Below are positions 1 through 64,000 of a DNA stretch of 64,000 nt, piece by piece (position 1 is the first letter of the stretch; each line of letters begins with the position of its first letter). The stretch spans positions 109,851 through 173,850 of the forward strand of contig NZ_JASMRZ010000002.1 of the NCBI RefSeq assembly GCF_030462475.1, written 5' to 3'. The stretch comes from Variovorax sp. CAN15 (GTDB taxonomy: Bacteria; Pseudomonadota; Gammaproteobacteria; Burkholderiales; Burkholderiaceae_C). The notes below the pieces were generated by a model. That model searched no databases and had not been told where the DNA came from. It saw nothing but the letters and a program-made list of their open reading frames with translations. The position numbers were made by a program, and so were the translations under genes.

Positions 1-472
1 CGAAGGTGCCCACGGTGCCGGTGTTGTGCCAGTGGCGATAGTGCGCCCGCCCCATCGCCACGCCGATGCGCGTCGAAACCTCGTAGCCGAGCACCACGCC
101 GCGCAGGAAGTCCAGCCCGCTGGCGCCGCGGTCCTGTGCGATGGCGAGCGCCGACGCCACGGTGGCCGCTCCCGGGTGGTACATGGCGTCGCGGAAGCTG
201 TCGTCCACCTCGGCGGCATGGGCCGCGGTGCCGTTGAGCAGCGCGGCCGCGCGCGCGGGTGCGGGCCGCCCATCGGGCAGGCGCGCACCGCCATGGCCGA
301 GGTCGTCGGCCAGCAGCGCGCGAAGCTGCGGCATCGGCGCGACGTCGAGCCCCGGAAACAGCGCGGCGTGCCAGTCGATCACCGCGCGCTTGGCATGGTG
401 CAGCACCTCGTCGTCGAGCCGGGCCTGGCGGAATTCGGTGGCGTGGCGGGCGAATACTTCGGTCGCGTGCAT
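1..472 (-). CDS. MmgE/PrpD family protein, N-terminal part (cut by window edge)
   Basis: The minus strand reads about 157 residues from an ATG at 472 and is still open at base 1, so only the N-terminal part is present. The translation has the MmgE/PrpD look: an all-helical start with a VIDWHAALFPG stretch, then LLNGTAAHAAEVDD, then a YHPGAATVASALA segment and GYEVSTRIGVAMG. The family includes 2-methylcitrate dehydratase, cis-aconitate decarboxylase and iminodisuccinate epimerase, so the reaction cannot be fixed from this piece. It is the last visible gene of the minus-strand run that begins at 7470, 88 bases after the preceding receptor gene, and probably acts on a small di- or tricarboxylate in the cytoplasm. 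No strong ribosome binding site supports the start, so it is tentative. Confidence 0.8.
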   Translation of the reverse strand, partial: MHATEVFARHATEFRQARLDDEVLHHAKRAVIDWHAALFPGLDVAPMPQLRALLADDLGHGGARLPDGRPAPARAAALLNGTAAHAAEVDDSFRDAMYHPGAATVASALAIAQDRGASGLDFLRGVVLGYEVSTRIGVAMGRAHYRHWHNTGTVGTF

Positions 473-560
473 GAGGGTGTCCGATCGATGATGAGAAAAC
501 AGCAAGATGAGGGAGGCGGCGATGCGTGCGGGGGCCGGTCCGGTGCGGCCGACTCGCGAC

Positions 561-1541
561 CTACTCGGCGATGATGCCGTTGGCCTTGATCAGCTGCCGC
601 CATTTCGCCTCTTCGGCGCGCTGGATGCGCAACGCCTCGGCGGCGCCGTCGAGCGTGAGCACCAGGCCTTCGGCTTCGGCCCTGCGCTGGAAGCCTTCTG
701 CGCGGCTGGCCTTGCGCACGGCGGCGCCCAGCCTTTCGATGGCCGAGGCGGGTGTGCCGCCCGTGACGAACACCCCGTACAGCACATCGGCCGAGTAGCC
801 CGGCGCGCCCGACTCGGCGAAGGTGGGCACATCGGGGAACAGCGGCGAGCGCTTCGCGCCGGTCACGCCGAGGGCGCGGACCTTGCCGCTCTTGATGAAG
901 GGCGCCACGCTCGGCAGGGTGCCGAACATGAGGTCGACCTGCCCCGCGAGCAGATCGGTGATTGCCGGCGTCGCGCCGCGATACGGCACATGCGTCATCG
1001 ACAGGCCCGTGCTGCTCTTGAGCAGCTCGGCCGCCAGGTGCGTGGTGGTGCCGTTGCCGGCGGAGGCATAGCTCAGGCGGCCGGGCTCCGAGCGCAGCCG
1101 CTGCAGCAGGTCGCTGGCGGAGCGCAGCGGGCTTTCGGCGCGCACCACCGCCACGTTGGGCGCCACGCCCAGCAGCAGCACGGGGACCAGGGCGGTCTCG
1201 GCTGCATAGGGCAGCTTCGGATAGAGGCTCGGCACGATCGCGATCGCGCTCGTTGTCAGCAGCAGCGTGTGGCCGTCCGGCGCGCTCTTGGCGACGGCGT
1301 CGTTGCCGATCACCGTGCCTGCGCCCGCCTTGTTGTCGACGATCACCGGCTGGCCGAGTTCGCGCGAGAGGCCTTCGCCGAGCGCCCGCGCCAGCACGTC
1401 GGTGCCGCCGCCCGCGGGGAAGGGCACCACGAGCCTGAGCGGCCTGTTCGGAAAGCCCCGCTGCGCGCGCGCCGCTGTGCACAGGCCTGATGCCGTCAGG
1501 CCGGCCGCGGCCGTCCATCGGCCCAGAAGTCTTCGTTGCAT
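561..1541 (-). CDS. Bug/Tct-family periplasmic solute-binding receptor
   Basis: A 326-residue protein, normal length for Bug (TTT substrate-binding) receptors, which capture carboxylates in the periplasm. A signal peptide of about 26 residues ends at AARA. Then come the family hallmarks: PNRPLRLVVPFPAGGGTDVLAR, the VIDNKAGAGTVIGNDAVAKSAPDG segment, a LSYASAGNGTTTHLAAELL loop, and VPYRGATPAITDLLAGQVDLMF. GGAGAC lies just before the ATG. Family members normally feed a TctAB permease, but no such permease is encoded here. It may therefore share a permease elsewhere or act in sensing. It sits between the MmgE/PrpD gene and the hydrolase gene. The ligand cannot be read from sequence. Confidence 0.9.
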   Translation of the reverse strand: MQRRLLGRWTAAAGLTASGLCTAARAQRGFPNRPLRLVVPFPAGGGTDVLARALGEGLSRELGQPVIVDNKAGAGTVIGNDAVAKSAPDGHTLLLTTSAIAIVPSLYPKLPYAAETALVPVLLLGVAPNVAVVRAESPLRSASDLLQRLRSEPGRLSYASAGNGTTTHLAAELLKSSTGLSMTHVPYRGATPAITDLLAGQVDLMFGTLPSVAPFIKSGKVRALGVTGAKRSPLFPDVPTFAESGAPGYSADVLYGVFVTGGTPASAIERLGAAVRKASRAEGFQRRAEAEGLVLTLDGAAEALRIQRAEEAKWRQLIKANGIIAE

Positions 1542-1587
1542 CGCGTGTCTCCTCGTTCGCCAGGCCCGCAGCTGGCCGTTTCGTGGT

Positions 1588-2394
1588 TCAGGCGTCCTTC
1601 GCCGTTGCGGTGTCCAGGAACATGCGCAGCACGCGGTTGAAGCGTTCGGCCTGCTCGATGCAGGTCATGTGCGCCGCATCGGCGATCACCGCCAGCGTGG
1701 ACTCGGGCAGGTGCCGGTGCAGCTCGAGAGACGCCGCAAGCGGCGTGCCGATGTCGTGCTCCCCCACGATCACCAGTGCCGGGCAGCCGATGCGGTGCAG
1801 GTCGTTGGTGGTGTGCACGGCCGCGATGGCCGCGCAGCAGCCCGCCCATCCGTCGACGCTGGTGCTGGCGATGACGCTGGCGATGCCTTCGACGACGGCG
1901 GGCTGCTTCTGCCTGAAGCCCGCCGTGAACCAGCGCCCGATGGCCGGCTGCACCAGCGGCTGCACGCCCTGCTCGCGGGCCACGCGGATGCGTTCGTCCC
2001 ACACCGATTGCGGCGTGGCGCCATGCTCGCTGGTGGTGTCCGCCAGCACGAGCGCCTGCACGCGCCGCAGATACTTCAGCGCGAAGGTCTGGCCGATCAT
2101 CCCGCCCATCGAGAAGCCGATCCAGGTGGCCTGCGCGATGCCCAGGTGATCCATCAGTTCGGCTGCGTCGTCGGCCAGCGTATCCAGGGTGAAGGGGCCG
2201 TCGCCGGCGCCGCTGCGGCCGTGGCCGCGCGTGTCGTACCGCAGCACGCGGTAGCGGCCGGCCAGCGCCGGCATCTGCGCGTCCCACATCGAGATGTCGC
2301 AGCCCAGCGAGTGGGACAGCACCAGCCACGGGCCCTGTGTGCCGTCGATCGCGTAGTGAATGGCGCCGCCGCCGGCGCGTTCGAGAAAATTCAT
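1588..2394 (-). CDS. Alpha/beta hydrolase, 3-oxoadipate enol-lactonase-like
   Basis: A 268-residue cytoplasmic alpha/beta hydrolase. The nucleophile elbow is GFSMGG (Ser), the acid is in GEHDIGTP (Asp) and the histidine in DAAHMT, giving a full catalytic triad. The order of motifs and the RYDTRGHGRS segment resemble PcaD enol-lactone hydrolases of the beta-ketoadipate pathway. No other pca gene lies nearby, so a related lactone or ester substrate is equally possible. The reading frame stays open upstream into the next gene; the ATG at 2394 was chosen because the protein fold begins there (MNFLERAGGG) and only 8 bases separate it from the upstream receptor gene's stop. Confidence 0.85.
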   Translation of the reverse strand: MNFLERAGGGAIHYAIDGTQGPWLVLSHSLGCDISMWDAQMPALAGRYRVLRYDTRGHGRSGAGDGPFTLDTLADDAAELMDHLGIAQATWIGFSMGGMIGQTFALKYLRRVQALVLADTTSEHGATPQSVWDERIRVAREQGVQPLVQPAIGRWFTAGFRQKQPAVVEGIASVIASTSVDGWAGCCAAIAAVHTTNDLHRIGCPALVIVGEHDIGTPLAASLELHRHLPESTLAVIADAAHMTCIEQAERFNRVLRMFLDTATAKDA

Positions 2395-2402
2395 GGTGTC
2401 TC

Positions 2403-3422
2403 TCACAACGGCGCCATGCCGGTGGCCTTGGCGATGCGCCGGTACTTGGCCACTTCGGCCTCGATCAGCTTGCCGAACTCGGCGGAAGTGCCGGCCGACA
2501 CGTTCACCCCCATGGTCTCGAGCTGCTTCTTCACCTGGGGCAGGCGCAGGATGCCGGTGATGTCCTTGTTGAGCTGCGCCAAGACCGCCGCAGGCGTCCT
2601 GGCGGAAGCCAGCAGGCCGTACCAGAAGCTCCATTCGTAGCCTGGAACGCCGGCCTCGGCCGTGGTGGGCACGTCGGGCATCCCGGCGATGCGCCGCGGG
2701 CTCGTCACGGCGAGGGCGCGCACCCTGCCCTCCTTCACCATCCCCATCGCCGAGACGTACGGCGCGATGTGGAACTGCACGCGTCCGGCGATGGTCTCGG
2801 TCATGGCTTCGCCCACGCTCTTGTACGGAATGTTCACGCCCTCGACCCCCGCCTGCTGGCACAACAGCGCGGCCGCGAAGTGCGAACTGCTGCCCACGCC
2901 GGCCGAGGAATAGCTCAGCGAGCCGGGGCGCGACCTGGCCTGCGCGAGCATCTCGGCAAGGTCAGCGACCGGCAGGTTCCTGGGCGCGACGACCAGCGCC
3001 GGTCCGTCGCCGATCATGGTGACGGGCGCGAAGTCGCGCAGCGTGTCGTAGCCGGGGTTGGCGAAGACGGCGGGCGCCGTGGCATGGGCCGGCGACACGC
3101 TCAGCAGCGTGCTGCCGTCGGCGGGTGCCGCCAGCACGGCTTTGGCCGCGAGCGTGCCGCCCACGCCCGTCTTGTTCTCCACCACGGCCGGCAGCTTCCA
3201 GCGCTCCGACATCGTGGCGGCGATCAGGCGCGCGGCCGCATCGGGCACGCCGCCCGCGCCGAAGCCGACGATGAAGCGGTAGCTGGACAGGGCCGGCGCC
3301 GGCAGTTCGTCCCCGGCAGCCTGGCTCTGGGCCCAGGCCGGAACGGCCGCGCAGGCCGCGCCTGCGGGCAGCCATCGCAACAGCGCACGGCGTGAAGGAT
3401 CGTGCCTGGAAAGCAAATGCAT
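2403..3422 (-). CDS. Bug/Tct-family periplasmic solute-binding receptor
   Basis: A 339-residue Bug receptor, the second of three in this operon. The N-terminus has a twin-arginine-like signal (DPSRRALLRWLP) ending near AWAQS. The receptor fold follows with YRFIVGFGAGGVPDAAARLIA, VENKTGVGGTLAAKAVLAA, LSYSSAGVGSSSHFAAALL and IPYKSVGEAMTETIAGRVQF. The ATG at 3422 has GGAGAC eight bases upstream; the frame extends further upstream but that part is not receptor-like. The sequence is clearly diverged from the receptor at 561-1541, so the two probably bind different ligands. No permease partner is visible in the window. Confidence 0.9.
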   Translation of the reverse strand: MHLLSRHDPSRRALLRWLPAGAACAAVPAWAQSQAAGDELPAPALSSYRFIVGFGAGGVPDAAARLIAATMSERWKLPAVVENKTGVGGTLAAKAVLAAPADGSTLLSVSPAHATAPAVFANPGYDTLRDFAPVTMIGDGPALVVAPRNLPVADLAEMLAQARSRPGSLSYSSAGVGSSSHFAAALLCQQAGVEGVNIPYKSVGEAMTETIAGRVQFHIAPYVSAMGMVKEGRVRALAVTSPRRIAGMPDVPTTAEAGVPGYEWSFWYGLLASARTPAAVLAQLNKDITGILRLPQVKKQLETMGVNVSAGTSAEFGKLIEAEVAKYRRIAKATGMAPL

Positions 3423-3543
3423 GGATGTCTCCTGTTGTGTTCGCTGCCTCGGGGCAGTCTGGGTTCGGGAGCGGGCTGTCGTCCGCTCCAGTTCGAGGCA
3501 ACCGGCCAGGCCGGTGCCCCACCGGTTGCGCTGCCGCAGCCGC

Positions 3544-5643
3544 TCAGGCCAGCACGACCACGCCGTCGGCAGCGCGTACGCCCTGCCCCTGCGGCAGCAC
3601 GAAAACGGGGTTGATCTCGGCCTCGACCAGGCGCTCGCCGAGCTGAGCGGCCATCCTCGAGAACGCGACGATCGCGCCGACCAGCGCCTCGACGTCGGCC
3701 TTCGGTCGTCCACGGAAACCGTCCAGCAGCGGCCAGGTCTTGAGATCCTGCGCCATCGACAGCGCCTCGGCCCGGCTCAGCGGCTTCAGGCCCTGTGCGT
3801 CCTGCGCGAGCAGCCGCATGGTGGTGTCCTTGAAGAGTTCCGCCGTCACGCCGCCCATGCCCAGCAGGATGGCCGTGCCCAGCGCATCGCGGTGCATTCC
3901 CAGAATCAGCTCCGTGCCGCCCGACACCATCTCCTGCACGAGGAAGCGCTGCGGATGCACGCCGGTGCGGGCCTTCACCTCAGCCGCCATGCGGCCGATG
4001 CGCTCGCCGATGGTGTCGGCACCCAGGCCGACGGCGACGCCGCCCACGTCGCTCTTGTGCGTGATCTGCGACGACAGGATCTTGAGCACGACGCGCCCGC
4101 CCAGCTCGCGCGCGGCGGCTTCCGCCTCGGCGGGCGAAGCGACCACGCGCTCCGCGGCGCAGGGCACGCCGAAGCGCGCGAACAGCTGCTTGGCCTGCGC
4201 CTCGTCGAGCGAGCCGGTGGGCAAGTCGCCGGCCTCGATCAGCGGCAGGGCCGCGTCGTCTTGCGCAGGCGCCACGAAGCGCTGCACGCGCAGCATGCCG
4301 GCCATCGCGGCCGTGCAGCTCTCGGCGGCGGTGAAGGCCGGCACGCCGCGCCGCGTGAGCAGCGCGCCCACTTCGGGCGCGTGCGGACTCACGTAGGCCA
4401 TCACCGGCTTGTCGGAGTTCGGCAGGCACTCCTGGATGGCGCCGGCCAGCAGTTCGGGCATGGCCAGGCTGGAAGAGCCGACGATGATCACCAGCGCGTC
4501 GTAGCTCGGGCTCGCCAGCAGCGCATTGATGGCGCCGCGCAACAGGTCGGGGCGCAGGCCGGCGAGCGTCACATCGATGGGGTTGCGGTCCAGCACGGCC
4601 TCGCTGCCGGTCTGCAGCGCGCGCAGCGCATCGGCGGTGGCCTCGTCGGGCGCTGGCGTGTCGAAGCCGGCCACGCCCAGGTCGTCGGACACCAGCGTGC
4701 CGGCGCCGCCGGTGGAGGTGAGGATCGCGACGCGCGCGCCGCGCAGCTTGCGGCCCGTGCACAGCGCGGCGGGAATGTCCAGCAGATCCGAGAAGCTCTG
4801 CGCCCGGATCACGCCGACCTGCCTGAACAGCGCGTCGTACATGCTGTCGGCGCCCGCCATCGCGCCGGTGTGCGACACGGCGGCCTTCGCGCCCGCCTCC
4901 GAGCGGCCGATCTTGAAGGCCACCACCGGCTTGCCCATGCGTGCTGCCTTCAGGCAGGCCGCGCGGAACTTCGCGGGGTCGCGCACGGTTTCGACGTACA
5001 GCGCAATCACCTTGGTGGCCGGATCGTCGGCCAGATGGTCGATGAAGTCGGCCAGCTCCAGGTCGACCTCGTTGCTCGTGGAGATCAGCTTCGACAGGCC
5101 GATGCCGCGCGCCGCGGCGCGCGACAGCAGCGAGCCCAGGATGCCGCCGCTTTGCGAGACCACGCCGATGCCGCCGGCCTGGAACTCGTCCATCTCCAGC
5201 GCGCCGGACGGCGACAGCACGATGTTGTCGGTGAGGTTGACCAGCCCGATGGTGTTCGGCCCCAGGATGCGCATCGCGCCGGCCGCCTCCACCAGCTGCT
5301 GCTGGCGCCGGGCGCCCTCCTCGCCGGTCTCGGTGTAGCCGCTGGCCAGCACGATGGCGGCGGCGCAGCCGCGCTGCGAGAGTTCCTTCACGGCCAGGTG
5401 GGCGCGCTCCGCGCCCAGCAGCACGACGGCGACGTCGGGCACTTCGGGCAGCGACGCGATGTCCGGATAGCACGGCAATTCGCCGATGCGCTCGACCTTC
5501 GGGTTCACCGGCATGATGCGACCCGCGAAGCCATGCTTCTGCAGGTAGGCCACCGGCCGGCCCGTGGTCTTCTTCGGATCGGCAGACGCGCCGATGACGG
5601 CGACGCTGCGCGGGGAAAGCAGCTTGGCGATGGCTTCGTTCAT
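3544..5643 (-). CDS. ADP-forming acyl-CoA synthetase (acetate-CoA ligase family)
   Basis: A 699-residue single-chain NDP-forming acyl-CoA synthetase that would activate a carboxylic acid with ATP and CoA. The N-terminal CoA-binding domain (about 1-130) shows RSVAVIGASADPKKTTG. The ligase-CoA domain (about 150-300) carries the conserved phospho-histidine in AKAAVSHTGAMAG. The C-terminal ATP-grasp domain (about 480-699) contains GRVVLKILSSQITHKSDVGG and FLVQEMVSGGTELILG. It overlaps nothing and ends 121 bases before the receptor gene at 3422. Its start lies four bases from the stop of the enoyl-CoA hydratase gene, so these two are tightly coupled. Together they indicate CoA-dependent catabolism of the acid taken up by the receptors. 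Confidence 0.93.
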   Translation of the reverse strand: MNEAIAKLLSPRSVAVIGASADPKKTTGRPVAYLQKHGFAGRIMPVNPKVERIGELPCYPDIASLPEVPDVAVVLLGAERAHLAVKELSQRGCAAAIVLASGYTETGEEGARRQQQLVEAAGAMRILGPNTIGLVNLTDNIVLSPSGALEMDEFQAGGIGVVSQSGGILGSLLSRAAARGIGLSKLISTSNEVDLELADFIDHLADDPATKVIALYVETVRDPAKFRAACLKAARMGKPVVAFKIGRSEAGAKAAVSHTGAMAGADSMYDALFRQVGVIRAQSFSDLLDIPAALCTGRKLRGARVAILTSTGGAGTLVSDDLGVAGFDTPAPDEATADALRALQTGSEAVLDRNPIDVTLAGLRPDLLRGAINALLASPSYDALVIIVGSSSLAMPELLAGAIQECLPNSDKPVMAYVSPHAPEVGALLTRRGVPAFTAAESCTAAMAGMLRVQRFVAPAQDDAALPLIEAGDLPTGSLDEAQAKQLFARFGVPCAAERVVASPAEAEAAARELGGRVVLKILSSQITHKSDVGGVAVGLGADTIGERIGRMAAEVKARTGVHPQRFLVQEMVSGGTELILGMHRDALGTAILLGMGGVTAELFKDTTMRLLAQDAQGLKPLSRAEALSMAQDLKTWPLLDGFRGRPKADVEALVGAIVAFSRMAAQLGERLVEAEINPVFVLPQGQGVRAADGVVVLA

Positions 5644-5647
5644 GGCA

Positions 5648-6439
5648 TCACTCCTTCGAAGCCGTCTTGGCCAGGAAGGCCTCCACCGACGCGCGGTGCT
5701 CGCTGCTGGTGTAGCAGATGCCCTGCGCCTGGCTGCCCTGCGCGAACACGTCGTGCGAGGAGAGCTCGAAGCTCTGGTTCAGGATGGTCTTCGTCAGCGC
5801 AAGCGCGGTGGAGGACGCGGACGACAGCTCGCGCGCCCACGCCTGCGCGTCGGCCAGCAGGGTCTCGGCACTCGTTTTGCGATCGACGATGCCCAGCGAG
5901 AGGGCTTCATCCGCCTTGACCTGGCGGCCGGTGAAGATCAGTTCCTTGGCTTTGGGCAGGCCCACGCGGCGCGGCAGGAAGTACATGCCGCCGCCGTCGG
6001 GAATGATGCCGCGCAGCACGTAGCTCCAGGTGAAGCTGGCCCATTCGCTGGCGATGACGAAGTCGCACGCCATCGCGGTGTCGGCCCCCAGCCCCGAGGC
6101 GGCGCCGTTGACGGCAGCGATCACCGGCTTGGGCATGGTGTGCAGCAGGGCCTGCACATGGTGCACGCGCTGCTGGCGGTGCCAGCCGTTGAACCCCACC
6201 TCGCCCGCCGGCGCGTTCATGCGCTTCTGCATCCCGCTGATGTCGCCGCCCGCGCAGAAGCCCTTGCCGGCGCCGGTCAGCACCATTGCACGGATGGCCT
6301 TGTCGGCGGTCACGCGCTCCAGCACGTCGATGAATTCCGTGCGCATGTCGTCGCTCATGGCGTTGCGCTTGTCGGGGCGGTTGAATGTCACGGTCGCGAT
6401 GGCGTCCGTCACCTGAAAGTCGATGAGGGTGTAGGTCAT
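5648..6439 (-). CDS. Enoyl-CoA hydratase/isomerase
   Basis: A 263-residue crotonase-superfamily enzyme of the usual length. The oxyanion-hole segments are visible as GKGFCAGGDIS (about residue 60) and NGAASGLGADTAMACD (about 110), followed by LRGIIPDGGGMYFLPRRVG, where the acidic residue of PDGGG replaces the more common second glutamate. That pattern is seen in many hydratases and isomerases of aromatic-acid CoA pathways. The gene directly precedes the acyl-CoA synthetase on the same strand with a four-base gap, so it likely hydrates or isomerises the CoA ester made by that enzyme. The exact substrate is unknown. Confidence 0.9.
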   Translation of the reverse strand: MTYTLIDFQVTDAIATVTFNRPDKRNAMSDDMRTEFIDVLERVTADKAIRAMVLTGAGKGFCAGGDISGMQKRMNAPAGEVGFNGWHRQQRVHHVQALLHTMPKPVIAAVNGAASGLGADTAMACDFVIASEWASFTWSYVLRGIIPDGGGMYFLPRRVGLPKAKELIFTGRQVKADEALSLGIVDRKTSAETLLADAQAWARELSSASSTALALTKTILNQSFELSSHDVFAQGSQAQGICYTSSEHRASVEAFLAKTASKE

Positions 6440-6495
6440 ATGCTTTTTCCTGCAGGCCGGCTGCCGCCGTTCAATCGATTCGGCCGGCGATCGGT

Positions 6496-7470
6496 TCAGT
6501 CGGCCTTGATGCCGTTTTCCTTGATGACGCGCGCCCAGCGCTCTTCCTCGGCCCGCACGTAGGTGTCGAGCTCTGCCGGTGCGCCGGCATTGATCACCAG
6601 GCCTTCGTGCTCGATCTTGCGCACGAAGTCGGGCGCGCGCGCCGCCTTGCGAGCCGCGGCGTTGAGCCGGTCGATGACGGCCGTCGGCGTGCCGGCGGGC
6701 ACGTAGAGGCCATACCAGCTTTCAACCAGATAGTTGGGCACGGTGGCGGCGATGGCCGGCACGCCCTTGAACGACGGCGAAGGCTCCGCCGTGGTCACGC
6801 CAAGCGCGCGCAACTTGCCGCTGTCGACGAAGTTGGAGACCGCCGCGGCGGTGGCGAACATCATGTCGACCTGGCCGCCCAGCAGGTCGGTCAGCGCCGG
6901 ACCGGCACCGCGATAGGGAATGTGCGTGAGCTTGACCTTCGCGAGGTTGGCGAACATCTCGCCGGCCAGGTGGGCGGAGGTGCCCGCACCCTGCGACGCG
7001 AAGGTCAGCTTGCCGGGGTTGGCCTTGGCGGCGGCGATCAGGTCGGCCACCGACTTGTAGGGGCTGTCGGGACGCACCACCAGCACGTTGGGTCCGCGCC
7101 CGATGAGGATGACGGGCGCGAAAGCCTTGTTGCTGCCGTACGGAAGCTTGGGCTGCAGCGCCGGGTTGACGGCATGGGCGAACGAGGCGACCACGACGCT
7201 GTAGCCGTCCGGCGCGCTCTTGGCCACGTTGTCCGTGCCGATCAGCGTTCCGGCGCCGGGCTTGTTGTCGACGATCACGGGCTGCCCCAGATCCTTGGAC
7301 ATTTCGGCACCCAGCGTCCGGGCGATGATGTCGGTGCCCCCGCCAGGAGCGAACGGAACCACGAAGCGGATGGGCTTGTCGGGGTAGGCGGCGAACGCCG
7401 CGCCGAAAGCAATGAAGCCCAGCACGAGAAGGAAGAGTGCGCGCACCCGGCGCATGCCAATAGCAGCCAT
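6496..7470 (-). CDS. Bug/Tct-family periplasmic solute-binding receptor
   Basis: The first gene of the minus-strand operon, 324 residues from the ATG at 7470, which has GGAGAC nine bases upstream. The longer open frame upstream is not receptor-like. A signal peptide of about 28 residues is followed by AYPDKPIRFVVPFAPGGGTDIIAR, VDNKPGAGTLIGTDNVAKSAPDG, LTFASQGAGTSAHLAGEMF and IPYRGAGPALTDLLGGQVDMMFA, all typical of Bug receptors. It closely resembles the receptor at 561-1541 in these motifs. It is divergently transcribed from the IclR gene at 7709 and is the likely regulated target. Confidence 0.92.
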   Translation of the reverse strand: MAAIGMRRVRALFLLVLGFIAFGAAFAAYPDKPIRFVVPFAPGGGTDIIARTLGAEMSKDLGQPVIVDNKPGAGTLIGTDNVAKSAPDGYSVVVASFAHAVNPALQPKLPYGSNKAFAPVILIGRGPNVLVVRPDSPYKSVADLIAAAKANPGKLTFASQGAGTSAHLAGEMFANLAKVKLTHIPYRGAGPALTDLLGGQVDMMFATAAAVSNFVDSGKLRALGVTTAEPSPSFKGVPAIAATVPNYLVESWYGLYVPAGTPTAVIDRLNAAARKAARAPDFVRKIEHEGLVINAGAPAELDTYVRAEEERWARVIKENGIKAD

Positions 7471-7584
7471 GATCTGATGTCTCCAGAACCAAGTAATGAA
7501 CCCCAAGTAAGCGCGAACGTTCTTGGCTACGCCGCAGGTGGGTGCGAGAACTTTAGGAGGAAACAATCGATCTCGGGGATCTCA

Positions 7585-7601
7585 ATTCCACTGGATGGAA
7601 T
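7585..7601. promoter_or_regulatory. Palindromic candidate IclR operator
   Basis: ATTCCA and TGGAAT form a perfect 6-bp inverted repeat with a 5-base spacer (CTGGA). It sits in the 238-base divergent region between the receptor gene (start 7470) and the iclR-type gene (start 7709). IclR regulators usually bind 15-17 bp palindromes, often in such divergent regions, so this is the best candidate site. Binding is inferred. Confidence 0.5.
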
Positions 7602-7708
7602 ATCTCTGGGATGATCACCGCCCCGGCCACATGTCGACGGACTCGAAGCCAGGGGCCCTCAGGCACGCGACGACATCGAGTCCGCAGACACTTTTCGTAG
7701 GACGCACC

Positions 7709-8509
7709 ATGACCGATTCAGCCCGCTTCTTTCTCGATCACAAGCCGGGACGATCGCCCGCAAACCGCTCTCTGGAGCGCGGCATAGAGATCCTTCGCGC
7801 GTTCCGCCCCGGATCGGAACTGCTGGGAAATGGTGAACTTGCCGAGCGCACGGGCCTATCCAAGGCCACGGTCAGCAGACTCACGCAAACTCTGGTCGGC
7901 AGCGGGATGCTGCAGCTCGACAAGGCCGAGCGTGCGTATCGGCTCGCCCCAGCGGTCCTGAGCCTCTCTCATGCAATGCGGACCGCGTCGCGCGTCCTTC
8001 AGGCGGCAGCTCCTCGCATGCTCGAACTGGCAAGACAACGCCACATCAACGTGGGGTTGGCCTCCCCCGATCGGGACGAAATGGTCTACCTCGAATCCAT
8101 TCGCTACGCCAGACGTGCCGCTCTTCGCCACGTGGTTTCCGGCCAGCGTGTGCCCATGGAGCTCACCTCGCTCGGGCGCGCATACCTGGCCGCACTTACG
8201 CCGCAGCACAGGTCCCAACTCGTGCAGCTTCTTTCACGACGCCGCATCCACTGGAAGGTCATTGGGGCGGAGATCAGGCAAGCATGTGCCGACGTGCGCT
8301 CAAGTGGCTTCTGCGCCGCTGCTTGGCAGCCTGAAGTTGTCGCGCTGGCCGCGCCGCTCGAGGTGGAAGGCGCCATCTACGTCTTGAATGTCAGCCTCTC
8401 GACGCAGGAGTCGATCGCCACCATCGCACATGAGCTCGGGCCTTCGCTGCTCGGCCTGGTGCAGGCTATACGCCATGACCTCGAACTGCAGATGCCGAGG
8501 TCCGGTTGA
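7709..8509 (+). CDS. IclR-family transcriptional regulator
   Basis: A 266-residue DNA-binding regulator. The N-terminal winged helix-turn-helix (about 15-75) includes RSLERGIEILRAF, LGNGELAERTGLSKATVSRLTQTL and a wing with YRLAPAVLSLSHAM. The C-terminal IclR effector domain follows from about residue 90 (HINVGLASPDRDEMVYLES, AGLR-like GAYLAAL region, IYVLNVSLS). The ATG at 7709 was chosen because AGGA lies upstream and the protein begins just before the helix-turn-helix; an in-frame upstream extension to 7523 is not conserved in character. The last residues (VALAAPLEVEGAIYVLNVSLS) correspond to the ligand pocket. It probably controls the divergent receptor-led operon. Confidence 0.9.
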   Translation: MTDSARFFLDHKPGRSPANRSLERGIEILRAFRPGSELLGNGELAERTGLSKATVSRLTQTLVGSGMLQLDKAERAYRLAPAVLSLSHAMRTASRVLQAAAPRMLELARQRHINVGLASPDRDEMVYLESIRYARRAALRHVVSGQRVPMELTSLGRAYLAALTPQHRSQLVQLLSRRRIHWKVIGAEIRQACADVRSSGFCAAAWQPEVVALAAPLEVEGAIYVLNVSLSTQESIATIAHELGPSLLGLVQAIRHDLELQMPRSG

Positions 8510-8808
8510 ACCTGGGGCCGCGCGGCAACCCGGCGTGCGAAGGCTCTTTGGTCGGCGGGGAATGGGAACGTCCTCCCCTCGGGCCAGATACGCGTGGCCA
8601 TGCCGCTGCCCGCGCAGGGCGCAGGGCGCGCCATGGGCGATACAGGACAAGATCGTCCCGGGCGCGGGGTCGCGCGGCGCTGTCGCGTCGGGGAAGGTCT
8701 CGCATTCGATTGAAAGCTTGTGACCAAGTCCGCAGGCGGTGAGTCACGCCGGCGATCAGGGGTTGCGGCGCCAAACCGCAGCCAAAGAGAGCGTTGAAGC
8801 GCAGGAGT
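8510..8808. other. Convergent intergenic region, no gene seen
   Basis: These 299 bases lie between the ends of the IclR gene and the nitrilase gene. Short open frames here lack ribosome binding sites and recognisable motifs. The only structure noticed is an imperfect hairpin (arms 8761-8768 and 8776-8783, one mismatch, 7-base loop) just beyond the nitrilase stop, which could help end transcription of the nitrilase operon. No T-run accompanies it. Confidence 0.4.
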
Positions 8809-9822
8809 TCAATCCGGCCTGGCTTCTGTCCATTGGGCCCCATCGGTGGCGCCTTCTCCAAAACTGACGCTCGTTCGGCGCGGATTCTTGTTGACCATGA
8901 GGCGTACGACGTCGCCGCGAGCGTAGTGGCCCGATGGGTCGTAAGCCGCCTTGGCCACGGCAATTTTGGCGAGATCGATATCTGCGTAGAGCAGGCCCTC
9001 CTGGTCCTGAGGCATGTGTGCCACCAATGGCTGTCCATCCGGACCGAAGATCATCGAGTAGCCACCACCAGGCTTGGCTCCGTCGGCATTGAGCAGCTCC
9101 GCTCGCTCAGGCGTATCGCACAACACGTCGAACATGTCCTGTCCGGTGACCGCGCTCGCGTGGAGCACGTAGCAGCCCCCTTCAAGCGCGTAGATCTGAC
9201 TGGCGGAGAGGTTGACCTCATGGCCAAGCGCAAAGGCTTTGCCGCGGTACAGCGTGAACGACGGCCAGGACGCGACGTGCACTTGCTCGTGCATCGAGTA
9301 CATCGCGTACTTGGAGAGCGGTTGGACGTGCTCTGCGCAACACAGCGCCCCCAGCCGGCCGACGCTGCTGTCGGCGACCTGGAAATCCGATCCATCGCCC
9401 TCGCCGAACAAAGTGCGCTCGACGTGCGTGGGCTTCAGCTTTCGGCGCTTGAACACCATCTCGCCCTTGTCACTGATGAGCGCCTGGCTGAGGTACAGGG
9501 ATCCACCCTCGATCTCGGAAAAGCCGATCACGACATTGATGTCCGATTTCTTCGCTGCGGCCGCGATCGCCGCCAACTCGGGTCCGTCAGCTCGCAGGGA
9601 GTTTGCGTGGTATTTGGAGACGAACTGCATCCCCCATGCAGGCGTTCCGAGCCACAGCCACCACGGGTAGCCCGGAATGAAGACTTCGGGAAAGGCCACG
9701 AGCTTGGCGCCGTTCGCACCTGCTTCTGCAATGAGGCCGATGGCTTTTTCCGTTGTCGCCCTCGCGTCGAGAAAGACCGGGGAAGCCTGGACGACGGCGA
9801 CCTTGAATGCTGTTTCGGACAT
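8809..9822 (-). CDS. Nitrilase, arylacetonitrilase-like
   Basis: A 337-residue carbon-nitrogen hydrolase that would convert a nitrile to a carboxylic acid and ammonia. The triad is visible: Glu46 in [11 protein letters not shown], Lys128 in [12 protein letters not shown] and Cys162 in [17 protein letters not shown] and the length match true nitrilases rather than amidases. The residue after the catalytic cysteine is Ala163, where most nitrilases have Trp. From memory, the mandelonitrile- and phenylacetonitrile-converting enzyme of Pseudomonas fluorescens EBC191 also has Ala there, which would suggest an arylacetonitrilase. AGGA precedes the ATG. It is the last gene of the transporter operon, 47 bases after livM. 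With mandelate-pathway genes next door, mandelonitrile or its 4-hydroxy form is the favoured substrate (inference). Confidence 0.9.
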
Positions 9823-9869
9823 CTGGATTTCCTTGACCGTAAGTGAACTGAACTAAGGGAGAGACGGGG

Positions 9870-10871
9870 TCAGCGGCGAGGCATGTCGCGCCGCACGCCA
9901 AAAGGATCGATGGCCCATCGCCGGGTGACGAGGCTCCAGGCGCCACCGGGTGCGAACACCATGGTGGCGATGGCCAGGGAGCCGAGGCCGATGAAATACC
10001 ACGAGCCGTAGCTGGCGAAGGACTCGCGCAAGAGGAAGTAGAGGATCGTTCCCAGGATCGGGCCTTCCAGTGTCCCGATACCGCCCAGGACTGCAATGAA
10101 GATGGCCGCGGCGGACCAGTTCAACGAAAAGGTCGCGTCCGGCGTCACCTGCAGCGTATTCATGTAGGCCACGGCTCCCGCGAGCCCGGTGATGGATCCC
10201 GCGATGACCCACAGCGCAAGCTTGGCCCGCTGGATCGAAACGCCGGATGCGGCGGCGGCAGCCTCCGAATCCCTCACGCTCATCAGCGCCAGGCCCAGCC
10301 TGCCCCTGAGCATCATGCGAGCGATCACGAGTGCGCCAACGCCAGTGATCAGCGCCGACCAATAGACACCCGCGTTGCGCGTCCAACGATCAAAGCTCGC
10401 GAGTGCTTCGAGCGGCATGCCGCCCCCGGCTCCCAGCCATTCGCTGTTGAGCGTCAGGATTCGCAGCATCTCCGCAAGAACCCACGTTCCCACCGCAAAG
10501 TGGGCGCCGCCGAGCCGAAACATCGGCAGGGCGCTCAACAATGCAAAGAGGGCGGTCACCGCCACTGCCAGCGGCAGCATCATCCAGGGGTTGACTCCCA
10601 ACCCGTTGGACAGCGCGAAAAGAGCGTAGGCCCCCACACCGACGAACATCTGGTGCCCGACGACAACCAGTCCGCCGTAGCCTGCGAGCAGGTTCCAGGC
10701 CAGGGCCATCGCGAAGACGGTGAAGATTTCCACAAGGAGACGTTGCGTCGCGAAGCTCGTGAACCACGGCGCCAAAGCCAAGGCACCCACCACGGCGAGC
10801 AAGGCGACGCCAACTACCGCCCTCCCCGCTTTGCGGGGCCGCGCCCCGTCCATCAATACGACCGAGTTCAT
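9870..10871 (-). CDS. Branched-chain-type ABC transporter permease (LivM-like)
   Basis: A 333-residue inner-membrane permease with about ten hydrophobic segments. The LivM hallmarks are LLAGYGGLVVVGHQMFVGVGAYALF near residue 65, and SVRDSEAAAAASGVSIQRAKLALWVIAG (the EAA-like cytoplasmic loop, about 205-230). The C-terminus has a GGIGTLEGPILGTILYFLLRE segment. The ATG overlaps the end of the livH-like gene in an ATGA arrangement, so the two are translationally coupled. It probably forms the membrane channel with LivH for the nitrile-derived or related substrate. Confidence 0.9.
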   Translation of the reverse strand: MNSVVLMDGARPRKAGRAVVGVALLAVVGALALAPWFTSFATQRLLVEIFTVFAMALAWNLLAGYGGLVVVGHQMFVGVGAYALFALSNGLGVNPWMMLPLAVAVTALFALLSALPMFRLGGAHFAVGTWVLAEMLRILTLNSEWLGAGGGMPLEALASFDRWTRNAGVYWSALITGVGALVIARMMLRGRLGLALMSVRDSEAAAAASGVSIQRAKLALWVIAGSITGLAGAVAYMNTLQVTPDATFSLNWSAAAIFIAVLGGIGTLEGPILGTILYFLLRESFASYGSWYFIGLGSLAIATMVFAPGGAWSLVTRRWAIDPFGVRRDMPRR

Positions 10872-11734
10872 CGGGAACCCTTTCCAAAAAGCCCTTGTGG
10901 ACGGGCCAGCAGCGCGATCAAGAAGACCAGGTGCCCGAAGAAGGGACCGAGGCCCGACGACACCTTGGCACCAAGAAGCTGTGCCACGCCGATGATCAAG
11001 CCGCCGACGAACGTGCCCCAGACATTTCCGAGCCCCCCGAGCACGACGGCCTCGAACGAGTACAGCAGTCGCTCGGGCCCCGCCGTGGGGGAAAACGGCG
11101 TTCTGATGCCGTACATCACCGACGCCAGCGCGATCACGGCGAGGACAAAGCCGGTGACCAGCGCGAAGAAGTTGCGGTCATTGACGCCAACCAGGCGCGC
11201 GGTGCCGGGGTCGTCCGCGACGGCACGAGCCTGCCGCCCCAGATGCGAGTGACCTATCAACCAGCTGGTGCCCGCAAAGATGGCCACGCTGATCAATGTC
11301 GAGACCAGCGGCAGCAGCCCTATCGACACGCCGCCCAGATCGAATCCCCGCAAGGCGAACTCGCCGGCCTGAAGACTGCGCGTATCGGCCGTATAGACCT
11401 CCTGCAGGACGTTCTGCACGACGATCGAGAGGCCGAACGTCAGAAGCAGCGGCGAAAGCGCTCCCCTGCCGACAACGCGATTGAGCAAGATTCTCTGCAG
11501 CACATAGCCGATGACGAACATCATGGGAACCACGGCGAGCAACGAGAGAAACGGACCGACGCCCAGGACCTGCATCACGGTGCTGCACAAATAAGCGCCC
11601 AGGACGATCAGATCGCCGTGCGCGATGTTGATCATCTTCATGACGCCGAGGCTCAGGCTGAGGCCCAGTCCGAAAAGGGCATAGAGCGCACCGAGCATCA
11701 GCCCGCCTGCGATGGTCTCGAGAAAGGCTTGCAT
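10868..11734 (-). CDS. Branched-chain-type ABC transporter permease (LivH-like)
   Basis: A 288-residue integral membrane protein. It begins MQAFLETIAGGLMLGALYALFGLGLSL and continues with GVMKMINIAHGDLIVLGAYL, the classic LivH start. The cytoplasmic loop is seen at ARAVADDPGTARLVGVNDRNFF, and the C-terminal part contains GGLGNVWGTFVGGLIIGVAQ. The ATG at 11734 was chosen because it matches the family start; the frame continues upstream for 15 residues without family resemblance. It starts one base from the livF stop and overlaps livM at its end. Confidence 0.9.
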   Translation of the reverse strand: MQAFLETIAGGLMLGALYALFGLGLSLSLGVMKMINIAHGDLIVLGAYLCSTVMQVLGVGPFLSLLAVVPMMFVIGYVLQRILLNRVVGRGALSPLLLTFGLSIVVQNVLQEVYTADTRSLQAGEFALRGFDLGGVSIGLLPLVSTLISVAIFAGTSWLIGHSHLGRQARAVADDPGTARLVGVNDRNFFALVTGFVLAVIALASVMYGIRTPFSPTAGPERLLYSFEAVVLGGLGNVWGTFVGGLIIGVAQLLGAKVSSGLGPFFGHLVFLIALLARPQGLFGKGSR

Positions 11735-11735
11735 G

Positions 11736-12428
11736 TCAGATTCCAAAGTAGGCTTGGGCAACTTGCGCATGGTCCGCATGCTCGGACGCCCCTTCCAGCA
11801 CGACGCGCCCTTTCTGGATGCAATAGAAGCGATCGGATTCGGAAATCGCGCGCTTCACGTTCTGCTCCACCAGTACGACGGCCAGGCCATCGCCGCGGGC
11901 CCGCCCCAGGAGTTCGTAAACCTCGTTGACGGCAACCGGAGAAAGACCCAGCGAGATCTCGTCGCACAGCAGATAACTGGGGTTGCAGACCAGCGCGCGC
12001 GAGAGCGCCACGAGTTGCTGCTGACCGCCCGACAGGGCTGTCGCCGGGCGATGCTGAAATGCTTCCATCACCGGAAATTCCTTCATCAAACGCTCGATGG
12101 TCCATGGCCCCTTGCGTCCATTGCGCATTGCCAACTGAAGGTTTTCACGAACCGTCAGGCTGGGAAACAACCGCCGGCCTTCCGGCACCAGTGCGATGCC
12201 GCGATCGAGCTGCTTGCGCTCCGGTTCGCCGCCCACGGGCCGGCCGTCGAGCAGAACCCCGTCGGGACGTGCGCGGACCGAACCGACGATCGAACGAAGC
12301 AACGTCGATTTGCCCGCGCCGTTCGATCCAATCAAGGCCACGGTTTCCCCCGGCTTGACCTCGAATGTGAGACCGAACAATGCCTGGAACAGGCCGTAGT
12401 ACGCATCGAGTCGTTCAGTGCGCAGCAC
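11736..12428 (-). CDS. ABC transporter ATPase (LivF-like), GTG start
   Basis: A 230-residue ATPase subunit. Walker A is GSNGAGKS, the signature motif is LSGGQQQLVALSRAL, and Walker B lies in YLLCDEISLGLSPVAVNEVYELL. The H-loop appears in VVLVEQNVKRA. The short length and YYGLFQALFGLTFEVKPGE near the start mark it as LivF type. The GTG at 12428 was chosen because GAGGAGG lies seven bases upstream; ATG codons further up fall inside livG. It overlaps the end of livG by 14 bases, so translation is coupled. Confidence 0.9.
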   Translation of the reverse strand: MLRTERLDAYYGLFQALFGLTFEVKPGETVALIGSNGAGKSTLLRSIVGSVRARPDGVLLDGRPVGGEPERKQLDRGIALVPEGRRLFPSLTVRENLQLAMRNGRKGPWTIERLMKEFPVMEAFQHRPATALSGGQQQLVALSRALVCNPSYLLCDEISLGLSPVAVNEVYELLGRARGDGLAVVLVEQNVKRAISESDRFYCIQKGRVVLEGASEHADHAQVAQAYFGI

Positions 12429-13158
12429 AGTCGACCTCCTCGCCGATGTCGGAGCCCAGGTATGTGTCCCGCACAGTCTGGTCATCCATGACCGATCCGG
12501 GATCGCCATCACAGATGACAGCGCCGCTTGCAAGCACGACAAGGCGATCCGCTGCCGAAACCAGGGCGTGCACCAGATGCTCGATCCAGAGAACGGTGAC
12601 GCCGCTTTGATGAATGGTGACGATCAGCTGCAGCAGCTGCTGCATCTCGCCGTCGGTCAGCCCTCCGGCCACCTCGTCGAGCAGCAACAGGCGTGGCTGC
12701 GTGGCGATCGCACGCGCAAGCTCCAGGCGTTTTCTCTGAAGCAGCGTGAGCGTGCCTGCCAGCTTGTTCGCGACAGGAGCGAGGCCGCAGCGTTCGATCG
12801 CGTCTACCGCCAATTCCTGTGCGGCACTCCCGTTCCCGCTGCTGCCGAAGGTCGCGGCCACCAGCGCGTTTTCATAGGCCGTCATGCCTTCGAACGGCTG
12901 CGGGATCTGGAAGGTGCGCCCGATGCCGGCACGGCATCGCTGCGCTGCATCCAGCGTGGTGACGTCCATGCCATCGAGAAAGACGCTGCCGCTGTCACAG
13001 CGCGTGCTTCCGGAGATGAGCCCGAACATGGTGCTCTTGCCTGCGCCGTTGGGACCGATCACACCGATGAATTCGCCGTCCGCCACGGAAAGCGAGAGTT
13101 TCGGGATGATGACCATGTCGCCGTAGCGCTTGGTTGCGTCGCGCAGTTCGAGCAGCAT
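12415..13158 (-). CDS. ABC transporter ATPase (LivG-like)
   Basis: A 247-residue ATPase. Walker A is GPNGAGKST; the Q-loop area reads GIGRTFQIPQPFEGMTAYENALVA, typical of LivG; the signature motif is degenerate (LTLLQRKRLELARAIA), as is common in this subfamily; Walker B is RLLLLDEVAGGL with EMQQLLQLI following. The H-loop is in VLWIEHLVHAL. It lies nine bases after the substrate-binding protein gene and precedes livF. Confidence 0.9.
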   Translation of the reverse strand: MLLELRDATKRYGDMVIIPKLSLSVADGEFIGVIGPNGAGKSTMFGLISGSTRCDSGSVFLDGMDVTTLDAAQRCRAGIGRTFQIPQPFEGMTAYENALVAATFGSSGNGSAAQELAVDAIERCGLAPVANKLAGTLTLLQRKRLELARAIATQPRLLLLDEVAGGLTDGEMQQLLQLIVTIHQSGVTVLWIEHLVHALVSAADRLVVLASGAVICDGDPGSVMDDQTVRDTYLGSDIGEEVDCAAH

Positions 13159-13167
13159 GGCAGTTCC

Positions 13168-14463
13168 TCAGGCCAGCTTCAGGAGTTCGAACTTGCGCTG
13201 CACGGGAATCTCCGGCGCCGTCTTGTTGTTCGTGATGAAGAGCTCCGGCTTGCCCGCGGCGCTCACTCGCCATTGCCCCCCGACGACACGTATCTTGGAG
13301 ACGTTCTTGATACCGCTCGATGCGAAGTCGAGCCTGCCGATGATGGTGTCGTGTTTCATCACGCGCACGGCGTCGGCCACCTTGACAGGATTCTTGGGGT
13401 CGCCACTGGCCTTGAGCGCCTGGATTCCGGCTTCGAACAGCGCGTGAACGACTCCCAGGGGCTGAGTCCACTCGCGCTTCGTGGCGGTGGTGTAGGCGTC
13501 GGCAAACTGCTTGGCCGTCTGGCCGGTGAGGCTGGACTTGAACGGATAGGCAGGCGTCCACCAGATCTCGGTGGACATGCCGTCGGCACGCGCACCGAGC
13601 GCCGCGACACCGCCGGGGAAAAGCAGGGCCTTGGCGACCGTCGCGACCTTCGGCTTGAAGTTCATCTGCGCGGACTGCTTGACGAACGAAGCCCATTCGG
13701 GCGGATTGAACAGGCCGGTGACGATCTCGACGTTGTCCTTCTTGAACGCCTGGATGTAGGAAGAAAAATCGTCGGCGCCCACCGGAAAGCGGCCGATGTC
13801 CACGACCTTGTAGCCTGCCTTGGCAAAGGCGGCGGGCATGCCGAGCTTCGGGTCGCCCATGGCGTTGCCCGGCACGTCGTTGCTGAAGACCGATCCGACC
13901 GCCTTGTTCGACGGCACGCCGGACCAGATGTCGAGATACACGTCGGAGATGTCTTCAAGGCCCCAGAAGAAGTGGAAGACGCTCTTGAAGCCCTTGGCCG
14001 GATCGCCCTTGAGCGGGAACATCCATGCCTGCCACGGGCCGACCGTCGAGATGCAGGGCACGCCATTCAGCTCGCATTGCTGCGACGCGTTGGGACCGAT
14101 CGCCACCTGCGCCAGCATCAGGTCGATGTTCTCCTTGTTGATGAGCTCGGCCGCCAGGTTGGACTGCCGGTCGGGGCTGCTCTGGTCGTCGCGCGCCAGG
14201 ATCTCGACCTTGTATTTCTTGCCGCCGACGGTCAACCCGTCCGCAAGCGACTTGCGCACCTGGTCGAGGATGAAGTCGTCGGCTTCGGCGAACGGCGAGA
14301 AAGGACCCGTCTTCGGGCTGATGTAGCCGATCTTGATCGTGTCCTTGTCGGCTGCCCAAGCCGAACTGGCCTGGCCGAGGGCCGCTACCGCGCCCAGCGC
14401 CGCCGCGCCGCGAAGCAACTGGCGACGGTTGCCAAGGAGGCCGGAATAGCCGGCGTTCTGCAT
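13168..14463 (-). CDS. ABC transporter substrate-binding protein (type I periplasmic binding fold)
   Basis: A 431-residue secreted binding protein that leads the transporter-nitrilase operon. The N-terminus has a twin-arginine-like signal (GNRRQLLRGAAALGAV) with a likely cleavage near SSAWA. The mature part starts DTIKIGYISPKTGPFSPFAEADDF, the usual opening of Leu/Ile/Val- and amide-binding proteins, and continues with KYKVEILARDDQSSPDRQSNLAAELIN. At about 430 residues it is longer than LivK and resembles the urea/amide group. The ATG at 14463 has only a weak ribosome binding site; a TTG seven codons upstream with GGAG before it is a credible alternative. Confidence 0.88.
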   Translation of the reverse strand: MQNAGYSGLLGNRRQLLRGAAALGAVAALGQASSAWAADKDTIKIGYISPKTGPFSPFAEADDFILDQVRKSLADGLTVGGKKYKVEILARDDQSSPDRQSNLAAELINKENIDLMLAQVAIGPNASQQCELNGVPCISTVGPWQAWMFPLKGDPAKGFKSVFHFFWGLEDISDVYLDIWSGVPSNKAVGSVFSNDVPGNAMGDPKLGMPAAFAKAGYKVVDIGRFPVGADDFSSYIQAFKKDNVEIVTGLFNPPEWASFVKQSAQMNFKPKVATVAKALLFPGGVAALGARADGMSTEIWWTPAYPFKSSLTGQTAKQFADAYTTATKREWTQPLGVVHALFEAGIQALKASGDPKNPVKVADAVRVMKHDTIIGRLDFASSGIKNVSKIRVVGGQWRVSAAGKPELFITNNKTAPEIPVQRKFELLKLA

Positions 14464-14638
14464 GTGTGTCGATGTCTTCAAAGTGCGCTCCGTTGCGGTT
14501 ACAGCCCTCCGCGAAGGCCTGCCCAACTTTCCTTTTTTCGGGCACGCGCGACTTTGTTGGTTCGGCCAGAAAATTTGACTGGAACGGCCCTTCCCCGGGC
14601 TGCAGATGCGCGCCACCTGGGAGTGACTTAGGGTTTTC

Positions 14639-14654
14639 TTGGCATCAACCTTGC
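14639..14654 (+). promoter_or_regulatory. Candidate sigma-54 (-24/-12) promoter for the AraC gene
   Basis: TTGGCATCAACCTTGC matches the sigma-54 pattern TGGCAY-N5-TTGC with GG and GC exactly ten bases apart. It lies in the 287-base divergent region between the binding-protein gene (start 14463) and the AraC gene, and points toward the AraC gene. In GC-rich DNA such matches occur by chance, so this is moderate evidence. No enhancer-binding activator gene was seen in the window. Confidence 0.35.
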
Positions 14655-14750
14655 GTGATTTCGATCAGACTCCGGAGAACCGGATCAATGCACCGGGCCT
14701 GCGCTGCCCGGGCACCGAGCAAGTGCAACGCCAGCCCCAGGTGGGCCGCC

Positions 14751-15731
14751 ATGTCGACCTCAACTGCCACCCCGATCCTCGCTTCCACTGCCGGCCTCGA
14801 TGGACACGACAAGTTCGGCTATTGGCAGGACGTCGTGTGCCGTGCGTTGGTCGATCTCGAATGCAGGCCCATGGACGGAATGGCCTTCGAGGCGTCCGTC
14901 AGGGGATCGCGTCTCGAGGGCCTGAGCGTTGCCCAGATCGAAGCTTCCGCGCACCGCGTCGCCCGCCAGCCTTCGGCCATATCGCGTTCCGGCGAAGAGT
15001 CGCTGATTTTCAATTTCGTGCTCTCGGGGATAGCCATGGCGGAGCAGGACGGAAGAAGAGTCGTGCTGAGGGCAGGCGACGGAGCCGTCTGCGACGCACA
15101 GCGCCCTTATTCACTGAGATTCGACGACGCGTTCAAGCTCATCACGATCAAACTTGCGCGTTCGGCCATCGCACATCGGGCCGCGAGCATTCATCGCATC
15201 ACCGCGAGAAGCCTGGCGGAATCGAGCCAGATGTGCCCGATCCTCTTTGGGTACCTGGTCGGTTTCAGCAAGCAGGCCTCTCTTCTTGAGCCGGCCGCAT
15301 CGGAAAAAGTGGTCAGGAACTTCACCGAATTGCTGTCTGCAGCCATGGACGAGGTCATCCTGGCCTCGCCGCTGCCGCTCTCGGAATACCGGGCAACCGC
15401 ATTGATGCGCGTGAGGGACTTCGTGGAGCGCCATCTGGACGTGTGCGAACTTGGCACGTCCATGGTGAGCACCGCATTGAATTTGTCGCCGCGCTATATC
15501 AACAAGTTGTTCGAAGCCGAGAACACCTCCTTGACGCGGTACATCTGGCGCCGGCGGCTTGAACGCGCGGCGGCCGATCTGCAAGATCCGGCGCGCGCCA
15601 GCCTCGGTATCTCCGCGATCGCGATGGCGCACGGGTTCAACGATCTGAGCCACTTCAGCCGGGCATTCCGGCAACGGTTCGACCTGTCGCCCCGCGCTTA
15701 CCGCGCAAGCGGCACCGCCTCGACCGCCTGA
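14751..15731 (+). CDS. AraC-family regulator with AraC_binding_2-type sensor domain
   Basis: A 326-residue regulator. The N-terminal region (about 10-190) resembles the AraC_binding_2 sensor found in FeaR-like regulators of aromatic amine catabolism (FGYWQDVVCRALVDLEC, then EESLIFNFVLSGIA, DGAVCDAQRPYSLRFDD). Two C-terminal helix-turn-helix units (about 225-322) include LSPRYINKLFEAENTSLTRYIWRRRLERA and GFNDLSHFSRAFRQRFDLSPRAYR. The ATG at 14751 has AGGTGGG upstream; an in-frame ATG at 14688 with GGAG is an alternative. It is divergent from the transporter-nitrilase operon and ends four bases from the stop of mdlB, so it most likely controls one or both. Confidence 0.9.
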   Translation: MSTSTATPILASTAGLDGHDKFGYWQDVVCRALVDLECRPMDGMAFEASVRGSRLEGLSVAQIEASAHRVARQPSAISRSGEESLIFNFVLSGIAMAEQDGRRVVLRAGDGAVCDAQRPYSLRFDDAFKLITIKLARSAIAHRAASIHRITARSLAESSQMCPILFGYLVGFSKQASLLEPAASEKVVRNFTELLSAAMDEVILASPLPLSEYRATALMRVRDFVERHLDVCELGTSMVSTALNLSPRYINKLFEAENTSLTRYIWRRRLERAAADLQDPARASLGISAIAMAHGFNDLSHFSRAFRQRFDLSPRAYRASGTASTA

Positions 15732-15735
15732 GGTG

Positions 15736-16866
15736 TCACCGGCCGCCTGGGGAGCCAGGCAGATCGCGCACGTTTGTCGCGCCGAGCAGGGTCATGCTGC
15801 GGACAAGTTCGTCGGCCAGGATCCCCAGGACGGCTGCCGCGCCCTGCTGCCCGCCCACGGCCAAGCCGTAAAGCGTGGGTCGGCCCACGAACACAGCCGT
15901 TGCCCCCAGTGCCAAGGCCTTTGCGACGTCGCCACCACGCCGAATTCCGCCGTCCATGAACACGGGGATGCGTCCGCCAACTGCACTCACGACACGCGGC
16001 AGCGCCGAGATCGCCGAAGGCGACGCATCGTTCTGGCGACCACCATGGTTCGACACGATCAGGCCGTCGATGCCGTGGTCGACCGCCATGCGTGCGTCGT
16101 CCGCATGGAGCACGCCCTTGAGAAGGAGTGGCCCCTTCCACAATCCACGAAGCCACGCCAGGGATTCCCAGACGAGCGACCGGTCCATGGCGCGAGCCAG
16201 CAACGCGGCTTGCATGCTGGTCGAACCAGCGCCGCTTCCGGACGGCGTCAGATTGGCGAAGTCCGGCGCGCCGCGCGGGGCCATCCGAAGCGACCACCCG
16301 GGGTGGCTCAACAGATCCCAGGCCAGGCGGGGTGTTGGCCGAAACGGCATGCGGAATCCGTTGCGCATGTCGAGTTCGCGGTTGCCGCTGACGGGAACGT
16401 CCACGGTCAGCACCAACGCCTGGTAATCATCCTTTTGGGCACGCTCGACGATCTGGCTCGCCATCTCGCGGTGCATGACGTAGAGCTGCATCCACAGCAT
16501 GCCGCCCGGGACGGCTGCGCGTACATCCTCCAGTCGCATGTTGGAGGCTGTCGACAGTGAAAAAGGAATCCCTGCACCGGCGGCCGCGCTCGCCAGCAGG
16601 CGGTCTCCCTCCGGCCGAACCAGGCTGTTGAGCCCGGTAGGCGCAATGCCGACAGGCAATGCCCATTTCCGGCCGAAGACCTCGACGGACGTGTCGATCT
16701 GCGTGGTGTCTCGCAGCACGCGCGGCGTGAGTTCGATCGACGACAGATCGCCCGCGTTTCGCCGCATGCAATGTCCGTCGTCGGCGGAGCCTTCGACGTA
16801 GTCATAGACGAATCGCGGCAGCACCGAGCAGGCTCTGCGCCGATAGTCTTCGATGTTCAACAACAT
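15736..16866 (-). CDS. mdlB: FMN-dependent (S)-mandelate dehydrogenase-like enzyme
   Basis: A 376-residue FMN alpha-hydroxy-acid dehydrogenase that oxidises a 2-hydroxy acid to a 2-keto acid. The catalytic histidine is His274 in IVSNHGGRQNDASPSA; the FMN phosphate site is DGGIRRGGDVAKALALGA. Segments PTGLN, LSTASNM and QLYVMHREMASQ match (S)-mandelate dehydrogenase MdlB as remembered, rather than lactate dehydrogenase LldD, which has LSTVS and QLYVLRDR. It is the last gene of the minus-strand operon that begins with benzoylformate decarboxylase, so the product benzoylformate (or its 4-hydroxy form) would be used by that enzyme. A membrane-anchoring insert may lie around residues 175-215, where the sequence is unusually long. 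L-lactate dehydrogenase activity is the main alternative. Confidence 0.85.
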   Translation of the reverse strand: MLLNIEDYRRRACSVLPRFVYDYVEGSADDGHCMRRNAGDLSSIELTPRVLRDTTQIDTSVEVFGRKWALPVGIAPTGLNSLVRPEGDRLLASAAAGAGIPFSLSTASNMRLEDVRAAVPGGMLWMQLYVMHREMASQIVERAQKDDYQALVLTVDVPVSGNRELDMRNGFRMPFRPTPRLAWDLLSHPGWSLRMAPRGAPDFANLTPSGSGAGSTSMQAALLARAMDRSLVWESLAWLRGLWKGPLLLKGVLHADDARMAVDHGIDGLIVSNHGGRQNDASPSAISALPRVVSAVGGRIPVFMDGGIRRGGDVAKALALGATAVFVGRPTLYGLAVGGQQGAAAVLGILADELVRSMTLLGATNVRDLPGSPGGR

Positions 16867-16914
16867 GCGCGTTACCCGAGGAGCCGGTGAACGTGTCTTG
16901 TATCGATCGCGGCG

Positions 16915-17838
16915 TCAGGCAATGGCGCGCATTTCCGCGAGGCGCACGAGCGACAACAATGTCTCCGTGACAGGCAGTTTGATGCTCAGGGGACCGGCCG
17001 CCGCCACGACCGCGCCATTGATGCTCTCGACCTCGGTGCGGCGGCCTGCCAGGATGTCTTGCAGCATGGATGGCTTGTGCCCGATGTGTTGCGCGATTGC
17101 GCTCGCCACATTGGCCCAGCATTTGGCAGGGTCCACGTCTATGCCCATGCGCAATGCGACGGACAGCACTTCCGTGACGACGTCGTTTGCAAGGCGACTG
17201 CCGTCGCGCACTTTGCCGAGTTCATCGACCGTGCAACCGGATACGGCGCAGATGCTGTTCAGTGCAGCGTTGAACGCGACCTTCTCCCAGATTGCCGCCC
17301 ACACGGTGCCGTCCGAGGAGCAATCGAGCCCGGCCCTCGTGAGCACTTCGGACACCTGGGCAATGAAGGGGCGATCGATTCCGTCGGCCGCCATCAGCCG
17401 CACGACGCCCTTGCCGTGCGAGTGCACGTGGCCCGCGCCGACCATGTCCGCCGGCCATGTGGTGACACCGATCAGGATGCGCTCCGGCGATGCGAACTCG
17501 GCGATCTTCTCGACATTGCCCAAGCCGTTTTGCAGCGACAGCACATGCACGCCCGGTCCGATCAGATGCCGCACCCCGGACAGGGCCGCACTTGTGTGCA
17601 GCGTCTTGGTGAACACCAGCAGCAGATCGGGAAGATCGGCGGCCTCTTCCGGCCTTAGAGCCTTGAGTGCCGTGACCTGGCGATCACCACTGTCGGTGGC
17701 CAGGCGAAGCCCCTTTGCGCGGATGGCTCCGATGTGCGCGTCGTTCACGTCTATCAGCGTGACTTCATTGCCTGATTCGGCGAGCAAGCCACCGAACAGG
17801 GAACCCATGGCGCCTGCGCCAACTATCGAAATTTTCAT
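16915..17838 (-). CDS. Ketopantoate reductase-family (ApbA/PanE) dehydrogenase
   Basis: A 307-residue NAD(P)-dependent dehydrogenase. The nucleotide-binding motif is VGAGAMGSLFGGLLAESG at the N-terminus. Family catalytic residues are in WEKVAFNAALNSI (Lys and Asn, about residue 185) and RRTEVESINGAVV (Glu, about 270). The ATG at 17838 is preceded by AGGT. Annotated alone it would be 2-dehydropantoate 2-reductase, but it lies inside a mandelate operon between mdlB and the aromatic symporter. D-mandelate dehydrogenases of Enterococcus belong to this family, so oxidation of (R)-mandelate is a good alternative (inference). Confidence 0.85.
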   Translation of the reverse strand: MKISIVGAGAMGSLFGGLLAESGNEVTLIDVNDAHIGAIRAKGLRLATDSGDRQVTALKALRPEEAADLPDLLLVFTKTLHTSAALSGVRHLIGPGVHVLSLQNGLGNVEKIAEFASPERILIGVTTWPADMVGAGHVHSHGKGVVRLMAADGIDRPFIAQVSEVLTRAGLDCSSDGTVWAAIWEKVAFNAALNSICAVSGCTVDELGKVRDGSRLANDVVTEVLSVALRMGIDVDPAKCWANVASAIAQHIGHKPSMLQDILAGRRTEVESINGAVVAAAGPLSIKLPVTETLLSLVRLAEMRAIA

Positions 17839-17938
17839 GATGACTTTACCTGTGAAATTTTTGGCAGCCGGTCGTTCCGGCAAGAGCGGGCATACAGCGT
17901 CTGCATGCGCGGATTACTTCGGGATGCCCTCGTGCGCT

Positions 17939-19342
17939 TCATACAGGGCGATCGGGAGCGCTGCCTTGCCGTTGAGCCGCGCGGCCCTGATGCAGGATCA
18001 CTTCGCGCCCGGGAATGTGCCGGCGAACGACGAGCAGCGCGACCATGGCGAAGAACATCGCCGAGCCCAGCAACGCCAGATACGCCATGGCTCCGCCCGC
18101 CGTGATCACCGCAGCTCCCGCGAAGGCGCTCAGGATGGCGCCCAGGCGCCCGAACGCCAATGCGGATGCAGTTCCCGTCGCTCTCACGCTGGTGGGGTAC
18201 ATGAATGCGCACAGCGCGTACATGGTGGACTGCACGGCGTTCACGAACATGCCGTGCACGCCGAATCCGAAGATGAGCAGGCCTGTATCCTTTCCGACGT
18301 TCAGGGTCTGCAAGGCGAACGCGCTTGCAGCGGCACCGGCGCAGCACAGGACCAGCGGCCAGCGAGATCCAAAGCGCGTGATTGCCACCGCGCAGGCCAG
18401 CGCGCCGATCACGCCTCCCAGGTTGTATGCCGTAAGTCCCGAGCCGGCGACCGCCATCGAAAGCCCTTCCGATGCCAGCATCGTCGGCAGCCAGCTGAAG
18501 GCGGTGTACACGGCCGTCAGGCACATGAAGAACGCAGCCCAGGTTGCGAGCGTGTCGCGGGCCAGGCCGTTCGAAAAGAGAGCGCCGAAGCCAGCCCGCT
18601 TTTCGACGACTTGTTCAGCGGCGTCGGTGTAGGTAACGTCCTGAGCCATGGGGCGCCCCATGCGTCCAAGCAGTCTGCTCAGTTCACCCCATCGGGCCGG
18701 ATGGCGGGCAAGGAACCGCGGCGACTCCGGCAACGTGAAGAGCAGGAGCACCGCCAAGGCCATCGGGAAGGCGCCGCCGATGGCGAACAATCCACGCCAT
18801 CCAAAGGCCGGCAGCACTTCCGCGGCGAAGAGTCCTGCCAGCATGCCGCCGAGGGGGACGCAGACAATCGTCGCCGTCACGGCGAGCGTCCTGCGGCGGG
18901 CAGGCGTGAACTCGGCGGTGACCGTGGTCGAACTCGGCAGCGCGCCGCCAATACCGAGGCCGGCGAAGAATCGAAGCACAGCGACGGTCAACACGTCAGG
19001 CGCAAAACCGATCGCGCAGGTAGCGGCGCCGAACAGGAAAACGCTTGCGATGACAGCCATCCGCCGGCCGAAACGGTCGGCAAACAGCCCCGCACAAGCG
19101 CTTCCGATGCCCATGCCGATCAGGCCCGCCGCCACTGCCGGAACGAAGGCTCCGCGCGTAATTCCCCACTCCTTGATCATCGATGGAATCGCGAACCCGA
19201 TGAGCTGCCCATCGAATCCATCCATCACGATCGAGAGTGCTGCCAGGAAAACCACGACCTTCTGCATGGTTGTGTAGGCGCCGTCGTCCAGCAGCCGGCC
19301 GATGTCTGCATTGCCTTTGAAGGGAACAGTGGCGGCGTTCAT
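17939..19342 (-). CDS. AAHS-type MFS transporter (aromatic acid/H+ symporter)
   Basis: A 467-residue inner-membrane transporter with about twelve membrane segments. The AAHS signature DGFDGQLIGFAIPSM lies in the first helix, and the loop 2-3 motif GLFADRFGRRMA follows. Close relatives (PcaK, BenK, VanK) import benzoate, 4-hydroxybenzoate, protocatechuate or vanillate. Its position beside pobA and mdlC fits uptake of mandelate or hydroxybenzoate. The start codon overlaps the stop of a 19-codon open frame in an ATGA arrangement (see the next entry). A much longer upstream extension of the frame is not membrane-protein-like. Confidence 0.9.
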   Translation of the reverse strand: MNAATVPFKGNADIGRLLDDGAYTTMQKVVVFLAALSIVMDGFDGQLIGFAIPSMIKEWGITRGAFVPAVAAGLIGMGIGSACAGLFADRFGRRMAVIASVFLFGAATCAIGFAPDVLTVAVLRFFAGLGIGGALPSSTTVTAEFTPARRRTLAVTATIVCVPLGGMLAGLFAAEVLPAFGWRGLFAIGGAFPMALAVLLLFTLPESPRFLARHPARWGELSRLLGRMGRPMAQDVTYTDAAEQVVEKRAGFGALFSNGLARDTLATWAAFFMCLTAVYTAFSWLPTMLASEGLSMAVAGSGLTAYNLGGVIGALACAVAITRFGSRWPLVLCCAGAAASAFALQTLNVGKDTGLLIFGFGVHGMFVNAVQSTMYALCAFMYPTSVRATGTASALAFGRLGAILSAFAGAAVITAGGAMAYLALLGSAMFFAMVALLVVRRHIPGREVILHQGRAAQRQGSAPDRPV

Positions 19343-19398
19343 GGGCGCCCCTGCAAGTTGGACGGCTCGTCGAGCGCCAACGACAACTGATGGTTCAT
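19339..19398 (-). CDS. Possible 19-residue leader/coupling peptide before the AAHS transporter
   Basis: An ATG at 19398 with GGAGAC seven bases upstream opens a 19-codon frame (MNHQLSLALDEPSNLQGRP). Its TGA overlaps the transporter ATG (ATGA). The same GGAGACAAG leader precedes the Bug receptor and aldehyde dehydrogenase genes nearby, while the transporter ATG itself has only a modest site. The simplest reading is translational coupling by a mini-gene; a remnant of an older start is the alternative. No protein family is recognised. Confidence 0.35.
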   Translation of the reverse strand: MNHQLSLALDEPSNLQGRP

Positions 19399-19495
19399 GT
19401 CTTGTCTCCAGATGGGACGCTCGGCATTGCCTGGCGCTCAGGGTGTGCAGTGCCAACGATTGGCTGCCGCCTCTTGATGGGCGGTCGTGTATGAA

Positions 19496-21675
<2,180 letters not shown>

Positions 21676-21803
21676 TTCTTGTCTCCGGTTTGAATAGTCG
21701 GATGCAGCGGCTTCGGCCGCCGCATGCCTCGGCTGGTTCACTTCGGCGCATAGCCGAAAGTGACATGGCGTCCGACAAGGACGCCCGCGCACTTGTGCGT
21801 TTC

Positions 21804-23252
21804 CTAGAAGGGGTACTGGCGCGGCGTGGTCTGCACGGTCAGCCAACGCAGTTCGGTGAAGGCTTCCACACCGGCCTTTCCGCCGAAGCGGCCGATACCG
21901 CTGCCCTTGACGCCCCCGAACGGCATCTGTGCTTCGTCGTGGACCGTGGGACCATTCACATGGCAGATACCTGACTCGATGCGCCCCGCCACCTGAATGG
22001 CTCGCGCCACATCCCGCCCGAATACGGCGGCCGCAAGGCCGTACTCGTTGTCGTTGGCGCAAGCAACGGCAGCTTCGACACCTCTGACGCGAACGATGCC
22101 TTTCACGGGGCCAAAAGCCTCCTCCCGGAAGATGCGCATTTCCGACGTGACGTGATCGAGCAGCGTCGCGGGCATCAGCGTGTCCTTGGCCTTGCCGCCG
22201 GTGACGAGCCTGGCTCCCTTGGAAAGCGCGTCGTCGATCAACTCGTTGCAGCGGTTGACCGTACCCATGTCCACCACTGAACCAAGCACTACGGGCCCCA
22301 GTCGTGGGTCGCCCAGCGGAAGGCTCGCGGCCCTTGCGCCGAGCTTGGCGACGAATTCATCGGCAATGCTCTCGTCGACGACGACGCGTTCGGTCGACAT
22401 GCAAATCTGTCCCGAATTGGCAAATGCACCGAACACCGCTGCGTTGACGGCGGCATCGACGTCGGCATCGTCCAGGATGACCAGGGGGGCTTTGCCGCCG
22501 AGTTCGAGCACGACGGGCTTGAGGTACTTGGCACAGGTGGCGGCGATAAGCTTGCCGACGTGGGTCGAGCCCGTGAAATTGACGCGTCGAACTGCAGGGT
22601 GCGCCACCATCGCTTCGACGACCGCGGCAGCGTCGGCGGGCGCGTTGGTCACGAAGTTCACCACGCCCTTGGGGAAGCCGGCCTCTTGCAGCGCCTCGAC
22701 GATCAGCCCATGCGTGGCCGGGCAGATTTCGCTGCCCTTGAGTACGACGGTATTGCCGCAAGCCAGAGGCGTCGCGATGGCACGCACGGCCAGGATCACG
22801 GGCGCGTTCCAGGGAGCAATGCCAAGAACGACGCCTGCCGGCTGCCGCACGGCCATCGCCAGATTGCCCGGTACATCCGAGGGAATGACCTCGCCGCTGA
22901 TCTGGGTAGTGAGCGACGCCGCCTCCAGCAGCATGCCTGCTGCCAGGTGGACGTTGAAGCCTGCCCAGATTGCCGATGCGCCCGTCTCGGCCGCGACGGC
23001 GGCGGCGAAGGCCTCTGCCTTGGCTTCCAGCGCATGCGAAGCCTTCATGAGCAGCGCGCGGCGTTCGCCGGGCCCGGTGGTCGACCAGGTCTTGAAGGCC
23101 TCGGCCGCGGCATCCACCGCCGCGACGGCGTCTTCTGTCGTGGCCGCGGGTGCGGTCGTTGCCACGCTGCCGTCCAGAGGGTTGCGCCGCTCAAAGCTCG
23201 CGCCGTTGCGAGCGTTCGTGGGCTCGCCATTGATCAACATCGAAATCTTCAT
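21804..23252 (-). CDS. Aromatic aldehyde (benzaldehyde-like) dehydrogenase
   Basis: A 482-residue NAD(P)-dependent aldehyde dehydrogenase. The NAD-binding loop is NFTGSTHVGK, the general-base glutamate is in VLELGGKAP (about 252) and the catalytic cysteine in FANSGQICMSTERVVV (about 286). The ICMSTERV form is characteristic of the salicylaldehyde, vanillin and benzaldehyde dehydrogenase group. GGAGAC precedes the ATG. It follows mdlC by 66 bases, so oxidation of benzaldehyde or 4-hydroxybenzaldehyde to the benzoate is the expected role. Confidence 0.92.
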   Translation of the reverse strand: MKISMLINGEPTNARNGASFERRNPLDGSVATTAPAATTEDAVAAVDAAAEAFKTWSTTGPGERRALLMKASHALEAKAEAFAAAVAAETGASAIWAGFNVHLAAGMLLEAASLTTQISGEVIPSDVPGNLAMAVRQPAGVVLGIAPWNAPVILAVRAIATPLACGNTVVLKGSEICPATHGLIVEALQEAGFPKGVVNFVTNAPADAAAVVEAMVAHPAVRRVNFTGSTHVGKLIAATCAKYLKPVVLELGGKAPLVILDDADVDAAVNAAVFGAFANSGQICMSTERVVVDESIADEFVAKLGARAASLPLGDPRLGPVVLGSVVDMGTVNRCNELIDDALSKGARLVTGGKAKDTLMPATLLDHVTSEMRIFREEAFGPVKGIVRVRGVEAAVACANDNEYGLAAAVFGRDVARAIQVAGRIESGICHVNGPTVHDEAQMPFGGVKGSGIGRFGGKAGVEAFTELRWLTVQTTPRQYPF

Positions 23253-23318
23253 CGGCTTGTCTCCGTATGGTGGTTTGAAAGAATGCGTCGTCCGTCGGGA
23301 CGAAAATGATCGGCAAGG

Positions 23319-24941
23319 TCAGGCGACCCGGACCTCCACGACGCTCGGCGTGTCGCTGGACAAGCCCTGGTCGAGCGCCTTGCGCAAATCGGCGGGATCG
23401 GTCACGCGCAGTGCCGTGCATCCCATCCCTTTGGCCAGCGACTGGAAGTCGAGGTCGGGCAGTTCGGTGCCCTGCACGACATCGGCGGGCGAAAACCCGA
23501 ATACCGGTGCGAAATCCTGGAGTGCGGCGTAACGGCGGTTGTTCAAGATCACGAAGGTGATCGGCAGCTTGTTCTGGGCCGCGCTCCAGAGCGCCTGGAT
23601 GGAGTACATGCTGGACCCGTCACCGATCAGGCAGATGACCCGGCTTCGCGGTTTGCCCAAGGCAATGCCCACGGACGCGGGCATGCCGTAGCCGAGGCCG
23701 CCACTGTCCATCGTGTAGAAGGTTTCGCTGCGTGTGAAGGGCAGATGGGCCTGCATCACGGGCCTTGCGCTCGGCGCCTCTTCGACCACGATGTCTTCCG
23801 GCCTTTTTGCTTCGGCGAGCGTCTGGAGCACGTAGGCCACGGACATCAACGGCGTCGGCTCCGCGCGCGGCGCGGCCTTTCTCGCGGGGGGAAGCGGGCG
23901 GGTCTTCTTCGGCGGCAGGGCCAGCAGATCGAGCACTCCCAACCGGATGCTGCCGACTGCCGAGACGCCGACAGGCGCCCAGGCCGCCGTATCGGGATCC
24001 TCGGTCAACTGGCAGAGGGCCGCGCCCGCAGGCACATGAGGCCCCGCGCCTTCGACGTGATAGGCGAATGCCGGCGCGCCAATGGCCAGGATGAGATCGT
24101 GGCCCTCGAGCAGTTCGACGATGCGCTCGCGCATTGCCGGAAGGAAACCGGCGAACAAGCGGTGGTCTTCCGGAAAGCTGCAGCGTCCGGACATCGGAGC
24201 GACCCACACGCGCGCGTTGTGAGCCTCAGCCAGTGCCACGACTTCGTTCCACGCGTTGTCCCGGTCGGCTGCGGCGCCCACCACGAAGGCCGGACGCTCG
24301 CTTGCTTCCAACGCAGCCGAGATCCGGGCAATGAGCTCGGGCTGCGCTCGCGTTCGAGTGCTCACGACTCGGGTCGGAACCAACTCGGCTTGTTGGTCCC
24401 AGTCGTCGACAGGCACCGAAACCAGGACCGGACCGCAAGGCGGCATCATGGCCAGGTAGTAGGCCCGGGCAATCGCAAGAGGCACGTCTTGAGCACGGGC
24501 AGGCTCGATGCTCCATTTGACGTAGGGCTTCGGCAGTTCGGTCGCCTGGGCCGAAGACAGGAACGGGTCAAAGGGAAGAATCGAACGCGCCTGCTGCCCG
24601 GCCGTGATCACCATGGGGGTGCGGTTCTTGTAGGCGGTGAAGATGTTGCCCATGGCGTTGCCCACGCCGGCAGCCGAATGGAGATTCACGAACGAAGCGT
24701 TCCGGGTCGCCTGCGCGTAGCCGTCCGCCATGCCGACCACGCAGGCTTCCTGCAGACCGAGGATGTAGCGGAAATCGCTCGGGAAGTCGCGGAACATGGG
24801 AAGCTCCGTCGACCCTGGATTCGCGAACACGGAGGTCATTCCGAAGCGGCGCATCAAGTCGAACACGGCCTCGCGGACGGTCGTGGTGTTTGCGGGCTGC
24901 GTGGCCGTTGCGGCGATGGCGTGCGGTACGGGTGCGGTCAT
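23319..24941 (-). CDS. mdlC: Benzoylformate decarboxylase
   Basis: A 540-residue thiamine-diphosphate enzyme that converts benzoylformate to benzaldehyde and carbon dioxide. All catalytic residues remembered for Pseudomonas putida MdlC are present with a constant offset of 18: Ser44 (NPGSTELP), Glu65 (LQEACVVG), His88 (NLHSAAG), and the fourth, His281, corresponds to AYHVEGAG near 299. The C-terminal cofactor site is GDGSSMYSIQALWSAAQ followed by NN. The ATG at 24941 has AGGA upstream; the open frame further up is not enzyme-like. It leads the minus-strand operon and is divergent from the LysR gene at 25058. The FRDFPSDFRYILGLQEACVV segment is nearly the same as in MdlC. Confidence 0.95.
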   Translation of the reverse strand: MTAPVPHAIAATATQPANTTTVREAVFDLMRRFGMTSVFANPGSTELPMFRDFPSDFRYILGLQEACVVGMADGYAQATRNASFVNLHSAAGVGNAMGNIFTAYKNRTPMVITAGQQARSILPFDPFLSSAQATELPKPYVKWSIEPARAQDVPLAIARAYYLAMMPPCGPVLVSVPVDDWDQQAELVPTRVVSTRTRAQPELIARISAALEASERPAFVVGAAADRDNAWNEVVALAEAHNARVWVAPMSGRCSFPEDHRLFAGFLPAMRERIVELLEGHDLILAIGAPAFAYHVEGAGPHVPAGAALCQLTEDPDTAAWAPVGVSAVGSIRLGVLDLLALPPKKTRPLPPARKAAPRAEPTPLMSVAYVLQTLAEAKRPEDIVVEEAPSARPVMQAHLPFTRSETFYTMDSGGLGYGMPASVGIALGKPRSRVICLIGDGSSMYSIQALWSAAQNKLPITFVILNNRRYAALQDFAPVFGFSPADVVQGTELPDLDFQSLAKGMGCTALRVTDPADLRKALDQGLSSDTPSVVEVRVA

Positions 24942-24993
24942 TTCGTGCTTTCCTGCTGTGCACCGCGAACTCGCAATGCTGTCTCGATGGCTG

Positions 24994-25013
24994 GAGTGTG
25001 AAACCGCACACTC
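24994..25013. promoter_or_regulatory. Palindromic candidate LysR operator
   Basis: Perfect 7-bp arms GAGTGTG and CACACTC flank a 6-base spacer. The site lies in the 116-base region between mdlC (start 24941) and the lysR gene (start 25058). LysR regulators typically bind such interrupted palindromes between themselves and the operon they control. Function is inferred. Confidence 0.5.
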
Positions 25014-25057
25014 ATCTTGAAAATTGCCTTTTCGAGAAAAAGTCATTACCGTTGTGC

Positions 25058-25960
25058 ATGACTTTCGATCTGCAACATCTCGTCGCCTTCAACGCCATCG
25101 TTTCGTCGGGCAGCCTTGGGCGAGCGGCCGATGCGCTGAACATCACCCAACCTGCGCTGAGTCGCACGATCCGCAGATTGGAAGAGCAGGCTGGGGCAGC
25201 GCTGTTCGAGCGCCATTCGAAGGGAATGCAGCTCACCGATGTGGGCCTCGCGCTGCAGCCGCATGCACTGCTGCTGCAACGTGAATCGGAGCACGCAAGC
25301 GAGAACATCAAGGCCATGCTCGGGCTGGCGAAGGGCACGATCCGCGTCGGCGCGGTTGGGAGCATCGCTTGCCTTGTGCTTCCTTTGGCCATTGGCCGAA
25401 CTTGCAAGAAATGGCCGAACCTTCAGGTCCAGATCATCGAAGGCGTATGGGATCGGCTGGCGGATGCGCTCGTCTCGCACGAGATCGACCTGGCGCTCGG
25501 GGTCGACACCGAGGACACGGCCGAGATCGTTGCCGTCAAGGACTGCCGATGGGAAGACACCAGCTACGTCGTGGCCGGCCGTCATCACCCCCTGCGCAAG
25601 AAACCGAAGCTGAAGCTGTCGGACACTCTGGCCGAGCGCTGGGCGATCCTTCCAAAGGGAACCGGACCGTTCGAGCACATGAAGAGCGTATTTGCGCGGC
25701 GGAACCTTGCTCTGCCCAACGTGGTCGTCGAGACCCGCTCGGTCACGGCGCTCAAGAGCCTGATCGGTCACTCGGGTTTTCTTGGGTGGATGCCCGCGCC
25801 GATGTACGACGCGGAAAGAAAGGCCGGATTGATCGATGCCCTCGACATCCCCGGGGCGAGCGACAGGAGGACCTTGACCGCCTTCCGGAGAAGGGCAGGC
25901 ATGCTGCCAGGCCCTTCGACCAAGCTTCTCGAGGAGCTTCGTGCGCTGACAGCAGCGTGA
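25058..25960 (+). CDS. LysR-family transcriptional regulator
   Basis: A 300-residue LysR protein. The N-terminal helix-turn-helix reads LQHLVAFNAIVSSGSLGRAADALNITQPALSRTIRRLEEQAGAALFERHSKG. The effector domain follows from about residue 90 with KGTIRVGAVGSIACLVLPLA. The ATG at 25058 gives the standard N-terminus; upstream frame belongs to the divergent promoter. It is transcribed away from mdlC and most likely activates the seven-gene operon 24941-15736 in response to a pathway acid. Confidence 0.9.
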   Translation: MTFDLQHLVAFNAIVSSGSLGRAADALNITQPALSRTIRRLEEQAGAALFERHSKGMQLTDVGLALQPHALLLQRESEHASENIKAMLGLAKGTIRVGAVGSIACLVLPLAIGRTCKKWPNLQVQIIEGVWDRLADALVSHEIDLALGVDTEDTAEIVAVKDCRWEDTSYVVAGRHHPLRKKPKLKLSDTLAERWAILPKGTGPFEHMKSVFARRNLALPNVVVETRSVTALKSLIGHSGFLGWMPAPMYDAERKAGLIDALDIPGASDRRTLTAFRRRAGMLPGPSTKLLEELRALTAA

Positions 25961-26283
25961 CGAAGCATCAAGATATCCCTTGGCTCTCGCAGCCCTATCG
26001 AATACCGGGTGAGCCTTCGACTTGCGGCATAAAACCAGTCCAAGTCTTTATCCGCACCCCTTCCGAGAAATTTCCGCGGATATTTGTCAATCAAAGACCA
26101 CCGCTGGCGACCCACAATAAAGTCAGTCGAGAACAGCGGCGCCAAGTCCTTGCCCGCCCAAAATTCTTCCACATACGATGTTCGGCGGAAGTCGGTCGCA
26201 CATACGCTGTGAAGATCTTGATTTGCAGTCAAAGTCCGTCGGAACGGCCTTGCCCTTCCGTCCGCACACGCCTGATCATGCAT
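25768..26283 (-). CDS. Possible remnant ORF, unknown
   Basis: A 171-codon minus-strand frame whose 3' third runs antisense through the end of the LysR gene. The middle part reads like a real protein (YVEEFWAGKDLAPLF, IVGRQRWSLIDKYPRKFLG, DLDWFYAASRRLTRYS), with mixed hydrophobic and aromatic residues unlike the arginine-rich shadows elsewhere. No family is recognised and the original stop is probably lost. A chance frame cannot be excluded. Confidence 0.2.
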   Translation of the reverse strand: MHDQACADGRARPFRRTLTANQDLHSVCATDFRRTSYVEEFWAGKDLAPLFSTDFIVGRQRWSLIDKYPRKFLGRGADKDLDWFYAASRRLTRYSIGLREPRDILMLRHAAVSARSSSRSLVEGPGSMPALLRKAVKVLLSLAPGMSRASINPAFLSASYIGAGIHPRKPE

Positions 26284-27247
26284 TTGGCTCCGAGCCTGTG
26301 CGCATGACGCCCAGGCTCTCCCACGACGCCATCGGTTGCGCTCTACTTGAGCAGACTCGCCAGCGGCCTACCCGATGATCCTCTCATTTCCTCGACGAGA
26401 GTAAGAGCGATCGCCAATGTGTCGGCGACAACGACTTCGAAATCCGGCGGAGTATTTGCCGGGACGGCATCACTCAGATTGGCCGCACTTACGACGGCCT
26501 TCGACGCCCCCCGCAACACGTTCTTGTTGTCGGTCTCGCAACGATGACCCGCAACAAATACAACGCCGATCGCCAATTCCTGTTCGCCGTGACGCCACTG
26601 TTTGCATCTCAACGAATACCGGTTCGCCGGGCCCTTGGCGGGCGACTTCCATCGAAACTCGTTGAGATCGGCCACCGGCAGGTTCAGTCCGATGCGCCGA
26701 TGGCGGATTCGCTCGCCGAGATCACCGTTGGAACAGGGCCCAGGGATTGGTGCCGGATATGGTCAATTGCCGCGTCCGCGGAACAGGGCAGCTGCTTCCG
26801 ACGACTCCTGCCTGGCAGCCATACTTTGCGCGTCCTTTGGTCAGCTGCCCCGGGTTCCACGTCTCGCTCATCGGGCGACGCAGCTGACGCCCGACGCGCC
26901 CGCTCGTGGGCTACAGCGGCTCGATCACTGCGATCAGACGGGACCACAGCATGACGCGTTCCATGTCGACAAGAAACTTCTCGCACCGCGTCTGCTTCTT
27001 CTTCATCGCGTACTCGGCGCTGGCAAGGCTGCGCTGGTTCAACTTGGTGGTGCTGTGACTTGCGGTGTCTTCACCTACGCGCCGGCCGTGCCTGCAGCGA
27101 CAGATTGATCAGCATTTCCCTGGACCTGTTGTCGACGCAAAGACAAAAGCTTTGCCTTCCTGCGCAAACCCCATGGCGTGGATGGATCGGCGCCAAAGTC
27201 GGCAGACCGCCACCGAATGAGGCACGGCGATGCCCGTACGCAGGCGC
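25961..27247. other. Poorly coding stretch with possible gene fragments
   Basis: These 1287 bases lack a confident gene, which is unusual in this compact window, and look somewhat less GC-rich than the flanks by eye. Two minus-strand frames look protein-like in part (25961-26283 and 26343-26675, described separately). The part from about 26700 to 27247 shows only short frames without family motifs, some on each strand. No inverted repeats typical of an insertion sequence were found. It may be decayed foreign DNA. Confidence 0.35.
26343..26675 (-). CDS. Possible small hypothetical ORF
   Basis: A frame of 110 codons with a GTG start; the frame is open for about 26 more codons upstream without an ATG. 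Segments such as LAIGVVFVAGHRCETDNKNVL and DFEVVVADTLAIALTLVEEMRG look structured (a strand and a long helix). No ribosome binding site or family is recognised, and neighbours give no clue. It may be the C-terminal piece of a decayed gene in the poorly coding stretch. Confidence 0.25.
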   Translation of the reverse strand: MADLNEFRWKSPAKGPANRYSLRCKQWRHGEQELAIGVVFVAGHRCETDNKNVLRGASKAVVSAANLSDAVPANTPPDFEVVVADTLAIALTLVEEMRGSSGRPLASLLK

Positions 27248-28381
27248 CTAGCGCCCCCGGCCGCGCGGCGACATCCCCAGCACACGCTTATAGGCACGCG
27301 CGAGGATCGCGCCTGTTGAGTAACCGACGCGGCTGGCTACCTCGTCGAGCGACATCCGTCGCTCGCGCAGCAGGCGTGCTGCCATTTGCACGCGCCAGCG
27401 CGCGAGATAGCCCATGGGAGGAAGACCCGTCTGCTGCTGGAACCGCGTCGCGAACGTTGTTCGTGCCATGTGGCAGAGGCCCGCGAGCATTTCCATCGTC
27501 CACGGCTGCTCCGGCCGCGTGTGCATGGCGTGCAAGGCGGGCAGCAGCCGCGCGTCGTGCCGTGCGGCGCTCGGCGCGACCCCGGCCGGGTCGGCATGCC
27601 CGCGCACGCTTGCCACGACCTGCGCAGGGCTGTCCTCGCGCAAGTGCTGGAGCACGATGTGACGGATGAGCGCGTTGACGGCCTCCGTCATACCCACGCC
27701 GCGGCCACCATCGGGCACGCTGGACAGCCAGTGCAGCAGGTCAGCCATCGGCGCAAGCCAAGGCTGTACATCGTCTCGGCGGCGAAGATGGACCATCTCG
27801 GGCAGCCGTGCCACAAGCGGCGCCGCCTGCAGGCGTTCGCTCCAGAAGAAGCTGCCGCTGACCGCGGTCGCCTGCGCCAGATCCGCGGGACTCGCGCGGC
27901 CGTGGGTGGCTTCCAGGTCGATGGCATAGGTCTGGCCCTCGCGCGCGGACTGGTGCGCGATGATCGAGTGGAAGGGCATCGGCGCCAGGTGGGGGGTGTC
28001 GAAGATGCGATGCGCGCCTCCACGCGGAAGGAACACCACGTCCCCATGCTCCACGTGTACGGGCGCTGCGCCATGCATCTGGATCTGGCAGGACCGGCCG
28101 GCAAAGATATACAGCGGTGCACGCCTGCGGCTGTCGATGGCGATTGCGAACCCTGCACCGAGCCGAGCCTGGAAGTGAAGGATCGGCTCGAACCTCCACG
28201 ACTCGACCAGCGCCTCGTAGCTCGCCGCACCCTGCGGGCGCGCACCCCTGCGCGGCGCACTGGTGCGTGCCGGCTGCGCATACGTAGCCTCCCTCAAGGC
28301 TTCGACCCTGTCGCGGTGGCTGCTTGAGATGCCGATGACCCGTGGCGCGGGAAGAAAGATGCGCCGCGCGGATGACGGCAT
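27248..28381 (-). CDS. AraC-family regulator with cupin-type N-terminal domain
   Basis: A regulator of about 377 residues. The N-terminal cupin (about 65-200) shows CQIQMHGAAPVHVEHGDVVFLPRGGAHRIFDTP. The C-terminal AraC DNA-binding domain (about 265-375) contains WTMEMLAGLCHMARTTFATRFQQQTGLPPMGYLARWRVQMAARLL and SLDEVASRVGYSTGAILARAYKRVLGMSPRGRGR. The start is uncertain: 28381 was chosen because the residues upstream look non-coding, but an in-frame ATG at 28489 exists. It is divergent from a LysR gene at 28561; no enzyme gene stands next to the pair, so its target is unknown. Confidence 0.8.
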   Translation of the reverse strand: MPSSARRIFLPAPRVIGISSSHRDRVEALREATYAQPARTSAPRRGARPQGAASYEALVESWRFEPILHFQARLGAGFAIAIDSRRRAPLYIFAGRSCQIQMHGAAPVHVEHGDVVFLPRGGAHRIFDTPHLAPMPFHSIIAHQSAREGQTYAIDLEATHGRASPADLAQATAVSGSFFWSERLQAAPLVARLPEMVHLRRRDDVQPWLAPMADLLHWLSSVPDGGRGVGMTEAVNALIRHIVLQHLREDSPAQVVASVRGHADPAGVAPSAARHDARLLPALHAMHTRPEQPWTMEMLAGLCHMARTTFATRFQQQTGLPPMGYLARWRVQMAARLLRERRMSLDEVASRVGYSTGAILARAYKRVLGMSPRGRGR

Positions 28382-28560
28382 CGGTGCGACAAGAATTGCT
28401 CGTCCATGGTGTTGGTAGTTGTCGTTGCAATGAAAGGCTCGCCCCGGCAGGCGATGCCGCCGCCAGTGCTGCTCTGAGTCCCCCGGCATTCCAGCCAGGC
28501 CGGCACTGTAGGCAAGCGCGGCATCGCGGGGAATGTCGACTTTTGTGATACTGTTTTTGA

Positions 28561-29484
28561 ATGACCAGGCCCATCAGCGTCAGGCAACTGCAGTGCTTCC
28601 TCGCGGTGGCGCAAGAGCGAAGCTTCCGGCGCGCCGCCGAACGGCTGGCGATCACACAGCCCCCCCTGTCGCGCCAGATCGCAGAGCTGGAGACGGCCCT
28701 CGGCGTTCGCCTCTTCGACCGCGATACGCACAGCGTACGACTGACACCGGTCGGCGAGGTGGCGCTGCACCGCTTCTCTTCGCTCATGGACGAATTCGAT
28801 GCGGCCGTCGCGCATGTGGCCCACGCATCGCACCAACTGCCGCGACTGCGGCTGGGCGTGTTGAACTGGGTGCAACTGCGCGGTCTCGCGTCCCTGGAGA
28901 ACACGTTGATGGCCGGCGGCCATGCCAGCGGCGTCGATGCCCGTACGACGACGACCGCCGCGGCCATGTCCGCCCTGCGCAAGAACGAACTGGACGCAGC
29001 CATCGTTCTGTGGCCGGCCTCGATGCAACGCCTGCGCGGCGACCTGGTCCACGAGGTCCCCCTGATGGCCTTCGTTCCGGCGACGTCGGCGCTCGCGCGC
29101 AAGCGTTCGATCGCGGTGCGGGAACTGGAAGCGCTGCCGCCCTTCTATCGCTTCACCCGCGCCGAGAACGCACGCATGTACGACGAATTCACGCGGCAAT
29201 ACGCCGCTCATGGGTTCACACCCGTGGAGGCGGCGGGGGCGCCCGACGCATTGCATGTGTTCGCGCAGATCGGCGCCGGGCGCGGGTGCACCTGCCTGCC
29301 CGCACCGTTCTCGCTGCATCGCTACGCCGGCGTGCAGCCCAGGCCGCTGCGCGAGCGGATCATGGTGCCCGTGGTCCTGGTGACGCACCTTCGTCTTCCA
29401 CAAGAGCTCCACGACATTCTGGTTGCTGCAACAGCGGACATGCTGAAGACCGCACCGGAGAAAGCGGGACGCTCTTCGAAGTAG
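28561..29484 (+). CDS. LysR-family transcriptional regulator
   Basis: A 307-residue LysR regulator. The helix-turn-helix is ISVRQLQCFLAVAQERSFRRAAERLAITQPPLSRQIAELETALGVRLFDRDTHSVRLTPVG. The effector domain spans about 90-300, with LRLGVLNWVQLRGLASLENTL at its start. It reads away from the AraC gene at 28381 and ends 191 bases before the lipoprotein gene at 29676. The TQPPLSRQI form groups with regulators of aromatic degradation, but no target operon is adjacent. Confidence 0.88.
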   Translation: MTRPISVRQLQCFLAVAQERSFRRAAERLAITQPPLSRQIAELETALGVRLFDRDTHSVRLTPVGEVALHRFSSLMDEFDAAVAHVAHASHQLPRLRLGVLNWVQLRGLASLENTLMAGGHASGVDARTTTTAAAMSALRKNELDAAIVLWPASMQRLRGDLVHEVPLMAFVPATSALARKRSIAVRELEALPPFYRFTRAENARMYDEFTRQYAAHGFTPVEAAGAPDALHVFAQIGAGRGCTCLPAPFSLHRYAGVQPRPLRERIMVPVVLVTHLRLPQELHDILVAATADMLKTAPEKAGRSSK

Positions 29485-29675
29485 CACGTCCCTGGACGCG
29501 CAGGCCTTCAGCCCGCGTCGATGCCAGGTGCGCGAACGCAGGGCTGTGAAATGCGCCGTCCTGACTGTGGCGAGCACACACCTGCCCCTGAAGAATTCGG
29601 CCTTCTCATTGGCAGGGAGGGGCCGGTCCTGCTCGACTTCGATGTGGGGGGAAGGCCGCCCCCGGAGGGAAAAGC

Positions 29676-31172
29676 ATGCAAGTTCAAAACAAGGTGCCGA
29701 GTGGATCGCGGCGGCGCTTCTTGTCCGCCGTGGGAGCCGCAGCGGCGGCCGCCACCGTCGCCGGTTGCGGTGGTGGAGGTTCGAGTGCCAGCGGTCTTCC
29801 GCTGCCGATCGATCATGGCGAACAGACGCCGCCTCCCGCTCCGCCACCGTCGCCTCCACCACCAGCCCCGCCACCGCCGGCGCAGATGATCGGACGCTGG
29901 GGCGAGGCGAAGGTTGTCGCGCTGGACCTGGCAAACCAGAACGCCGCGGCCAGCGAGCTCGTGAAGACCTCTGCCGCGGGCCGCTTCAGCTCCGTGGCAT
30001 GGCTGCAGGGTTCGGAGCTCTGGGTCCGCACGCACGAGACGGGCAAGGGCTGGGGGGACGCTTTCAACGCGTGGCCCGACCCGATTCCCGCGACCATCTA
30101 TGCGCTGAGGATCGCGCAGCACGGGTCCGGCAACCTCGCGCTGGCCTGGGTCAGCGGCGACAGCGAATTGAGGCAGCACGTCCATCTGACCATCGCCGGC
30201 GCAGGCCGCAGCGCAAAGCCCGTGCGTGTCAGCGAGGATGCTGCAGAAATCAAGTCGCTGGCACTCGCCGTCGATGAGAAGAGCACGGCCATCGTGGCGT
30301 GGGGCGTTCAGCAGAACTTCCCGCAGACTGCGCGAACCGTTTGGACGGCGTCGATGCCGGTCGGCGGCGACGTCAAGGACGGTGCACGCTTCCCGCTACC
30401 GGACGATCACGACTGTCCCGCGTTCGCGCTGTCGAGCGGCGGGGCACCCCAGGTCGCGCTGGCGATGCAGCTGCGCGAAACCGGCGTCTCCCGGGACGTC
30501 GCGTGCGTGGTGCATTGCTTCGATTCGTCGGCTGGAGCCTGGGGCACTGCACAGGAGCTCGAGCGCCAGTCCGATGGAAAGAAGACGACCGCCATGTGCA
30601 TGGCCTATGCCAACGGCGTGTATTCGCTGGCCTCGCTGAGGCGCGCCGGCGAGGGCGCCGCGCACGAGATCCGCAGTTACATGGGCGACCGCACAGGCTG
30701 GAGCGCACCAGCATCCATCCAAGCGCTGCCTGGCGTGTCGTTCGAAATGCTGGACCTGGCTGCCGCGACCGGAGGCCGGACAGCTCTTGCATGGACCCAG
30801 TACGACCAGAACGCCGAGGCGATGTACGCCACGGGGAAGGACATCCTCTCCCTGTCGCCGGCCGTCGCGATCGACCGTGACGCGGCAAAGAGCAATGCCT
30901 TCCTCGGTGGTGTGAGCGTCGGCACGGATGTGATCGGCGTGTGGGCCCGCGACGACGGGAAGCAGCACTTCGACGTTGTCGTGTCCGCGCACGACGGCGA
31001 CCGCTGGGCGCCCGCGGCTGTCGTGAATCGTTCGAAGGGCGCCCTGGACAGCTGGCCCGCCTGCGCCGCGGGCATCGACTTCGCCGTCGTCGCGTGGCGC
31101 CAGAAACGGGACGACGGCGGCGGCATCAACGACCTCTGGGTCGTCGAGCGGACCTACGCTTCTGCGAACTGA
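29676..31172 (+). CDS. Tat-type lipoprotein, unknown function
   Basis: A 498-residue exported protein with no recognised family. The N-terminus carries a twin-arginine motif (SRRRFLSAVG) and a lipobox ending VAGC, so the mature protein is probably lipid-anchored. A glycine stretch and a proline-rich linker (about 45-72, PPPAPPPSPPPP) follow. The body is rich in beta-like repeats built around alternating hydrophobic strands and tryptophans (GRWGEAKVVALDL, SVAWLQGSELWVRTHE, LALAWVSGDSELRQ, VIGVWARDDGKQHF), which suggests a beta-propeller. GGAGGG precedes the ATG. It ends overlapping the convergent hemerythrin gene by 19 bases. Confidence 0.75.
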   Translation: MQVQNKVPSGSRRRFLSAVGAAAAAATVAGCGGGGSSASGLPLPIDHGEQTPPPAPPPSPPPPAPPPPAQMIGRWGEAKVVALDLANQNAAASELVKTSAAGRFSSVAWLQGSELWVRTHETGKGWGDAFNAWPDPIPATIYALRIAQHGSGNLALAWVSGDSELRQHVHLTIAGAGRSAKPVRVSEDAAEIKSLALAVDEKSTAIVAWGVQQNFPQTARTVWTASMPVGGDVKDGARFPLPDDHDCPAFALSSGGAPQVALAMQLRETGVSRDVACVVHCFDSSAGAWGTAQELERQSDGKKTTAMCMAYANGVYSLASLRRAGEGAAHEIRSYMGDRTGWSAPASIQALPGVSFEMLDLAAATGGRTALAWTQYDQNAEAMYATGKDILSLSPAVAIDRDAAKSNAFLGGVSVGTDVIGVWARDDGKQHFDVVVSAHDGDRWAPAAVVNRSKGALDSWPACAAGIDFAVVAWRQKRDDGGGINDLWVVERTYASAN

Positions 31173-31867
31173 CCGTTCGCAGTGGCCGCAGGCAGGGCCG
31201 CGAGTACGGACCAGGCCTGCGGCTCCAGTACATCGCGAACGGCATGCAGCACTGCCTCGACCACCTGTGGCGGCGCTGTCGCCCGCAGCTTGCGGACCAG
31301 CCGCTCGCGTTCCGCCGGGTTCATTGCCGGCAGCATCCAACGCATGATGAAGATGCTCTGCGCCGGCTCGATGGATGCGACGAGCTCGTCGTGCAGCGCC
31401 TCGATCTGCGCGTCGGTGTAGTGCGCCCAGAGCGTCGTGTTGTGCGCGGTCTCTTCACGGTGCAGATGTTCGAGGTTGTGCGCCACGAAGAGCGCCACGC
31501 TACGGTAGAGCTCGAGCACCGCCATCGTGCGCTGCGCAACGGGCGTCTCGGGCAACTGCAGCGCCGTCTTCTTGAGCTGATCGATCGCCTGCTCATGCAG
31601 CGCATGATCGATGGCGGATGCGCCGGTGCTTCCCGGTGCGCGCATCTCGATCGCCGGATGCAGGAACTGGTTCTCGTGCCGCGCATGCGAGCGGCAGAAA
31701 TCGAGCATCTCGACCACACGATCGATGGTCCTGTGGAATTCACCGGGATTTCCGACGTCCACCCTTCCCAAGGCAATGAGCGTGTCGGCCATCAGGGCCC
31801 GCAGGCCCTTGTGCACAGCGGCGTATGGATCGAAGCGCGGCGCCGCGCCGGCGAGTGGGCCATTCAT
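31154..31867 (-). CDS. Hemerythrin-like (HHE domain) protein
   Basis: A 237-residue cytoplasmic protein with a hemerythrin-type di-iron site. The metal ligands are suggested by VHKGLRALM, SHARHENQFLHPAIE (His and Glu) and HNLEHLHREETAHN (His and Glu), in the order expected of the four-helix bundle. GGAGGA lies five bases before the ATG. Such proteins bind or sense oxygen or nitric oxide, or store iron; which applies cannot be read. The frame's upstream extension is not helical and was excluded. Confidence 0.8.
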   Translation of the reverse strand: MNGPLAGAAPRFDPYAAVHKGLRALMADTLIALGRVDVGNPGEFHRTIDRVVEMLDFCRSHARHENQFLHPAIEMRAPGSTGASAIDHALHEQAIDQLKKTALQLPETPVAQRTMAVLELYRSVALFVAHNLEHLHREETAHNTTLWAHYTDAQIEALHDELVASIEPAQSIFIMRWMLPAMNPAERERLVRKLRATAPPQVVEAVLHAVRDVLEPQAWSVLAALPAATANGQFAEA

Positions 31868-32130
31868 GGAATCCTCCCTCGTTGAAATGGCTGTGGAACA
31901 GAGGATTCGGATTGTTCTGACGCGACGCCGCGGCGACCACAGCCGGCGCCCGCGAAAAGATAGCCCAACGTTCAAGCCGCGCTCCCACGCGGGCGGCAAC
32001 GTCAGGACGGTCTGGCGAGCTCCCCGCTTCGCGAACGTGCGGCTGGGATTTCGAGCGTTTCGGCTGTGACCGGCACGCACTTGCACAGGAACAATCGACC
32101 GCCTCCCCGCACGCCAGCACCGAGGCTTCG

Positions 32131-35100
32131 ATGTCCCTTTGTCCACCTGTCACCGTCGACGGCGCCGCGCGCCCCCAGGCCGATGCCTTCGGGCATGCAC
32201 GGCCGCCAGCCTGCTGGAGCGTGCATGCGCAGTTCCTCGAACGGCTCCTGGCGCACGCGAGGCCAGAACTCGTCGTAGACCTGGGTCCCGAGAACGGCGT
32301 ATCAAGCGCCGTCCTCCGCGATGCCGTCGCCCGATGCGCTGCGGTCGCACAGTACCGTGCGTGCGACCTTCACCGCGCGGACATGTCACCGGACGCGGCC
32401 GACTTCATCGACGGCGCCATCGAACTGCTTCACATCGACGCCACCGATCCCGCGCAGCTGGCCGCCTTCGAGTTCGCCCGGTGGCGGCCCAAGCTGAGTT
32501 CGCAGGCGGTCGTGCTGGTGTCGGGGACCCGTTCGAGCCGCCGGCTGCGCCGCGTCTGGGGTCGGGTACGACGGCACCATCCCTGCTTCGAGCTCGAAGA
32601 CGGTCCGGGACTCGGCGTGCTCGCCATGGGCCCGGTCTTTCCCGCGTCGCTTCAAGCGCTCTTCCAGAGTCACCGCGCGGCAACGGTGGCCCCCACCACG
32701 GAAACCGCGATCGCCGAAGATCACGCCGCGCTTCAACTGCGCAATCGAGGGCTGCTGCAGCAGCTCGGAGCGCTCGTGCGTGACGTCGAAAGACTGAAAG
32801 CCCACGCGGCAGAGGTCACGGCGCGGCGGGAGACGGCCGAGGAGATGCTCGAGGCCGGGCGCCGCACCTCGATCGAGAACGAAGCGGAGCTCGCGCGGCG
32901 AGACACGCTGCTGGCTGCGCTGCGCCTGCGCACCGAGGCGCAAGCCGCGCAACTCGCCGTCATCGAAACCAGCGTCGGATGGCAGCTGGTGCGCCACTAC
33001 TGGGAGCTGCGCACGCGCTTGTTTCCCGCAGGCACCTGGCGGGGCGCCTTCTACGAGCGACGTCGCGACCAGTTGCTGCGCGCGGCCCAGAAGCGCCTGA
33101 GACGCTGGCGAGCGCACGACATGCCCGCCCTGCCCGGCGTGCCGGTGTCGAGAGCGCCCGCTGTCGCGAGGCCACATCGGTACTGGCACGCACCGCTGAC
33201 CGCAGCCTCCCGCCAGAGCCTGGGCTCCCGGATCCTGATCGTCGCCGAGCTCTCGATTCCGGCCTGCCGGCGATACCGGGTCGACCAGAAGGTGGACATG
33301 TTCAGGCACCTGGGCCTGGAGACATCGGTCATCAGCTGGCACGACGCCGGGGCCTGCCATGCGGCACTGCCGTTCCATGGCGTCGTGATCTTCTACCGGG
33401 TGCCGGCCACGCCCGACATGCTGCTGCTCGCTGCCGAAGCCCGGCGCTTCGCCGTTCCAAGCTTCTTCGACGTCGACGACCTGATCTTCCATGTCGACGC
33501 TTACCGGCGACAGCTGCTGGCTTCGGGCTTTCCGGGAGAGCAAATGGCCGCGATGATGGACGGAACGGCTCGCTACCGCCAGATGCTGAGCCACTGCCAG
33601 CACGGCATCGGGAGCACGGCCGCGATCGCCCGCTGCATGGACGATGTCGTGCCTGGAAGAACGCACATCTTGGAAAACGCGCTCGACGCAACCATCCTGG
33701 ACCTGGCCGCCGAACTCGACCAACGCCCGCCGAGAGCCGACGAACGCTTCGTCACCATCGGCTACGGCAGCGGTTCGAAGACGCACGACGGAGACTTCGG
33801 CGTGGTGGCGGCCGCGCTGCTGGCCGTGCTTCAGCGGCATCCGCAGGTGCGCCTTGCCATCCATGGGCCGCTCGCGCTTCCAGCGCGGTTCGAACGCTTC
33901 GCCGACCGGGTCTTCCAGATTCCTTTCCTCGGCGGGGAAGACTATCTTCGCGCGCTGGCCTCCTGGCAGATCAACATCGCGCCGCTGGAGGACAGCCTGT
34001 TCAACGAGGCGAAGAGCAACATCAAGTTCATCGAGGCTGCGATCCTCGGCGTGCCGAGCGTGTGTTCGGGCACCGCGCCGTTCCGTGGCGCGATCGAGCA
34101 CGGCCGCACCGGCATGATCGCCGACACCCCCGAGCAATGGGAAGCCGCGCTGACGCGCCTGGTCACCGACGCCGGGCTTCGCCGCCGCATGGCGCACGAC
34201 GCCCGCCAGGCTGTGATGGCGCGCTACCACCCCCATGCGGTGGCGGCCGCGCAGTTGCATGGCGTCGTCGAGCCGCTGCTGCCGGCGCCCACCGGCCGCC
34301 TGAAAGTGCTGACGGTCAACGTGCTGTTCGCGCCCGTGAGCTTCGGCGGTGCCACGGTGGTCGCCGAGCAGCTCTGTCGCAGGCTGCAGGCCGACGGTTG
34401 CGACGTGACGGTCTTCACCGCCGTGCTCGAGTCGGAACTCGCCCCTTACAGCGTCGTACGCTACGAGGTGGACGGCCTGCCGGTCGTTGCCGTGCAGGTC
34501 GCTTCCGGCACGCAGCGCGCGCTCGACTACAACGACCCGGAGGTCGGCCGGATCTTCGCGCAGCTGCTCGCATCGCTGCGGCCCGACGTGGTTCACTTCC
34601 ACTCGATCCAGCGCCTGGGTGCGGCCATGGCGCACGCCTGCCAGGAAGCAGGCGTGCCCTACGCCATCACGCTCCACGACGCCTGGTGGCTGTGCGAGCG
34701 GCAGTTCATGGTGCAGGAAGACGGGCGCTACTGCGGTCAGGCCTCGATCGATCTGCGGGCGTGCTCCAAGTGCGTGCCGGACAGCGGCTTCACCTTCAGG
34801 CGCAGGTTCTTCCTGGACGACGTACTCGGCAAGGCGGCCCTTCTGCTGGCGCCGAGTGAGTTCCAGCGCGGGCTGTACCTGTCCAACGGCATCGCGCCCG
34901 AGCGCATCGTCGTCAATCGCAACGGGGTGCAGCTGCCGTCGCGTGCGCGTGCGCCGCGCAGGCGCGGATCGCCGTTGCGGATGGCCTACCTTGGTGGCCG
35001 TGCGGTGCACAAGGGCTATTTCTGGATGAAGCAGATCCTGCAGGGCATGCCGGGCCACGCCTACGAACTCACGATCGTCGACATCGCCCGGCGCACCGGC

Positions 35101-35559
35101 CCGCCTTCGATCGATGCCGACGAATGGGATGTCTCGGGCGAGGTCCACGTGGTGCCGCCTTTCGAGCAGGCCGACATGGACGACTTCTACGACGGCATCG
35201 ACGTGCTGCTGATGCCCTCGCTGTGGAAGGAGAGCTTCGGCCTCGTGGTTCGCGAAGCGCTTGCGCGGGGCATCTGGGTGATCGCGACCGCGGCCGGCGG
35301 CGCGAGCGAGGACATCGTCGAAGGCGTCAACGGATGCGTGGTCGGCATCGCGGACACCGCCGGGTTCCGGCGTGCGCTCGAAGCAGCGATGGCAAGGCCC
35401 GATCACCTGCCCAACGCGGGGCATGGGGCGCGGACGCCGCGCATCCGGGGCTACGCCGAGCAGGCCAGCGAGCTCAGGGCACACCTGCAGCGCATCGCCT
35501 TGCCGGCATCCAGCCGCGTCGTCGACACGACGCGAAGGGCATGGACCATGGCGGCGTAA
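32131..35559 (+). CDS. Multidomain glycosyltransferase (methyltransferase-like, coiled coil, two GT domains)
   Basis: A 1142-residue protein, far longer than a single glycosyltransferase. Residues about 30-190 resemble a class I methyltransferase fold (ELVVDLGPENGVSSAVL). Residues about 205-290 are a charged heptad-like coiled coil. Residues about 365-710 form one glycosyltransferase module (FYRVPATPDMLLLAAEARRF, then IEAAILGVPSVCSGTAPF). Residues about 725-1120 form a GT4-type module with GGATVVAEQLCRRLQ, DVVHFHSIQRLGAAMAH and the E-x7-E motif ESFGLVVREAL. GAGG precedes the ATG at 32131. It probably builds a surface polysaccharide or modified glycan in the cytoplasm. No other polysaccharide gene is nearby, which is unusual. 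Confidence 0.85.
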   Translation: MSLCPPVTVDGAARPQADAFGHARPPACWSVHAQFLERLLAHARPELVVDLGPENGVSSAVLRDAVARCAAVAQYRACDLHRADMSPDAADFIDGAIELLHIDATDPAQLAAFEFARWRPKLSSQAVVLVSGTRSSRRLRRVWGRVRRHHPCFELEDGPGLGVLAMGPVFPASLQALFQSHRAATVAPTTETAIAEDHAALQLRNRGLLQQLGALVRDVERLKAHAAEVTARRETAEEMLEAGRRTSIENEAELARRDTLLAALRLRTEAQAAQLAVIETSVGWQLVRHYWELRTRLFPAGTWRGAFYERRRDQLLRAAQKRLRRWRAHDMPALPGVPVSRAPAVARPHRYWHAPLTAASRQSLGSRILIVAELSIPACRRYRVDQKVDMFRHLGLETSVISWHDAGACHAALPFHGVVIFYRVPATPDMLLLAAEARRFAVPSFFDVDDLIFHVDAYRRQLLASGFPGEQMAAMMDGTARYRQMLSHCQHGIGSTAAIARCMDDVVPGRTHILENALDATILDLAAELDQRPPRADERFVTIGYGSGSKTHDGDFGVVAAALLAVLQRHPQVRLAIHGPLALPARFERFADRVFQIPFLGGEDYLRALASWQINIAPLEDSLFNEAKSNIKFIEAAILGVPSVCSGTAPFRGAIEHGRTGMIADTPEQWEAALTRLVTDAGLRRRMAHDARQAVMARYHPHAVAAAQLHGVVEPLLPAPTGRLKVLTVNVLFAPVSFGGATVVAEQLCRRLQADGCDVTVFTAVLESELAPYSVVRYEVDGLPVVAVQVASGTQRALDYNDPEVGRIFAQLLASLRPDVVHFHSIQRLGAAMAHACQEAGVPYAITLHDAWWLCERQFMVQEDGRYCGQASIDLRACSKCVPDSGFTFRRRFFLDDVLGKAALLLAPSEFQRGLYLSNGIAPERIVVNRNGVQLPSRARAPRRRGSPLRMAYLGGRAVHKGYFWMKQILQGMPGHAYELTIVDIARRTGPPSIDADEWDVSGEVHVVPPFEQADMDDFYDGIDVLLMPSLWKESFGLVVREALARGIWVIATAAGGASEDIVEGVNGCVVGIADTAGFRRALEAAMARPDHLPNAGHGARTPRIRGYAEQASELRAHLQRIALPASSRVVDTTRRAWTMAA

Positions 35560-35610
35560 GCGCTTCCAGCCGGGGCGCGGGGCGCGCCCGCCTGAAGCGC
35601 CCGTGCCCGG

Positions 35611-35648
35611 CTTCCCGGGGCAGCAGGTTCGGCCACCGCCCCGGGAAG
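35611..35648. terminator. Hairpin between convergent genes
   Basis: A perfect 11-bp inverted repeat (arms 35611-35621 CTTCCCGGGGC and 35638-35648, 16-base loop) lies between the stops of the glycosyltransferase gene and the convergent lipoprotein gene. It is well placed to end transcription in both directions, although no T-run follows. Confidence 0.5.
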
Positions 35649-35651
35649 TCG

Positions 35652-37778
35652 CTACCGGCCGACGGTATCGTCGAACGGCGGGTTCGCTGTCAAGCCGTCT
35701 GTCTTGACCCGCATGTGGGCTTCGGACGGCCAGTTCGGAACGCTCAGGCGCTTGTCGTAGGGCGCCACGTTGCGCGCTGCATCGAGCGAGAACGCGGTGC
35801 CGTAGGCCACGGTGTCCCCGCCGAACGCATCGGTGTAGCCGAGGGCGTTGGTGTGCAGCGGCAGGAAGGTCTTCGTTTGCTTCGAATCGCCGACGCTCGT
35901 GGTCGTCACCAGCAGCAGGTCTTTCGCCAGCATGGCGGGGCTGATCTTGAGCATCCTTCCGACCACATCGATCGCCGTGTTCATCGCAAACCAGTTGCCG
36001 GCGTCGGGCGTTCCCTTGTAGGGCAGCGAGCCGCTGCCGCTCCATGTGGTGGTGATCAACCCGCCAGAGTTCGTGCCCGAGGCCTTGTAGGTCACCTTGG
36101 TGTCGGAGGCGGGAATGAAATTCCTCACGCTGCGCTTGAGTTCACCGTCGACCGCTGTGCGCAGTTCATGGGCGTCGCCGCGCAGATGCAGATCCACCGT
36201 GACCACGCTGCTCAGCAGGCCCGTGGTTCCCGGATACGGCACGGTCTCGACGGTGTATTCGATCGTGCCGCGCCAGGACGTGAGGACCCGCCGGTTGCTC
36301 GTGCGCTTGCGCGCTGTGACGATGACCTCGCCGAACGATCCCGGCGGATCCGATTCGCCCGTCGGCAGCACGAGCTGGATCTTGTCGTCCTCCCAGGTCT
36401 CGAAGGCGACCTTGGTGCCGCCGATGGAGACTTCTCCTGGCTCGGTTCCGAAGTTTCCATGGATGTAGAGCCGGTCGTCCCGGTCGACGCTCAGTTCCGA
36501 GATCACCGGGTTGCTCAGGTCGAAGCCCGCTTCGAAGCGCTTGATGTACGACGCTTCACCTCCCAGCGGGTCCACCTTTCCTTGCTTGTTGATGTACGGC
36601 GTGATCAGCAGGTTGGGCCGGATGCCGCCATCGGTCTTCTCGCGCATGAAGGTCCAGACATCTTCCAGCGCGAATGCACGGTTGGCCGGCTTGCCGGGGT
36701 TGAACGCGTTGGCGCCGGTCAGGCGATCGAACATGTAGACCATCGAGAGCGCACCGAAAGGGTTGCTGCTGCCGTCCCAAGCGACGATGGTCCCCGCTCC
36801 CTTTTCCTTCAGCGCGGCGCGCAACGGTGCACCCTCGGGCGACCCCGTGTGGCATGCGAGCGTGACGACCAGGGACGCATCTCCGAACTGCAGATAGCTC
36901 CTGATGAAGCCATCGGTGATCCCATAGACCGGAGGGTTTCCGCCGCGTGCCTCTTCGGCCATGTTGCGATCGCGGTGGTAGATCAGAAGTCCAGCCTTGA
37001 AGAGCGCTTCGTACTTGGCTTCGTTCGCCGGTGTGGCCCGGGTTTCCGAGAAAATGCCGAACTGCTTTCCGCCGGTCGGCCCCAGTTCAGCCGAATGGCA
37101 GGCCACATACAACACCCCGATCTTCTTGCTGCCGAGGGCCATGAGCGAATCGACCGTCACCGCGTGATCGGGATGGATGGTCCAACCCCTCTCCTTGAGC
37201 GCATCGCTGGCCTGCTGCTGGAACGGCTTGACGGGGTCGAACTCACCGGCACCGTCGGCCGACAGGATGACGGCCAGTTCGGTCTCGGGGATCTCCGCTT
37301 TGCCGGACCCCGCGGCGGCGGCCGCGGCCAGGCCGACCGAGCGCATGCGCCCGAAGGGCTGCGGTGCCTGAGGGATCTGCAGAGGATCGACCCTGCGCCA
37401 GTTGTCCGTGTAGACGAAGTAGCGTCCATCCTTGAAGCGCGCCCAGAAGGTGTCCTTGCCCCTGCCCGCCAGGTCGTACTCGGGTTGGGTCAACGCCCAT
37501 GCGACGAGTGCCTCGAACGGGTCGGCGTTGTTGCCGGCCGTCAGTTCCATGTACTTGTCGTGGACGCGGATGGTGGCGGCAGAACGCTGGTCGATCGGCA
37601 TGATCGCGCCGTCGCCGCCATCGCCCTGCCCATCGGGATCGAGGCCACCCATGCCGCCGAGCGGCAGAACGCCTCCATTGCCGCCACCACCTCCTCCGCA
37701 AGCCGAAATCGCCGCGGTCATCCCCGCGGCCACTGCGCGCGCCATCATCTGGCGCCTCGTGCTGCCCTTAGAACTCAT
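35652..37778 (-). CDS. Tat-type lipoprotein with possible caspase-like peptidase fold
   Basis: A 708-residue exported protein. The N-terminus has STRRQMMARAVAAG and a lipobox ending ISAC (Cys27), then a glycine stretch. The central part shows two strand-then-residue signatures: KKIGVLYVACHSAELG (His228) and SLVVTLACHTGSPEGAPL (Cys309), followed by GAGTIVAWDGSS. A His after one strand and a Cys after another is the active-site layout of clan CD peptidases (caspases, gingipains, CHAT). After about residue 430 an IPT/TIG-like segment follows (NPVISELSVDRDDRLYIHG, FGTEPGEVSIGGTKVAFETW). The assignment rests on motif spacing only, so the peptidase role is tentative. Confidence 0.7.
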   Translation of the reverse strand: MSSKGSTRRQMMARAVAAGMTAAISACGGGGGGNGGVLPLGGMGGLDPDGQGDGGDGAIMPIDQRSAATIRVHDKYMELTAGNNADPFEALVAWALTQPEYDLAGRGKDTFWARFKDGRYFVYTDNWRRVDPLQIPQAPQPFGRMRSVGLAAAAAAGSGKAEIPETELAVILSADGAGEFDPVKPFQQQASDALKERGWTIHPDHAVTVDSLMALGSKKIGVLYVACHSAELGPTGGKQFGIFSETRATPANEAKYEALFKAGLLIYHRDRNMAEEARGGNPPVYGITDGFIRSYLQFGDASLVVTLACHTGSPEGAPLRAALKEKGAGTIVAWDGSSNPFGALSMVYMFDRLTGANAFNPGKPANRAFALEDVWTFMREKTDGGIRPNLLITPYINKQGKVDPLGGEASYIKRFEAGFDLSNPVISELSVDRDDRLYIHGNFGTEPGEVSIGGTKVAFETWEDDKIQLVLPTGESDPPGSFGEVIVTARKRTSNRRVLTSWRGTIEYTVETVPYPGTTGLLSSVVTVDLHLRGDAHELRTAVDGELKRSVRNFIPASDTKVTYKASGTNSGGLITTTWSGSGSLPYKGTPDAGNWFAMNTAIDVVGRMLKISPAMLAKDLLLVTTTSVGDSKQTKTFLPLHTNALGYTDAFGGDTVAYGTAFSLDAARNVAPYDKRLSVPNWPSEAHMRVKTDGLTANPPFDDTVGR

Positions 37779-38529
37779 GATTTCTTGATTGAATCGGGTG
37801 CGGTCACCACCCGAAGGAACAAGAGGACGGGCGACCAGATCCGTCCCATGGGATACGCGCGTCCACGCCGCGCATACCCGGACTCATCACCGGCGATGCG
37901 ACCGACGCTGCGTTCAGATGCCGATCCCCCGGAGGCTTGCCGTCGCCCCGCCACGAGATCGCATTTCCGAAGCTGTCGTGCATCGCAAAGTCGGTATCTG
38001 AAGGTTGTCGATGCCCCAAAACACCCAAGACTCCGGCAATGCGGCGGTACCTTCGGCTGGAGGCATTCCAGGCAAGTGCGAAGTGACCGCCAAACAAGGG
38101 AAGCGAGCCGGTCGCGTTGCCGAGAGCGACGAAGAATAGGGGCGGAGCTTGCGCTTCAGAGGCCCTTCGAACACCTCCCGAACGCCGAGCTCGAATTTCG
38201 AGCGTCAGGGCTGCGAGGACCGGGCGAAGCCGCGGCCGAGCGGTTGACGCCTACCGGGGACGCTCAGCAATTCATCATCGGTCAGGCTCGACCCCGGAGC
38301 ATGAACATGGGTCGTGGCTGGCGATCGATGACGCATGGTCATAGGAAGGCGCTCGGCACTGCTGAAGAGGTCGGCGTTTGCTTGGTGTTGCGAACCCGTT
38401 CAATAGTTGGATCCGCGGTCCTGCGAGCACTCGGGAATGTGGCACAGGGAAGTGACGCCCCTAAGCACGCTGAGTAGAGTTCGATGACGAGGACTGCCTG
38501 CGGTGCCCATCAACCGCCCGAAGGCTCTC
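37779..38529. other. Intergenic region, no confident gene
   Basis: About 750 bases upstream of the lipoprotein gene and before an IS110 fragment. Frames across it are arginine-rich and lack family motifs or ribosome binding sites. The promoter of the lipoprotein gene should lie near 37779-37900. The last 70 bases (from about 38460) resemble the left flank of the IS110 fragment, but the end of the element could not be defined. Confidence 0.4.
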
Positions 38530-38655
38530 ATGCGGATACTTTGTGAGCGCTGTGCGGGCCTGGACGTGCACAAGGACACCATCGTGGCCTGTGTGCGCCG
38601 CGGAGCGGGGAGTCGAGCGCGAGAAAAGGACGAGCAGCCGGCAAGAGAGAGGTGA
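38530..38655 (+). pseudogene. IS110-family transposase, N-terminal fragment
   Basis: Forty-one codons from an ATG at 38530 read MRILCERCAGLDVHKDTIVA and CVRRGAGSRARE, then run into a stop. GLDVHKDTIVACVR is the typical IS110 DEDD-transposase start, including the first catalytic aspartate. The rest of the about 340-400 residue enzyme is missing, so this is a relic. It marks past insertion and deletion at the edge of a decayed gene block. Confidence 0.8.
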
Positions 38656-38973
38656 GTTCGTCATTGGATTGCTTCAACATTGACAAGCATTGCGCGTTTG
38701 GTGGAGATCGGATGAAGCCCTTCATGGATCCCTTGACGCGAGAGGCTCTCGTTTCCACATCCGTGCAGTTCGATAGGCAATCGCCGCGCCACGCAGGCGG
38801 ATCGCTTGCGCCTCCGCCGCTGCCCGTGCGCGGGCCACACGCTCGGAGCGCGCAGCGCTGCCTGCCGTCTTTCCGCTGCTCAGCGAAGTTCCTGTTTCTT
38901 CCATCGTTTCAATGCTCAGATGCCCGGCGCACACGGGCCGTTGCATGGCCCAGGGCCTCAGGTATCCGCAAGA
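38656..38973. other. Intergenic remnant, no confident gene
   Basis: About 318 bases between the IS110 fragment and the NodT pseudogene. A 74-codon minus-strand frame (38722-38946) has a helical, alanine- and arginine-rich sequence (RSERVARARAAAEAQAIRL) but no recognised family or ribosome binding site. No repeat or terminal inverted repeat was found. Confidence 0.35.
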
Positions 38974-40013
38974 TCAGGGCATCACCCATGGATCGTTCTG
39001 GCTCCAGCCGCCGCCCAGCACCTGACGCAGCTGAACCTGGTTCCGCAGTTGGGCCAGCCGTCTCGCCGAGCGCGGTATACGGCGTCTTGCGAAAACCCAC
39101 TGCCGCCTCTTCGTAGCGAGTGCGGGCGATGTCCGTCTCGATGCCCAGCGTGCGCGCCTGCAGGAAGGGCAAGGTCATGCCGATGCCCAATGTCGCGACC
39201 GGATTGGCCAGCACGTCGAGCAGGGCTTTGCTGGAACCGCCCAGCGCGCCGGTGAGCGAGATGCCGGGGTAGTAGCTGGCCACCGCCGCGTCGGTGCGCG
39301 CGCTCGCGGCCTGGAGCCGCCACTGGGCGGCGCGCAGGTCGGGCCTGCGGCCGAGAAGATCGGCCGGCAGGCCTGGATGTACCGGCGCCAAGGCGATCTC
39401 GGGCAGTGTCCGGGGCTCGGGTTGCGGCACGGAAGCGCCATCCAGCAGCTCGCGCACGCGCTCGTGCAGCACCGTGGCTGCCTGGCGCTGGGCCGCCAGA
39501 TCGGCGGCGCGCTCCTCGCGCACTTGCCGCGCCTCGTGCAGCGCCAGCCGGCCTTCCGCTCCCGCCTGGAAGCGGGCCTGGATCAGGGACACGATGCGTT
39601 GGGCGTCGCGTTCGCTGGCTTCGGCCATCGCCACGCGGTCGTTGGCGCAGGCGAGCTGGAAGTACAGGTCGATGACGCTGGCGACCAGCACCTGCCGCAC
39701 TGCCTGCCTGTCCTGCCTGTCCTGCCTGTCCTGCCTGTCCTGCCTGTCCTGCCTGTCCTGCGTGTCCTGCCTGCGCCTCGAAGCTGGCGGCGTCCCGCAG
39801 CGCGCCAAGGCGCCGGAAAAGATCGAGCTCCCAGCTCACCGCGATTTGCCCCGTGTTGCTCGAACCTGGATCCGGTTGTCCGCCGCCCGGGGCTCCGGCA
39901 TCGCGCGGCGCAACCTGACGCTCGCCTGGCAAGGTCGGCGTTGCGTGCGAGTGCGGTGTTGACCCAGGCGTCGAGCGCGGGCGGCTCGCCCGCGCGCCAT
40001 CAGGCCAGCAGCG
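38974..40013 (-). pseudogene. NodT-family outer-membrane efflux protein, frameshifted and truncated
   Basis: Fragments of one outer-membrane factor appear in different frames on the minus strand. They are PALDAWVNTALARNADL (about 40,000), SNTGQIAVSWELDLFRRLGALRDAASFEAQ (about 39,800), the long middle part from SVIDLYFQLACANDRVAMAE to IARTRYEEAAVGFRKTPYTALGE, and finally LRNQVQLRQVLGGGWSQNDPWVMP ending at 38974. The first frame change falls in a 9-bp tandem repeat near 39703-39774; another is near 39055. Part of the N-terminal region is deleted. The intact protein would be the outer-membrane channel of an efflux or siderophore-export system. Confidence 0.8.
39703..39774. repeat. 9-bp tandem repeat (CCTGCCTGT)n
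   Basis: Six exact copies of CCTGCCTGT (39703-39756) are followed by two variants (CCTGCGTGT and CCTGCCTGC). On the minus strand one frame reads QDR and another reads AGQ repeats. The NodT reading frame changes across this array, so replication slippage or an assembly error here is plausible. Confidence 0.9.
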
Positions 40014-40081
40014 TGGTGACCATGGCTCGGGGCAAGTACGCCCGCAGGCGAAGAAGAGAGGAAGATATGGATCGCGTCATG

Positions 40082-40219
40082 TCAATCCCGCGCGAGGGCC
40101 TGCACTGGCTCCAGCCGTGCGGCGTTTCTTGCGGGCGGGTAACCGAAAGCCACGCCGATCAGCACGGCTTCCATGAGGAGCTGCGCAATGATGTCGGCGC
40201 GCCGCGCGCCCACGCAGGA
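40082..40219 (-). pseudogene. MacB/PvdT-type ABC permease, C-terminal remnant
   Basis: The minus strand encodes RRADIIAQLLMEAVLIG joined directly to VAFGYPPARNAARLEPVQALARD and a stop. These are the two ends of the MacB C-terminal region; about 60-70 residues between them are missing, and the rest of the gene is gone. In pyoverdine-type export loci a MacB permease precedes a NodT factor in this same order, which matches the pseudogene at 38974-40013. Confidence 0.7.
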
Positions 40220-40613
40220 TGCCGAGCACATTCGGTCAGCCGGCGAACTGATGCGGCGCCTGGGAGTCGCGCGGAAGGTCCATCTCGTCGACGGCATGTT
40301 TTCCACGACGGACGTCTCGACGGGCCAGCGCAAGCGCCTCGCGCTCGTGCATGCCTGGCTGGAAGACCGTCCGGTGGTCATGTTCGACGAATGGGCCGCG
40401 GACCAGGACCCGGAGTTCCGCAGCGTCTTCTATCGTGAGTTGCTGCCGGAACTCAAGCGCGAGGGCAAGACGCTGATCGTGGTCTCGCATGACGATCGCT
40501 ACTTCGACGCCGCGGACCGGGTGATTCGAATGAGCGCGGGGCGGGTCGTCGATGAGTTCGTCCCGCCTGGGAAGCCGAAGTCATCCAGGTCGTTCATGGC
40601 GGATCTCCGATAG
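40218..40613 (+). pseudogene. Cyclic-peptide ABC exporter (PvdE/SyrD-like), ATPase remnant
   Basis: The plus strand encodes the last part of an ABC exporter: FSTTDVSTGQRKRLALVHAWL (signature), then PVVMFDEWAADQDPEF (Walker B and D-loop) and IVVSHDDRYFDAADRVIRM (H-loop). The STTD-STGQRKRLAL and DEWAADQDP forms are characteristic of PvdE/SyrD cyclic-peptide exporters. The membrane domain and Walker A are missing, so it is non-functional. The frame can be read from an ATG at 40173, but the first 15 codons belong to the MacB remnant on the other strand. Confidence 0.8.
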
Positions 40614-40630
40614 GCCCGGCTGCGGCCGCA

Positions 40631-42082
40631 TTACTGCAGCCTGACCAGCGACGACAGCTGCGCGAACCGCTGCGGGGACCGGAAGCGCAGATGGAGCGCG
40701 TAGATCGACGCCAGCAAGCCGGCTGCCAGCACGCTGAACGCCAACGCGTAGCTCGGTCCGGCCGGCAGCCCCGACAGGAGCTGGACGTGGGTGATCATCT
40801 GCCACAGGAAGAACGTCAGCACGGCCGCGCCGATCACTGGTGCAATCAGCGATCGCCAGGGCGAGACCTTCATCGGATGCTTCCGGAAGAACGCGATGAC
40901 GGCGAGCGCGGCAAGGACCTGGCAGGTCAACACGCCGACCGCTGAAGGAACGCTTGCCCAGGGCAGGGCCTGGAGCATCGGATCCAGGCCCGCCACTGCA
41001 CACAGCAGAACCAGCGTCACCGATATGCACAGCGTTGCCGCAGACGCCACGTGCGGGGACCTGTGCCTGTGGTGCGTCCGGGACAATCGGCTCCAGACGA
41101 GGCCGCAGGAGGCGAGCGCGTGCCAGTATCTCGCCAGCACGTTCGTGAAACTCAGGACGGCGGCAAAGAGGCTGGTGATGACCAGCACCGCGCCGATCTT
41201 TGCCGCCGTGGGACCGGCCAGGGCCGAGAACATCGAAAGCCACATGCCGCCGGGGTCGCTTGTTGCCACGGCCACCGCCTGCGAGAGGCCGAAATGATTC
41301 AGCATCAGCAGGATGGACCCCGCATACAGAATGCCGATGAATGCGATCGACAGGTACATCGCTCGAGGCACCGAGCGTCGAGGGTCCCTGGCTTCCTGCG
41401 AGTAGATCGCCGCGGTTTCGAAGCCCATGAACGATGCGACTACGAAGATCAGCGAGGGCCCGAACCCGGGGGTGAACACGGCCTCCGGCGAGAACGGCGC
41501 GAGGGACAGCGCGTGGCCGGCGAGCCGCAGGTTGAATACTTCGAGAAGGTCCGCCAACAATATGGCGCCGACCTCCGAAAGCATCAGGATCAGGAGCAGC
41601 CGCCCGCTGAATTCGATGCCGCGTACGCAGAGCAGGTGCGCGCCCACGGCGCAGCCCATTGCCCAGGCCCACCATGGCGCGTCAAGGCCCAGTGAAGCCA
41701 TCGCGATGTGAACGAAGTGCCCCAGCATCGCATAGCAGGCCAGCAGGATCGCGATGTACGACAACACCGCAATGCATGCTCCCCCGATGCCCGGAATGGT
41801 GCCCAGGCCCTTGGTGATGTAGGCGTAGAAGGCTCCGCCGTTCTCCACATGGGGACTCATGGCGCAGAAGCCGACGGCAAAAAGCAGATACGCAGCACAG
41901 ACGACGGCATAGGAGCCCGGAAGGCCGATGCCATTGCCCAGCGTGATGCTCACTGGCACGCCGCCGCCCATGGAGGTCAGCGGGCCATTCGTCGTGATCA
42001 CCATCAGGAAGATGCCGAACCAACCGATCGCATCTCGCTTGAGGCCCGTGTGGTCCGCTGGCGGACTCGCTGGTTCAGACAT
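40631..42082 (-). CDS. APC-family amino acid/amine permease
   Basis: A 483-residue inner-membrane permease with about 12-14 hydrophobic segments. The start matches the APC pattern (AIGWFGIFLMVITTNGPLTSMGGGVPV), and the sixth-helix region shows FVVASFMGFETAAIYSQEARDPRRSVPRAMY. The ATG at 42082 was chosen because AAGGAG lies six bases upstream; another ATG lies 18 bases further up. It is co-oriented with the SnoaL-like and amine oxidase genes, 41 bases downstream of the former, and probably imports the amine or amino acid oxidised by that oxidase. Confidence 0.9.
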   Translation of the reverse strand: MSEPASPPADHTGLKRDAIGWFGIFLMVITTNGPLTSMGGGVPVSITLGNGIGLPGSYAVVCAAYLLFAVGFCAMSPHVENGGAFYAYITKGLGTIPGIGGACIAVLSYIAILLACYAMLGHFVHIAMASLGLDAPWWAWAMGCAVGAHLLCVRGIEFSGRLLLILMLSEVGAILLADLLEVFNLRLAGHALSLAPFSPEAVFTPGFGPSLIFVVASFMGFETAAIYSQEARDPRRSVPRAMYLSIAFIGILYAGSILLMLNHFGLSQAVAVATSDPGGMWLSMFSALAGPTAAKIGAVLVITSLFAAVLSFTNVLARYWHALASCGLVWSRLSRTHHRHRSPHVASAATLCISVTLVLLCAVAGLDPMLQALPWASVPSAVGVLTCQVLAALAVIAFFRKHPMKVSPWRSLIAPVIGAAVLTFFLWQMITHVQLLSGLPAGPSYALAFSVLAAGLLASIYALHLRFRSPQRFAQLSSLVRLQ

Positions 42083-42123
42083 CGCATGCTCCTTGCACAT
42101 AAATCAGGGGCCTGGCCGCCGGC

Positions 42124-42501
42124 CTAGGAAGTACCGAAATCGCCCATGCCATACATGTCGGCCGCGATGACCCAGGAAGCCCCTTGCCTGCGCCAGGCCG
42201 TGAGCGATCGCAATGCGATCACCTCGCCGGCCGGCCCGTCTGCCGGCGGAGAGGTCCACTCCAGCCAGGTGACCGCCGCGCCTTCCGCGAGCTCCGTCGT
42301 CCGCACGGAGCGAATCGAGAGCTTGGGCGTCATCTTGAGCATTTCCGTGAGCGCTGGCAGCAAGTCGGCACCCACGGTGATGCCGGGAGCGCCCTCGCCG
42401 CTGACGCTCGCGTCCGGCGCGAACATCTCCTGTTGCAGCAAGCGAGCGTCGCCTTGGCGGCACAAGGTCTGAAGTCTTTCGATGGCCTGTTCCAGTGTCA
42501 T
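42124..42501 (-). CDS. SnoaL-like/NTF2-fold protein
   Basis: A 125-residue protein of the NTF2-like (SnoaL) fold: an N-terminal helix (LEQAIERLQTLCRQGDARLLQQEMFAPDA), a TVGADLLPALTEMLKM middle, then strands ending in ALRSLTAWRRQGASWVIAADMYGMG. AGGA lies upstream of the ATG. Members act as isomerases, hydrolases or small-molecule binders and the sequence alone does not choose. It lies between the permease and the amine oxidase in the same orientation. Confidence 0.75.
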   Translation of the reverse strand: MTLEQAIERLQTLCRQGDARLLQQEMFAPDASVSGEGAPGITVGADLLPALTEMLKMTPKLSIRSVRTTELAEGAAVTWLEWTSPPADGPAGEVIALRSLTAWRRQGASWVIAADMYGMGDFGTS

Positions 42502-42560
42502 TGCTTTGTTTTCCTTTGAAAAATGGTGTGTCGGATCGGGGGCTATTGGGTCTTTTCTTG

Positions 42561-44057
42561 CTACCGCGATCGCAAGAATTCGAGTGCATCCCTGGCACCT
42601 CGAATCCCGTCTTCGATCGCGCCGTCGATGAATCCTCTCCAGCCGGTGGCCCAATCGGTGCTGGCGAAGAAGAGCGGCGGCGCCTGGGTCTGGAGCGTTG
42701 CCAAAACCCTGGAGGTCTGGTTCGGCGAGAACCAGGTCCAGCCTCCCTTGGCGTACGGGTCGTGCGTCCAATCGTGCGCAACGACCTCCTGCACGTTGAT
42801 TCCCGGGATGAACTTGCGAAGTTCTGCTTCGACCACGCGGATGTCCTGAAGGTCGACGGCATCGTCCGGCCCGAAGCCGACCAGGACGGACTTGCCATCG
42901 ACCTCACGATCGGCGACCAACATGGTCAGCGGATTGGGATAAGGCGCGAAGCCGACCCACGCGCCGACATTGCGATCGACACGGGCAATGAATTTCGTGC
43001 CCGCGCAGACATGCCGTTCGCGATGTGCAGCCGAGCGTGCCTCCGGCAGCTTCGGCACGAAGTCGATGTCGCTCAACACGTTCATCGGAACCGCGACGAC
43101 CACCGCCTTGCAGCCGACGGAAAAGCTCTTCGCCTGGATCCGGACCTTGCCTTCCACCGTTTCGATGCTGGAGACCGGCTCTCCGAGCGCCAGATCGGCA
43201 TTCGAATCCTTCAGCAGCGCAAGCGCCAGTGCGGACGTGCCTTTCGCGATCTTGTAGCGTCCCAGGCGCTTGAGCAGCGAGTCCGCCGAGTAGTCGCCCA
43301 GCGCCCACCAGCGCAGCTGGTCATACAGGCCGCCTTTTGCGGGATCGGTCGCGGCGTTCATGGAGATGAACGAGAGCAGCAGGTCGCGCTGCCGTCCGGA
43401 GACGGGCATGTCCCTGAATCGATCCGCCAGGCTCTGGCCATCGAAGTCCGACAGCAGGTTGGTGGAATCGACATGAGGGTTCGCGAATGCGATCCGGCCG
43501 TTCGCTCCATCCACATTGCAGTACGCGCTCAGCGCTGCGTCGAGGTCATTGCCCATCGCTTCCGCGGAGTCCGTCACCAGACCCTCGGCAGTCAGGAGGC
43601 TGATCGAGTCGGCCGTGCCGCTGACGGACTCGGTGGTGTCCAGCCCGTATCGATGCAGTTCATTCCATACGTACGGCTGGCCCCAGTGAACCCAGGTGCC
43701 GCCGACTTCGAATTTCTGCCCGTCCTGCTCAGCCGTGAAGGTTCGGCCGCCGATTCGATCGCGCGCCTCGATGATGGCCACGCGCAGGCCCCGCAGGCCC
43801 AGCTCCCTGGCCGCCGTCAGGCCGGCAAACCCGGCGCCGATCACGACCACGTCGTAGTCGTCGTGCGGCAAGCCTTGTGCAGGAAGTGCCGCAGGCGAAG
43901 TCAAACCGCGGCTCAATGGGAGTCCTGGCTTGATGTTGAATCCGTCTGAAGTTTTTTTCACGGGATGAATGGATGGTGTTGTGTCGGGAATGGGCGCAAT
44001 GATTGCGAATCCCGTCGGGCGCAAGTAGCCGAAATCGGCAAGCGCTGCGGAGCGCAT
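42561..44057 (-). CDS. Flavin-containing amine oxidase
   Basis: A 498-residue FAD amine oxidase. The dinucleotide site is DYDVVVIGAGFAGLTAARELGLRGLRVAIIEARDRIGGR (residues about 67-105). The substrate segment GGTWVHWGQPYVWNEL follows, and the C-terminal FAD segment is near FFASTDWATGWRGFIDGAIEDGIRGA. It would oxidise a primary or secondary amine to an aldehyde. About 65 residues precede the flavin domain, so the start is uncertain; a GTG at 43961 is possible, but neither candidate has a strong ribosome binding site. The gene is divergent from the aminotransferase gene at 44190. Confidence 0.85.
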   Translation of the reverse strand: MRSAALADFGYLRPTGFAIIAPIPDTTPSIHPVKKTSDGFNIKPGLPLSRGLTSPAALPAQGLPHDDYDVVVIGAGFAGLTAARELGLRGLRVAIIEARDRIGGRTFTAEQDGQKFEVGGTWVHWGQPYVWNELHRYGLDTTESVSGTADSISLLTAEGLVTDSAEAMGNDLDAALSAYCNVDGANGRIAFANPHVDSTNLLSDFDGQSLADRFRDMPVSGRQRDLLLSFISMNAATDPAKGGLYDQLRWWALGDYSADSLLKRLGRYKIAKGTSALALALLKDSNADLALGEPVSSIETVEGKVRIQAKSFSVGCKAVVVAVPMNVLSDIDFVPKLPEARSAAHRERHVCAGTKFIARVDRNVGAWVGFAPYPNPLTMLVADREVDGKSVLVGFGPDDAVDLQDIRVVEAELRKFIPGINVQEVVAHDWTHDPYAKGGWTWFSPNQTSRVLATLQTQAPPLFFASTDWATGWRGFIDGAIEDGIRGARDALEFLRSR

Positions 44058-44083
44058 TCCGGCCCGCCGCCATGGCAGCGGAC

Positions 44084-44102
44084 TTGCCGATTCGGGCTAA
44101 CG
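44084..44102 (+). promoter_or_regulatory. 19-bp motif shared with the ALDH promoter
   Basis: TTGCCGATTCGGGCTAACG lies 88 bases before the aminotransferase start, in the divergent region with the amine oxidase gene. It matches the site at 49932-49950 at 17 of 19 positions. The same relative position upstream of two catabolic genes suggests a shared regulator site; the AraC protein at 48711-49673 is the nearest candidate. Confidence 0.5.
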
Positions 44103-44189
44103 AACTGCGGTGATCGATGCAACCATGACTGCAGCCGGCGTGCTGAACGCGCCTGCACTCAAGCACCCAGAGACTCAACGAGGCATGTT

Positions 44190-45566
44190 GTGAACGACAT
44201 CGAATCCATTCTCGAAACCCTGCATTTCCCCGACGCCCCAAAGATGGCGGCGGGCCCCTATCCCGGACCGCGCGCGGCCGAAGCCCTGGCGCTGTCGGCT
44301 CGCACCGAATCCATGGCGCGCGGCGGCGGCCGCATGCCAGTCGTGATGGACCGCGCCTTCGGTGCCACCTTCAAGGATCCGGACGGCAGTACCTTCGTCG
44401 ACCTGTCGGCCGGCGTCGGCGTGAGCAGCGTGGGCCGCTGCCATCCGAAGGTGCAGAAAGCGATCGTCGAGCAGTCGCAGCAGCTCATGCATGCGATGGA
44501 GGTCAACAGCACCCGCCGCACCGAGCTGGCCGCGCGCCTGTCGGCCCTGATGCCCGAAGGGCTGCGCGACGACTGCATCACCTTCTTCGCGCAAAGCGGT
44601 AGCGATGCGCTCGAAGCGGCGGTGAAGTTCGCGCGGCGCGTGACGGGCCGCCACCAGATCATCGCGTTTCATGGCGGCTACCACGGCGTGTGGCATGCGT
44701 CGAACGCGCTGACCACAGGCACCGCCTACCGCAAGGGCTACGGCCCTTTCATGGGTGGAGTGATCCATGCGCCATATCCGTACGCCTATCGCTTCCCATT
44801 CGACACCACCCACAAGTCGGCCGAGCAGATCGCCGGCGAGTACGTGGACTACCTGCTGAACACGCCCTACACGGCCGCCGACGACGTGGCCGCAGTTATC
44901 GTGGAGCCGGTGCAGGGCGAAGGCGGCTACGTTCCGCCGTCACCCGAATTCCTGCAGCTGCTGCGCAAGGCCTGCGACCGCAGCGGCACGCTGCTGATCG
45001 TGGACGAGGTGCAGTGCGGCGCAGGCCGCACGGGCCGCATGTGGGCGGTGGAGCACACGGGCGTGAAGCCCGACATGCTGACCTTCGGCAAGGGCATCGG
45101 CGGCGACGTTCCCATGGCCGGCATCGCCATGCGCAGCGACCTGGCCGCGCGCATTCCCGATGGCTCGGTCCCCAACACCTTCGCGGCGAACTCGCTGTCG
45201 GCGGCGGTGGCCCTCGCCAACCTCGAGATCCTGCACGACCCCGAACTGGGGCTGATGCCGCGCGCGGAGCTGCTGGGCCAGGAGGTGCAGGAACGGGTGC
45301 GCGGCTTCCAGAGCCCCTACGTGGGCGAGGTGCGCGGCAAGGGCCTGATGATCGGCATCGAGCTCGTCGAGGACAAGGCCACCAAGGAACCGCTGGCGCC
45401 GGAGAAGGTCGGCCGGATCATGGAGTACGTGCTCGGCCACGGCGTGCTGATGGTGCCCTGCGGGCGCTACGGCAACGTGATGCGCGTCATGCCGTCGCTG
45501 ACCATCTCGAGGCGGCTGCTGCACCGCGCGCTGGATGTCTTCGGCGAGGCACTGGCCTCGCTCTGA
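44190..45566 (+). CDS. Class III (PLP-dependent) aminotransferase
   Basis: A 458-residue fold-type I aminotransferase. The PLP lysine is in TFGKGIGGDVPMAG (about 294) and the cofactor-binding acid in LIVDEVQCGAGRTGRM (about 271). Early motifs are GVSSVGRCHPKVQKAI and FFAQSGSDALEAAVKFARRVTG. The GTG at 44190 was chosen because GAGG lies six bases before it and no ATG upstream fits the family. Relatives act on 4-aminobutyrate, diamines or amino acids. It is divergent from the amine oxidase gene and ends at a hairpin. Confidence 0.9.
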   Translation: MNDIESILETLHFPDAPKMAAGPYPGPRAAEALALSARTESMARGGGRMPVVMDRAFGATFKDPDGSTFVDLSAGVGVSSVGRCHPKVQKAIVEQSQQLMHAMEVNSTRRTELAARLSALMPEGLRDDCITFFAQSGSDALEAAVKFARRVTGRHQIIAFHGGYHGVWHASNALTTGTAYRKGYGPFMGGVIHAPYPYAYRFPFDTTHKSAEQIAGEYVDYLLNTPYTAADDVAAVIVEPVQGEGGYVPPSPEFLQLLRKACDRSGTLLIVDEVQCGAGRTGRMWAVEHTGVKPDMLTFGKGIGGDVPMAGIAMRSDLAARIPDGSVPNTFAANSLSAAVALANLEILHDPELGLMPRAELLGQEVQERVRGFQSPYVGEVRGKGLMIGIELVEDKATKEPLAPEKVGRIMEYVLGHGVLMVPCGRYGNVMRVMPSLTISRRLLHRALDVFGEALASL

Positions 45567-45568
45567 AT

Positions 45569-45602
45569 CACCGGCCGTGCCGCGCGCGACGCGCGGCCGG
45601 TG
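45569..45602. terminator. Hairpin between convergent genes
   Basis: Nested GC-rich arms (CACCGG with CCGGTG outside and CCGCGCG with CGCGCGG inside, loop CGA) lie between the aminotransferase stop (45566) and the IclR stop (45622). The position suggests a bidirectional terminator; no T-run is present. Confidence 0.5.
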
Positions 45603-45621
45603 CGCGGTTCGCCCATATCGC

Positions 45622-46362
45622 CTACTGCTGGGCGATGCGGGCCGTGAGCTCCGACGCGGCAGTGGTCACCAGCGTGCACAGGTAGCTTTCCTGGAAGGCC
45701 CTGAAGCGTTCGTTGCGTCCCACCAGCGTCATGCTGCCGAGCACGCGCTGCTTCTCGTCGAAGATCGGCGCGGCCACGCCCGTGCGGCCCGGATGCAGCT
45801 CGCTTTCGCTGATGCAGTAGCCCTGCTTGCGGATCGCCAGCAGGCCCTTGGAGAAGGACTTCCATTCAAGCCCCTGCTGCTGCCCCTCGGGCGTGCTGGC
45901 ATGGGCATCGAAGACGCGGCGGATCTGCCGCGGCAGCAGGTAGGCCAGCACCACGCGCGAGGTCGCGCTGTGGAACAGGTCGATGGGGCGGCCGCGGCCT
46001 CCGCCCACGGGCCCCGGGTCGGGGCCGCGGCGGATCAGCACGTTGACCACCGAGTCGCCGTACCACTCGCTGATCACGGCGTCCAGGCCCGTCTCGGCCA
46101 CCAGCTTCTCGACGAGGTCGCGGCTGCGCACCAGCACCGGGTCGTAGTCGGTCATCTGGTGCTCGAGCGCGATGATGCGCGGCCCCAGCGCATAGCCGCG
46201 GGGCAGGCGCACAAGGAGGCCGGCATCACCGAGTTCGCGCAGGTAGCGGTAGGCGCTGGCGGGCGTGTAGCCGAGCTGGTTGCAGATGATCTCGACGTCG
46301 ATGACCGGCTGGTCGGGCCGGAAGAGATCGAGGACATCGAGCATGCGGCGAAGGCTGTTCAT
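45622..46362 (-). CDS. IclR-family transcriptional regulator
   Basis: A 246-residue IclR protein, slightly shorter than usual. The helix-turn-helix starts at once (LRRMLDVLDLFRPDQPVIDVEIICNQLGYTPASAYRYLRELGDAGLL). The effector domain shows RGYALGPRIIALEHQM, then SESELHPGRTGVAAPIFDEKQRVLGSMTLVG. The ATG at 46362 lies before the helix-turn-helix. It converges on the aminotransferase gene and is divergent from the GNAT gene; the target is probably one of the amine-metabolism genes, including the permease at 47088. Confidence 0.88.
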   Translation of the reverse strand: MNSLRRMLDVLDLFRPDQPVIDVEIICNQLGYTPASAYRYLRELGDAGLLVRLPRGYALGPRIIALEHQMTDYDPVLVRSRDLVEKLVAETGLDAVISEWYGDSVVNVLIRRGPDPGPVGGGRGRPIDLFHSATSRVVLAYLLPRQIRRVFDAHASTPEGQQQGLEWKSFSKGLLAIRKQGYCISESELHPGRTGVAAPIFDEKQRVLGSMTLVGRNERFRAFQESYLCTLVTTAASELTARIAQQ

Positions 46363-46520
46363 CGTCTGGAAAGGCTGCGGTCGTGAAACAGGAAATCGTA
46401 CGGGCACGCGAAGGCGTGTTGCCCTTCATTGTCGGGCACCATCCACGGACCTGATCGAGGCCCGCGGCGGTGCCGGATCCCCGAGGCACAGACACCCGAG
46501 ACAGGACGCAAGTAAAGACC

Positions 46521-47069
46521 ATGCCCCTTGAGAAACCCATCCACACCCCGAGGCTCATCCTCCGGCGCTTTCGCGAACAGGACGCCGCGGACCTGTTCGA
46601 CTACCTGCATGCACCGACCGCGAGCTGCTTCCTGTCGCTCGCACTCGCGGACCTCGAAGCCGCGCGGGCCGAGGCTCGAAGACGCAGTACCGGCGGCGAG
46701 TACGTGGCCGTGTGCCTCCGGGACTCGGGGCAGCTCATCGGCGATTTGTTCGCCATGCAGGAGGACGACACCTTCTCGGTCGGCTGGAACCTCAACCCGC
46801 GTTTCGGCGGCACGGGCTACGCCCACGAGGCCGCCGCGGCGCTGTTCGCCCATCTCTTCACAGCCCGGGCCGCGCGCCGGCTCTATGCCTATGTGGAAGA
46901 CCACAACGGCGCCTCCCGGCGGCTGTGCGAGAAGCTGGGCATGCGCGCCGAAGGGCTGTTCCTGGAGTTCATCTCGTTCAGGAACGATGCGCAGGGCAAG
47001 CCCGTCTACGAGAACACCATGCAGTACGCGATCCTTCACAAGGAATGGCTGCGCGCTTCATCAGCTTGA
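46521..47069 (+). CDS. GNAT-family N-acetyltransferase (RimJ/RimL type)
   Basis: A 182-residue acetyltransferase. It starts TPRLILRRFREQDAADLFDYL, the usual RimJ/RimL opening. The acetyl-CoA-binding region reads YAHEAAAALFAHLF, and the C-terminal part has DHNGASRRLCEKLGMRAEGLF. The ATG at 46521 matches the family start, but no strong ribosome binding site precedes it. The substrate (protein N-terminus, antibiotic or amine) is unknown. It lies between the IclR gene and the convergent permease gene. Confidence 0.85.
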   Translation: MPLEKPIHTPRLILRRFREQDAADLFDYLHAPTASCFLSLALADLEAARAEARRRSTGGEYVAVCLRDSGQLIGDLFAMQEDDTFSVGWNLNPRFGGTGYAHEAAAALFAHLFTARAARRLYAYVEDHNGASRRLCEKLGMRAEGLFLEFISFRNDAQGKPVYENTMQYAILHKEWLRASSA

Positions 47070-47087
47070 CGGGCGCCACGCCGGGGC

Positions 47088-48560
47088 TCAGCCGTGGTCC
47101 TGGCCCAGCGCGGCAAAGCGCTGCGGATCGCGCCTCGCCAGCCGCGATGCGGCGAGCCAGCCCGCCGCCGCGGCCAGGGGCACCGTGATCACCAGGGCCG
47201 CCGAGATGCCCCGGCTCGCGCCGGTGAGCACATGGAAGTTGCCGACCGCCAGCACCAGCACCGCCAGCAATCCCGCGCACGCCAGCAACGGCAGCACGCG
47301 AACTCGCATCCGGCCATAGCCATGCGAGTCGGCACGGAAGAAGCGCACCACCGCCACGCCCGTCGCGATCATCAGCACCAGCAGGCACAGCGTGGCCAGG
47401 TTGCTGAGCCAGGCGAACATGGTGAGCACCGGGTCGGCGCCCAGCAGCGCGAACAGCCCGACCGCCACGGCGCTCAGCACCGTCTGCAGCACCGAGGCCA
47501 CATGGGGGCTGCGGTGGCGCGCATGCGTCCAGCCCAGGCGAGCGGACATCAGGCCCTCGCGGCCCATGGCGTAGAAATAGCGCGCGCTGGAGTTGTGGAA
47601 TGCAATGAGCCCCGCATAGATGCTGGCGATGAACATCAGGCGCAGCAGCACCGTGAGGCCGTGCCCCGCATAGGTGTCCGACAGCAGGTACAGCAGGTTG
47701 GTCGGGTCGGCCAACCCGCTGACGGTGGCCACCACCCGGTCGCTGCCCACGCCGAGCACCAGGCACCACAGCGAGAAGGAGTAGAAGCCGCCCACCAGCA
47801 GCAGCGCCGAATAGGTGGCGACGGGAATGCTGCGCTTCGGGTCCTTGGCCTCTTCGCTGTAGATGGTGGTCGCCTCGAAGCCGATGAAGGCCGCGAAGCA
47901 GAACAGCAGGCCGATGAAGGGGTTGCCGCTGGTGAAGGCCTCGGGAGAGAAGGAGTGCGCATCGATGCCGTGGGCACCGCCTTTCGACAGAATCAGCACG
48001 TCCAGGACCAGCACCGCCAGGTACTCGGCCACCACGAAGACCGCCAGCACCCGCGCCGAGAAGTCGATCTGCCGGTAGCCGAAGACCGCCACGCTGGCCA
48101 TTGCCGCGAAGGCGCAGGCCCACCACGGCACCGCCAGGCCGAACTGCGCCTGCAGCGTCTCGGACGCCACCGCGCCCAGCATGCCGTAGAGCCCGAACTG
48201 CAGCGTGACGTAGCCGAACACGGCCACCATGGCCGCCGCCCCGCCCGCCCTGCCGCCCAGGCCGCGCGCCACCATTGCATAGAAGCCTCCGGCGCTGGTC
48301 ACGCAGGTGGCCATGGCGGTGTAGCCGGTCGCGAACATCAGCAGCAGGCCGAGCGCCACCAGCACCAGCACCGGCGTGCCGGCGCCGTTGCCCAGCATCA
48401 TCCCGATAGGGAAGCCGCCCGCCACCACGCTCAGCGGGCTCGCGGCCGAAATGACCAGCAGCGTGATGAAGCCCGCGCTCAGCGTGCCGCGGCGCAGACT
48501 GGTGGCGTGGGGGTGGCGCGTTTCCTGGGCAGGCGTCATCGCGGGGGTCAGCGTTTCCAT
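47088..48560 (-). CDS. APC-family amino acid/amine permease
   Basis: A 490-residue permease. Membrane segments begin at GTLSAGFITLLVISAASPLSVVAGGFPIGMMLGNGAG. The sixth-helix motif is FCFAAFIGFEATTIYSEEAKDPKRSIPVATY. It resembles the permease at 40631-42082 but is clearly distinct. The ATG at 48560 was chosen over one 12 bases upstream because the family starts here. It converges on the GNAT gene and follows the AraC gene on the same strand, with a small inverted repeat between. It may supply the substrate of the amine pathway. Confidence 0.9.
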   Translation of the reverse strand: METLTPAMTPAQETRHPHATSLRRGTLSAGFITLLVISAASPLSVVAGGFPIGMMLGNGAGTPVLVLVALGLLLMFATGYTAMATCVTSAGGFYAMVARGLGGRAGGAAAMVAVFGYVTLQFGLYGMLGAVASETLQAQFGLAVPWWACAFAAMASVAVFGYRQIDFSARVLAVFVVAEYLAVLVLDVLILSKGGAHGIDAHSFSPEAFTSGNPFIGLLFCFAAFIGFEATTIYSEEAKDPKRSIPVATYSALLLVGGFYSFSLWCLVLGVGSDRVVATVSGLADPTNLLYLLSDTYAGHGLTVLLRLMFIASIYAGLIAFHNSSARYFYAMGREGLMSARLGWTHARHRSPHVASVLQTVLSAVAVGLFALLGADPVLTMFAWLSNLATLCLLVLMIATGVAVVRFFRADSHGYGRMRVRVLPLLACAGLLAVLVLAVGNFHVLTGASRGISAALVITVPLAAAAGWLAASRLARRDPQRFAALGQDHG

Positions 48561-48678
48561 GGTGCGTCGCAATGCATGCCGCGCGCGAACGCGTGCAGCG
48601 TGGGGAGAGAAGGCCGTGCACCGCAGCGCCGGCCGCCGAGACAGGCAGTCTAGGAAGGCATGCGTGCGCAGCGGTATC

Positions 48679-48695
48679 CCGGATCGGCAATCCGG
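48679..48695. promoter_or_regulatory. Small perfect inverted repeat between AraC and permease genes
   Basis: CCGGAT and ATCCGG form a 6-bp palindrome with a 5-base spacer (CGGCA). It is 16 bases past the AraC stop and about 120 bases before the permease start, both on the minus strand. It could be a weak terminator or an operator; the sequence alone does not decide. Confidence 0.35.
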
Positions 48696-48710
48696 ACGCG
48701 CACGCCCGCC

Positions 48711-49673
48711 TCAGGCGTCATGCCACTGCGCCGCCCGCGGCGTCTGCGACGGCAGTTCGCCGAAAAGCTCCTGGTATTCCGCTGCGAAATGGCTCAGGTG
48801 GAAGAAGCCCCACTGCCCCGCCGCGTCGCCCACGGTCAGGTCGCCGGCACGGCTGCCCATGAGGGCGCGCCGCACGCCGTTCAGGCGCACCGAGCGCAGG
48901 TAGCTCAGCGGCGTGGTGTCCGCCACCGCGCGAAAGCTGTTCTGCACCGTGCGCCGGCTGACCTGAAGACGCTCGCACAGCTCCATCACGCTGGGCGCGC
49001 TCATGGTCTCGGCCATGGCCATCCGGTGGCACTTCTCGACGATGAAGTCCTGGGTGGAACTGCCGCTGCGCTGATGCCGGTCGCATGCCGGGTCCATCAC
49101 CAGCCGCAGCAGCTCGTCCAGCAGCGCGTGTTCCAGTTCGTCCTGCCGCGCGGCCGTGCCGCTCATCTCGTCGTTGACCAGGGCCTCGGAGAATATCGCC
49201 AGCAGGCGCTGGCGGCATTCGACGAAGCGCTGCGCCGGCACCTTGATGACGGGCTGGCGCAGCAGCCGGGCGATCTCGTCGGCGAATGGCACCTCCCGGA
49301 GCGTGGCGTCGAAGAAGGCTCGGTCGAAGGCGATGGACAGAAGATCCATCCCGGTAGGCATGTGGCACATGAACTCCTCGCCGCCGCGCAGGAAGTACAG
49401 GCTGCTGCCGTCCGCGTCGCGCCCCTGCATCCGGACGGTGCCCGGCATGGAGATCGGGACTGCGAAGCACACACTGTCGCGGGGTGCTTCTCCCTGCTGC
49501 ACAACGCGCTTGTTGATGCGCTCGCGAAAAGCGTGGCAGTGTTCGCTGGACAATTGCTGCAGCGAACTCTCCAGTGCGCCGGCCGCGAGCTGGCTGTACA
49601 GCAGCTGGCTCCAATGAGCGACTGATGCGGCATGCGCATGCACGTCCTGGAAGTGGCGGATGCTTCGGTTCAT
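48711..49673 (-). CDS. AraC-family regulator (EutR-like)
   Basis: A 320-residue regulator. The N-terminal two-thirds form a sensor domain of unknown ligand (RFVECRQRLLAIFSEALVN near 160). The C-terminal DNA-binding region (about 225-320) contains PSVMELCERLQVSRRTVQNSFRAVADTTPLSYLRSVRLNGVRRALM and GFFHLSHFAAEYQELFGELPSQTPRA, resembling EutR-type activators. GAGGA lies upstream of the ATG at 49673. It is divergent from the aldehyde dehydrogenase gene, and paired direct repeats and a shared 19-bp motif lie in the region between. It is the natural candidate for controlling that operon. Confidence 0.88.
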   Translation of the reverse strand: MNRSIRHFQDVHAHAASVAHWSQLLYSQLAAGALESSLQQLSSEHCHAFRERINKRVVQQGEAPRDSVCFAVPISMPGTVRMQGRDADGSSLYFLRGGEEFMCHMPTGMDLLSIAFDRAFFDATLREVPFADEIARLLRQPVIKVPAQRFVECRQRLLAIFSEALVNDEMSGTAARQDELEHALLDELLRLVMDPACDRHQRSGSSTQDFIVEKCHRMAMAETMSAPSVMELCERLQVSRRTVQNSFRAVADTTPLSYLRSVRLNGVRRALMGSRAGDLTVGDAAGQWGFFHLSHFAAEYQELFGELPSQTPRAAQWHDA

Positions 49674-49719
49674 GTTGCGGAGTCCTCGATCGGGAAGGGC
49701 TGCGTCAATCAGCAAATAT

Positions 49720-49755
49720 GCATTTTTCTCAAATAGGAAAAATTCTGCATTTTTC
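49720..49755. promoter_or_regulatory. Direct repeat, candidate AraC binding site
   Basis: GCATTTTTC occurs at 49720-49728 and again at 49747-49755, a 27-base period, in an AT-rich part of the divergent region between the AraC gene (start 49673) and the aldehyde dehydrogenase gene (start 50002). Direct repeats spaced by two to three helical turns are typical of AraC sites. The site is close to the AraC gene, so autoregulation is possible. Confidence 0.4.
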
Positions 49756-49931
49756 ATGCCCGCCGCCCGACAGGGGAAACCCGATAGATAAGTACTTGGA
49801 ATTCTTGAATTTTCACGCCTCTGCCTGCCGCGAATGGTGGCTTCCTGCTTGCTCCATTTGTTCAGAGCAACAATCGTGCACAGATTCGACACGCCAGCCG
49901 CACCCTTGCGGTGCACACGTGCCGCGCACCG

Positions 49932-49950
49932 TTGCTGATTTGGGCTAACG
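49932..49950 (+). promoter_or_regulatory. 19-bp motif shared with the aminotransferase promoter
   Basis: TTGCTGATTTGGGCTAACG lies 52 bases before the aldehyde dehydrogenase start. It matches the site at 44084-44102 at 17 of 19 positions, and both point toward the downstream gene. It may be an activator site that co-regulates amine and aldehyde metabolism. Confidence 0.5.
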
Positions 49951-50001
49951 CCGGACGGCGCCCTCCCGGACACTGCGGCCGCTCGAACATCCGCAGACAC
50001 C

Positions 50002-51456
50002 ATGACCCAGAACCTGAAGCATTTCATCGAAGGCGCCCACGCCGAAGCCTCCGACGGCGCACGCATGCGCCTTGTCAGCCCCGTGGACGAACATGAATAC
50101 GGCAGCGCCGCCCGCGGCACCGTCGAAGACGTCGACCGCGCCGTGGCCGCGGCCCACGCCCAGCTCGAAGGCGGCGCCTGGAGCCGGCTGCACGCGGGCC
50201 AGCGCGCCCAGCTGCTGCTTCGCCTTGCCGACCTGGTCGAGCGCGACACGGCCCTGCTTGCCGACATGGACGCCAACGCCATCGGCCGCTCGCCGATGGA
50301 GCCGCGCATGATGGACGTGCCCAACGCCGTCGCCAACCTGCGCGCGGCCGCCGGCTGGACCAACCAGCTCGAAGGCCGCACGGTGCCCACCGGGGGCTAC
50401 ATGGGCACGCCCACGCTGTCGTACACGCTGCGCGAGCCGGTAGGCGTGGTCGGGGCCATCGTGCCGTGGAACTCGCCGCTGATGATCACCGTGTGGAAGC
50501 TCGCCGCCCTGCTGGCCGCCGGGTGCACCGTGGTGGTCAAGCCCGCCGAGGAAACGCCACAGTCCGCCCTGCACCTCGCGCGGCTGGCGCAGGAAGCGGG
50601 CTTTCCCGATGGCGTCATCAACGTGGTGACCGGCTATGGCGACGTGGTGGGCCGCGCGCTGTGCGAGCACCCGCTGGTCGCCAAGATCAGCTTCACCGGC
50701 AGCCCCGAGGCCGGCCGCGCCATCCAGCGCATCGCCGCGCCGCTGTTCAAGCGCGTCACGCTGGAGCTCGGCGGCAAGAGCCCGCAGATCGTGTTCGACG
50801 ATGCCTCGTTCGACGACGCGCTGCGCGGCTGCGCCATGGGCCTGTTCGTCAACCAGGGGCAGGTGTGCGCCGCCGGCTCGCGCATCCTGGTGCAGCGCAG
50901 CCTCGCGAAGCCTTTCGCGCAGGCGCTGGCCGAGGCCGCCCGGGCGGTCACTGTCGGCGACCCGCGCCAGGCCGGCGTGCAGATGGGGCCGGTGGCCAAG
51001 AAGGCGCAGTTCGAACGCGTCAACCGCTACATCCAGCTCGGCCTGGACGAAGGCGCGGTGCTGCTGGCCGGCGGCGTCTCCCGGCCCGAGAAGGGCTGGT
51101 TCGTGCAACCCACCATCTTTGCCGAGGCCACCAACCGGATGACCATCGCCCGCGAGGAGATCTTCGGGCCGGTGGGCACCGTGATTGCGTTCGACACCGA
51201 GGAAGAAGCCATCGCGCTGGCCAACGATTCGTCCTACGGGCTGGCGGCCACTGTGTGGACCACGCAGCTCGCGCGGGCGCACCGCGTGGCCGCGCGCGTC
51301 AAGGCCGGTGCCGTGGGCGTCAACTGCTGGAGTCCGCTGGACGCCAACCTGCCCTGGGGCGGCCTCAAGAACAGCGGCATCGGCCGCGAGGGCGGGCTGC
51401 CCGGCGCGCTGGCGTACACCGAGGAGAAGGTCGTCACCGTCCTGCTGCCGGCCTGA
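50002..51456 (+). CDS. Aldehyde dehydrogenase
   Basis: A 484-residue NAD(P)-dependent aldehyde dehydrogenase. The NAD motif is SFTGSPEAGR, the general-base glutamate is in TLELGGKSPQ (about 255) and the catalytic cysteine in FVNQGQVCAAGSRILV (about 289). Distinctive PWNSPLMITVWKLAALLAAGCTVVVKPAE precedes them. It is the first gene of a plus-strand operon with cytochrome b561 38 bases downstream, behind the shared 19-bp motif. It would oxidise an aldehyde from the amine oxidase or from compounds handled by the export genes. Confidence 0.92.
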   Translation: MTQNLKHFIEGAHAEASDGARMRLVSPVDEHEYGSAARGTVEDVDRAVAAAHAQLEGGAWSRLHAGQRAQLLLRLADLVERDTALLADMDANAIGRSPMEPRMMDVPNAVANLRAAAGWTNQLEGRTVPTGGYMGTPTLSYTLREPVGVVGAIVPWNSPLMITVWKLAALLAAGCTVVVKPAEETPQSALHLARLAQEAGFPDGVINVVTGYGDVVGRALCEHPLVAKISFTGSPEAGRAIQRIAAPLFKRVTLELGGKSPQIVFDDASFDDALRGCAMGLFVNQGQVCAAGSRILVQRSLAKPFAQALAEAARAVTVGDPRQAGVQMGPVAKKAQFERVNRYIQLGLDEGAVLLAGGVSRPEKGWFVQPTIFAEATNRMTIAREEIFGPVGTVIAFDTEEEAIALANDSSYGLAATVWTTQLARAHRVAARVKAGAVGVNCWSPLDANLPWGGLKNSGIGREGGLPGALAYTEEKVVTVLLPA

Positions 51457-51494
51457 GGCCCGGCCTCACAATGCACCAGACAAGGAATCCTGAC

Positions 51495-52124
51495 ATGGGT
51501 TGGCGCAACACGATCGACGCCTGGGGCCGGGCCTCGATGCTCTTCCACTGGGCCACGGCCGCGGCCTTCATCACCGCCTACGTGGTCGTGTACTACGTGA
51601 TCTGGTTCGTCGATCCGCAGACCAGCATCAAGCCGGGGCTGTTCGGCACCACGCCCAATGCGGAGCGGGTGGTGCCGCTGCTCAACATCCATTGGGTGCT
51701 GGGCCTGTCCATCGGCTTCCTCACGCTGCCCAGGCTCGTGTGGCGCATCGCCGGCGGCGTGCCGCGGCATGTCGCCGGCTCGCGCCTGGAGCGTCTGTCG
51801 GCCGACGCGGCGCACTGGGCGCTCTACGCCATCCTGATCCTGATGCCGCTGTCGGGCTACATGACGACCTACGACCCGACGGACTTCGGGCTGTTCGTGG
51901 TCCCGGCCTGCCGCGATACCGCCATCGCAGCCGCGATACGCGGCGCCTTCGGCCTTTCCGTGGCGCAGCTGGAAGATGCGGCCTGGGCGGTGCACAGCTT
52001 CATCGGCGCCTGGCTGGCCTGGCCGCTGGTGGTGCTGCACATCGGGGCCGCGATGCTGCACCACTTCGTGCGCAAGGACGCCGTGCTGCGCCGCATGCTG
52101 CCGCTGCGTCGCAGCACCGGCTGA
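51495..52124 (+). CDS. Cytochrome b561
   Basis: A 209-residue membrane protein with four helices. Heme-ligand histidines are likely in SMLFHWATAAAF, LNIHWVLGLSIGF, DAAHWALYAILILMPLSGY and VHSFIGAWLAWPLVVLHIGAAMLHH. AAGGA precedes the ATG. It probably passes electrons between quinone and a periplasmic acceptor. It follows the aldehyde dehydrogenase gene by 38 bases and precedes a long hairpin. Confidence 0.88.
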   Translation: MGWRNTIDAWGRASMLFHWATAAAFITAYVVVYYVIWFVDPQTSIKPGLFGTTPNAERVVPLLNIHWVLGLSIGFLTLPRLVWRIAGGVPRHVAGSRLERLSADAAHWALYAILILMPLSGYMTTYDPTDFGLFVVPACRDTAIAAAIRGAFGLSVAQLEDAAWAVHSFIGAWLAWPLVVLHIGAAMLHHFVRKDAVLRRMLPLRRSTG

Positions 52125-52147
52125 TCCACGCCCCTCCGTTACCCGAC

Positions 52148-52193
52148 CCGCACCACGACGCACCGCATCGCGGTGCGTTGCGGCGTGGTGCGG
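52148..52193. terminator. Long GC-rich hairpin after the cytochrome b561 gene
   Basis: Arms CCGCACCACG (52148-52157) and ACGCACCGC (52158-52166) pair with GCGGTGCGT (52170-52178) and CGTGGTGCGG (52184-52193), with a 3-base loop and a 5-base bulge. It lies 24 bases after the cytochrome stop and before the DUF1329 gene. It probably separates the two transcripts; there is no T-run. Confidence 0.5.
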
Positions 52194-52381
52194 CCATGCC
52201 AGAAGCGGCGCGACGACTTACCTGCAAGCAGATGCCGATCTCGGATAACGGCCGGCCTCGCCTCCCTCCGATAGTCCAAAGACCCCACTGCCGGTTGGTA
52301 AAGCGGGCATCGGCGCAGCCCGGTCACGGTCCGGGCGATCCGGATCCACACACCTCGCCTCTTCATCTTTCAGGAGTTCCC

Positions 52382-53782
52382 ATGACCCAGCACTGTGCAA
52401 GAACCCTTCGCCCCCTCGCCCTGGCGGCGGCCCTCGCCGCCGGCCTGCTCTGCCCCGGCTTCTACGCCATGGCCGCGCCCGACGCGGCCCAGCTCGACAA
52501 GCTCACGCCCTCGGGCGCCCAGCGCGAGGGCAACGCGGACGGCAGCATTCCCGCCTGGCAGGGCGCGGAGCCGCCGCTGCCCGGCTGGGAATGGGGCAAG
52601 CTGCGGCGCGACTTCTGGAAGCACAAGGACGAGAAGCCGCTGTTCACCATCGATGCCGCCAACGTCGACAAGTACGCCGACAAGCTCTCGGCCGGCCAGG
52701 TCGCCATGCTCAAGCAGCGCAAGGACTACCGCATGGACGTCTATCCGTCGCACCGCACCTGCGGCGTGCCGGACTTCGTGGCCGCCAACACGCGCAAGAA
52801 CGTGGGCACCGCCCGCCTCAACGACGACGGCTGGAGCCTGAAGGAGGCGACCGTGCCGGGTTATCCGTTTCCGCTTCCCTCCAATGGCGTGGAAGCGATG
52901 TGGAACTCCAAGATGCGCTACCGCGGCGTGGGCGTCGACTACAAGGGCACCATCACCGCCGTCTCGCCGCGCCGCGGCAGCACGGAGTGGATCCGCGCCG
53001 ACTCGGAGCAGACGGTGTTCATCCCCTCGGGCGCCAAGGGCTCGCAGCAGCTGTCCTCGCTGCCGCCGGTGGAGTTCTACGTGTACTTCGGCTACACCGC
53101 GCCCGCCGCGCTGGCCGGACAGGCCCTGGCGATCACCCAGTACCTGAACCAGGCCGAGAACGAGACCTTCTACTACTTCCCCGGCCAGCGCCGCGTGCGC
53201 CGCATGCCGACCTACTCGCACGACTCCCCGCAGATCGGCATGGAGAACCAGTACACGCTGGACGAGCCGCAGGTCTTCAACGGCGCGCTCGACCGCTTCG
53301 ACTGGAAGCTGGTGGGCAAGAAGGAGATCTACGTTCCCTACAACGCCTTCGGCGCCTACGACTTCAAGGCCAAGTTCGAGGACGTGGCGCGCGACGACTT
53401 CATCGCGCAGTCGCATCGCCGCTACGAACTGCACCGCGTGTGGGTGGTGGAAGCCACCGTCAAGGCCGGCATGCGCCATTCGGCGCCCAGGCGCACCGTC
53501 TACCTCGACGAGGACAGCTGGGCGCCGCTGCTGATGGACGACTTCGACGGGCAGAACAAGCTCGCCAAGATGCGCGAGGGCTTCCTCATCCCGGTGTACG
53601 AGACGGGCTCGTGCGACGCGATGGCCATGGTGCAGAACAACCTGGCCGAGGGCCGCTACGTCTTCGACACGCACACCGTGGGCGTCGGCAAGGACATCCG
53701 CTGGTTCACCGAGCCGACCGGCCCGCGCATGCGTTCGGGCTTCTTCACGGCCGACAACCTGCGCGCCATCAGCGAGCGCTGA
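52382..53782 (+). CDS. DUF1329 outer-membrane-associated protein
   Basis: A 466-residue exported protein of the LolB-like DUF1329 family. A signal peptide of about 32 residues ends near AMAAP; the body starts LTPSGAQREGNADGSIPAWQGAEPP, the usual opening, and contains FYYFPGQRRVRRMPTYSHDSPQ and YVPYNAFGAYDF. AGGAG precedes the ATG at 52382. Family members are almost always encoded beside DUF1302 and an RND protein, and are thought to act in the periplasm in handling hydrophobic compounds or lipids. The exact reaction is unknown. Confidence 0.92.
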   Translation: MTQHCARTLRPLALAAALAAGLLCPGFYAMAAPDAAQLDKLTPSGAQREGNADGSIPAWQGAEPPLPGWEWGKLRRDFWKHKDEKPLFTIDAANVDKYADKLSAGQVAMLKQRKDYRMDVYPSHRTCGVPDFVAANTRKNVGTARLNDDGWSLKEATVPGYPFPLPSNGVEAMWNSKMRYRGVGVDYKGTITAVSPRRGSTEWIRADSEQTVFIPSGAKGSQQLSSLPPVEFYVYFGYTAPAALAGQALAITQYLNQAENETFYYFPGQRRVRRMPTYSHDSPQIGMENQYTLDEPQVFNGALDRFDWKLVGKKEIYVPYNAFGAYDFKAKFEDVARDDFIAQSHRRYELHRVWVVEATVKAGMRHSAPRRTVYLDEDSWAPLLMDDFDGQNKLAKMREGFLIPVYETGSCDAMAMVQNNLAEGRYVFDTHTVGVGKDIRWFTEPTGPRMRSGFFTADNLRAISER

Positions 53783-53828
53783 GCGCCGCGCCCAGAACGA
53801 CGACAACAAGCCCCGAGGAGAAGAACCG

Positions 53829-55493
53829 ATGAACTTCACCGCCCGCCCCTCCAGCACCTTCGCCCGGCTGAGCGCCGTGCCCGCCGCCTGCCTGCTCGCC
53901 GCGACCGGAGCCGCCCATGCCTTCACCTTCGAGACCGACAACGTGCGAGGAAGCTTCGATTCCACGATCACCATCGGCACCGGCATCCGCGCCAAGGACC
54001 CCTCCTGCACGCTCGTCATCCAGGGTGCGGTGGGCGTCGGAGCGCCCGCGGGCTGCCTGGCGCCGACTTCGTCGATGGGCGACCAGGGCAACCTGAACTA
54101 CCGCAAGGGCGATGCCTTCACCACCTACGTCAAGGGCAGCCACGAGCTGCTCCTGAAGATGCCCGACGACATCACCTTCCTCGGGCGGGTGAACTGGATC
54201 CGCGACCTCACGGCCACCCAGACCACCGGCTACACCAGCGCCGCCGCGCCGCAGTACCTGCCCGGCGGCCTGGCCAGCGACGCGCGCAGCGACCTGCGCT
54301 TCAAGGCCCGACTGCTGGACTTCTGGGTGAGCAAGAGCTTCCAGCTCGGCGGCGAGACGGCGCGCGTGCGCGTGGGCAACCAGGTGATCAGCTGGGGAGA
54401 AAGCCTCTTCCTGCCCGGCGGCATCAACGCGACCAACGCCCTGGACATCATGCGGCTGTCGCAGCCGGGCACTCAGCTGAAGGAGGCGGTGCTGCCCGCG
54501 CCCATCGCCAGCTTCGCCACGGGCCTGGGCCACGGCCTCAACTTCGAGGCCTACGTGCAGTCGCGGTGGAACGGCAACTACATGCCGCCCACCGGCTCGT
54601 ACTGGTCGGTGGCCAACGGCATGGGCAAGGGCCACGACGCCTACGGGCTGATCCAGACGAAGCCGAAGAACGGCGGGCAGTGGGGCACCGCCCTGAAGTG
54701 GCAGCCCGAAGGCACGCAGCTGAACCTGGGCGCCTACGTGATGAACTACAACGACAAGTCGCTGAACTTCAGCACCAATGCGGGCGGCACCGGCCGCCCG
54801 GGCTGGGCCTACCCGGAGAACCGCCGCCTCTACGGCCTGAGCGCCAACATGCCGGTGGGCGACTGGTCGGTGGGCACCGAGCTGTCGTACCGTCCGCGCG
54901 ACGCCGTGGCGCTGAACCCGGCGGCCAGCGGCTGCTCGTTCAACCACGGCAACTGCTGGGTCGACGAGAAGAAGCTGCAGTGGCACCTGACCGGCATGCT
55001 CAGCCTCACGCCGAACAACGCTGGCGGCGTGCTGCGCGCCCTCGGCGCGGACACCGCGACGCTGATGGCGGAGGCTGTGGTCGTGCGCTATCCCAACCTC
55101 AAGAAGTACTACGGCTCCGATCCGATCGCCGCGGGCGCTTGGGGCTGGGGCCAGGAGTTCAGCGCCGCGGGCACGCCGCAGCCGGTGGGGTCCAAGACGG
55201 CGTGGGGCTACAACCTGGACTTCAGCTGGGTCTACGACGGCACGCTGATCCCCGGCTGGCAGGTGATTCCCGAGGTGTATTACTTCCAGGCCGTGAAGGG
55301 GCGCACGCCCAACGGCGCGGGCCAGTTGATGGAGGGCGCCAAGTCAGTCAACCTGGTCGTGACCTTCGTGCAGAACCCGGCGAAGTGGCAGGCCTCGATC
55401 AACTACGCGGCCTTCTTCGGCGGCAAGAGCGTGTTCGACCAGCCCTATCGCGATCGCAACTTCGTGGGCCTGACCCTGTCGCGCAACTTCTGA
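53829..55493 (+). CDS. DUF1302 outer-membrane protein
   Basis: A 554-residue exported protein. A signal peptide of about 31 residues ends at AAHAF. The DUF1302 hallmarks are TFETDNVRGSFDSTITIGTGIR, RVGNQVISWGESLFLPGGI and a long run of amphipathic strands. The C-terminus ends LTLSRNF with a terminal phenylalanine, as expected for an outer-membrane beta-barrel. GAGGAG precedes the ATG. It forms the outer-membrane partner of the DUF1329 protein (46 bases upstream) and the RND protein. Confidence 0.92.
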   Translation: MNFTARPSSTFARLSAVPAACLLAATGAAHAFTFETDNVRGSFDSTITIGTGIRAKDPSCTLVIQGAVGVGAPAGCLAPTSSMGDQGNLNYRKGDAFTTYVKGSHELLLKMPDDITFLGRVNWIRDLTATQTTGYTSAAAPQYLPGGLASDARSDLRFKARLLDFWVSKSFQLGGETARVRVGNQVISWGESLFLPGGINATNALDIMRLSQPGTQLKEAVLPAPIASFATGLGHGLNFEAYVQSRWNGNYMPPTGSYWSVANGMGKGHDAYGLIQTKPKNGGQWGTALKWQPEGTQLNLGAYVMNYNDKSLNFSTNAGGTGRPGWAYPENRRLYGLSANMPVGDWSVGTELSYRPRDAVALNPAASGCSFNHGNCWVDEKKLQWHLTGMLSLTPNNAGGVLRALGADTATLMAEAVVVRYPNLKKYYGSDPIAAGAWGWGQEFSAAGTPQPVGSKTAWGYNLDFSWVYDGTLIPGWQVIPEVYYFQAVKGRTPNGAGQLMEGAKSVNLVVTFVQNPAKWQASINYAAFFGGKSVFDQPYRDRNFVGLTLSRNF

Positions 55494-55552
55494 CCCGGCG
55501 CGCCGTGCACCGCCCGCACGGCGGTGGCGGCGCCGCCTGCTGAAAGCACTCC

Positions 55553-57967
55553 GTGTCCGATCCCAATCACGACCCCGCCTCCGCACCTGTTCCTGCCCAG
55601 GCCTCCGCGCTGCAGCGCGCCGTGCAGCGCCTCGAGGCCTTCTGCTTCTCCCATCGCCGCGGCATCCTCGTCGCGCTGGCCTTGTTCACGCTGGCCATGG
55701 CGTGGTTCGCCGCGCAGCTTCGAATGGATGCCGGCTTCGACAAGCAGATGCCCTCGGGCCACGAGTACATCCAGACCTTCCAGGCCTACCGCGAGGACGT
55801 GCTGGGCGCCAACCGGCTCAACTTCGTGGTCAGGGCCCGGCACGGCACCATCTGGACCGCACCGGCCCTCAAGCGCCTGTACGAGGTGACCCAGGCCGTC
55901 ACCTACCTGCCGGGCATCGAGCGGCTGGGCGTGCAGTCGATGTGGACGCCCAACAGCTTCGTCAACGAGATCACCGAGGAAGGGTTCCGCGCCGATCCCC
56001 TGATAGACGCCACCATCACGCCCGATCGGCTCACGCCGGAGATCATTGCCGGCATCCAGCGCGCGGCCGCGCAGGGCGGCTTCATTGGCACGCTGGTCTC
56101 GCGCGACCAGACCAGCGCGATGGTCACGGCCGAGCTGGCCGAGTACGACGCGCAGGGCCGCAAGCTGGACTACGTGGCCTACAACCACCTGCTCGAAGAA
56201 AAGATCCGCGCCCGCTTCGAGGACGGCGATTTCGAGGTCCAGATCATCGGCTTCGCCAAGCAGATCGGCGACATCGCCGACGGCGCGCAGTCGGTGCTCA
56301 AGTTCTGCCTGGTCGCGCTGCTGCTCACCGCCGGGGCGGTGTACTGGTACTGCCGCTCGGTGCGCTTCACGCTGCTGCCCATCGCCTGCTCGCTCGCCTC
56401 GCTGGTGTGGCAGTTCGGCACGCTGCGGCTGCTGGGCTTCGGGCTCGATCCGCTGGCGGTGCTGGTGCCGTTCCTGGTGTTCGCCATCGGCGTGTCGCAC
56501 GGCGTGCAGCAGATCAACTACATCGTGCGGCGCATCTCGCAGGGCCGCACGACCTACGAGGCCTGCCGCGACAGCTTCGGCGGCCTGCTGATTCCCGGCA
56601 CGCTGGCGCTGGTGACGGCCTTCGTCTCCTTCGTCACGCTGCTGATGATCCCGATCCCGATGGTGCGCGAGCTGGCCATCGCGGCTTCCCTGGGCGTGGC
56701 CTACAAGATCGTGACCAACCTCGTCATGCTGCCGGTGGCCGCCTCCTTCTTCGAGGTGAGCCGCGACTTCGCCGACCAGGCCCTGCTGCAGCGCGAGCGC
56801 CGCTCGGGCTGGCTGCGCGTGCTGGCCCGCGTGGCCCAGCCTCGCACGGCGGCCGCGATGCTGCTGGTCACCGCGGCAGTATTCGCCGCCGCGGTGTGGC
56901 AAAGCCGCGACCGCGTGGTCGGCACCTTGCAGCCGGGCGCACCGGAGCTGCGCGAGGACGCGCGCTTCAACCGCGACGCCGCGTCCATCGCGCGCAACTT
57001 CGACACAGGCCTGGACTGGCTGACCGTCGTCTTCGAAGCGCCGCCCGAGAGCTGCGCGAACGTGAACATCGGGCTCTACCAGGACCGTTTCGTCTGGGCG
57101 ATGCAGCCGGTAGAGGGGGTGCTGTCGATCTCGTCGTACGCCGGACAGCTGCGGCTGTACAACGAGGGCTACAACGAAGGCAACCCCAAGATGGCCGTGG
57201 TGCCCATCGATGCGGCCAACTACGCCGCCCTGTCCACCGAGATCGCCCGCATCCGCGGCACCATGCGCAAGGACTGCAGCATGACGGCGGTGAACCTCTT
57301 CCTGACCGACCACAAGGCCACCACCATCCAGCGCGTGATCGACGCGGTGAAAGCCTTCCGCGACGGCCATCCCATGCCCGGCGTGAACATCCGCCTGGCC
57401 GCCGGCAATGCCGGCGTGCTCGCGGCCATCGACGACGAGGTCGAGAGGAGCGAGCTGCCCATGATGCTGTACGTGTACGCGGCCATCGTGGTGCTGGTCT
57501 TCCTGGTCTACCGCGACCTGCGCGCCGTGGCGGCCTGCTGCCTGCCGCTCACGGTGGGCACCTTCATCGGCTACTGGTTCATGAAGGAGCTGCAGATCGG
57601 CCTCACGGTGGCGACCCTGCCGGTGATGGTGCTGGCGGTGGGCATCGGCGTGGACTACGCCTTCTACATCTACAACCGCCTGCTGATGCACATGGCCGCG
57701 GGCCAGTCCATCGTCAAGGCCATCGAGCACGCGATCCTGGAAGTGGGCACGGCCACCATCTTCACCGCCATCACGCTGGCCGTGGGCGTGGCGACCTGGT
57801 CGTTCTCGCAGCTGAAGTTCCAGGCCGACATGGGCAAGCTGCTGGCCTTCATGTTCATGGTGAACATGGTGATGGCGATGACCGCCCTGCCCGCCATGGC
57901 GGTTTGGCTGGAAAGGCTCTTCCCGCGCCGCAAGCCGGTGCGGGCGACAGGGCTGCAGCACCACTGA
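55553..57967 (+). CDS. RND-superfamily (MMPL-like) transporter
   Basis: An 804-residue inner-membrane protein with the two-fold RND layout. A first helix (about 35-55) is followed by a periplasmic domain (about 60-260), helices with VWQFGTLRLLGFGLDPLAVLVPFLVFAIGVSHGVQ, a second periplasmic domain (about 450-640), and helices with GTFIGYWFMKELQIGLTVATLPVMVLAVGIGVDYAFYIYNR. The GVSHGVQQ and GVDYAFY segments are typical of hydrophobic-compound (MMPL/sterol-like) RND proteins. The start is a GTG at 55553. It likely moves a lipid or hydrophobic molecule using the proton gradient, with the DUF1329 and DUF1302 proteins. Confidence 0.93.
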   Translation: MSDPNHDPASAPVPAQASALQRAVQRLEAFCFSHRRGILVALALFTLAMAWFAAQLRMDAGFDKQMPSGHEYIQTFQAYREDVLGANRLNFVVRARHGTIWTAPALKRLYEVTQAVTYLPGIERLGVQSMWTPNSFVNEITEEGFRADPLIDATITPDRLTPEIIAGIQRAAAQGGFIGTLVSRDQTSAMVTAELAEYDAQGRKLDYVAYNHLLEEKIRARFEDGDFEVQIIGFAKQIGDIADGAQSVLKFCLVALLLTAGAVYWYCRSVRFTLLPIACSLASLVWQFGTLRLLGFGLDPLAVLVPFLVFAIGVSHGVQQINYIVRRISQGRTTYEACRDSFGGLLIPGTLALVTAFVSFVTLLMIPIPMVRELAIAASLGVAYKIVTNLVMLPVAASFFEVSRDFADQALLQRERRSGWLRVLARVAQPRTAAAMLLVTAAVFAAAVWQSRDRVVGTLQPGAPELREDARFNRDAASIARNFDTGLDWLTVVFEAPPESCANVNIGLYQDRFVWAMQPVEGVLSISSYAGQLRLYNEGYNEGNPKMAVVPIDAANYAALSTEIARIRGTMRKDCSMTAVNLFLTDHKATTIQRVIDAVKAFRDGHPMPGVNIRLAAGNAGVLAAIDDEVERSELPMMLYVYAAIVVLVFLVYRDLRAVAACCLPLTVGTFIGYWFMKELQIGLTVATLPVMVLAVGIGVDYAFYIYNRLLMHMAAGQSIVKAIEHAILEVGTATIFTAITLAVGVATWSFSQLKFQADMGKLLAFMFMVNMVMAMTALPAMAVWLERLFPRRKPVRATGLQHH

Positions 57968-57987
57968 ACTCCATCCCACGATCGAAG

Positions 57988-59007
57988 ATGAAATCGACTT
58001 CCCTCCTTGCGCGCACGGCGTTGGCCGGCGCCCTCGTTTCACTGTCGCTGGCCTGCGCGGCACAGGCTCAACAGGCCCCTGCTGCCGTCGATGGCGCACC
58101 GGTGCTGGTTCCCGCGGTTCGCGCCGCGCATGCCGCCCGCGCCACCATGCTCGCCAGCACTCGCGCAGGCGAGCGCATCGTCGCCGTGGGCGACCACGGC
58201 GTGGTGCTGCTGTCGGACGACGGTGGCCGCAGCCACCGCCAGGCGCGCCAGGTGCCGGTGGACGTGGCACTGACCTCAGTCTCCTTCATCGATGCCCGGC
58301 AGGGCTGGGCCGCGGGCCACTGGGGGGTGATCCTGCACACCACGGACGGCGGCGAGACCTGGCAGGTGCAGCGCAGCGACGCGGCGCACGACCGGCCGCT
58401 CTTCGCGGTGCACTTCTTCGACGAGAAGCAAGGCGTGGCCGTGGGCCTGTGGTCACTGGTGTTGCGCACCGACGATGGCGGCGCCCACTGGCAGTCCGTC
58501 GAACTGGCGCCGCCGCCGGGCGGCAAGCGCGCCGACCTCAACCTCTTCGGGCTGTTCGCCGACGCGCGCGGCCAGCTGTTCGCGCCGGGCGAGCGCGGCA
58601 TGGTGCTTCGCTCGGGCGACAAGGGCCGCAGCTGGAGCTACATGCCGACCGGCTATGCGGGCTCTTTCTGGAGCGGCATCGCGGGCCCCGGTGGCACCTT
58701 GCTGGTGGCGGGGCTGCGCGGCTCGATGTACCGCAGCCTCGACGACGGCGGCAGCTGGCAGCGCGTGGATACGCACACGGAGTCGTCCATCACCGCGCTT
58801 GCCGGCGCCGGTTCGAAGATCGTGGCTGTCGGACTCAACGGACTGGTGCTGAACAGCGAAGACGGCGGTGCGAGCTTCGCCGCCAGCACGCGCGAAGACC
58901 GCCTGCCCCTGACCAGCGTGGTGCTGGACGGCCAGGGCCACGCGGCGATGTATTCGCGCCAGGGCGTGGTGGCTCGTGCGGGCGACAAGGATCCGTCAGC
59001 GCGCTGA
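57988..59007 (+). CDS. YCF48/BNR-repeat periplasmic protein
   Basis: A 339-residue exported beta-propeller-like protein. A signal peptide of about 28 residues ends near AQAQQ. Six Asp-box-like repeats follow, each with a core such as LSDDGGRS, HTTDGGETWQVQ, RTDDGGAHWQSV, RSGDKGRSW, RSLDDGGSWQRV and NSEDGGASF. Such YCF48-like proteins are routinely encoded after the RND protein in this operon and probably serve as an assembly or binding factor in the periplasm. Confidence 0.9.
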   Translation: MKSTSLLARTALAGALVSLSLACAAQAQQAPAAVDGAPVLVPAVRAAHAARATMLASTRAGERIVAVGDHGVVLLSDDGGRSHRQARQVPVDVALTSVSFIDARQGWAAGHWGVILHTTDGGETWQVQRSDAAHDRPLFAVHFFDEKQGVAVGLWSLVLRTDDGGAHWQSVELAPPPGGKRADLNLFGLFADARGQLFAPGERGMVLRSGDKGRSWSYMPTGYAGSFWSGIAGPGGTLLVAGLRGSMYRSLDDGGSWQRVDTHTESSITALAGAGSKIVAVGLNGLVLNSEDGGASFAASTREDRLPLTSVVLDGQGHAAMYSRQGVVARAGDKDPSAR

Positions 59008-59034
59008 GCGCCACGGACCCGGCAAGAACGCAGG

Positions 59035-59625
59035 CTACTGGCGGAACACGCCCTCGGCGGCCGTCTCGGCGAGCGCACGTCGATCGCTGGGCGCCTCGAG
59101 CTTGCGCACGCCGTCTGGCAGCACGGCCGGATCGCCCTTCCTGCCCACGGCCACGACCGTCTCGATGGCATAGCCCTGCGGCAGCTGGATGGCCGTGCGC
59201 AGCTTCTCGGCGTCGAAGCCGGCCATCGCATGGGCCGACCAGCCCGACAGCGTGGCCTGGAACGCGAGGCTGGCCCAGGCGGCGCCGGCATCGAAGGAAT
59301 GCCACTGGTTGGGGGCCGCCTCGGTGCGACCCGGGAACAGGGCCTCGCGCTGCGAGACCACCACCACCAGCGCGGCGGCGCGCTTCGTCCACATCTGGTT
59401 GAACTCGACGAGGCTGTCGAAGATGGGCTGCCACGCGGGCGTATCGCGTCGTGCGTAGATGAAGCGCCAGGGCTGAACGTTGTACGCCGAGGGCGCCCAG
59501 CGGGCCGCCTCGAGCAGGCTCATGAGCGCGGGCTCGGCGATGGTTTCTTCCGCGAAGGCGCGTGGCGACCACCGGTTGGTGAACAGCGGATCGATGGGGT
59601 GGGTGGATTGGCGGGGATTGCTCAT
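59035..59625 (-). CDS. Nitroreductase-family FMN oxidoreductase
   Basis: A 196-residue nitroreductase-fold protein. FMN-binding segments include FTNRWSPRAFAEETI and ARWAPSAYNVQPWRFIYARR at the N-terminus. LASLAFQATLSGWSAHAMAGFD forms the middle, and GYAIETVVAVGRKG lies near the C-terminus. It would reduce nitro or quinone compounds with NAD(P)H. The ATG at 59625 was taken as the family start. It is convergent with the YCF48 gene, and followed on the same strand by the two aldehyde dehydrogenase genes after 125 bases. Confidence 0.88.
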   Translation of the reverse strand: MSNPRQSTHPIDPLFTNRWSPRAFAEETIAEPALMSLLEAARWAPSAYNVQPWRFIYARRDTPAWQPIFDSLVEFNQMWTKRAAALVVVVSQREALFPGRTEAAPNQWHSFDAGAAWASLAFQATLSGWSAHAMAGFDAEKLRTAIQLPQGYAIETVVAVGRKGDPAVLPDGVRKLEAPSDRRALAETAAEGVFRQ

Positions 59626-59750
59626 TGAAGACTCCAGGTGGGAACGATGAAAGATGAAAGAAGGTGCGGCACGGCGGTGCCGCGCGGAGGTACGCAGAAG
59701 TGCGCCGCGAAGATGCGGCGCGAGAAACGCGAAGACGCCTCAGCCGGGCA

Positions 59751-61202
59751 TCAGGCGATGCCGGCCATGTTGATGTACTTGATGACCAGGTAGTCCTCGA
59801 TGCCGTGGCGCGAGCCCTCGCGGCCCAGGCCGGACTGCTTGACGCCGCCGAAGGGCGCGACCTCGTTGCTGATGAGGCCGGTGTTGACGCCGACCATGCC
59901 GTACTCCAGCTGCTCGGCCACGCGCCACACGCGGCCCAGGTCGCGGGCATAGAAGTAGCTCGCCAGGCCGAACTCGGTGTCGTTGGCCATTCGCACGACC
60001 TCGGCTTCGTCGCGGAAGCGGAAGAGCGGCGCAAGCGGGCCGAAGGTTTCTTCGCGCGCCACCGTCATCGCCTGCGTCACGCCGGTCAGCACGGTGGGCT
60101 CGAAGAAGCTGCCTCCCAGCGGATGGCGGCGCCCGCCGCTGAGCACCTGCGCGCCCTTCGCCACCGCATCGGCCAGGTGCTCCTCCACCTTGCGCACGGC
60201 GGCCTCGTCGATCAGTGGGCCGATGCGCACACCCTCCTGGTCGCCGTGGCCCACCTTCAGCGCACGCAGTGCCTCGGCCAGCTTCTGCGCGAAGGCGTCG
60301 TAGACGCGCTCGTGCACATAGAGCCTGTTGGCGCACACGCAGGTCTGGCCCGCGTTGCGGAACTTGGCCACCAGCGCGCCTTCGACCGCCGCATCCAGGT
60401 CCGCGTCCTCGAAGACGATGAAAGGCGCATTGCCGCCCAGTTCCATCGACACCTTCTTGACCGTGGCCGCCGTCTGCTGCATCAGCAGCCGGCCCACTTC
60501 GGTGGAGCCGGTGAAGCTGAGCTTGCGCACCACGGGGTTGGTGGCCAGTTCGGTGCCGATGTCGCCGGCGGAGCCGGTCAGCACCGACAGCACGCCCGCG
60601 GGCACGCCGGCGCGCTCGGCCAGCACCGCCAGCGCCAGGGCCGTGAGCGGCGTCTGGCTCGCGGGCTTGACCACCATCGTGCATCCGGCCGCGAGCGCGG
60701 GGCCGGCCTTGCGCGTGATCATGGCCGCGGGGAAGTTCCATGGCGTGATGGCGGCGCACACACCCACCGGCTCGCGCACGACCACGATGCGCTGCGAGGC
60801 CACGGGCGAAGGAATGGTCTCGCCATACACGCGCTTGGCTTCTTCGCCGAACCACTGGATGAAGGAGGCCGCGTAGGCGATCTCGCCACGCGCCTCCGCC
60901 AGCGGCTTGCCCTGCTCGGCCGTCATGATGCGGGCCAGGTCTTCCTGGTTCTGCAGGATGAGTGCGTGCCAGCGCGCGAGGATGGCCGAGCGCTCGTGCG
61001 CGGTGCGGCGGCGCCATTGCGGCCAGGCGGCATCGGCCGCTTCGATGGCGCGCCGCGTGGCGCTGGCGTCCAGCCGGGGCACGTGGGCGATCAGTTCGCC
61101 GGTGGCGGGGTTGGTGACGGCGATGGTCCGCTCGGCGGATATCCATTCGCCCGCCACCAGGCATTGCTCGCGCAGCAGGGAGGGGTCGTCGAGTTTCAGC
61201 AT
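59751..61202 (-). CDS. gabD: NAD(P)-dependent succinate-semialdehyde dehydrogenase-like
   Basis: A 483-residue aldehyde dehydrogenase of the GabD group. It starts LLREQCLVAGEWISAERTIAVTNPATGELIAHVPRL; the NAD loop is SFTGSTEVGRLLM, the general-base glutamate is in SMELGGNAPFIVFEDADLD (about 256) and the catalytic cysteine in FRNAGQTCVCANRLYV (about 290). The C-terminal EYGMVGVNTGLISNEVAPFGGVKQSG also fits GabD. It would oxidise succinate semialdehyde or a similar aldehyde acid, feeding the TCA cycle. It ends 11 bases from the next aldehyde dehydrogenase gene on the same strand. Confidence 0.9.
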   Translation of the reverse strand: MLKLDDPSLLREQCLVAGEWISAERTIAVTNPATGELIAHVPRLDASATRRAIEAADAAWPQWRRRTAHERSAILARWHALILQNQEDLARIMTAEQGKPLAEARGEIAYAASFIQWFGEEAKRVYGETIPSPVASQRIVVVREPVGVCAAITPWNFPAAMITRKAGPALAAGCTMVVKPASQTPLTALALAVLAERAGVPAGVLSVLTGSAGDIGTELATNPVVRKLSFTGSTEVGRLLMQQTAATVKKVSMELGGNAPFIVFEDADLDAAVEGALVAKFRNAGQTCVCANRLYVHERVYDAFAQKLAEALRALKVGHGDQEGVRIGPLIDEAAVRKVEEHLADAVAKGAQVLSGGRRHPLGGSFFEPTVLTGVTQAMTVAREETFGPLAPLFRFRDEAEVVRMANDTEFGLASYFYARDLGRVWRVAEQLEYGMVGVNTGLISNEVAPFGGVKQSGLGREGSRHGIEDYLVIKYINMAGIA

Positions 61203-61213
61203 GAGGATCGAGT

Positions 61214-62653
61214 TCAGATCTGGGTGATGAGCTTGGTACTGAGAAAACTGTCGAAGGACTCGGTGCCGCCTTCGCTGCCGAAGCCGCTGTCCTTCACGCC
61301 GCCGAAGGGCAGCTCCGGATGCGCCATGCCCGAGTGGTTGATGTTCACCATGCCGGCTTCGAGGCCGTCGCCCACGCGGGTCGCGGTCTGCAGCGAGCGG
61401 GTGAAGACGTAGCTGGCCAGGCCGAAGGGCAGCGCATTGGCCTGCTGCAACGCCTCGTCGACGGTGTCGAAGCGCGACAGCGCGGCGACGGGGCCGAAAG
61501 GCTCTTCATGCATCACGCGGGCATCGGCGGGCACGTTGGCCAACAGGGTCGGCGCATGGAAGTGGCCTTCGGCTCCAATGTCCCCGCCGATGCGCCCACC
61601 GCCCGTCAGCAGCTCTGCGCCGCGCGCGCGGGCGTCGTCCACCAGTGCCCGCACGGCCTGGTAGCGGCGCTCGTGGATCAGCGGGCCCATCTGCACGCCG
61701 TCCTCCAGGCCGTGGCCCACCTTCACCGCCCCCAGCGCATCGGCGAAGGCGGCGGCAAAGCGGTCATGGACGCCCGACTGAACGTGGAAGCGCGTCGGCG
61801 ACACGCAGACCTGGCCCGCGTTGCGCGTCTTCAGCCGCGCCAGCAGCGCCACGGCCGCGTCGACGTCGGCGTCGTCGAAGACCAGCACCGGCGCATGGCC
61901 GCCCAGCTCCATCGTCATGCGCTTCATGTGCTGGCCGGCCAGCGCGGCCAGTTGCCGGCCCACGGGCACCGAGCCGGTGAACGAGACCACGCGCACCAGC
62001 GGCGACTCGATGAGCTGGCGCGAAATCTCCGCCGGCACGCCCCACAGCAGGTTGAACACGCCCGCCGGCAGGCCGGCGTCGTGGAAGAGGCGCGCCATCG
62101 CCACCAGCGCGCTGGGCGACTCCTCCGGCCCCTTGAGCACGATGGGACAGCCGGCCGCGATGGCGGCCGCGGCCTTCTTCATCGCCTGGCCGAAGGGAAA
62201 GTTCCAGGGGCTGAAGGCGGCGCACACACCGACCGGCTCGCGCACCACCAGCTGGCGCACGCCCGGCTGACGCGCGGGCACCACGCGGCCGTAGACGCGG
62301 CGGCCCTCCTCCGCGTGCCACTCGACGTGCTCCGCGGCGTTCAGCACCTCGGCCACGGCGTCGGCCAGCGGCTTGCCGTTGTCCAGCGTCATGGCGTGGC
62401 CGATCTCCGGCGCGCGCTCGCGGGCCAGCGCGGCCACACGGCGCAGCAGGTCCGAGCGCTCCAGCGGCGACACGCGCCGCCAGCCCGCGAAGGCCGCATG
62501 AGCGGCCTGCACCGCGGCCTCGACGTCTTCGGCTTCAGCCCACGGAAGCAGGCCCAGCGGCTGCAGCGTGGCGGGATCGTGCACGGCGTGAGTGCGCCGG
62601 CCCTGCGCGTCGATGAAGCGGCCGGCGATGTAGAGCGAGAGTTCTGGGTACAT
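61214..62653 (-). CDS. Aldehyde dehydrogenase (semialdehyde-type)
   Basis: A 479-residue aldehyde dehydrogenase that differs from its neighbour. The NAD loop is [15 protein letters not shown], the general-base glutamate is in [22 protein letters not shown] (about 253) and the catalytic cysteine in [16 protein letters not shown] (about 287). It ends [23 protein letters not shown]. It likely acts on a small oxo-acid or aromatic semialdehyde. It lies between the GabD-like gene and the FAD monooxygenase, in the same orientation, so the three may form an operon. Confidence 0.9.
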
Positions 62654-62669
62654 GGTGAGAAGGCCCGCG

Positions 62670-62707
62670 GCGCGGGCAGTTGGGCGCGGGCAGTTGGGCG
62701 CGGTTGG
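62670..62707. repeat. 14-bp tandem duplication upstream of the aldehyde dehydrogenase gene
   Basis: GCGCGGGCAGTTGG occurs twice in tandem (62670-62683, 62684-62697) and continues as GCGCGGTTGG. It lies in the gap between the FAD monooxygenase stop (62717) and the aldehyde dehydrogenase start (62653). No function is evident; it may change spacing between the two genes. Confidence 0.7.
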
Positions 62708-62716
62708 TGCGAGGCT

Positions 62717-64000
62717 TCAGGCTGCCAGGGCCTCGACCTGCGCGAGGGATTGATTGGCTGCGGCCTGCGGCCGTGCCGTGTCGTCCGGGCCCAGCACGGC
62801 CTCGCAGAAGCGGCCCAGTTCGGCCGCGGCGTCGGCCTGGCGGCCGACGGCGGCGATGAAGCGGTCGGGGCGGATCAGCACCCAGTCCACGTCCTTGCCC
62901 TGGAACCAGAAATGCAGCGTGTTCTCCAGGTCCTCGATCACCGTGCCCGAGAGTTGCCCGGGCATCGGCGAGCCGGCCTCGTTGCCCATGCTGCGCGAGC
63001 GCACGGCCACATAGTGGTCGCAGCCCAGCCGGGCGAGCTGCGCGTGCAGCGCGGCAGGCGCGCCGGCCAGCGCATCGCAGCGCCAGCTCAGCAGCGCGAA
63101 GCGCGCGCCGACCACGTCGTCGAACCTCTGTGGCAGGCCGCGTTCACGCTCCACGTTGGGCTGGATGAACATGCGGCCCACGAGCGCGTCGCGCCCGGCC
63201 ACGCCGCTGTTGCGCACGATGCCCTTCACGAAGCGCGGCATCGGCTTGAACTTCATCTGCAGCACATAGTCGCGCACCTTCGGAATGTTCCGGATCGCCA
63301 TGAAGAAGCGGTCGCGCGCCCAGGCCAGCAGCGGGTTGCGCTGCGACAGCACGGCGCCGAAGGTGTCGGCCAGGTCGATCATGGCCTTGGCATGTGCATG
63401 GCGTTCGTCGTGATAGCTGGCCAGCAGCTCGGGCCGCAGCCGGCCCTGGAGAATCCAGGCGAGCTTCCAGCCCAGGTTGAAGGCATCGCGCACGCCGGCA
63501 TTGAGGCCCTGGCCGATCCACGGCGGCGTGATGTGCGCGGCATCGCCAGCCAGGCAGACGCGGCCCGCGACGAAGCCGCCCGCCACGCGCGAGTTGTGGG
63601 TGTACACGCGCGCCCGGATGACGTTCAGCGCCGCCGGGTCGGCCACATGCCGGCCCAGCAGCTCGCGCACCTTGTCGGGCGCGAGCATCTGCTCGCCGTC
63701 CTCGCCGGGAAAGAGCATGAACTCCCAGCGCCGCAGGCCGTAGGGCAGGCGCAGGCAGACATAGGGGCGATCGGGTTCGCAGTGCAGCGCGGTGTAGGGC
63801 GCGTCCAGCGGATCCTGGTCGCATTCGATCACCACCCACTTGGCCGGGTGGGTGCGCCCCTCGTAGGGCAGCCCCAGCATCTCGCGCACGGCGCTGCGCC
63901 CGCCGTCGCAGGCCACCGCATAGGCGGCGCGCACCTGCTGCTCGGCGCCGGCCTCGTCGCGCAGGGTGGCGGTCACGCCCGCATCGTCCTGCACCAGGCC
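62717..64000 (-). CDS. MhpA-like FAD aromatic monooxygenase (5' end beyond window)
   Basis: About 428 residues of a flavoprotein hydroxylase, open at base 64000, so the N-terminal FAD motif is missing. The visible DG motif is AYAVACDGGRSAVREMLGLPYEG, and the second FAD site is GRVCLAGDAAHITPPWIGQGLNAGVRDAFNLGWKLAWI. The segment LPYGLRRWEFMLFPGEDGEQML and AWARDRFFMAIRNIPKVRDYVLQMKFKPMPRF resemble 3-(3-hydroxyphenyl)propionate hydroxylase (MhpA). It would hydroxylate a phenolic ring using NAD(P)H and oxygen. It ends before the aldehyde dehydrogenase genes on the same strand. Confidence 0.88.
   Translation of the reverse strand, partial: GLVQDDAGVTATLRDEAGAEQQVRAAYAVACDGGRSAVREMLGLPYEGRTHPAKWVVIECDQDPLDAPYTALHCEPDRPYVCLRLPYGLRRWEFMLFPGEDGEQMLAPDKVRELLGRHVADPAALNVIRARVYTHNSRVAGGFVAGRVCLAGDAAHITPPWIGQGLNAGVRDAFNLGWKLAWILQGRLRPELLASYHDERHAHAKAMIDLADTFGAVLSQRNPLLAWARDRFFMAIRNIPKVRDYVLQMKFKPMPRFVKGIVRNSGVAGRDALVGRMFIQPNVERERGLPQRFDDVVGARFALLSWRCDALAGAPAALHAQLARLGCDHYVAVRSRSMGNEAGSPMPGQLSGTVIEDLENTLHFWFQGKDVDWVLIRPDRFIAAVGRQADAAAELGRFCEAVLGPDDTARPQAAANQSLAQVEALAA

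Follow-up and report, generated by a model that had tools for sequence, protein, structure and literature searches.

A stretch of about 17 kb (positions 8809–25960) in the window, the 64,000-nucleotide piece of the Variovorax sp. CAN15 genome analysed here, probably constitutes a catabolic island that handles aromatic hydroxynitriles through two gene modules; in the pobA-carrying clade its native substrate is most likely 4-hydroxylated. The island consists of two minus-strand operons, each predicted to be co-transcribed and inducible, together with an AraC-family and a LysR-family regulator. Profile searches of the island proteins recovered every gene that the first-pass annotation had named, and the route that it had drawn, from nitrile through α-hydroxyacid, ketoacid, aldehyde and aromatic acid to protocatechuate, is supported by the protein families and their conserved linkage. 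Coordinates below are those of the longest open frames; several true starts lie inside these frames.

The first module is made up of a minus-strand operon in the order binding protein–LivGFHM–nitrilase and the adjoining plus-strand gene of the AraC-family regulator (frame 14466–15731, true start downstream; PF14525 from residue 120, and PF12833). The Liv-type ABC system occupies five genes, from 9870 to about 14466, encoding a periplasmic substrate-binding protein (PF13458; frame 13168–14616, likely start near 14466), LivG-type (12415–13158) and LivF-type (frame 11736–12542, start probably near 12431) ATPases, both with PF00005, which begins at residue 57 of the latter, and LivH-type (10868–11779) and LivM-type (9870–10871) permeases, both PF02653. 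The nitrilase gene completes the operon (8809–9822; PF00795, 187 bits). The ABC system would import either the nitrile or the corresponding acid, and the nitrilase would hydrolyse the cyanohydrin to the α-hydroxyacid and ammonia. A glucosidase domain was not found among the island proteins scanned.

The second module is a minus-strand operon of seven genes, encoding a benzoylformate decarboxylase (BFD) of the mdlC type (frame 23319–25046, likely start near 24944), an aromatic aldehyde dehydrogenase (ALDH) of the vanillin/salicylaldehyde dehydrogenase type (21804–23252; PF00171), a Bug/TctC periplasmic receptor (frame 20698–22062, gene about 20698–21690; PF03401, 213.7 bits, at residues 177–449), the 4-hydroxybenzoate 3-monooxygenase PobA (19496–20686), an AAHS-like MFS carrier for aromatic acids (frame 17939–19456, likely start near 19345), an ApbA/PanE-family (KPR) dehydrogenase (16915–17883, likely start near 17838) and an FMN-dependent α-hydroxyacid dehydrogenase (15736–16866; PF01070, 438 bits). 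The LysR-family gene adjoins this operon, divergent from the BFD gene on the plus strand (frame 24890–25960, likely start near 25058; PF00126 and PF03466), and the region between them (24851–25120, coding ends included) is 71–96% identical over most of its length in related loci. In the proposed pathway, the KPR dehydrogenase would oxidize the R-hydroxyacid and the FMN enzyme the S-hydroxyacid, the resulting ketoacid would be decarboxylated by BFD to an aldehyde that the ALDH converts to the aromatic acid, and PobA would turn 4-hydroxybenzoate into protocatechuate. The ring would then be opened by a dioxygenase encoded elsewhere; two adjacent intradiol dioxygenase genes at C172, elsewhere in the genome, are read as pcaGH.

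The best solved relative of the nitrilase is NitA (6zby), with 181 of 306 aligned residues identical (59%), which we take to be the enzyme of Pseudomonas fluorescens EBC191, an assignment with which the chain length of 350 and the residues kept agree. Residues E48, K130 and C164 (6zby numbering throughout) are conserved in the island protein and presumably form the Glu–Lys–Cys catalytic triad of the CN-hydrolase family. The protein keeps Cys163, Cys164, Ala165, Trp188 and Asn206, and Cys163, Ala165, Trp188 and Asn206 are positions discussed for the EBC191 nitrilase, which is described as preferring to form (R)-mandelic acid with low selectivity (PMC6930498); such low enantioselectivity would leave work for two dehydrogenases. 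From its sequence, the island enzyme is a predicted arylacetonitrilase, converting (4-hydroxy)mandelonitrile to (4-hydroxy)mandelate and NH3. The most similar equivalog, that of Nit6803 (TIGR04048), was rejected at 221.6 bits, far under its cut-off of 502.6.

Both candidate mandelate dehydrogenases of the first-pass annotation were located. The FMN enzyme is a candidate (S)-mandelate dehydrogenase: its best unbroken alignment is with (S)-mandelate dehydrogenase (6bfg, 320 bits), compared with 267 bits for hydroxyacid oxidase 1, but tandem L-lactate oxidase chains sum higher, to 347–369 bits over four pieces. Assignment as a 4-hydroxymandelate oxidase was rejected (229 bits versus 320), and the best NCBIfam match, an L-lactate dehydrogenase subfamily, scored 322.6, below its cut-off of 376. 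The KPR protein, a candidate D-(R)-mandelate dehydrogenase, contains ApbA (PF02558, 130 bits) and ApbA_C (PF08546, 108 bits) domains, and its closest solved chains are deposited as 2-dehydropantoate 2-reductase. One family with both D-mandelate dehydrogenase and ketopantoate activities is named in a title cited by PMC4580590. A KPR relative adjoins BFD in 15 of 51 loci, four of which lack the FMN enzyme.

BFD scores 853.8 bits against its equivalog (NF005485, cut-off 493), and its best solved relatives are benzoylformate decarboxylases. Its residues S79, H123, H330 and A508, found by motif, match those that we take to be Ser26, His70, His281 and Ala460 of the Pseudomonas putida enzyme; in an alignment whose reference chain is mutant at some such positions, A508 is followed directly by L and, three residues further on, by F, presumably Leu461 and Phe464. 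The BFD pocket gives no distinction between enzymes linked to pobA and those that are not. Among solved structures, the ALDH scores highest against 9ihb, a vanillin dehydrogenase (636 bits), followed by the salicylaldehyde dehydrogenase 6qhn (630 bits). Among the matches listed, neither the ALDH, the FMN enzyme nor the MFS carrier passes an NCBIfam cut-off; the carrier reaches 297.7 bits against TIGR00895 (cut-off 418.55), and its identification as the 4-hydroxybenzoate transporter PcaK was rejected (NF053517, 260.8 bits; cut-off 770).

A search for the same gene order in other genomes, as the first-pass annotation had proposed, found it complete, pobA and nitrilase included, in five (L009, L010, L011, L078 and L079). 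Across 101 genomes of the genus, BFD occurs in 27 and the orthologous nitrilase in eight, the CAN15 genome counted, and in all eight the nitrilase lies 10.9–14.6 kb from BFD. The conserved order and this invariable linkage argue for an association beyond chance. Among 349 genomes sampled from the family, 29 contain the nitrilase, 45 contain BFD and 10 contain both (3.7 expected; P = 0.0015), the two being near each other in only three of the ten. The operons are nevertheless separable modules, since nitrilase and BFD cluster without an intact pobA in L012, L013 (pobA split), L015 and the more distant L053, and in L025/L080, L081, L082 and L118 pobA adjoins BFD but the nitrilase is missing. The nitrilase–ABC module also occurs with BFD on a different contig (L051 and L054) or with no BFD match anywhere in the genome (L028; G266, with the module at a contig end).

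Such separability would be expected if the second module were an operon for 4-hydroxymandelate or 4-hydroxybenzoylformate from other sources, with the nitrilase and ABC system serving other arylacetonitriles and the proximity of the two being partly incidental. Phenylacetonitrile and indole-3-acetonitrile, two examples of such nitriles, are listed among substrates of the EBC191 nitrilase (PMC8955678). We consider this arrangement improbable, however, given the linkage of the orthologous nitrilase to BFD in all eight genus genomes and in Ramlibacter, and that of more distant nitrilases in L053 and L098.

The first-pass annotation favoured a 4-hydroxylated substrate because PobA requires a 4-hydroxylated acid. 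The island PobA passes its equivalog narrowly (TIGR02360, 544.5 and 546 bits; cut-off 538.7). The genome also encodes a housekeeping PobA at C150, from which this second copy has diverged to 54% identity. At least 9 of the 101 genus genomes have an intact gene of the island type next to BFD, one more has a split copy, and pobA recurs in BFD-linked clusters on Burkholderia and Caballeronia plasmids. That the copy is second and divergent, and that a pobA recurs on these plasmids, supports a 4-hydroxylated substrate, either 4-hydroxymandelonitrile, which dhurrin and taxiphyllin carry as their aglycone, or 4-hydroxymandelate. An ordinary mandelonitrile and mandelate island, with an unhydroxylated substrate, benzoate degraded through the benzoyl-CoA (box) route and pobA a passenger acting on 4-hydroxybenzoate from elsewhere, is less likely, but it does draw on several observations: boxB is present in each of the 12 genomes searched as well as in CAN15, so mandelonitrile could be consumed via benzoate; L012, L013 and L015 combine nitrilase and mandelate genes without an intact pobA; and the published precedents, as far as the sources describe them, concern mandelonitrile. 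A passenger pobA would be redundant with the housekeeping gene, and its intact presence beside BFD in at least nine genomes of the genus, like the BFD-linked pobA of the plasmids, also speaks against that role. The 4-hydroxylated substrate favoured by the first-pass annotation thus gains from the divergent pobA and the plasmid clusters and loses from the separable modules, boxB and the uninformative BFD pocket. A sorghum review places dhurrin synthesis mainly in leaves, which we count against the proposed reading. Overall, the evidence supports a 4-hydroxymandelonitrile diet, short of proof.

The classical mandelate pathway is encoded by mdlABCD of P. putida. The island shares with it an MdlC-like decarboxylase and has a candidate MdlB-like dehydrogenase, and differs in having no racemase domain among the proteins scanned, a vanillin/salicylaldehyde-type ALDH and protocatechuate as its expected end product. 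In P. fluorescens EBC191, as in the island, an arylacetonitrilase gene lies near mandelate-pathway genes and is thought to serve the use of plant mandelonitrile; section 8 of PMC8955678 does not name pobA in its account of that cluster and places a putative indoleacetamide hydrolase gene upstream. The nitrilase of Bradyrhizobium japonicum USDA110, highly active on mandelonitrile, was likewise assigned to a mandelonitrile pathway from its flanking genes (Zhu et al. 2007, cited in PMC3599355). The nitrilase–pobA combination highlighted by the first-pass annotation is retained in relatives. Joining a nitrilase to mandelate genes is already published for EBC191 and Bradyrhizobium; what is added here is the island's own pobA and the KPR dehydrogenase.

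A counterpart with the same kinds of genes lies on a conjugative plasmid of Burkholderia anthina SO82 (NZ_CP126319.1), originating from the sorghum rhizosphere; a literature search for SO82 returned no paper naming the strain. One block of this plasmid holds LysR, mdlC, ALDH, MFS, pobA, FMN enzyme, AraC-type regulator and nitrilase genes, together with an ABC system whose permease is of the branched-chain type. It differs in gene order, in identity to the island proteins (PobA 62%, nitrilase 54%, FMN enzyme 47%), in having no match to KPR or the island-type binding protein at the search settings used, and in an extra amidase (PF01425); its iaaH follows the nitrilase, comparable to the putative indoleacetamide hydrolase gene of EBC191. 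Plasmid pNK82 of Caballeronia sp. NK8 (NZ_AP024326.1) carries LysR–BFD–ALDH–KPR–MFS–pobA–FMN enzyme in one block, again in another order, with no match to the nitrilase or ABC system within the 19 kb read. We tentatively suggest that horizontally moving islands for dhurrin-type aglycones may have been assembled at least twice in plant-associated Betaproteobacteria, in Variovorax and on the conjugative sorghum-root Burkholderia plasmid, from shared parts (a BFD–ALDH core, an AAHS-like carrier, a second pobA, a mandelate dehydrogenase and an arylacetonitrilase) placed in different orders. Such islands would let their hosts draw carbon and ammonia from a cyanide-based plant defence.

If the proposed reading is true, the island would provide a genetic marker by which consumers of 4-hydroxymandelonitrile could be recognized among rhizosphere bacteria. 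The selection of such bacteria by cyanogenic crops such as sorghum would become testable, and two differently assembled enzyme sets would be available for a comparison of how plain mandelonitrile and its hydroxylated form are used.

Two operons, both on the minus strand, and two divergently oriented regulators fill the island (positions 8809–25960), as delineated by Pfam and NCBIfam profile scans. Operon A runs in the order PBP (binding protein), LivG, LivF, LivH, LivM and nitrilase, with genes that overlap or are separated by fewer than 50 bases, and lies opposite an AraC regulator. Operon B, opposite a LysR regulator, is composed of genes for benzoylformate decarboxylase (BFD), an aldehyde dehydrogenase (ALDH), a Bug receptor, PobA, an AAHS-like MFS transporter, an ApbA/PanE-type dehydrogenase (KPR) and an FMN-dependent dehydrogenase, the last having its nearest named relatives in Variovorax at 91–92% identity, which makes a Variovorax host probable. 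The gene list of the first-pass annotation is borne out, including the Bug receptor (frame 20698–22062). A scan for LysR sites (T-N11-A, with 4/5 complementary arm bases) returned a single weak site, at 25029. At locus L082, 49 bases between pobA and the KPR gene (14696–14744) match the LysR–BFD intergenic stretch at 78% and are perhaps a copied operator. Before the island, positions 561–7566 of the window hold three TctC/Bug receptors, an acyl-CoA ligase-type gene and an enoyl-CoA hydratase gene.

The nitrilase and BFD genes remain linked wherever the orthologous nitrilase occurs in the genus set of 101 genomes, a grouping whose members, where they could be matched to named loci, belong to Variovorax and in one case to Xenophilus. 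An orthologous nitrilase (at least 86% identity; next best 61%) is present in 8 of these genomes and BFD, at E 1e-120, in 27. In all eight, the own genome included, the two genes lie 10.9–14.6 kb apart on the same contig, so that co-location by chance was rejected; the neighbourhood comparison proposed in the first-pass annotation found the linkage kept. Within a family sample of 349 genomes, nitrilase relatives were found in 29 and BFD in 45, with both in 10 (3.7 expected, P = 0.0015). Three of these ten (the own genome, G108 and G205) carry the nitrilase near BFD; in the other seven the genes are on different contigs or far apart.

Regions around 26 of 30 genus BFD matches (the window among them) and 23 of 47 family matches (including the window, G108 and G205) were read; because they were picked mostly by identity, all pobA counts are lower bounds. 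Among 51 distinct BFD loci, counted after removal of four duplicates and exclusion of the window and of L077, in which BFD is cut by a contig end, pobA is found at 11 (one split), a nitrilase at 10, a KPR gene adjoining BFD at 15 (four of these without the FMN enzyme) and the FMN enzyme at 19. Many of the 51, mostly L060–L099, show BFD alone or BFD with ALDH at the thresholds used. In Ramlibacter (L015) the island is present without matches to pobA and KPR, and in a more distant genus (L053) the nitrilase–ABC genes adjoin KPR–ALDH–BFD in another arrangement. ABC genes accompany nitrilases of just 53–54% identity (L051, L053 and L054); most other nitrilase relatives read are without them. At one Variovorax beijingensis locus (L025/L080) the island ends within the FMN dehydrogenase gene, 165 residues into the protein, and no match to the AraC, ABC or nitrilase genes was found there. 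Genome G377 carries a different nitrilase (58%) and a BFD-like enzyme (44%) approximately 4 kb apart (C72:290608–297293).

Nitrilase relatives at 53–61% identity are common in the genus. The own draft genome (193 contigs, 6.9 Mb) has a second arylacetonitrilase-like gene, 55% identical to that of the island (C159:11260–12180; locus L050, 8280–11518), with an AraC match upstream and, directly downstream, a haem-containing dehydratase (PF13816, the aldoxime dehydratase family); L050 looks like a known aldoxime–nitrile cluster. A further nitrilase, 35% identical to the island one, lies 10 kb before the window (C106:98596–99414; locus L027, 4592–9430) with radical SAM, AIR-synthase-related and glycosyltransferase genes next to it, a set similar to the known Nit1C cluster.

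The own genome contains two pobA genes that share 54% identity, a housekeeping copy on contig C150 (675 bits) and the island copy (546 bits); the latter is therefore not the sole copy of the genome, and its dismissal as uninformative on that ground was rejected. Among the matches listed from the family sample, no other copy is closer to the island PobA than 57% identity, and plasmid copies reach at least 65% (best 60 of 263 records). At least 9 of the 101 genus genomes (own, G436, G437, G367, G412, G360, G362, G445 and G449) have an intact island pobA next to BFD, and G374 has a split copy there. At L013 (5134–6308) the gene is present as two overlapping pieces, reflecting sequencing error or decay. 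Since G445, G449 and G362 have pobA beside BFD without the orthologous nitrilase, and G443 (L012) has the nitrilase in a cluster without pobA, pobA belongs to operon B and the nitrilase–ABC genes form a second module. In a PobA tree of 34 rows, one clade (100/100) unites the island copies and another (100/99) a Burkholderia–Caballeronia pair. The pair is joined (99/95) by L119, L122 and L123, in which no BFD match was found within the 17 kb read; either pobA was therefore recruited into BFD operons on two occasions or intervening lineages lost it. At L077, the pobA approximately 5 kb from BFD falls on the housekeeping side of the tree.

A parallel cluster is plasmid-borne. At the thresholds used, BFD was found in 30 records of the plasmid collection and a nitrilase in 32, with two records common to both lists. 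In Rhizobium rhizogenes K84, a single plasmid holds the nitrilase and, approximately 30 kb away, a 44% identical BFD; the 19 kb read round the nitrilase contain no annotated mandelate gene. The other, NZ_CP126319.1 of Burkholderia anthina SO82, is typed as conjugative and originates from the rhizosphere and root exudates of Sorghum bicolor. Its cluster runs LysR, mdlC, ALDH, hypothetical, MFS, pobA, FMN enzyme, AraC-type regulator, nitrilase, MFS, amidase (iaaH), binding protein, permease and two ATPases, with an IS6 transposase adjoining the LysR gene and, further out, a second FMN enzyme. Identities to the window are 72% (BFD), 76% (ALDH), 70% (MFS), 62% (PobA), 47% (FMN enzyme) and 54% (nitrilase); the cluster has no match to the window’s binding protein or KPR. 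Its FMN enzyme is nearest to (S)-mandelate dehydrogenase (475 bits). Caballeronia NK8 has LysR–BFD–ALDH–KPR–MFS–pobA–FMN enzyme, with no nitrilase within the 19 kb that were read. On a Variovorax boronicumulans EBFNA2 plasmid (L099, 9941–19104), the BFD–ALDH core (68% and 79%) is shared with the island and is followed by a different ring-opening route, with FAD oxidoreductase, intradiol dioxygenase and maleylacetate reductase genes.

The GC content of the island is 63.8%, compared with 66.7–69.4% for the remaining window, and GC3 is 0.78 for 15 island genes compared with 0.88 for 18 hand-picked flanking genes (Mann–Whitney P = 1.3e-5). Across the few kilobases of flank compared, there is hardly any match to related loci, except for 118 bases directly past the nitrilase in L010; the remaining flank matches involve remote parts of the window or sequence within the islands of the loci. 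Both the lower GC and GC3 and the near-absence of shared flanks fit horizontal acquisition. Pfam scans, which covered a subset of the window's proteins, showed neither an integrase nor an insertion sequence.

BFD scores 853.8 bits against a curated equivalog cut-off of 493, and the island PobA is narrowly over its cut-off (544.5 against 538.7). The nearest solved relatives of the ALDH are vanillin and salicylaldehyde dehydrogenases. In best unbroken alignments the FMN enzyme scores 320 bits with (S)-mandelate dehydrogenase, 267 with hydroxyacid oxidase 1 and 229 with 4-hydroxymandelate oxidase, the last being rejected as its identity. It is likely to be MdlB, with the caveat that the summed score of tandem L-lactate oxidase chains exceeds that of (S)-mandelate dehydrogenase. 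Among 56 BFD rows (including the window and some duplicate loci), no listed pocket position separates the 13 rows from loci with a pobA, one of them split, from the 43 rows without, so that these residues gave no mark of hydroxylated substrates. The nitrilase is 59% identical to the solved chain 6zby, presumably the arylacetonitrilase of Pseudomonas fluorescens EBC191. This chain has 350 residues, with Cys163, Ala165, Trp188 and Asn206 at the positions that a passage of PMC6930498 gives for EBC191 variants. The same source describes the EBC191 enzyme as preferring (R)-mandelic acid as product with low selectivity; both an R- and an S-specific dehydrogenase would then have substrate. KPR falls in a family uniting D-mandelate dehydrogenases and ketopantoate reductases (according to a title cited in PMC4580590); as its nearest solved chains bear the ketopantoate reductase name, we infer its role on D-mandelate, helped by the 15 loci at which its relatives adjoin BFD.

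Most likely, operon A would import a cyanohydrin and hydrolyse it, and operon B would convert the hydroxyacid through the ketoacid and aldehyde to 4-hydroxybenzoate and protocatechuate. The ring would then be opened by the dioxygenase of two adjacent genes on contig C172, read as pcaGH from their family and adjacency. In water, 4-hydroxymandelonitrile breaks down to 4-hydroxybenzaldehyde and cyanide; the freed aldehyde would also be caught by ALDH and PobA, so that enzymatic and spontaneous branches would meet in operon B. The first-pass annotation had proposed 4-hydroxymandelonitrile as the substrate, a reading favoured by the second pobA within the island and by the origin of SO82. Dhurrin is described in PMC11359004 as the glucoside of (S)-p-hydroxymandelonitrile, found in sorghum, mainly in leaves, and taxiphyllin in PMC12350405 as its (R) counterpart; the sorghum source, for one strain, therefore fits such a diet. 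Against this, the own genome has boxB and islands without pobA exist, so the native diet may be plain mandelonitrile.

The core idea, a nitrilase with mandelate genes for plant mandelonitrile, is already in print: a passage of PMC8955678 places the EBC191 nitrilase near mandelate genes, thought to permit use of plant mandelonitrile, and a Bradyrhizobium japonicum nitrilase was found via mandelonitrile-pathway neighbours (Zhu et al. 2007, as summarised in part of PMC3599355). No description of the dedicated pobA, the Variovorax spread or the sorghum-plasmid parallel was found in the open-access literature searched, nor any mention there of B. anthina SO82. In the portions consulted of the plant review PMC12350405 and the dhurrin review PMC11359004, no soil bacterium is described that uses dhurrin or 4-hydroxymandelonitrile for growth. 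The link of the island to plants is testable.
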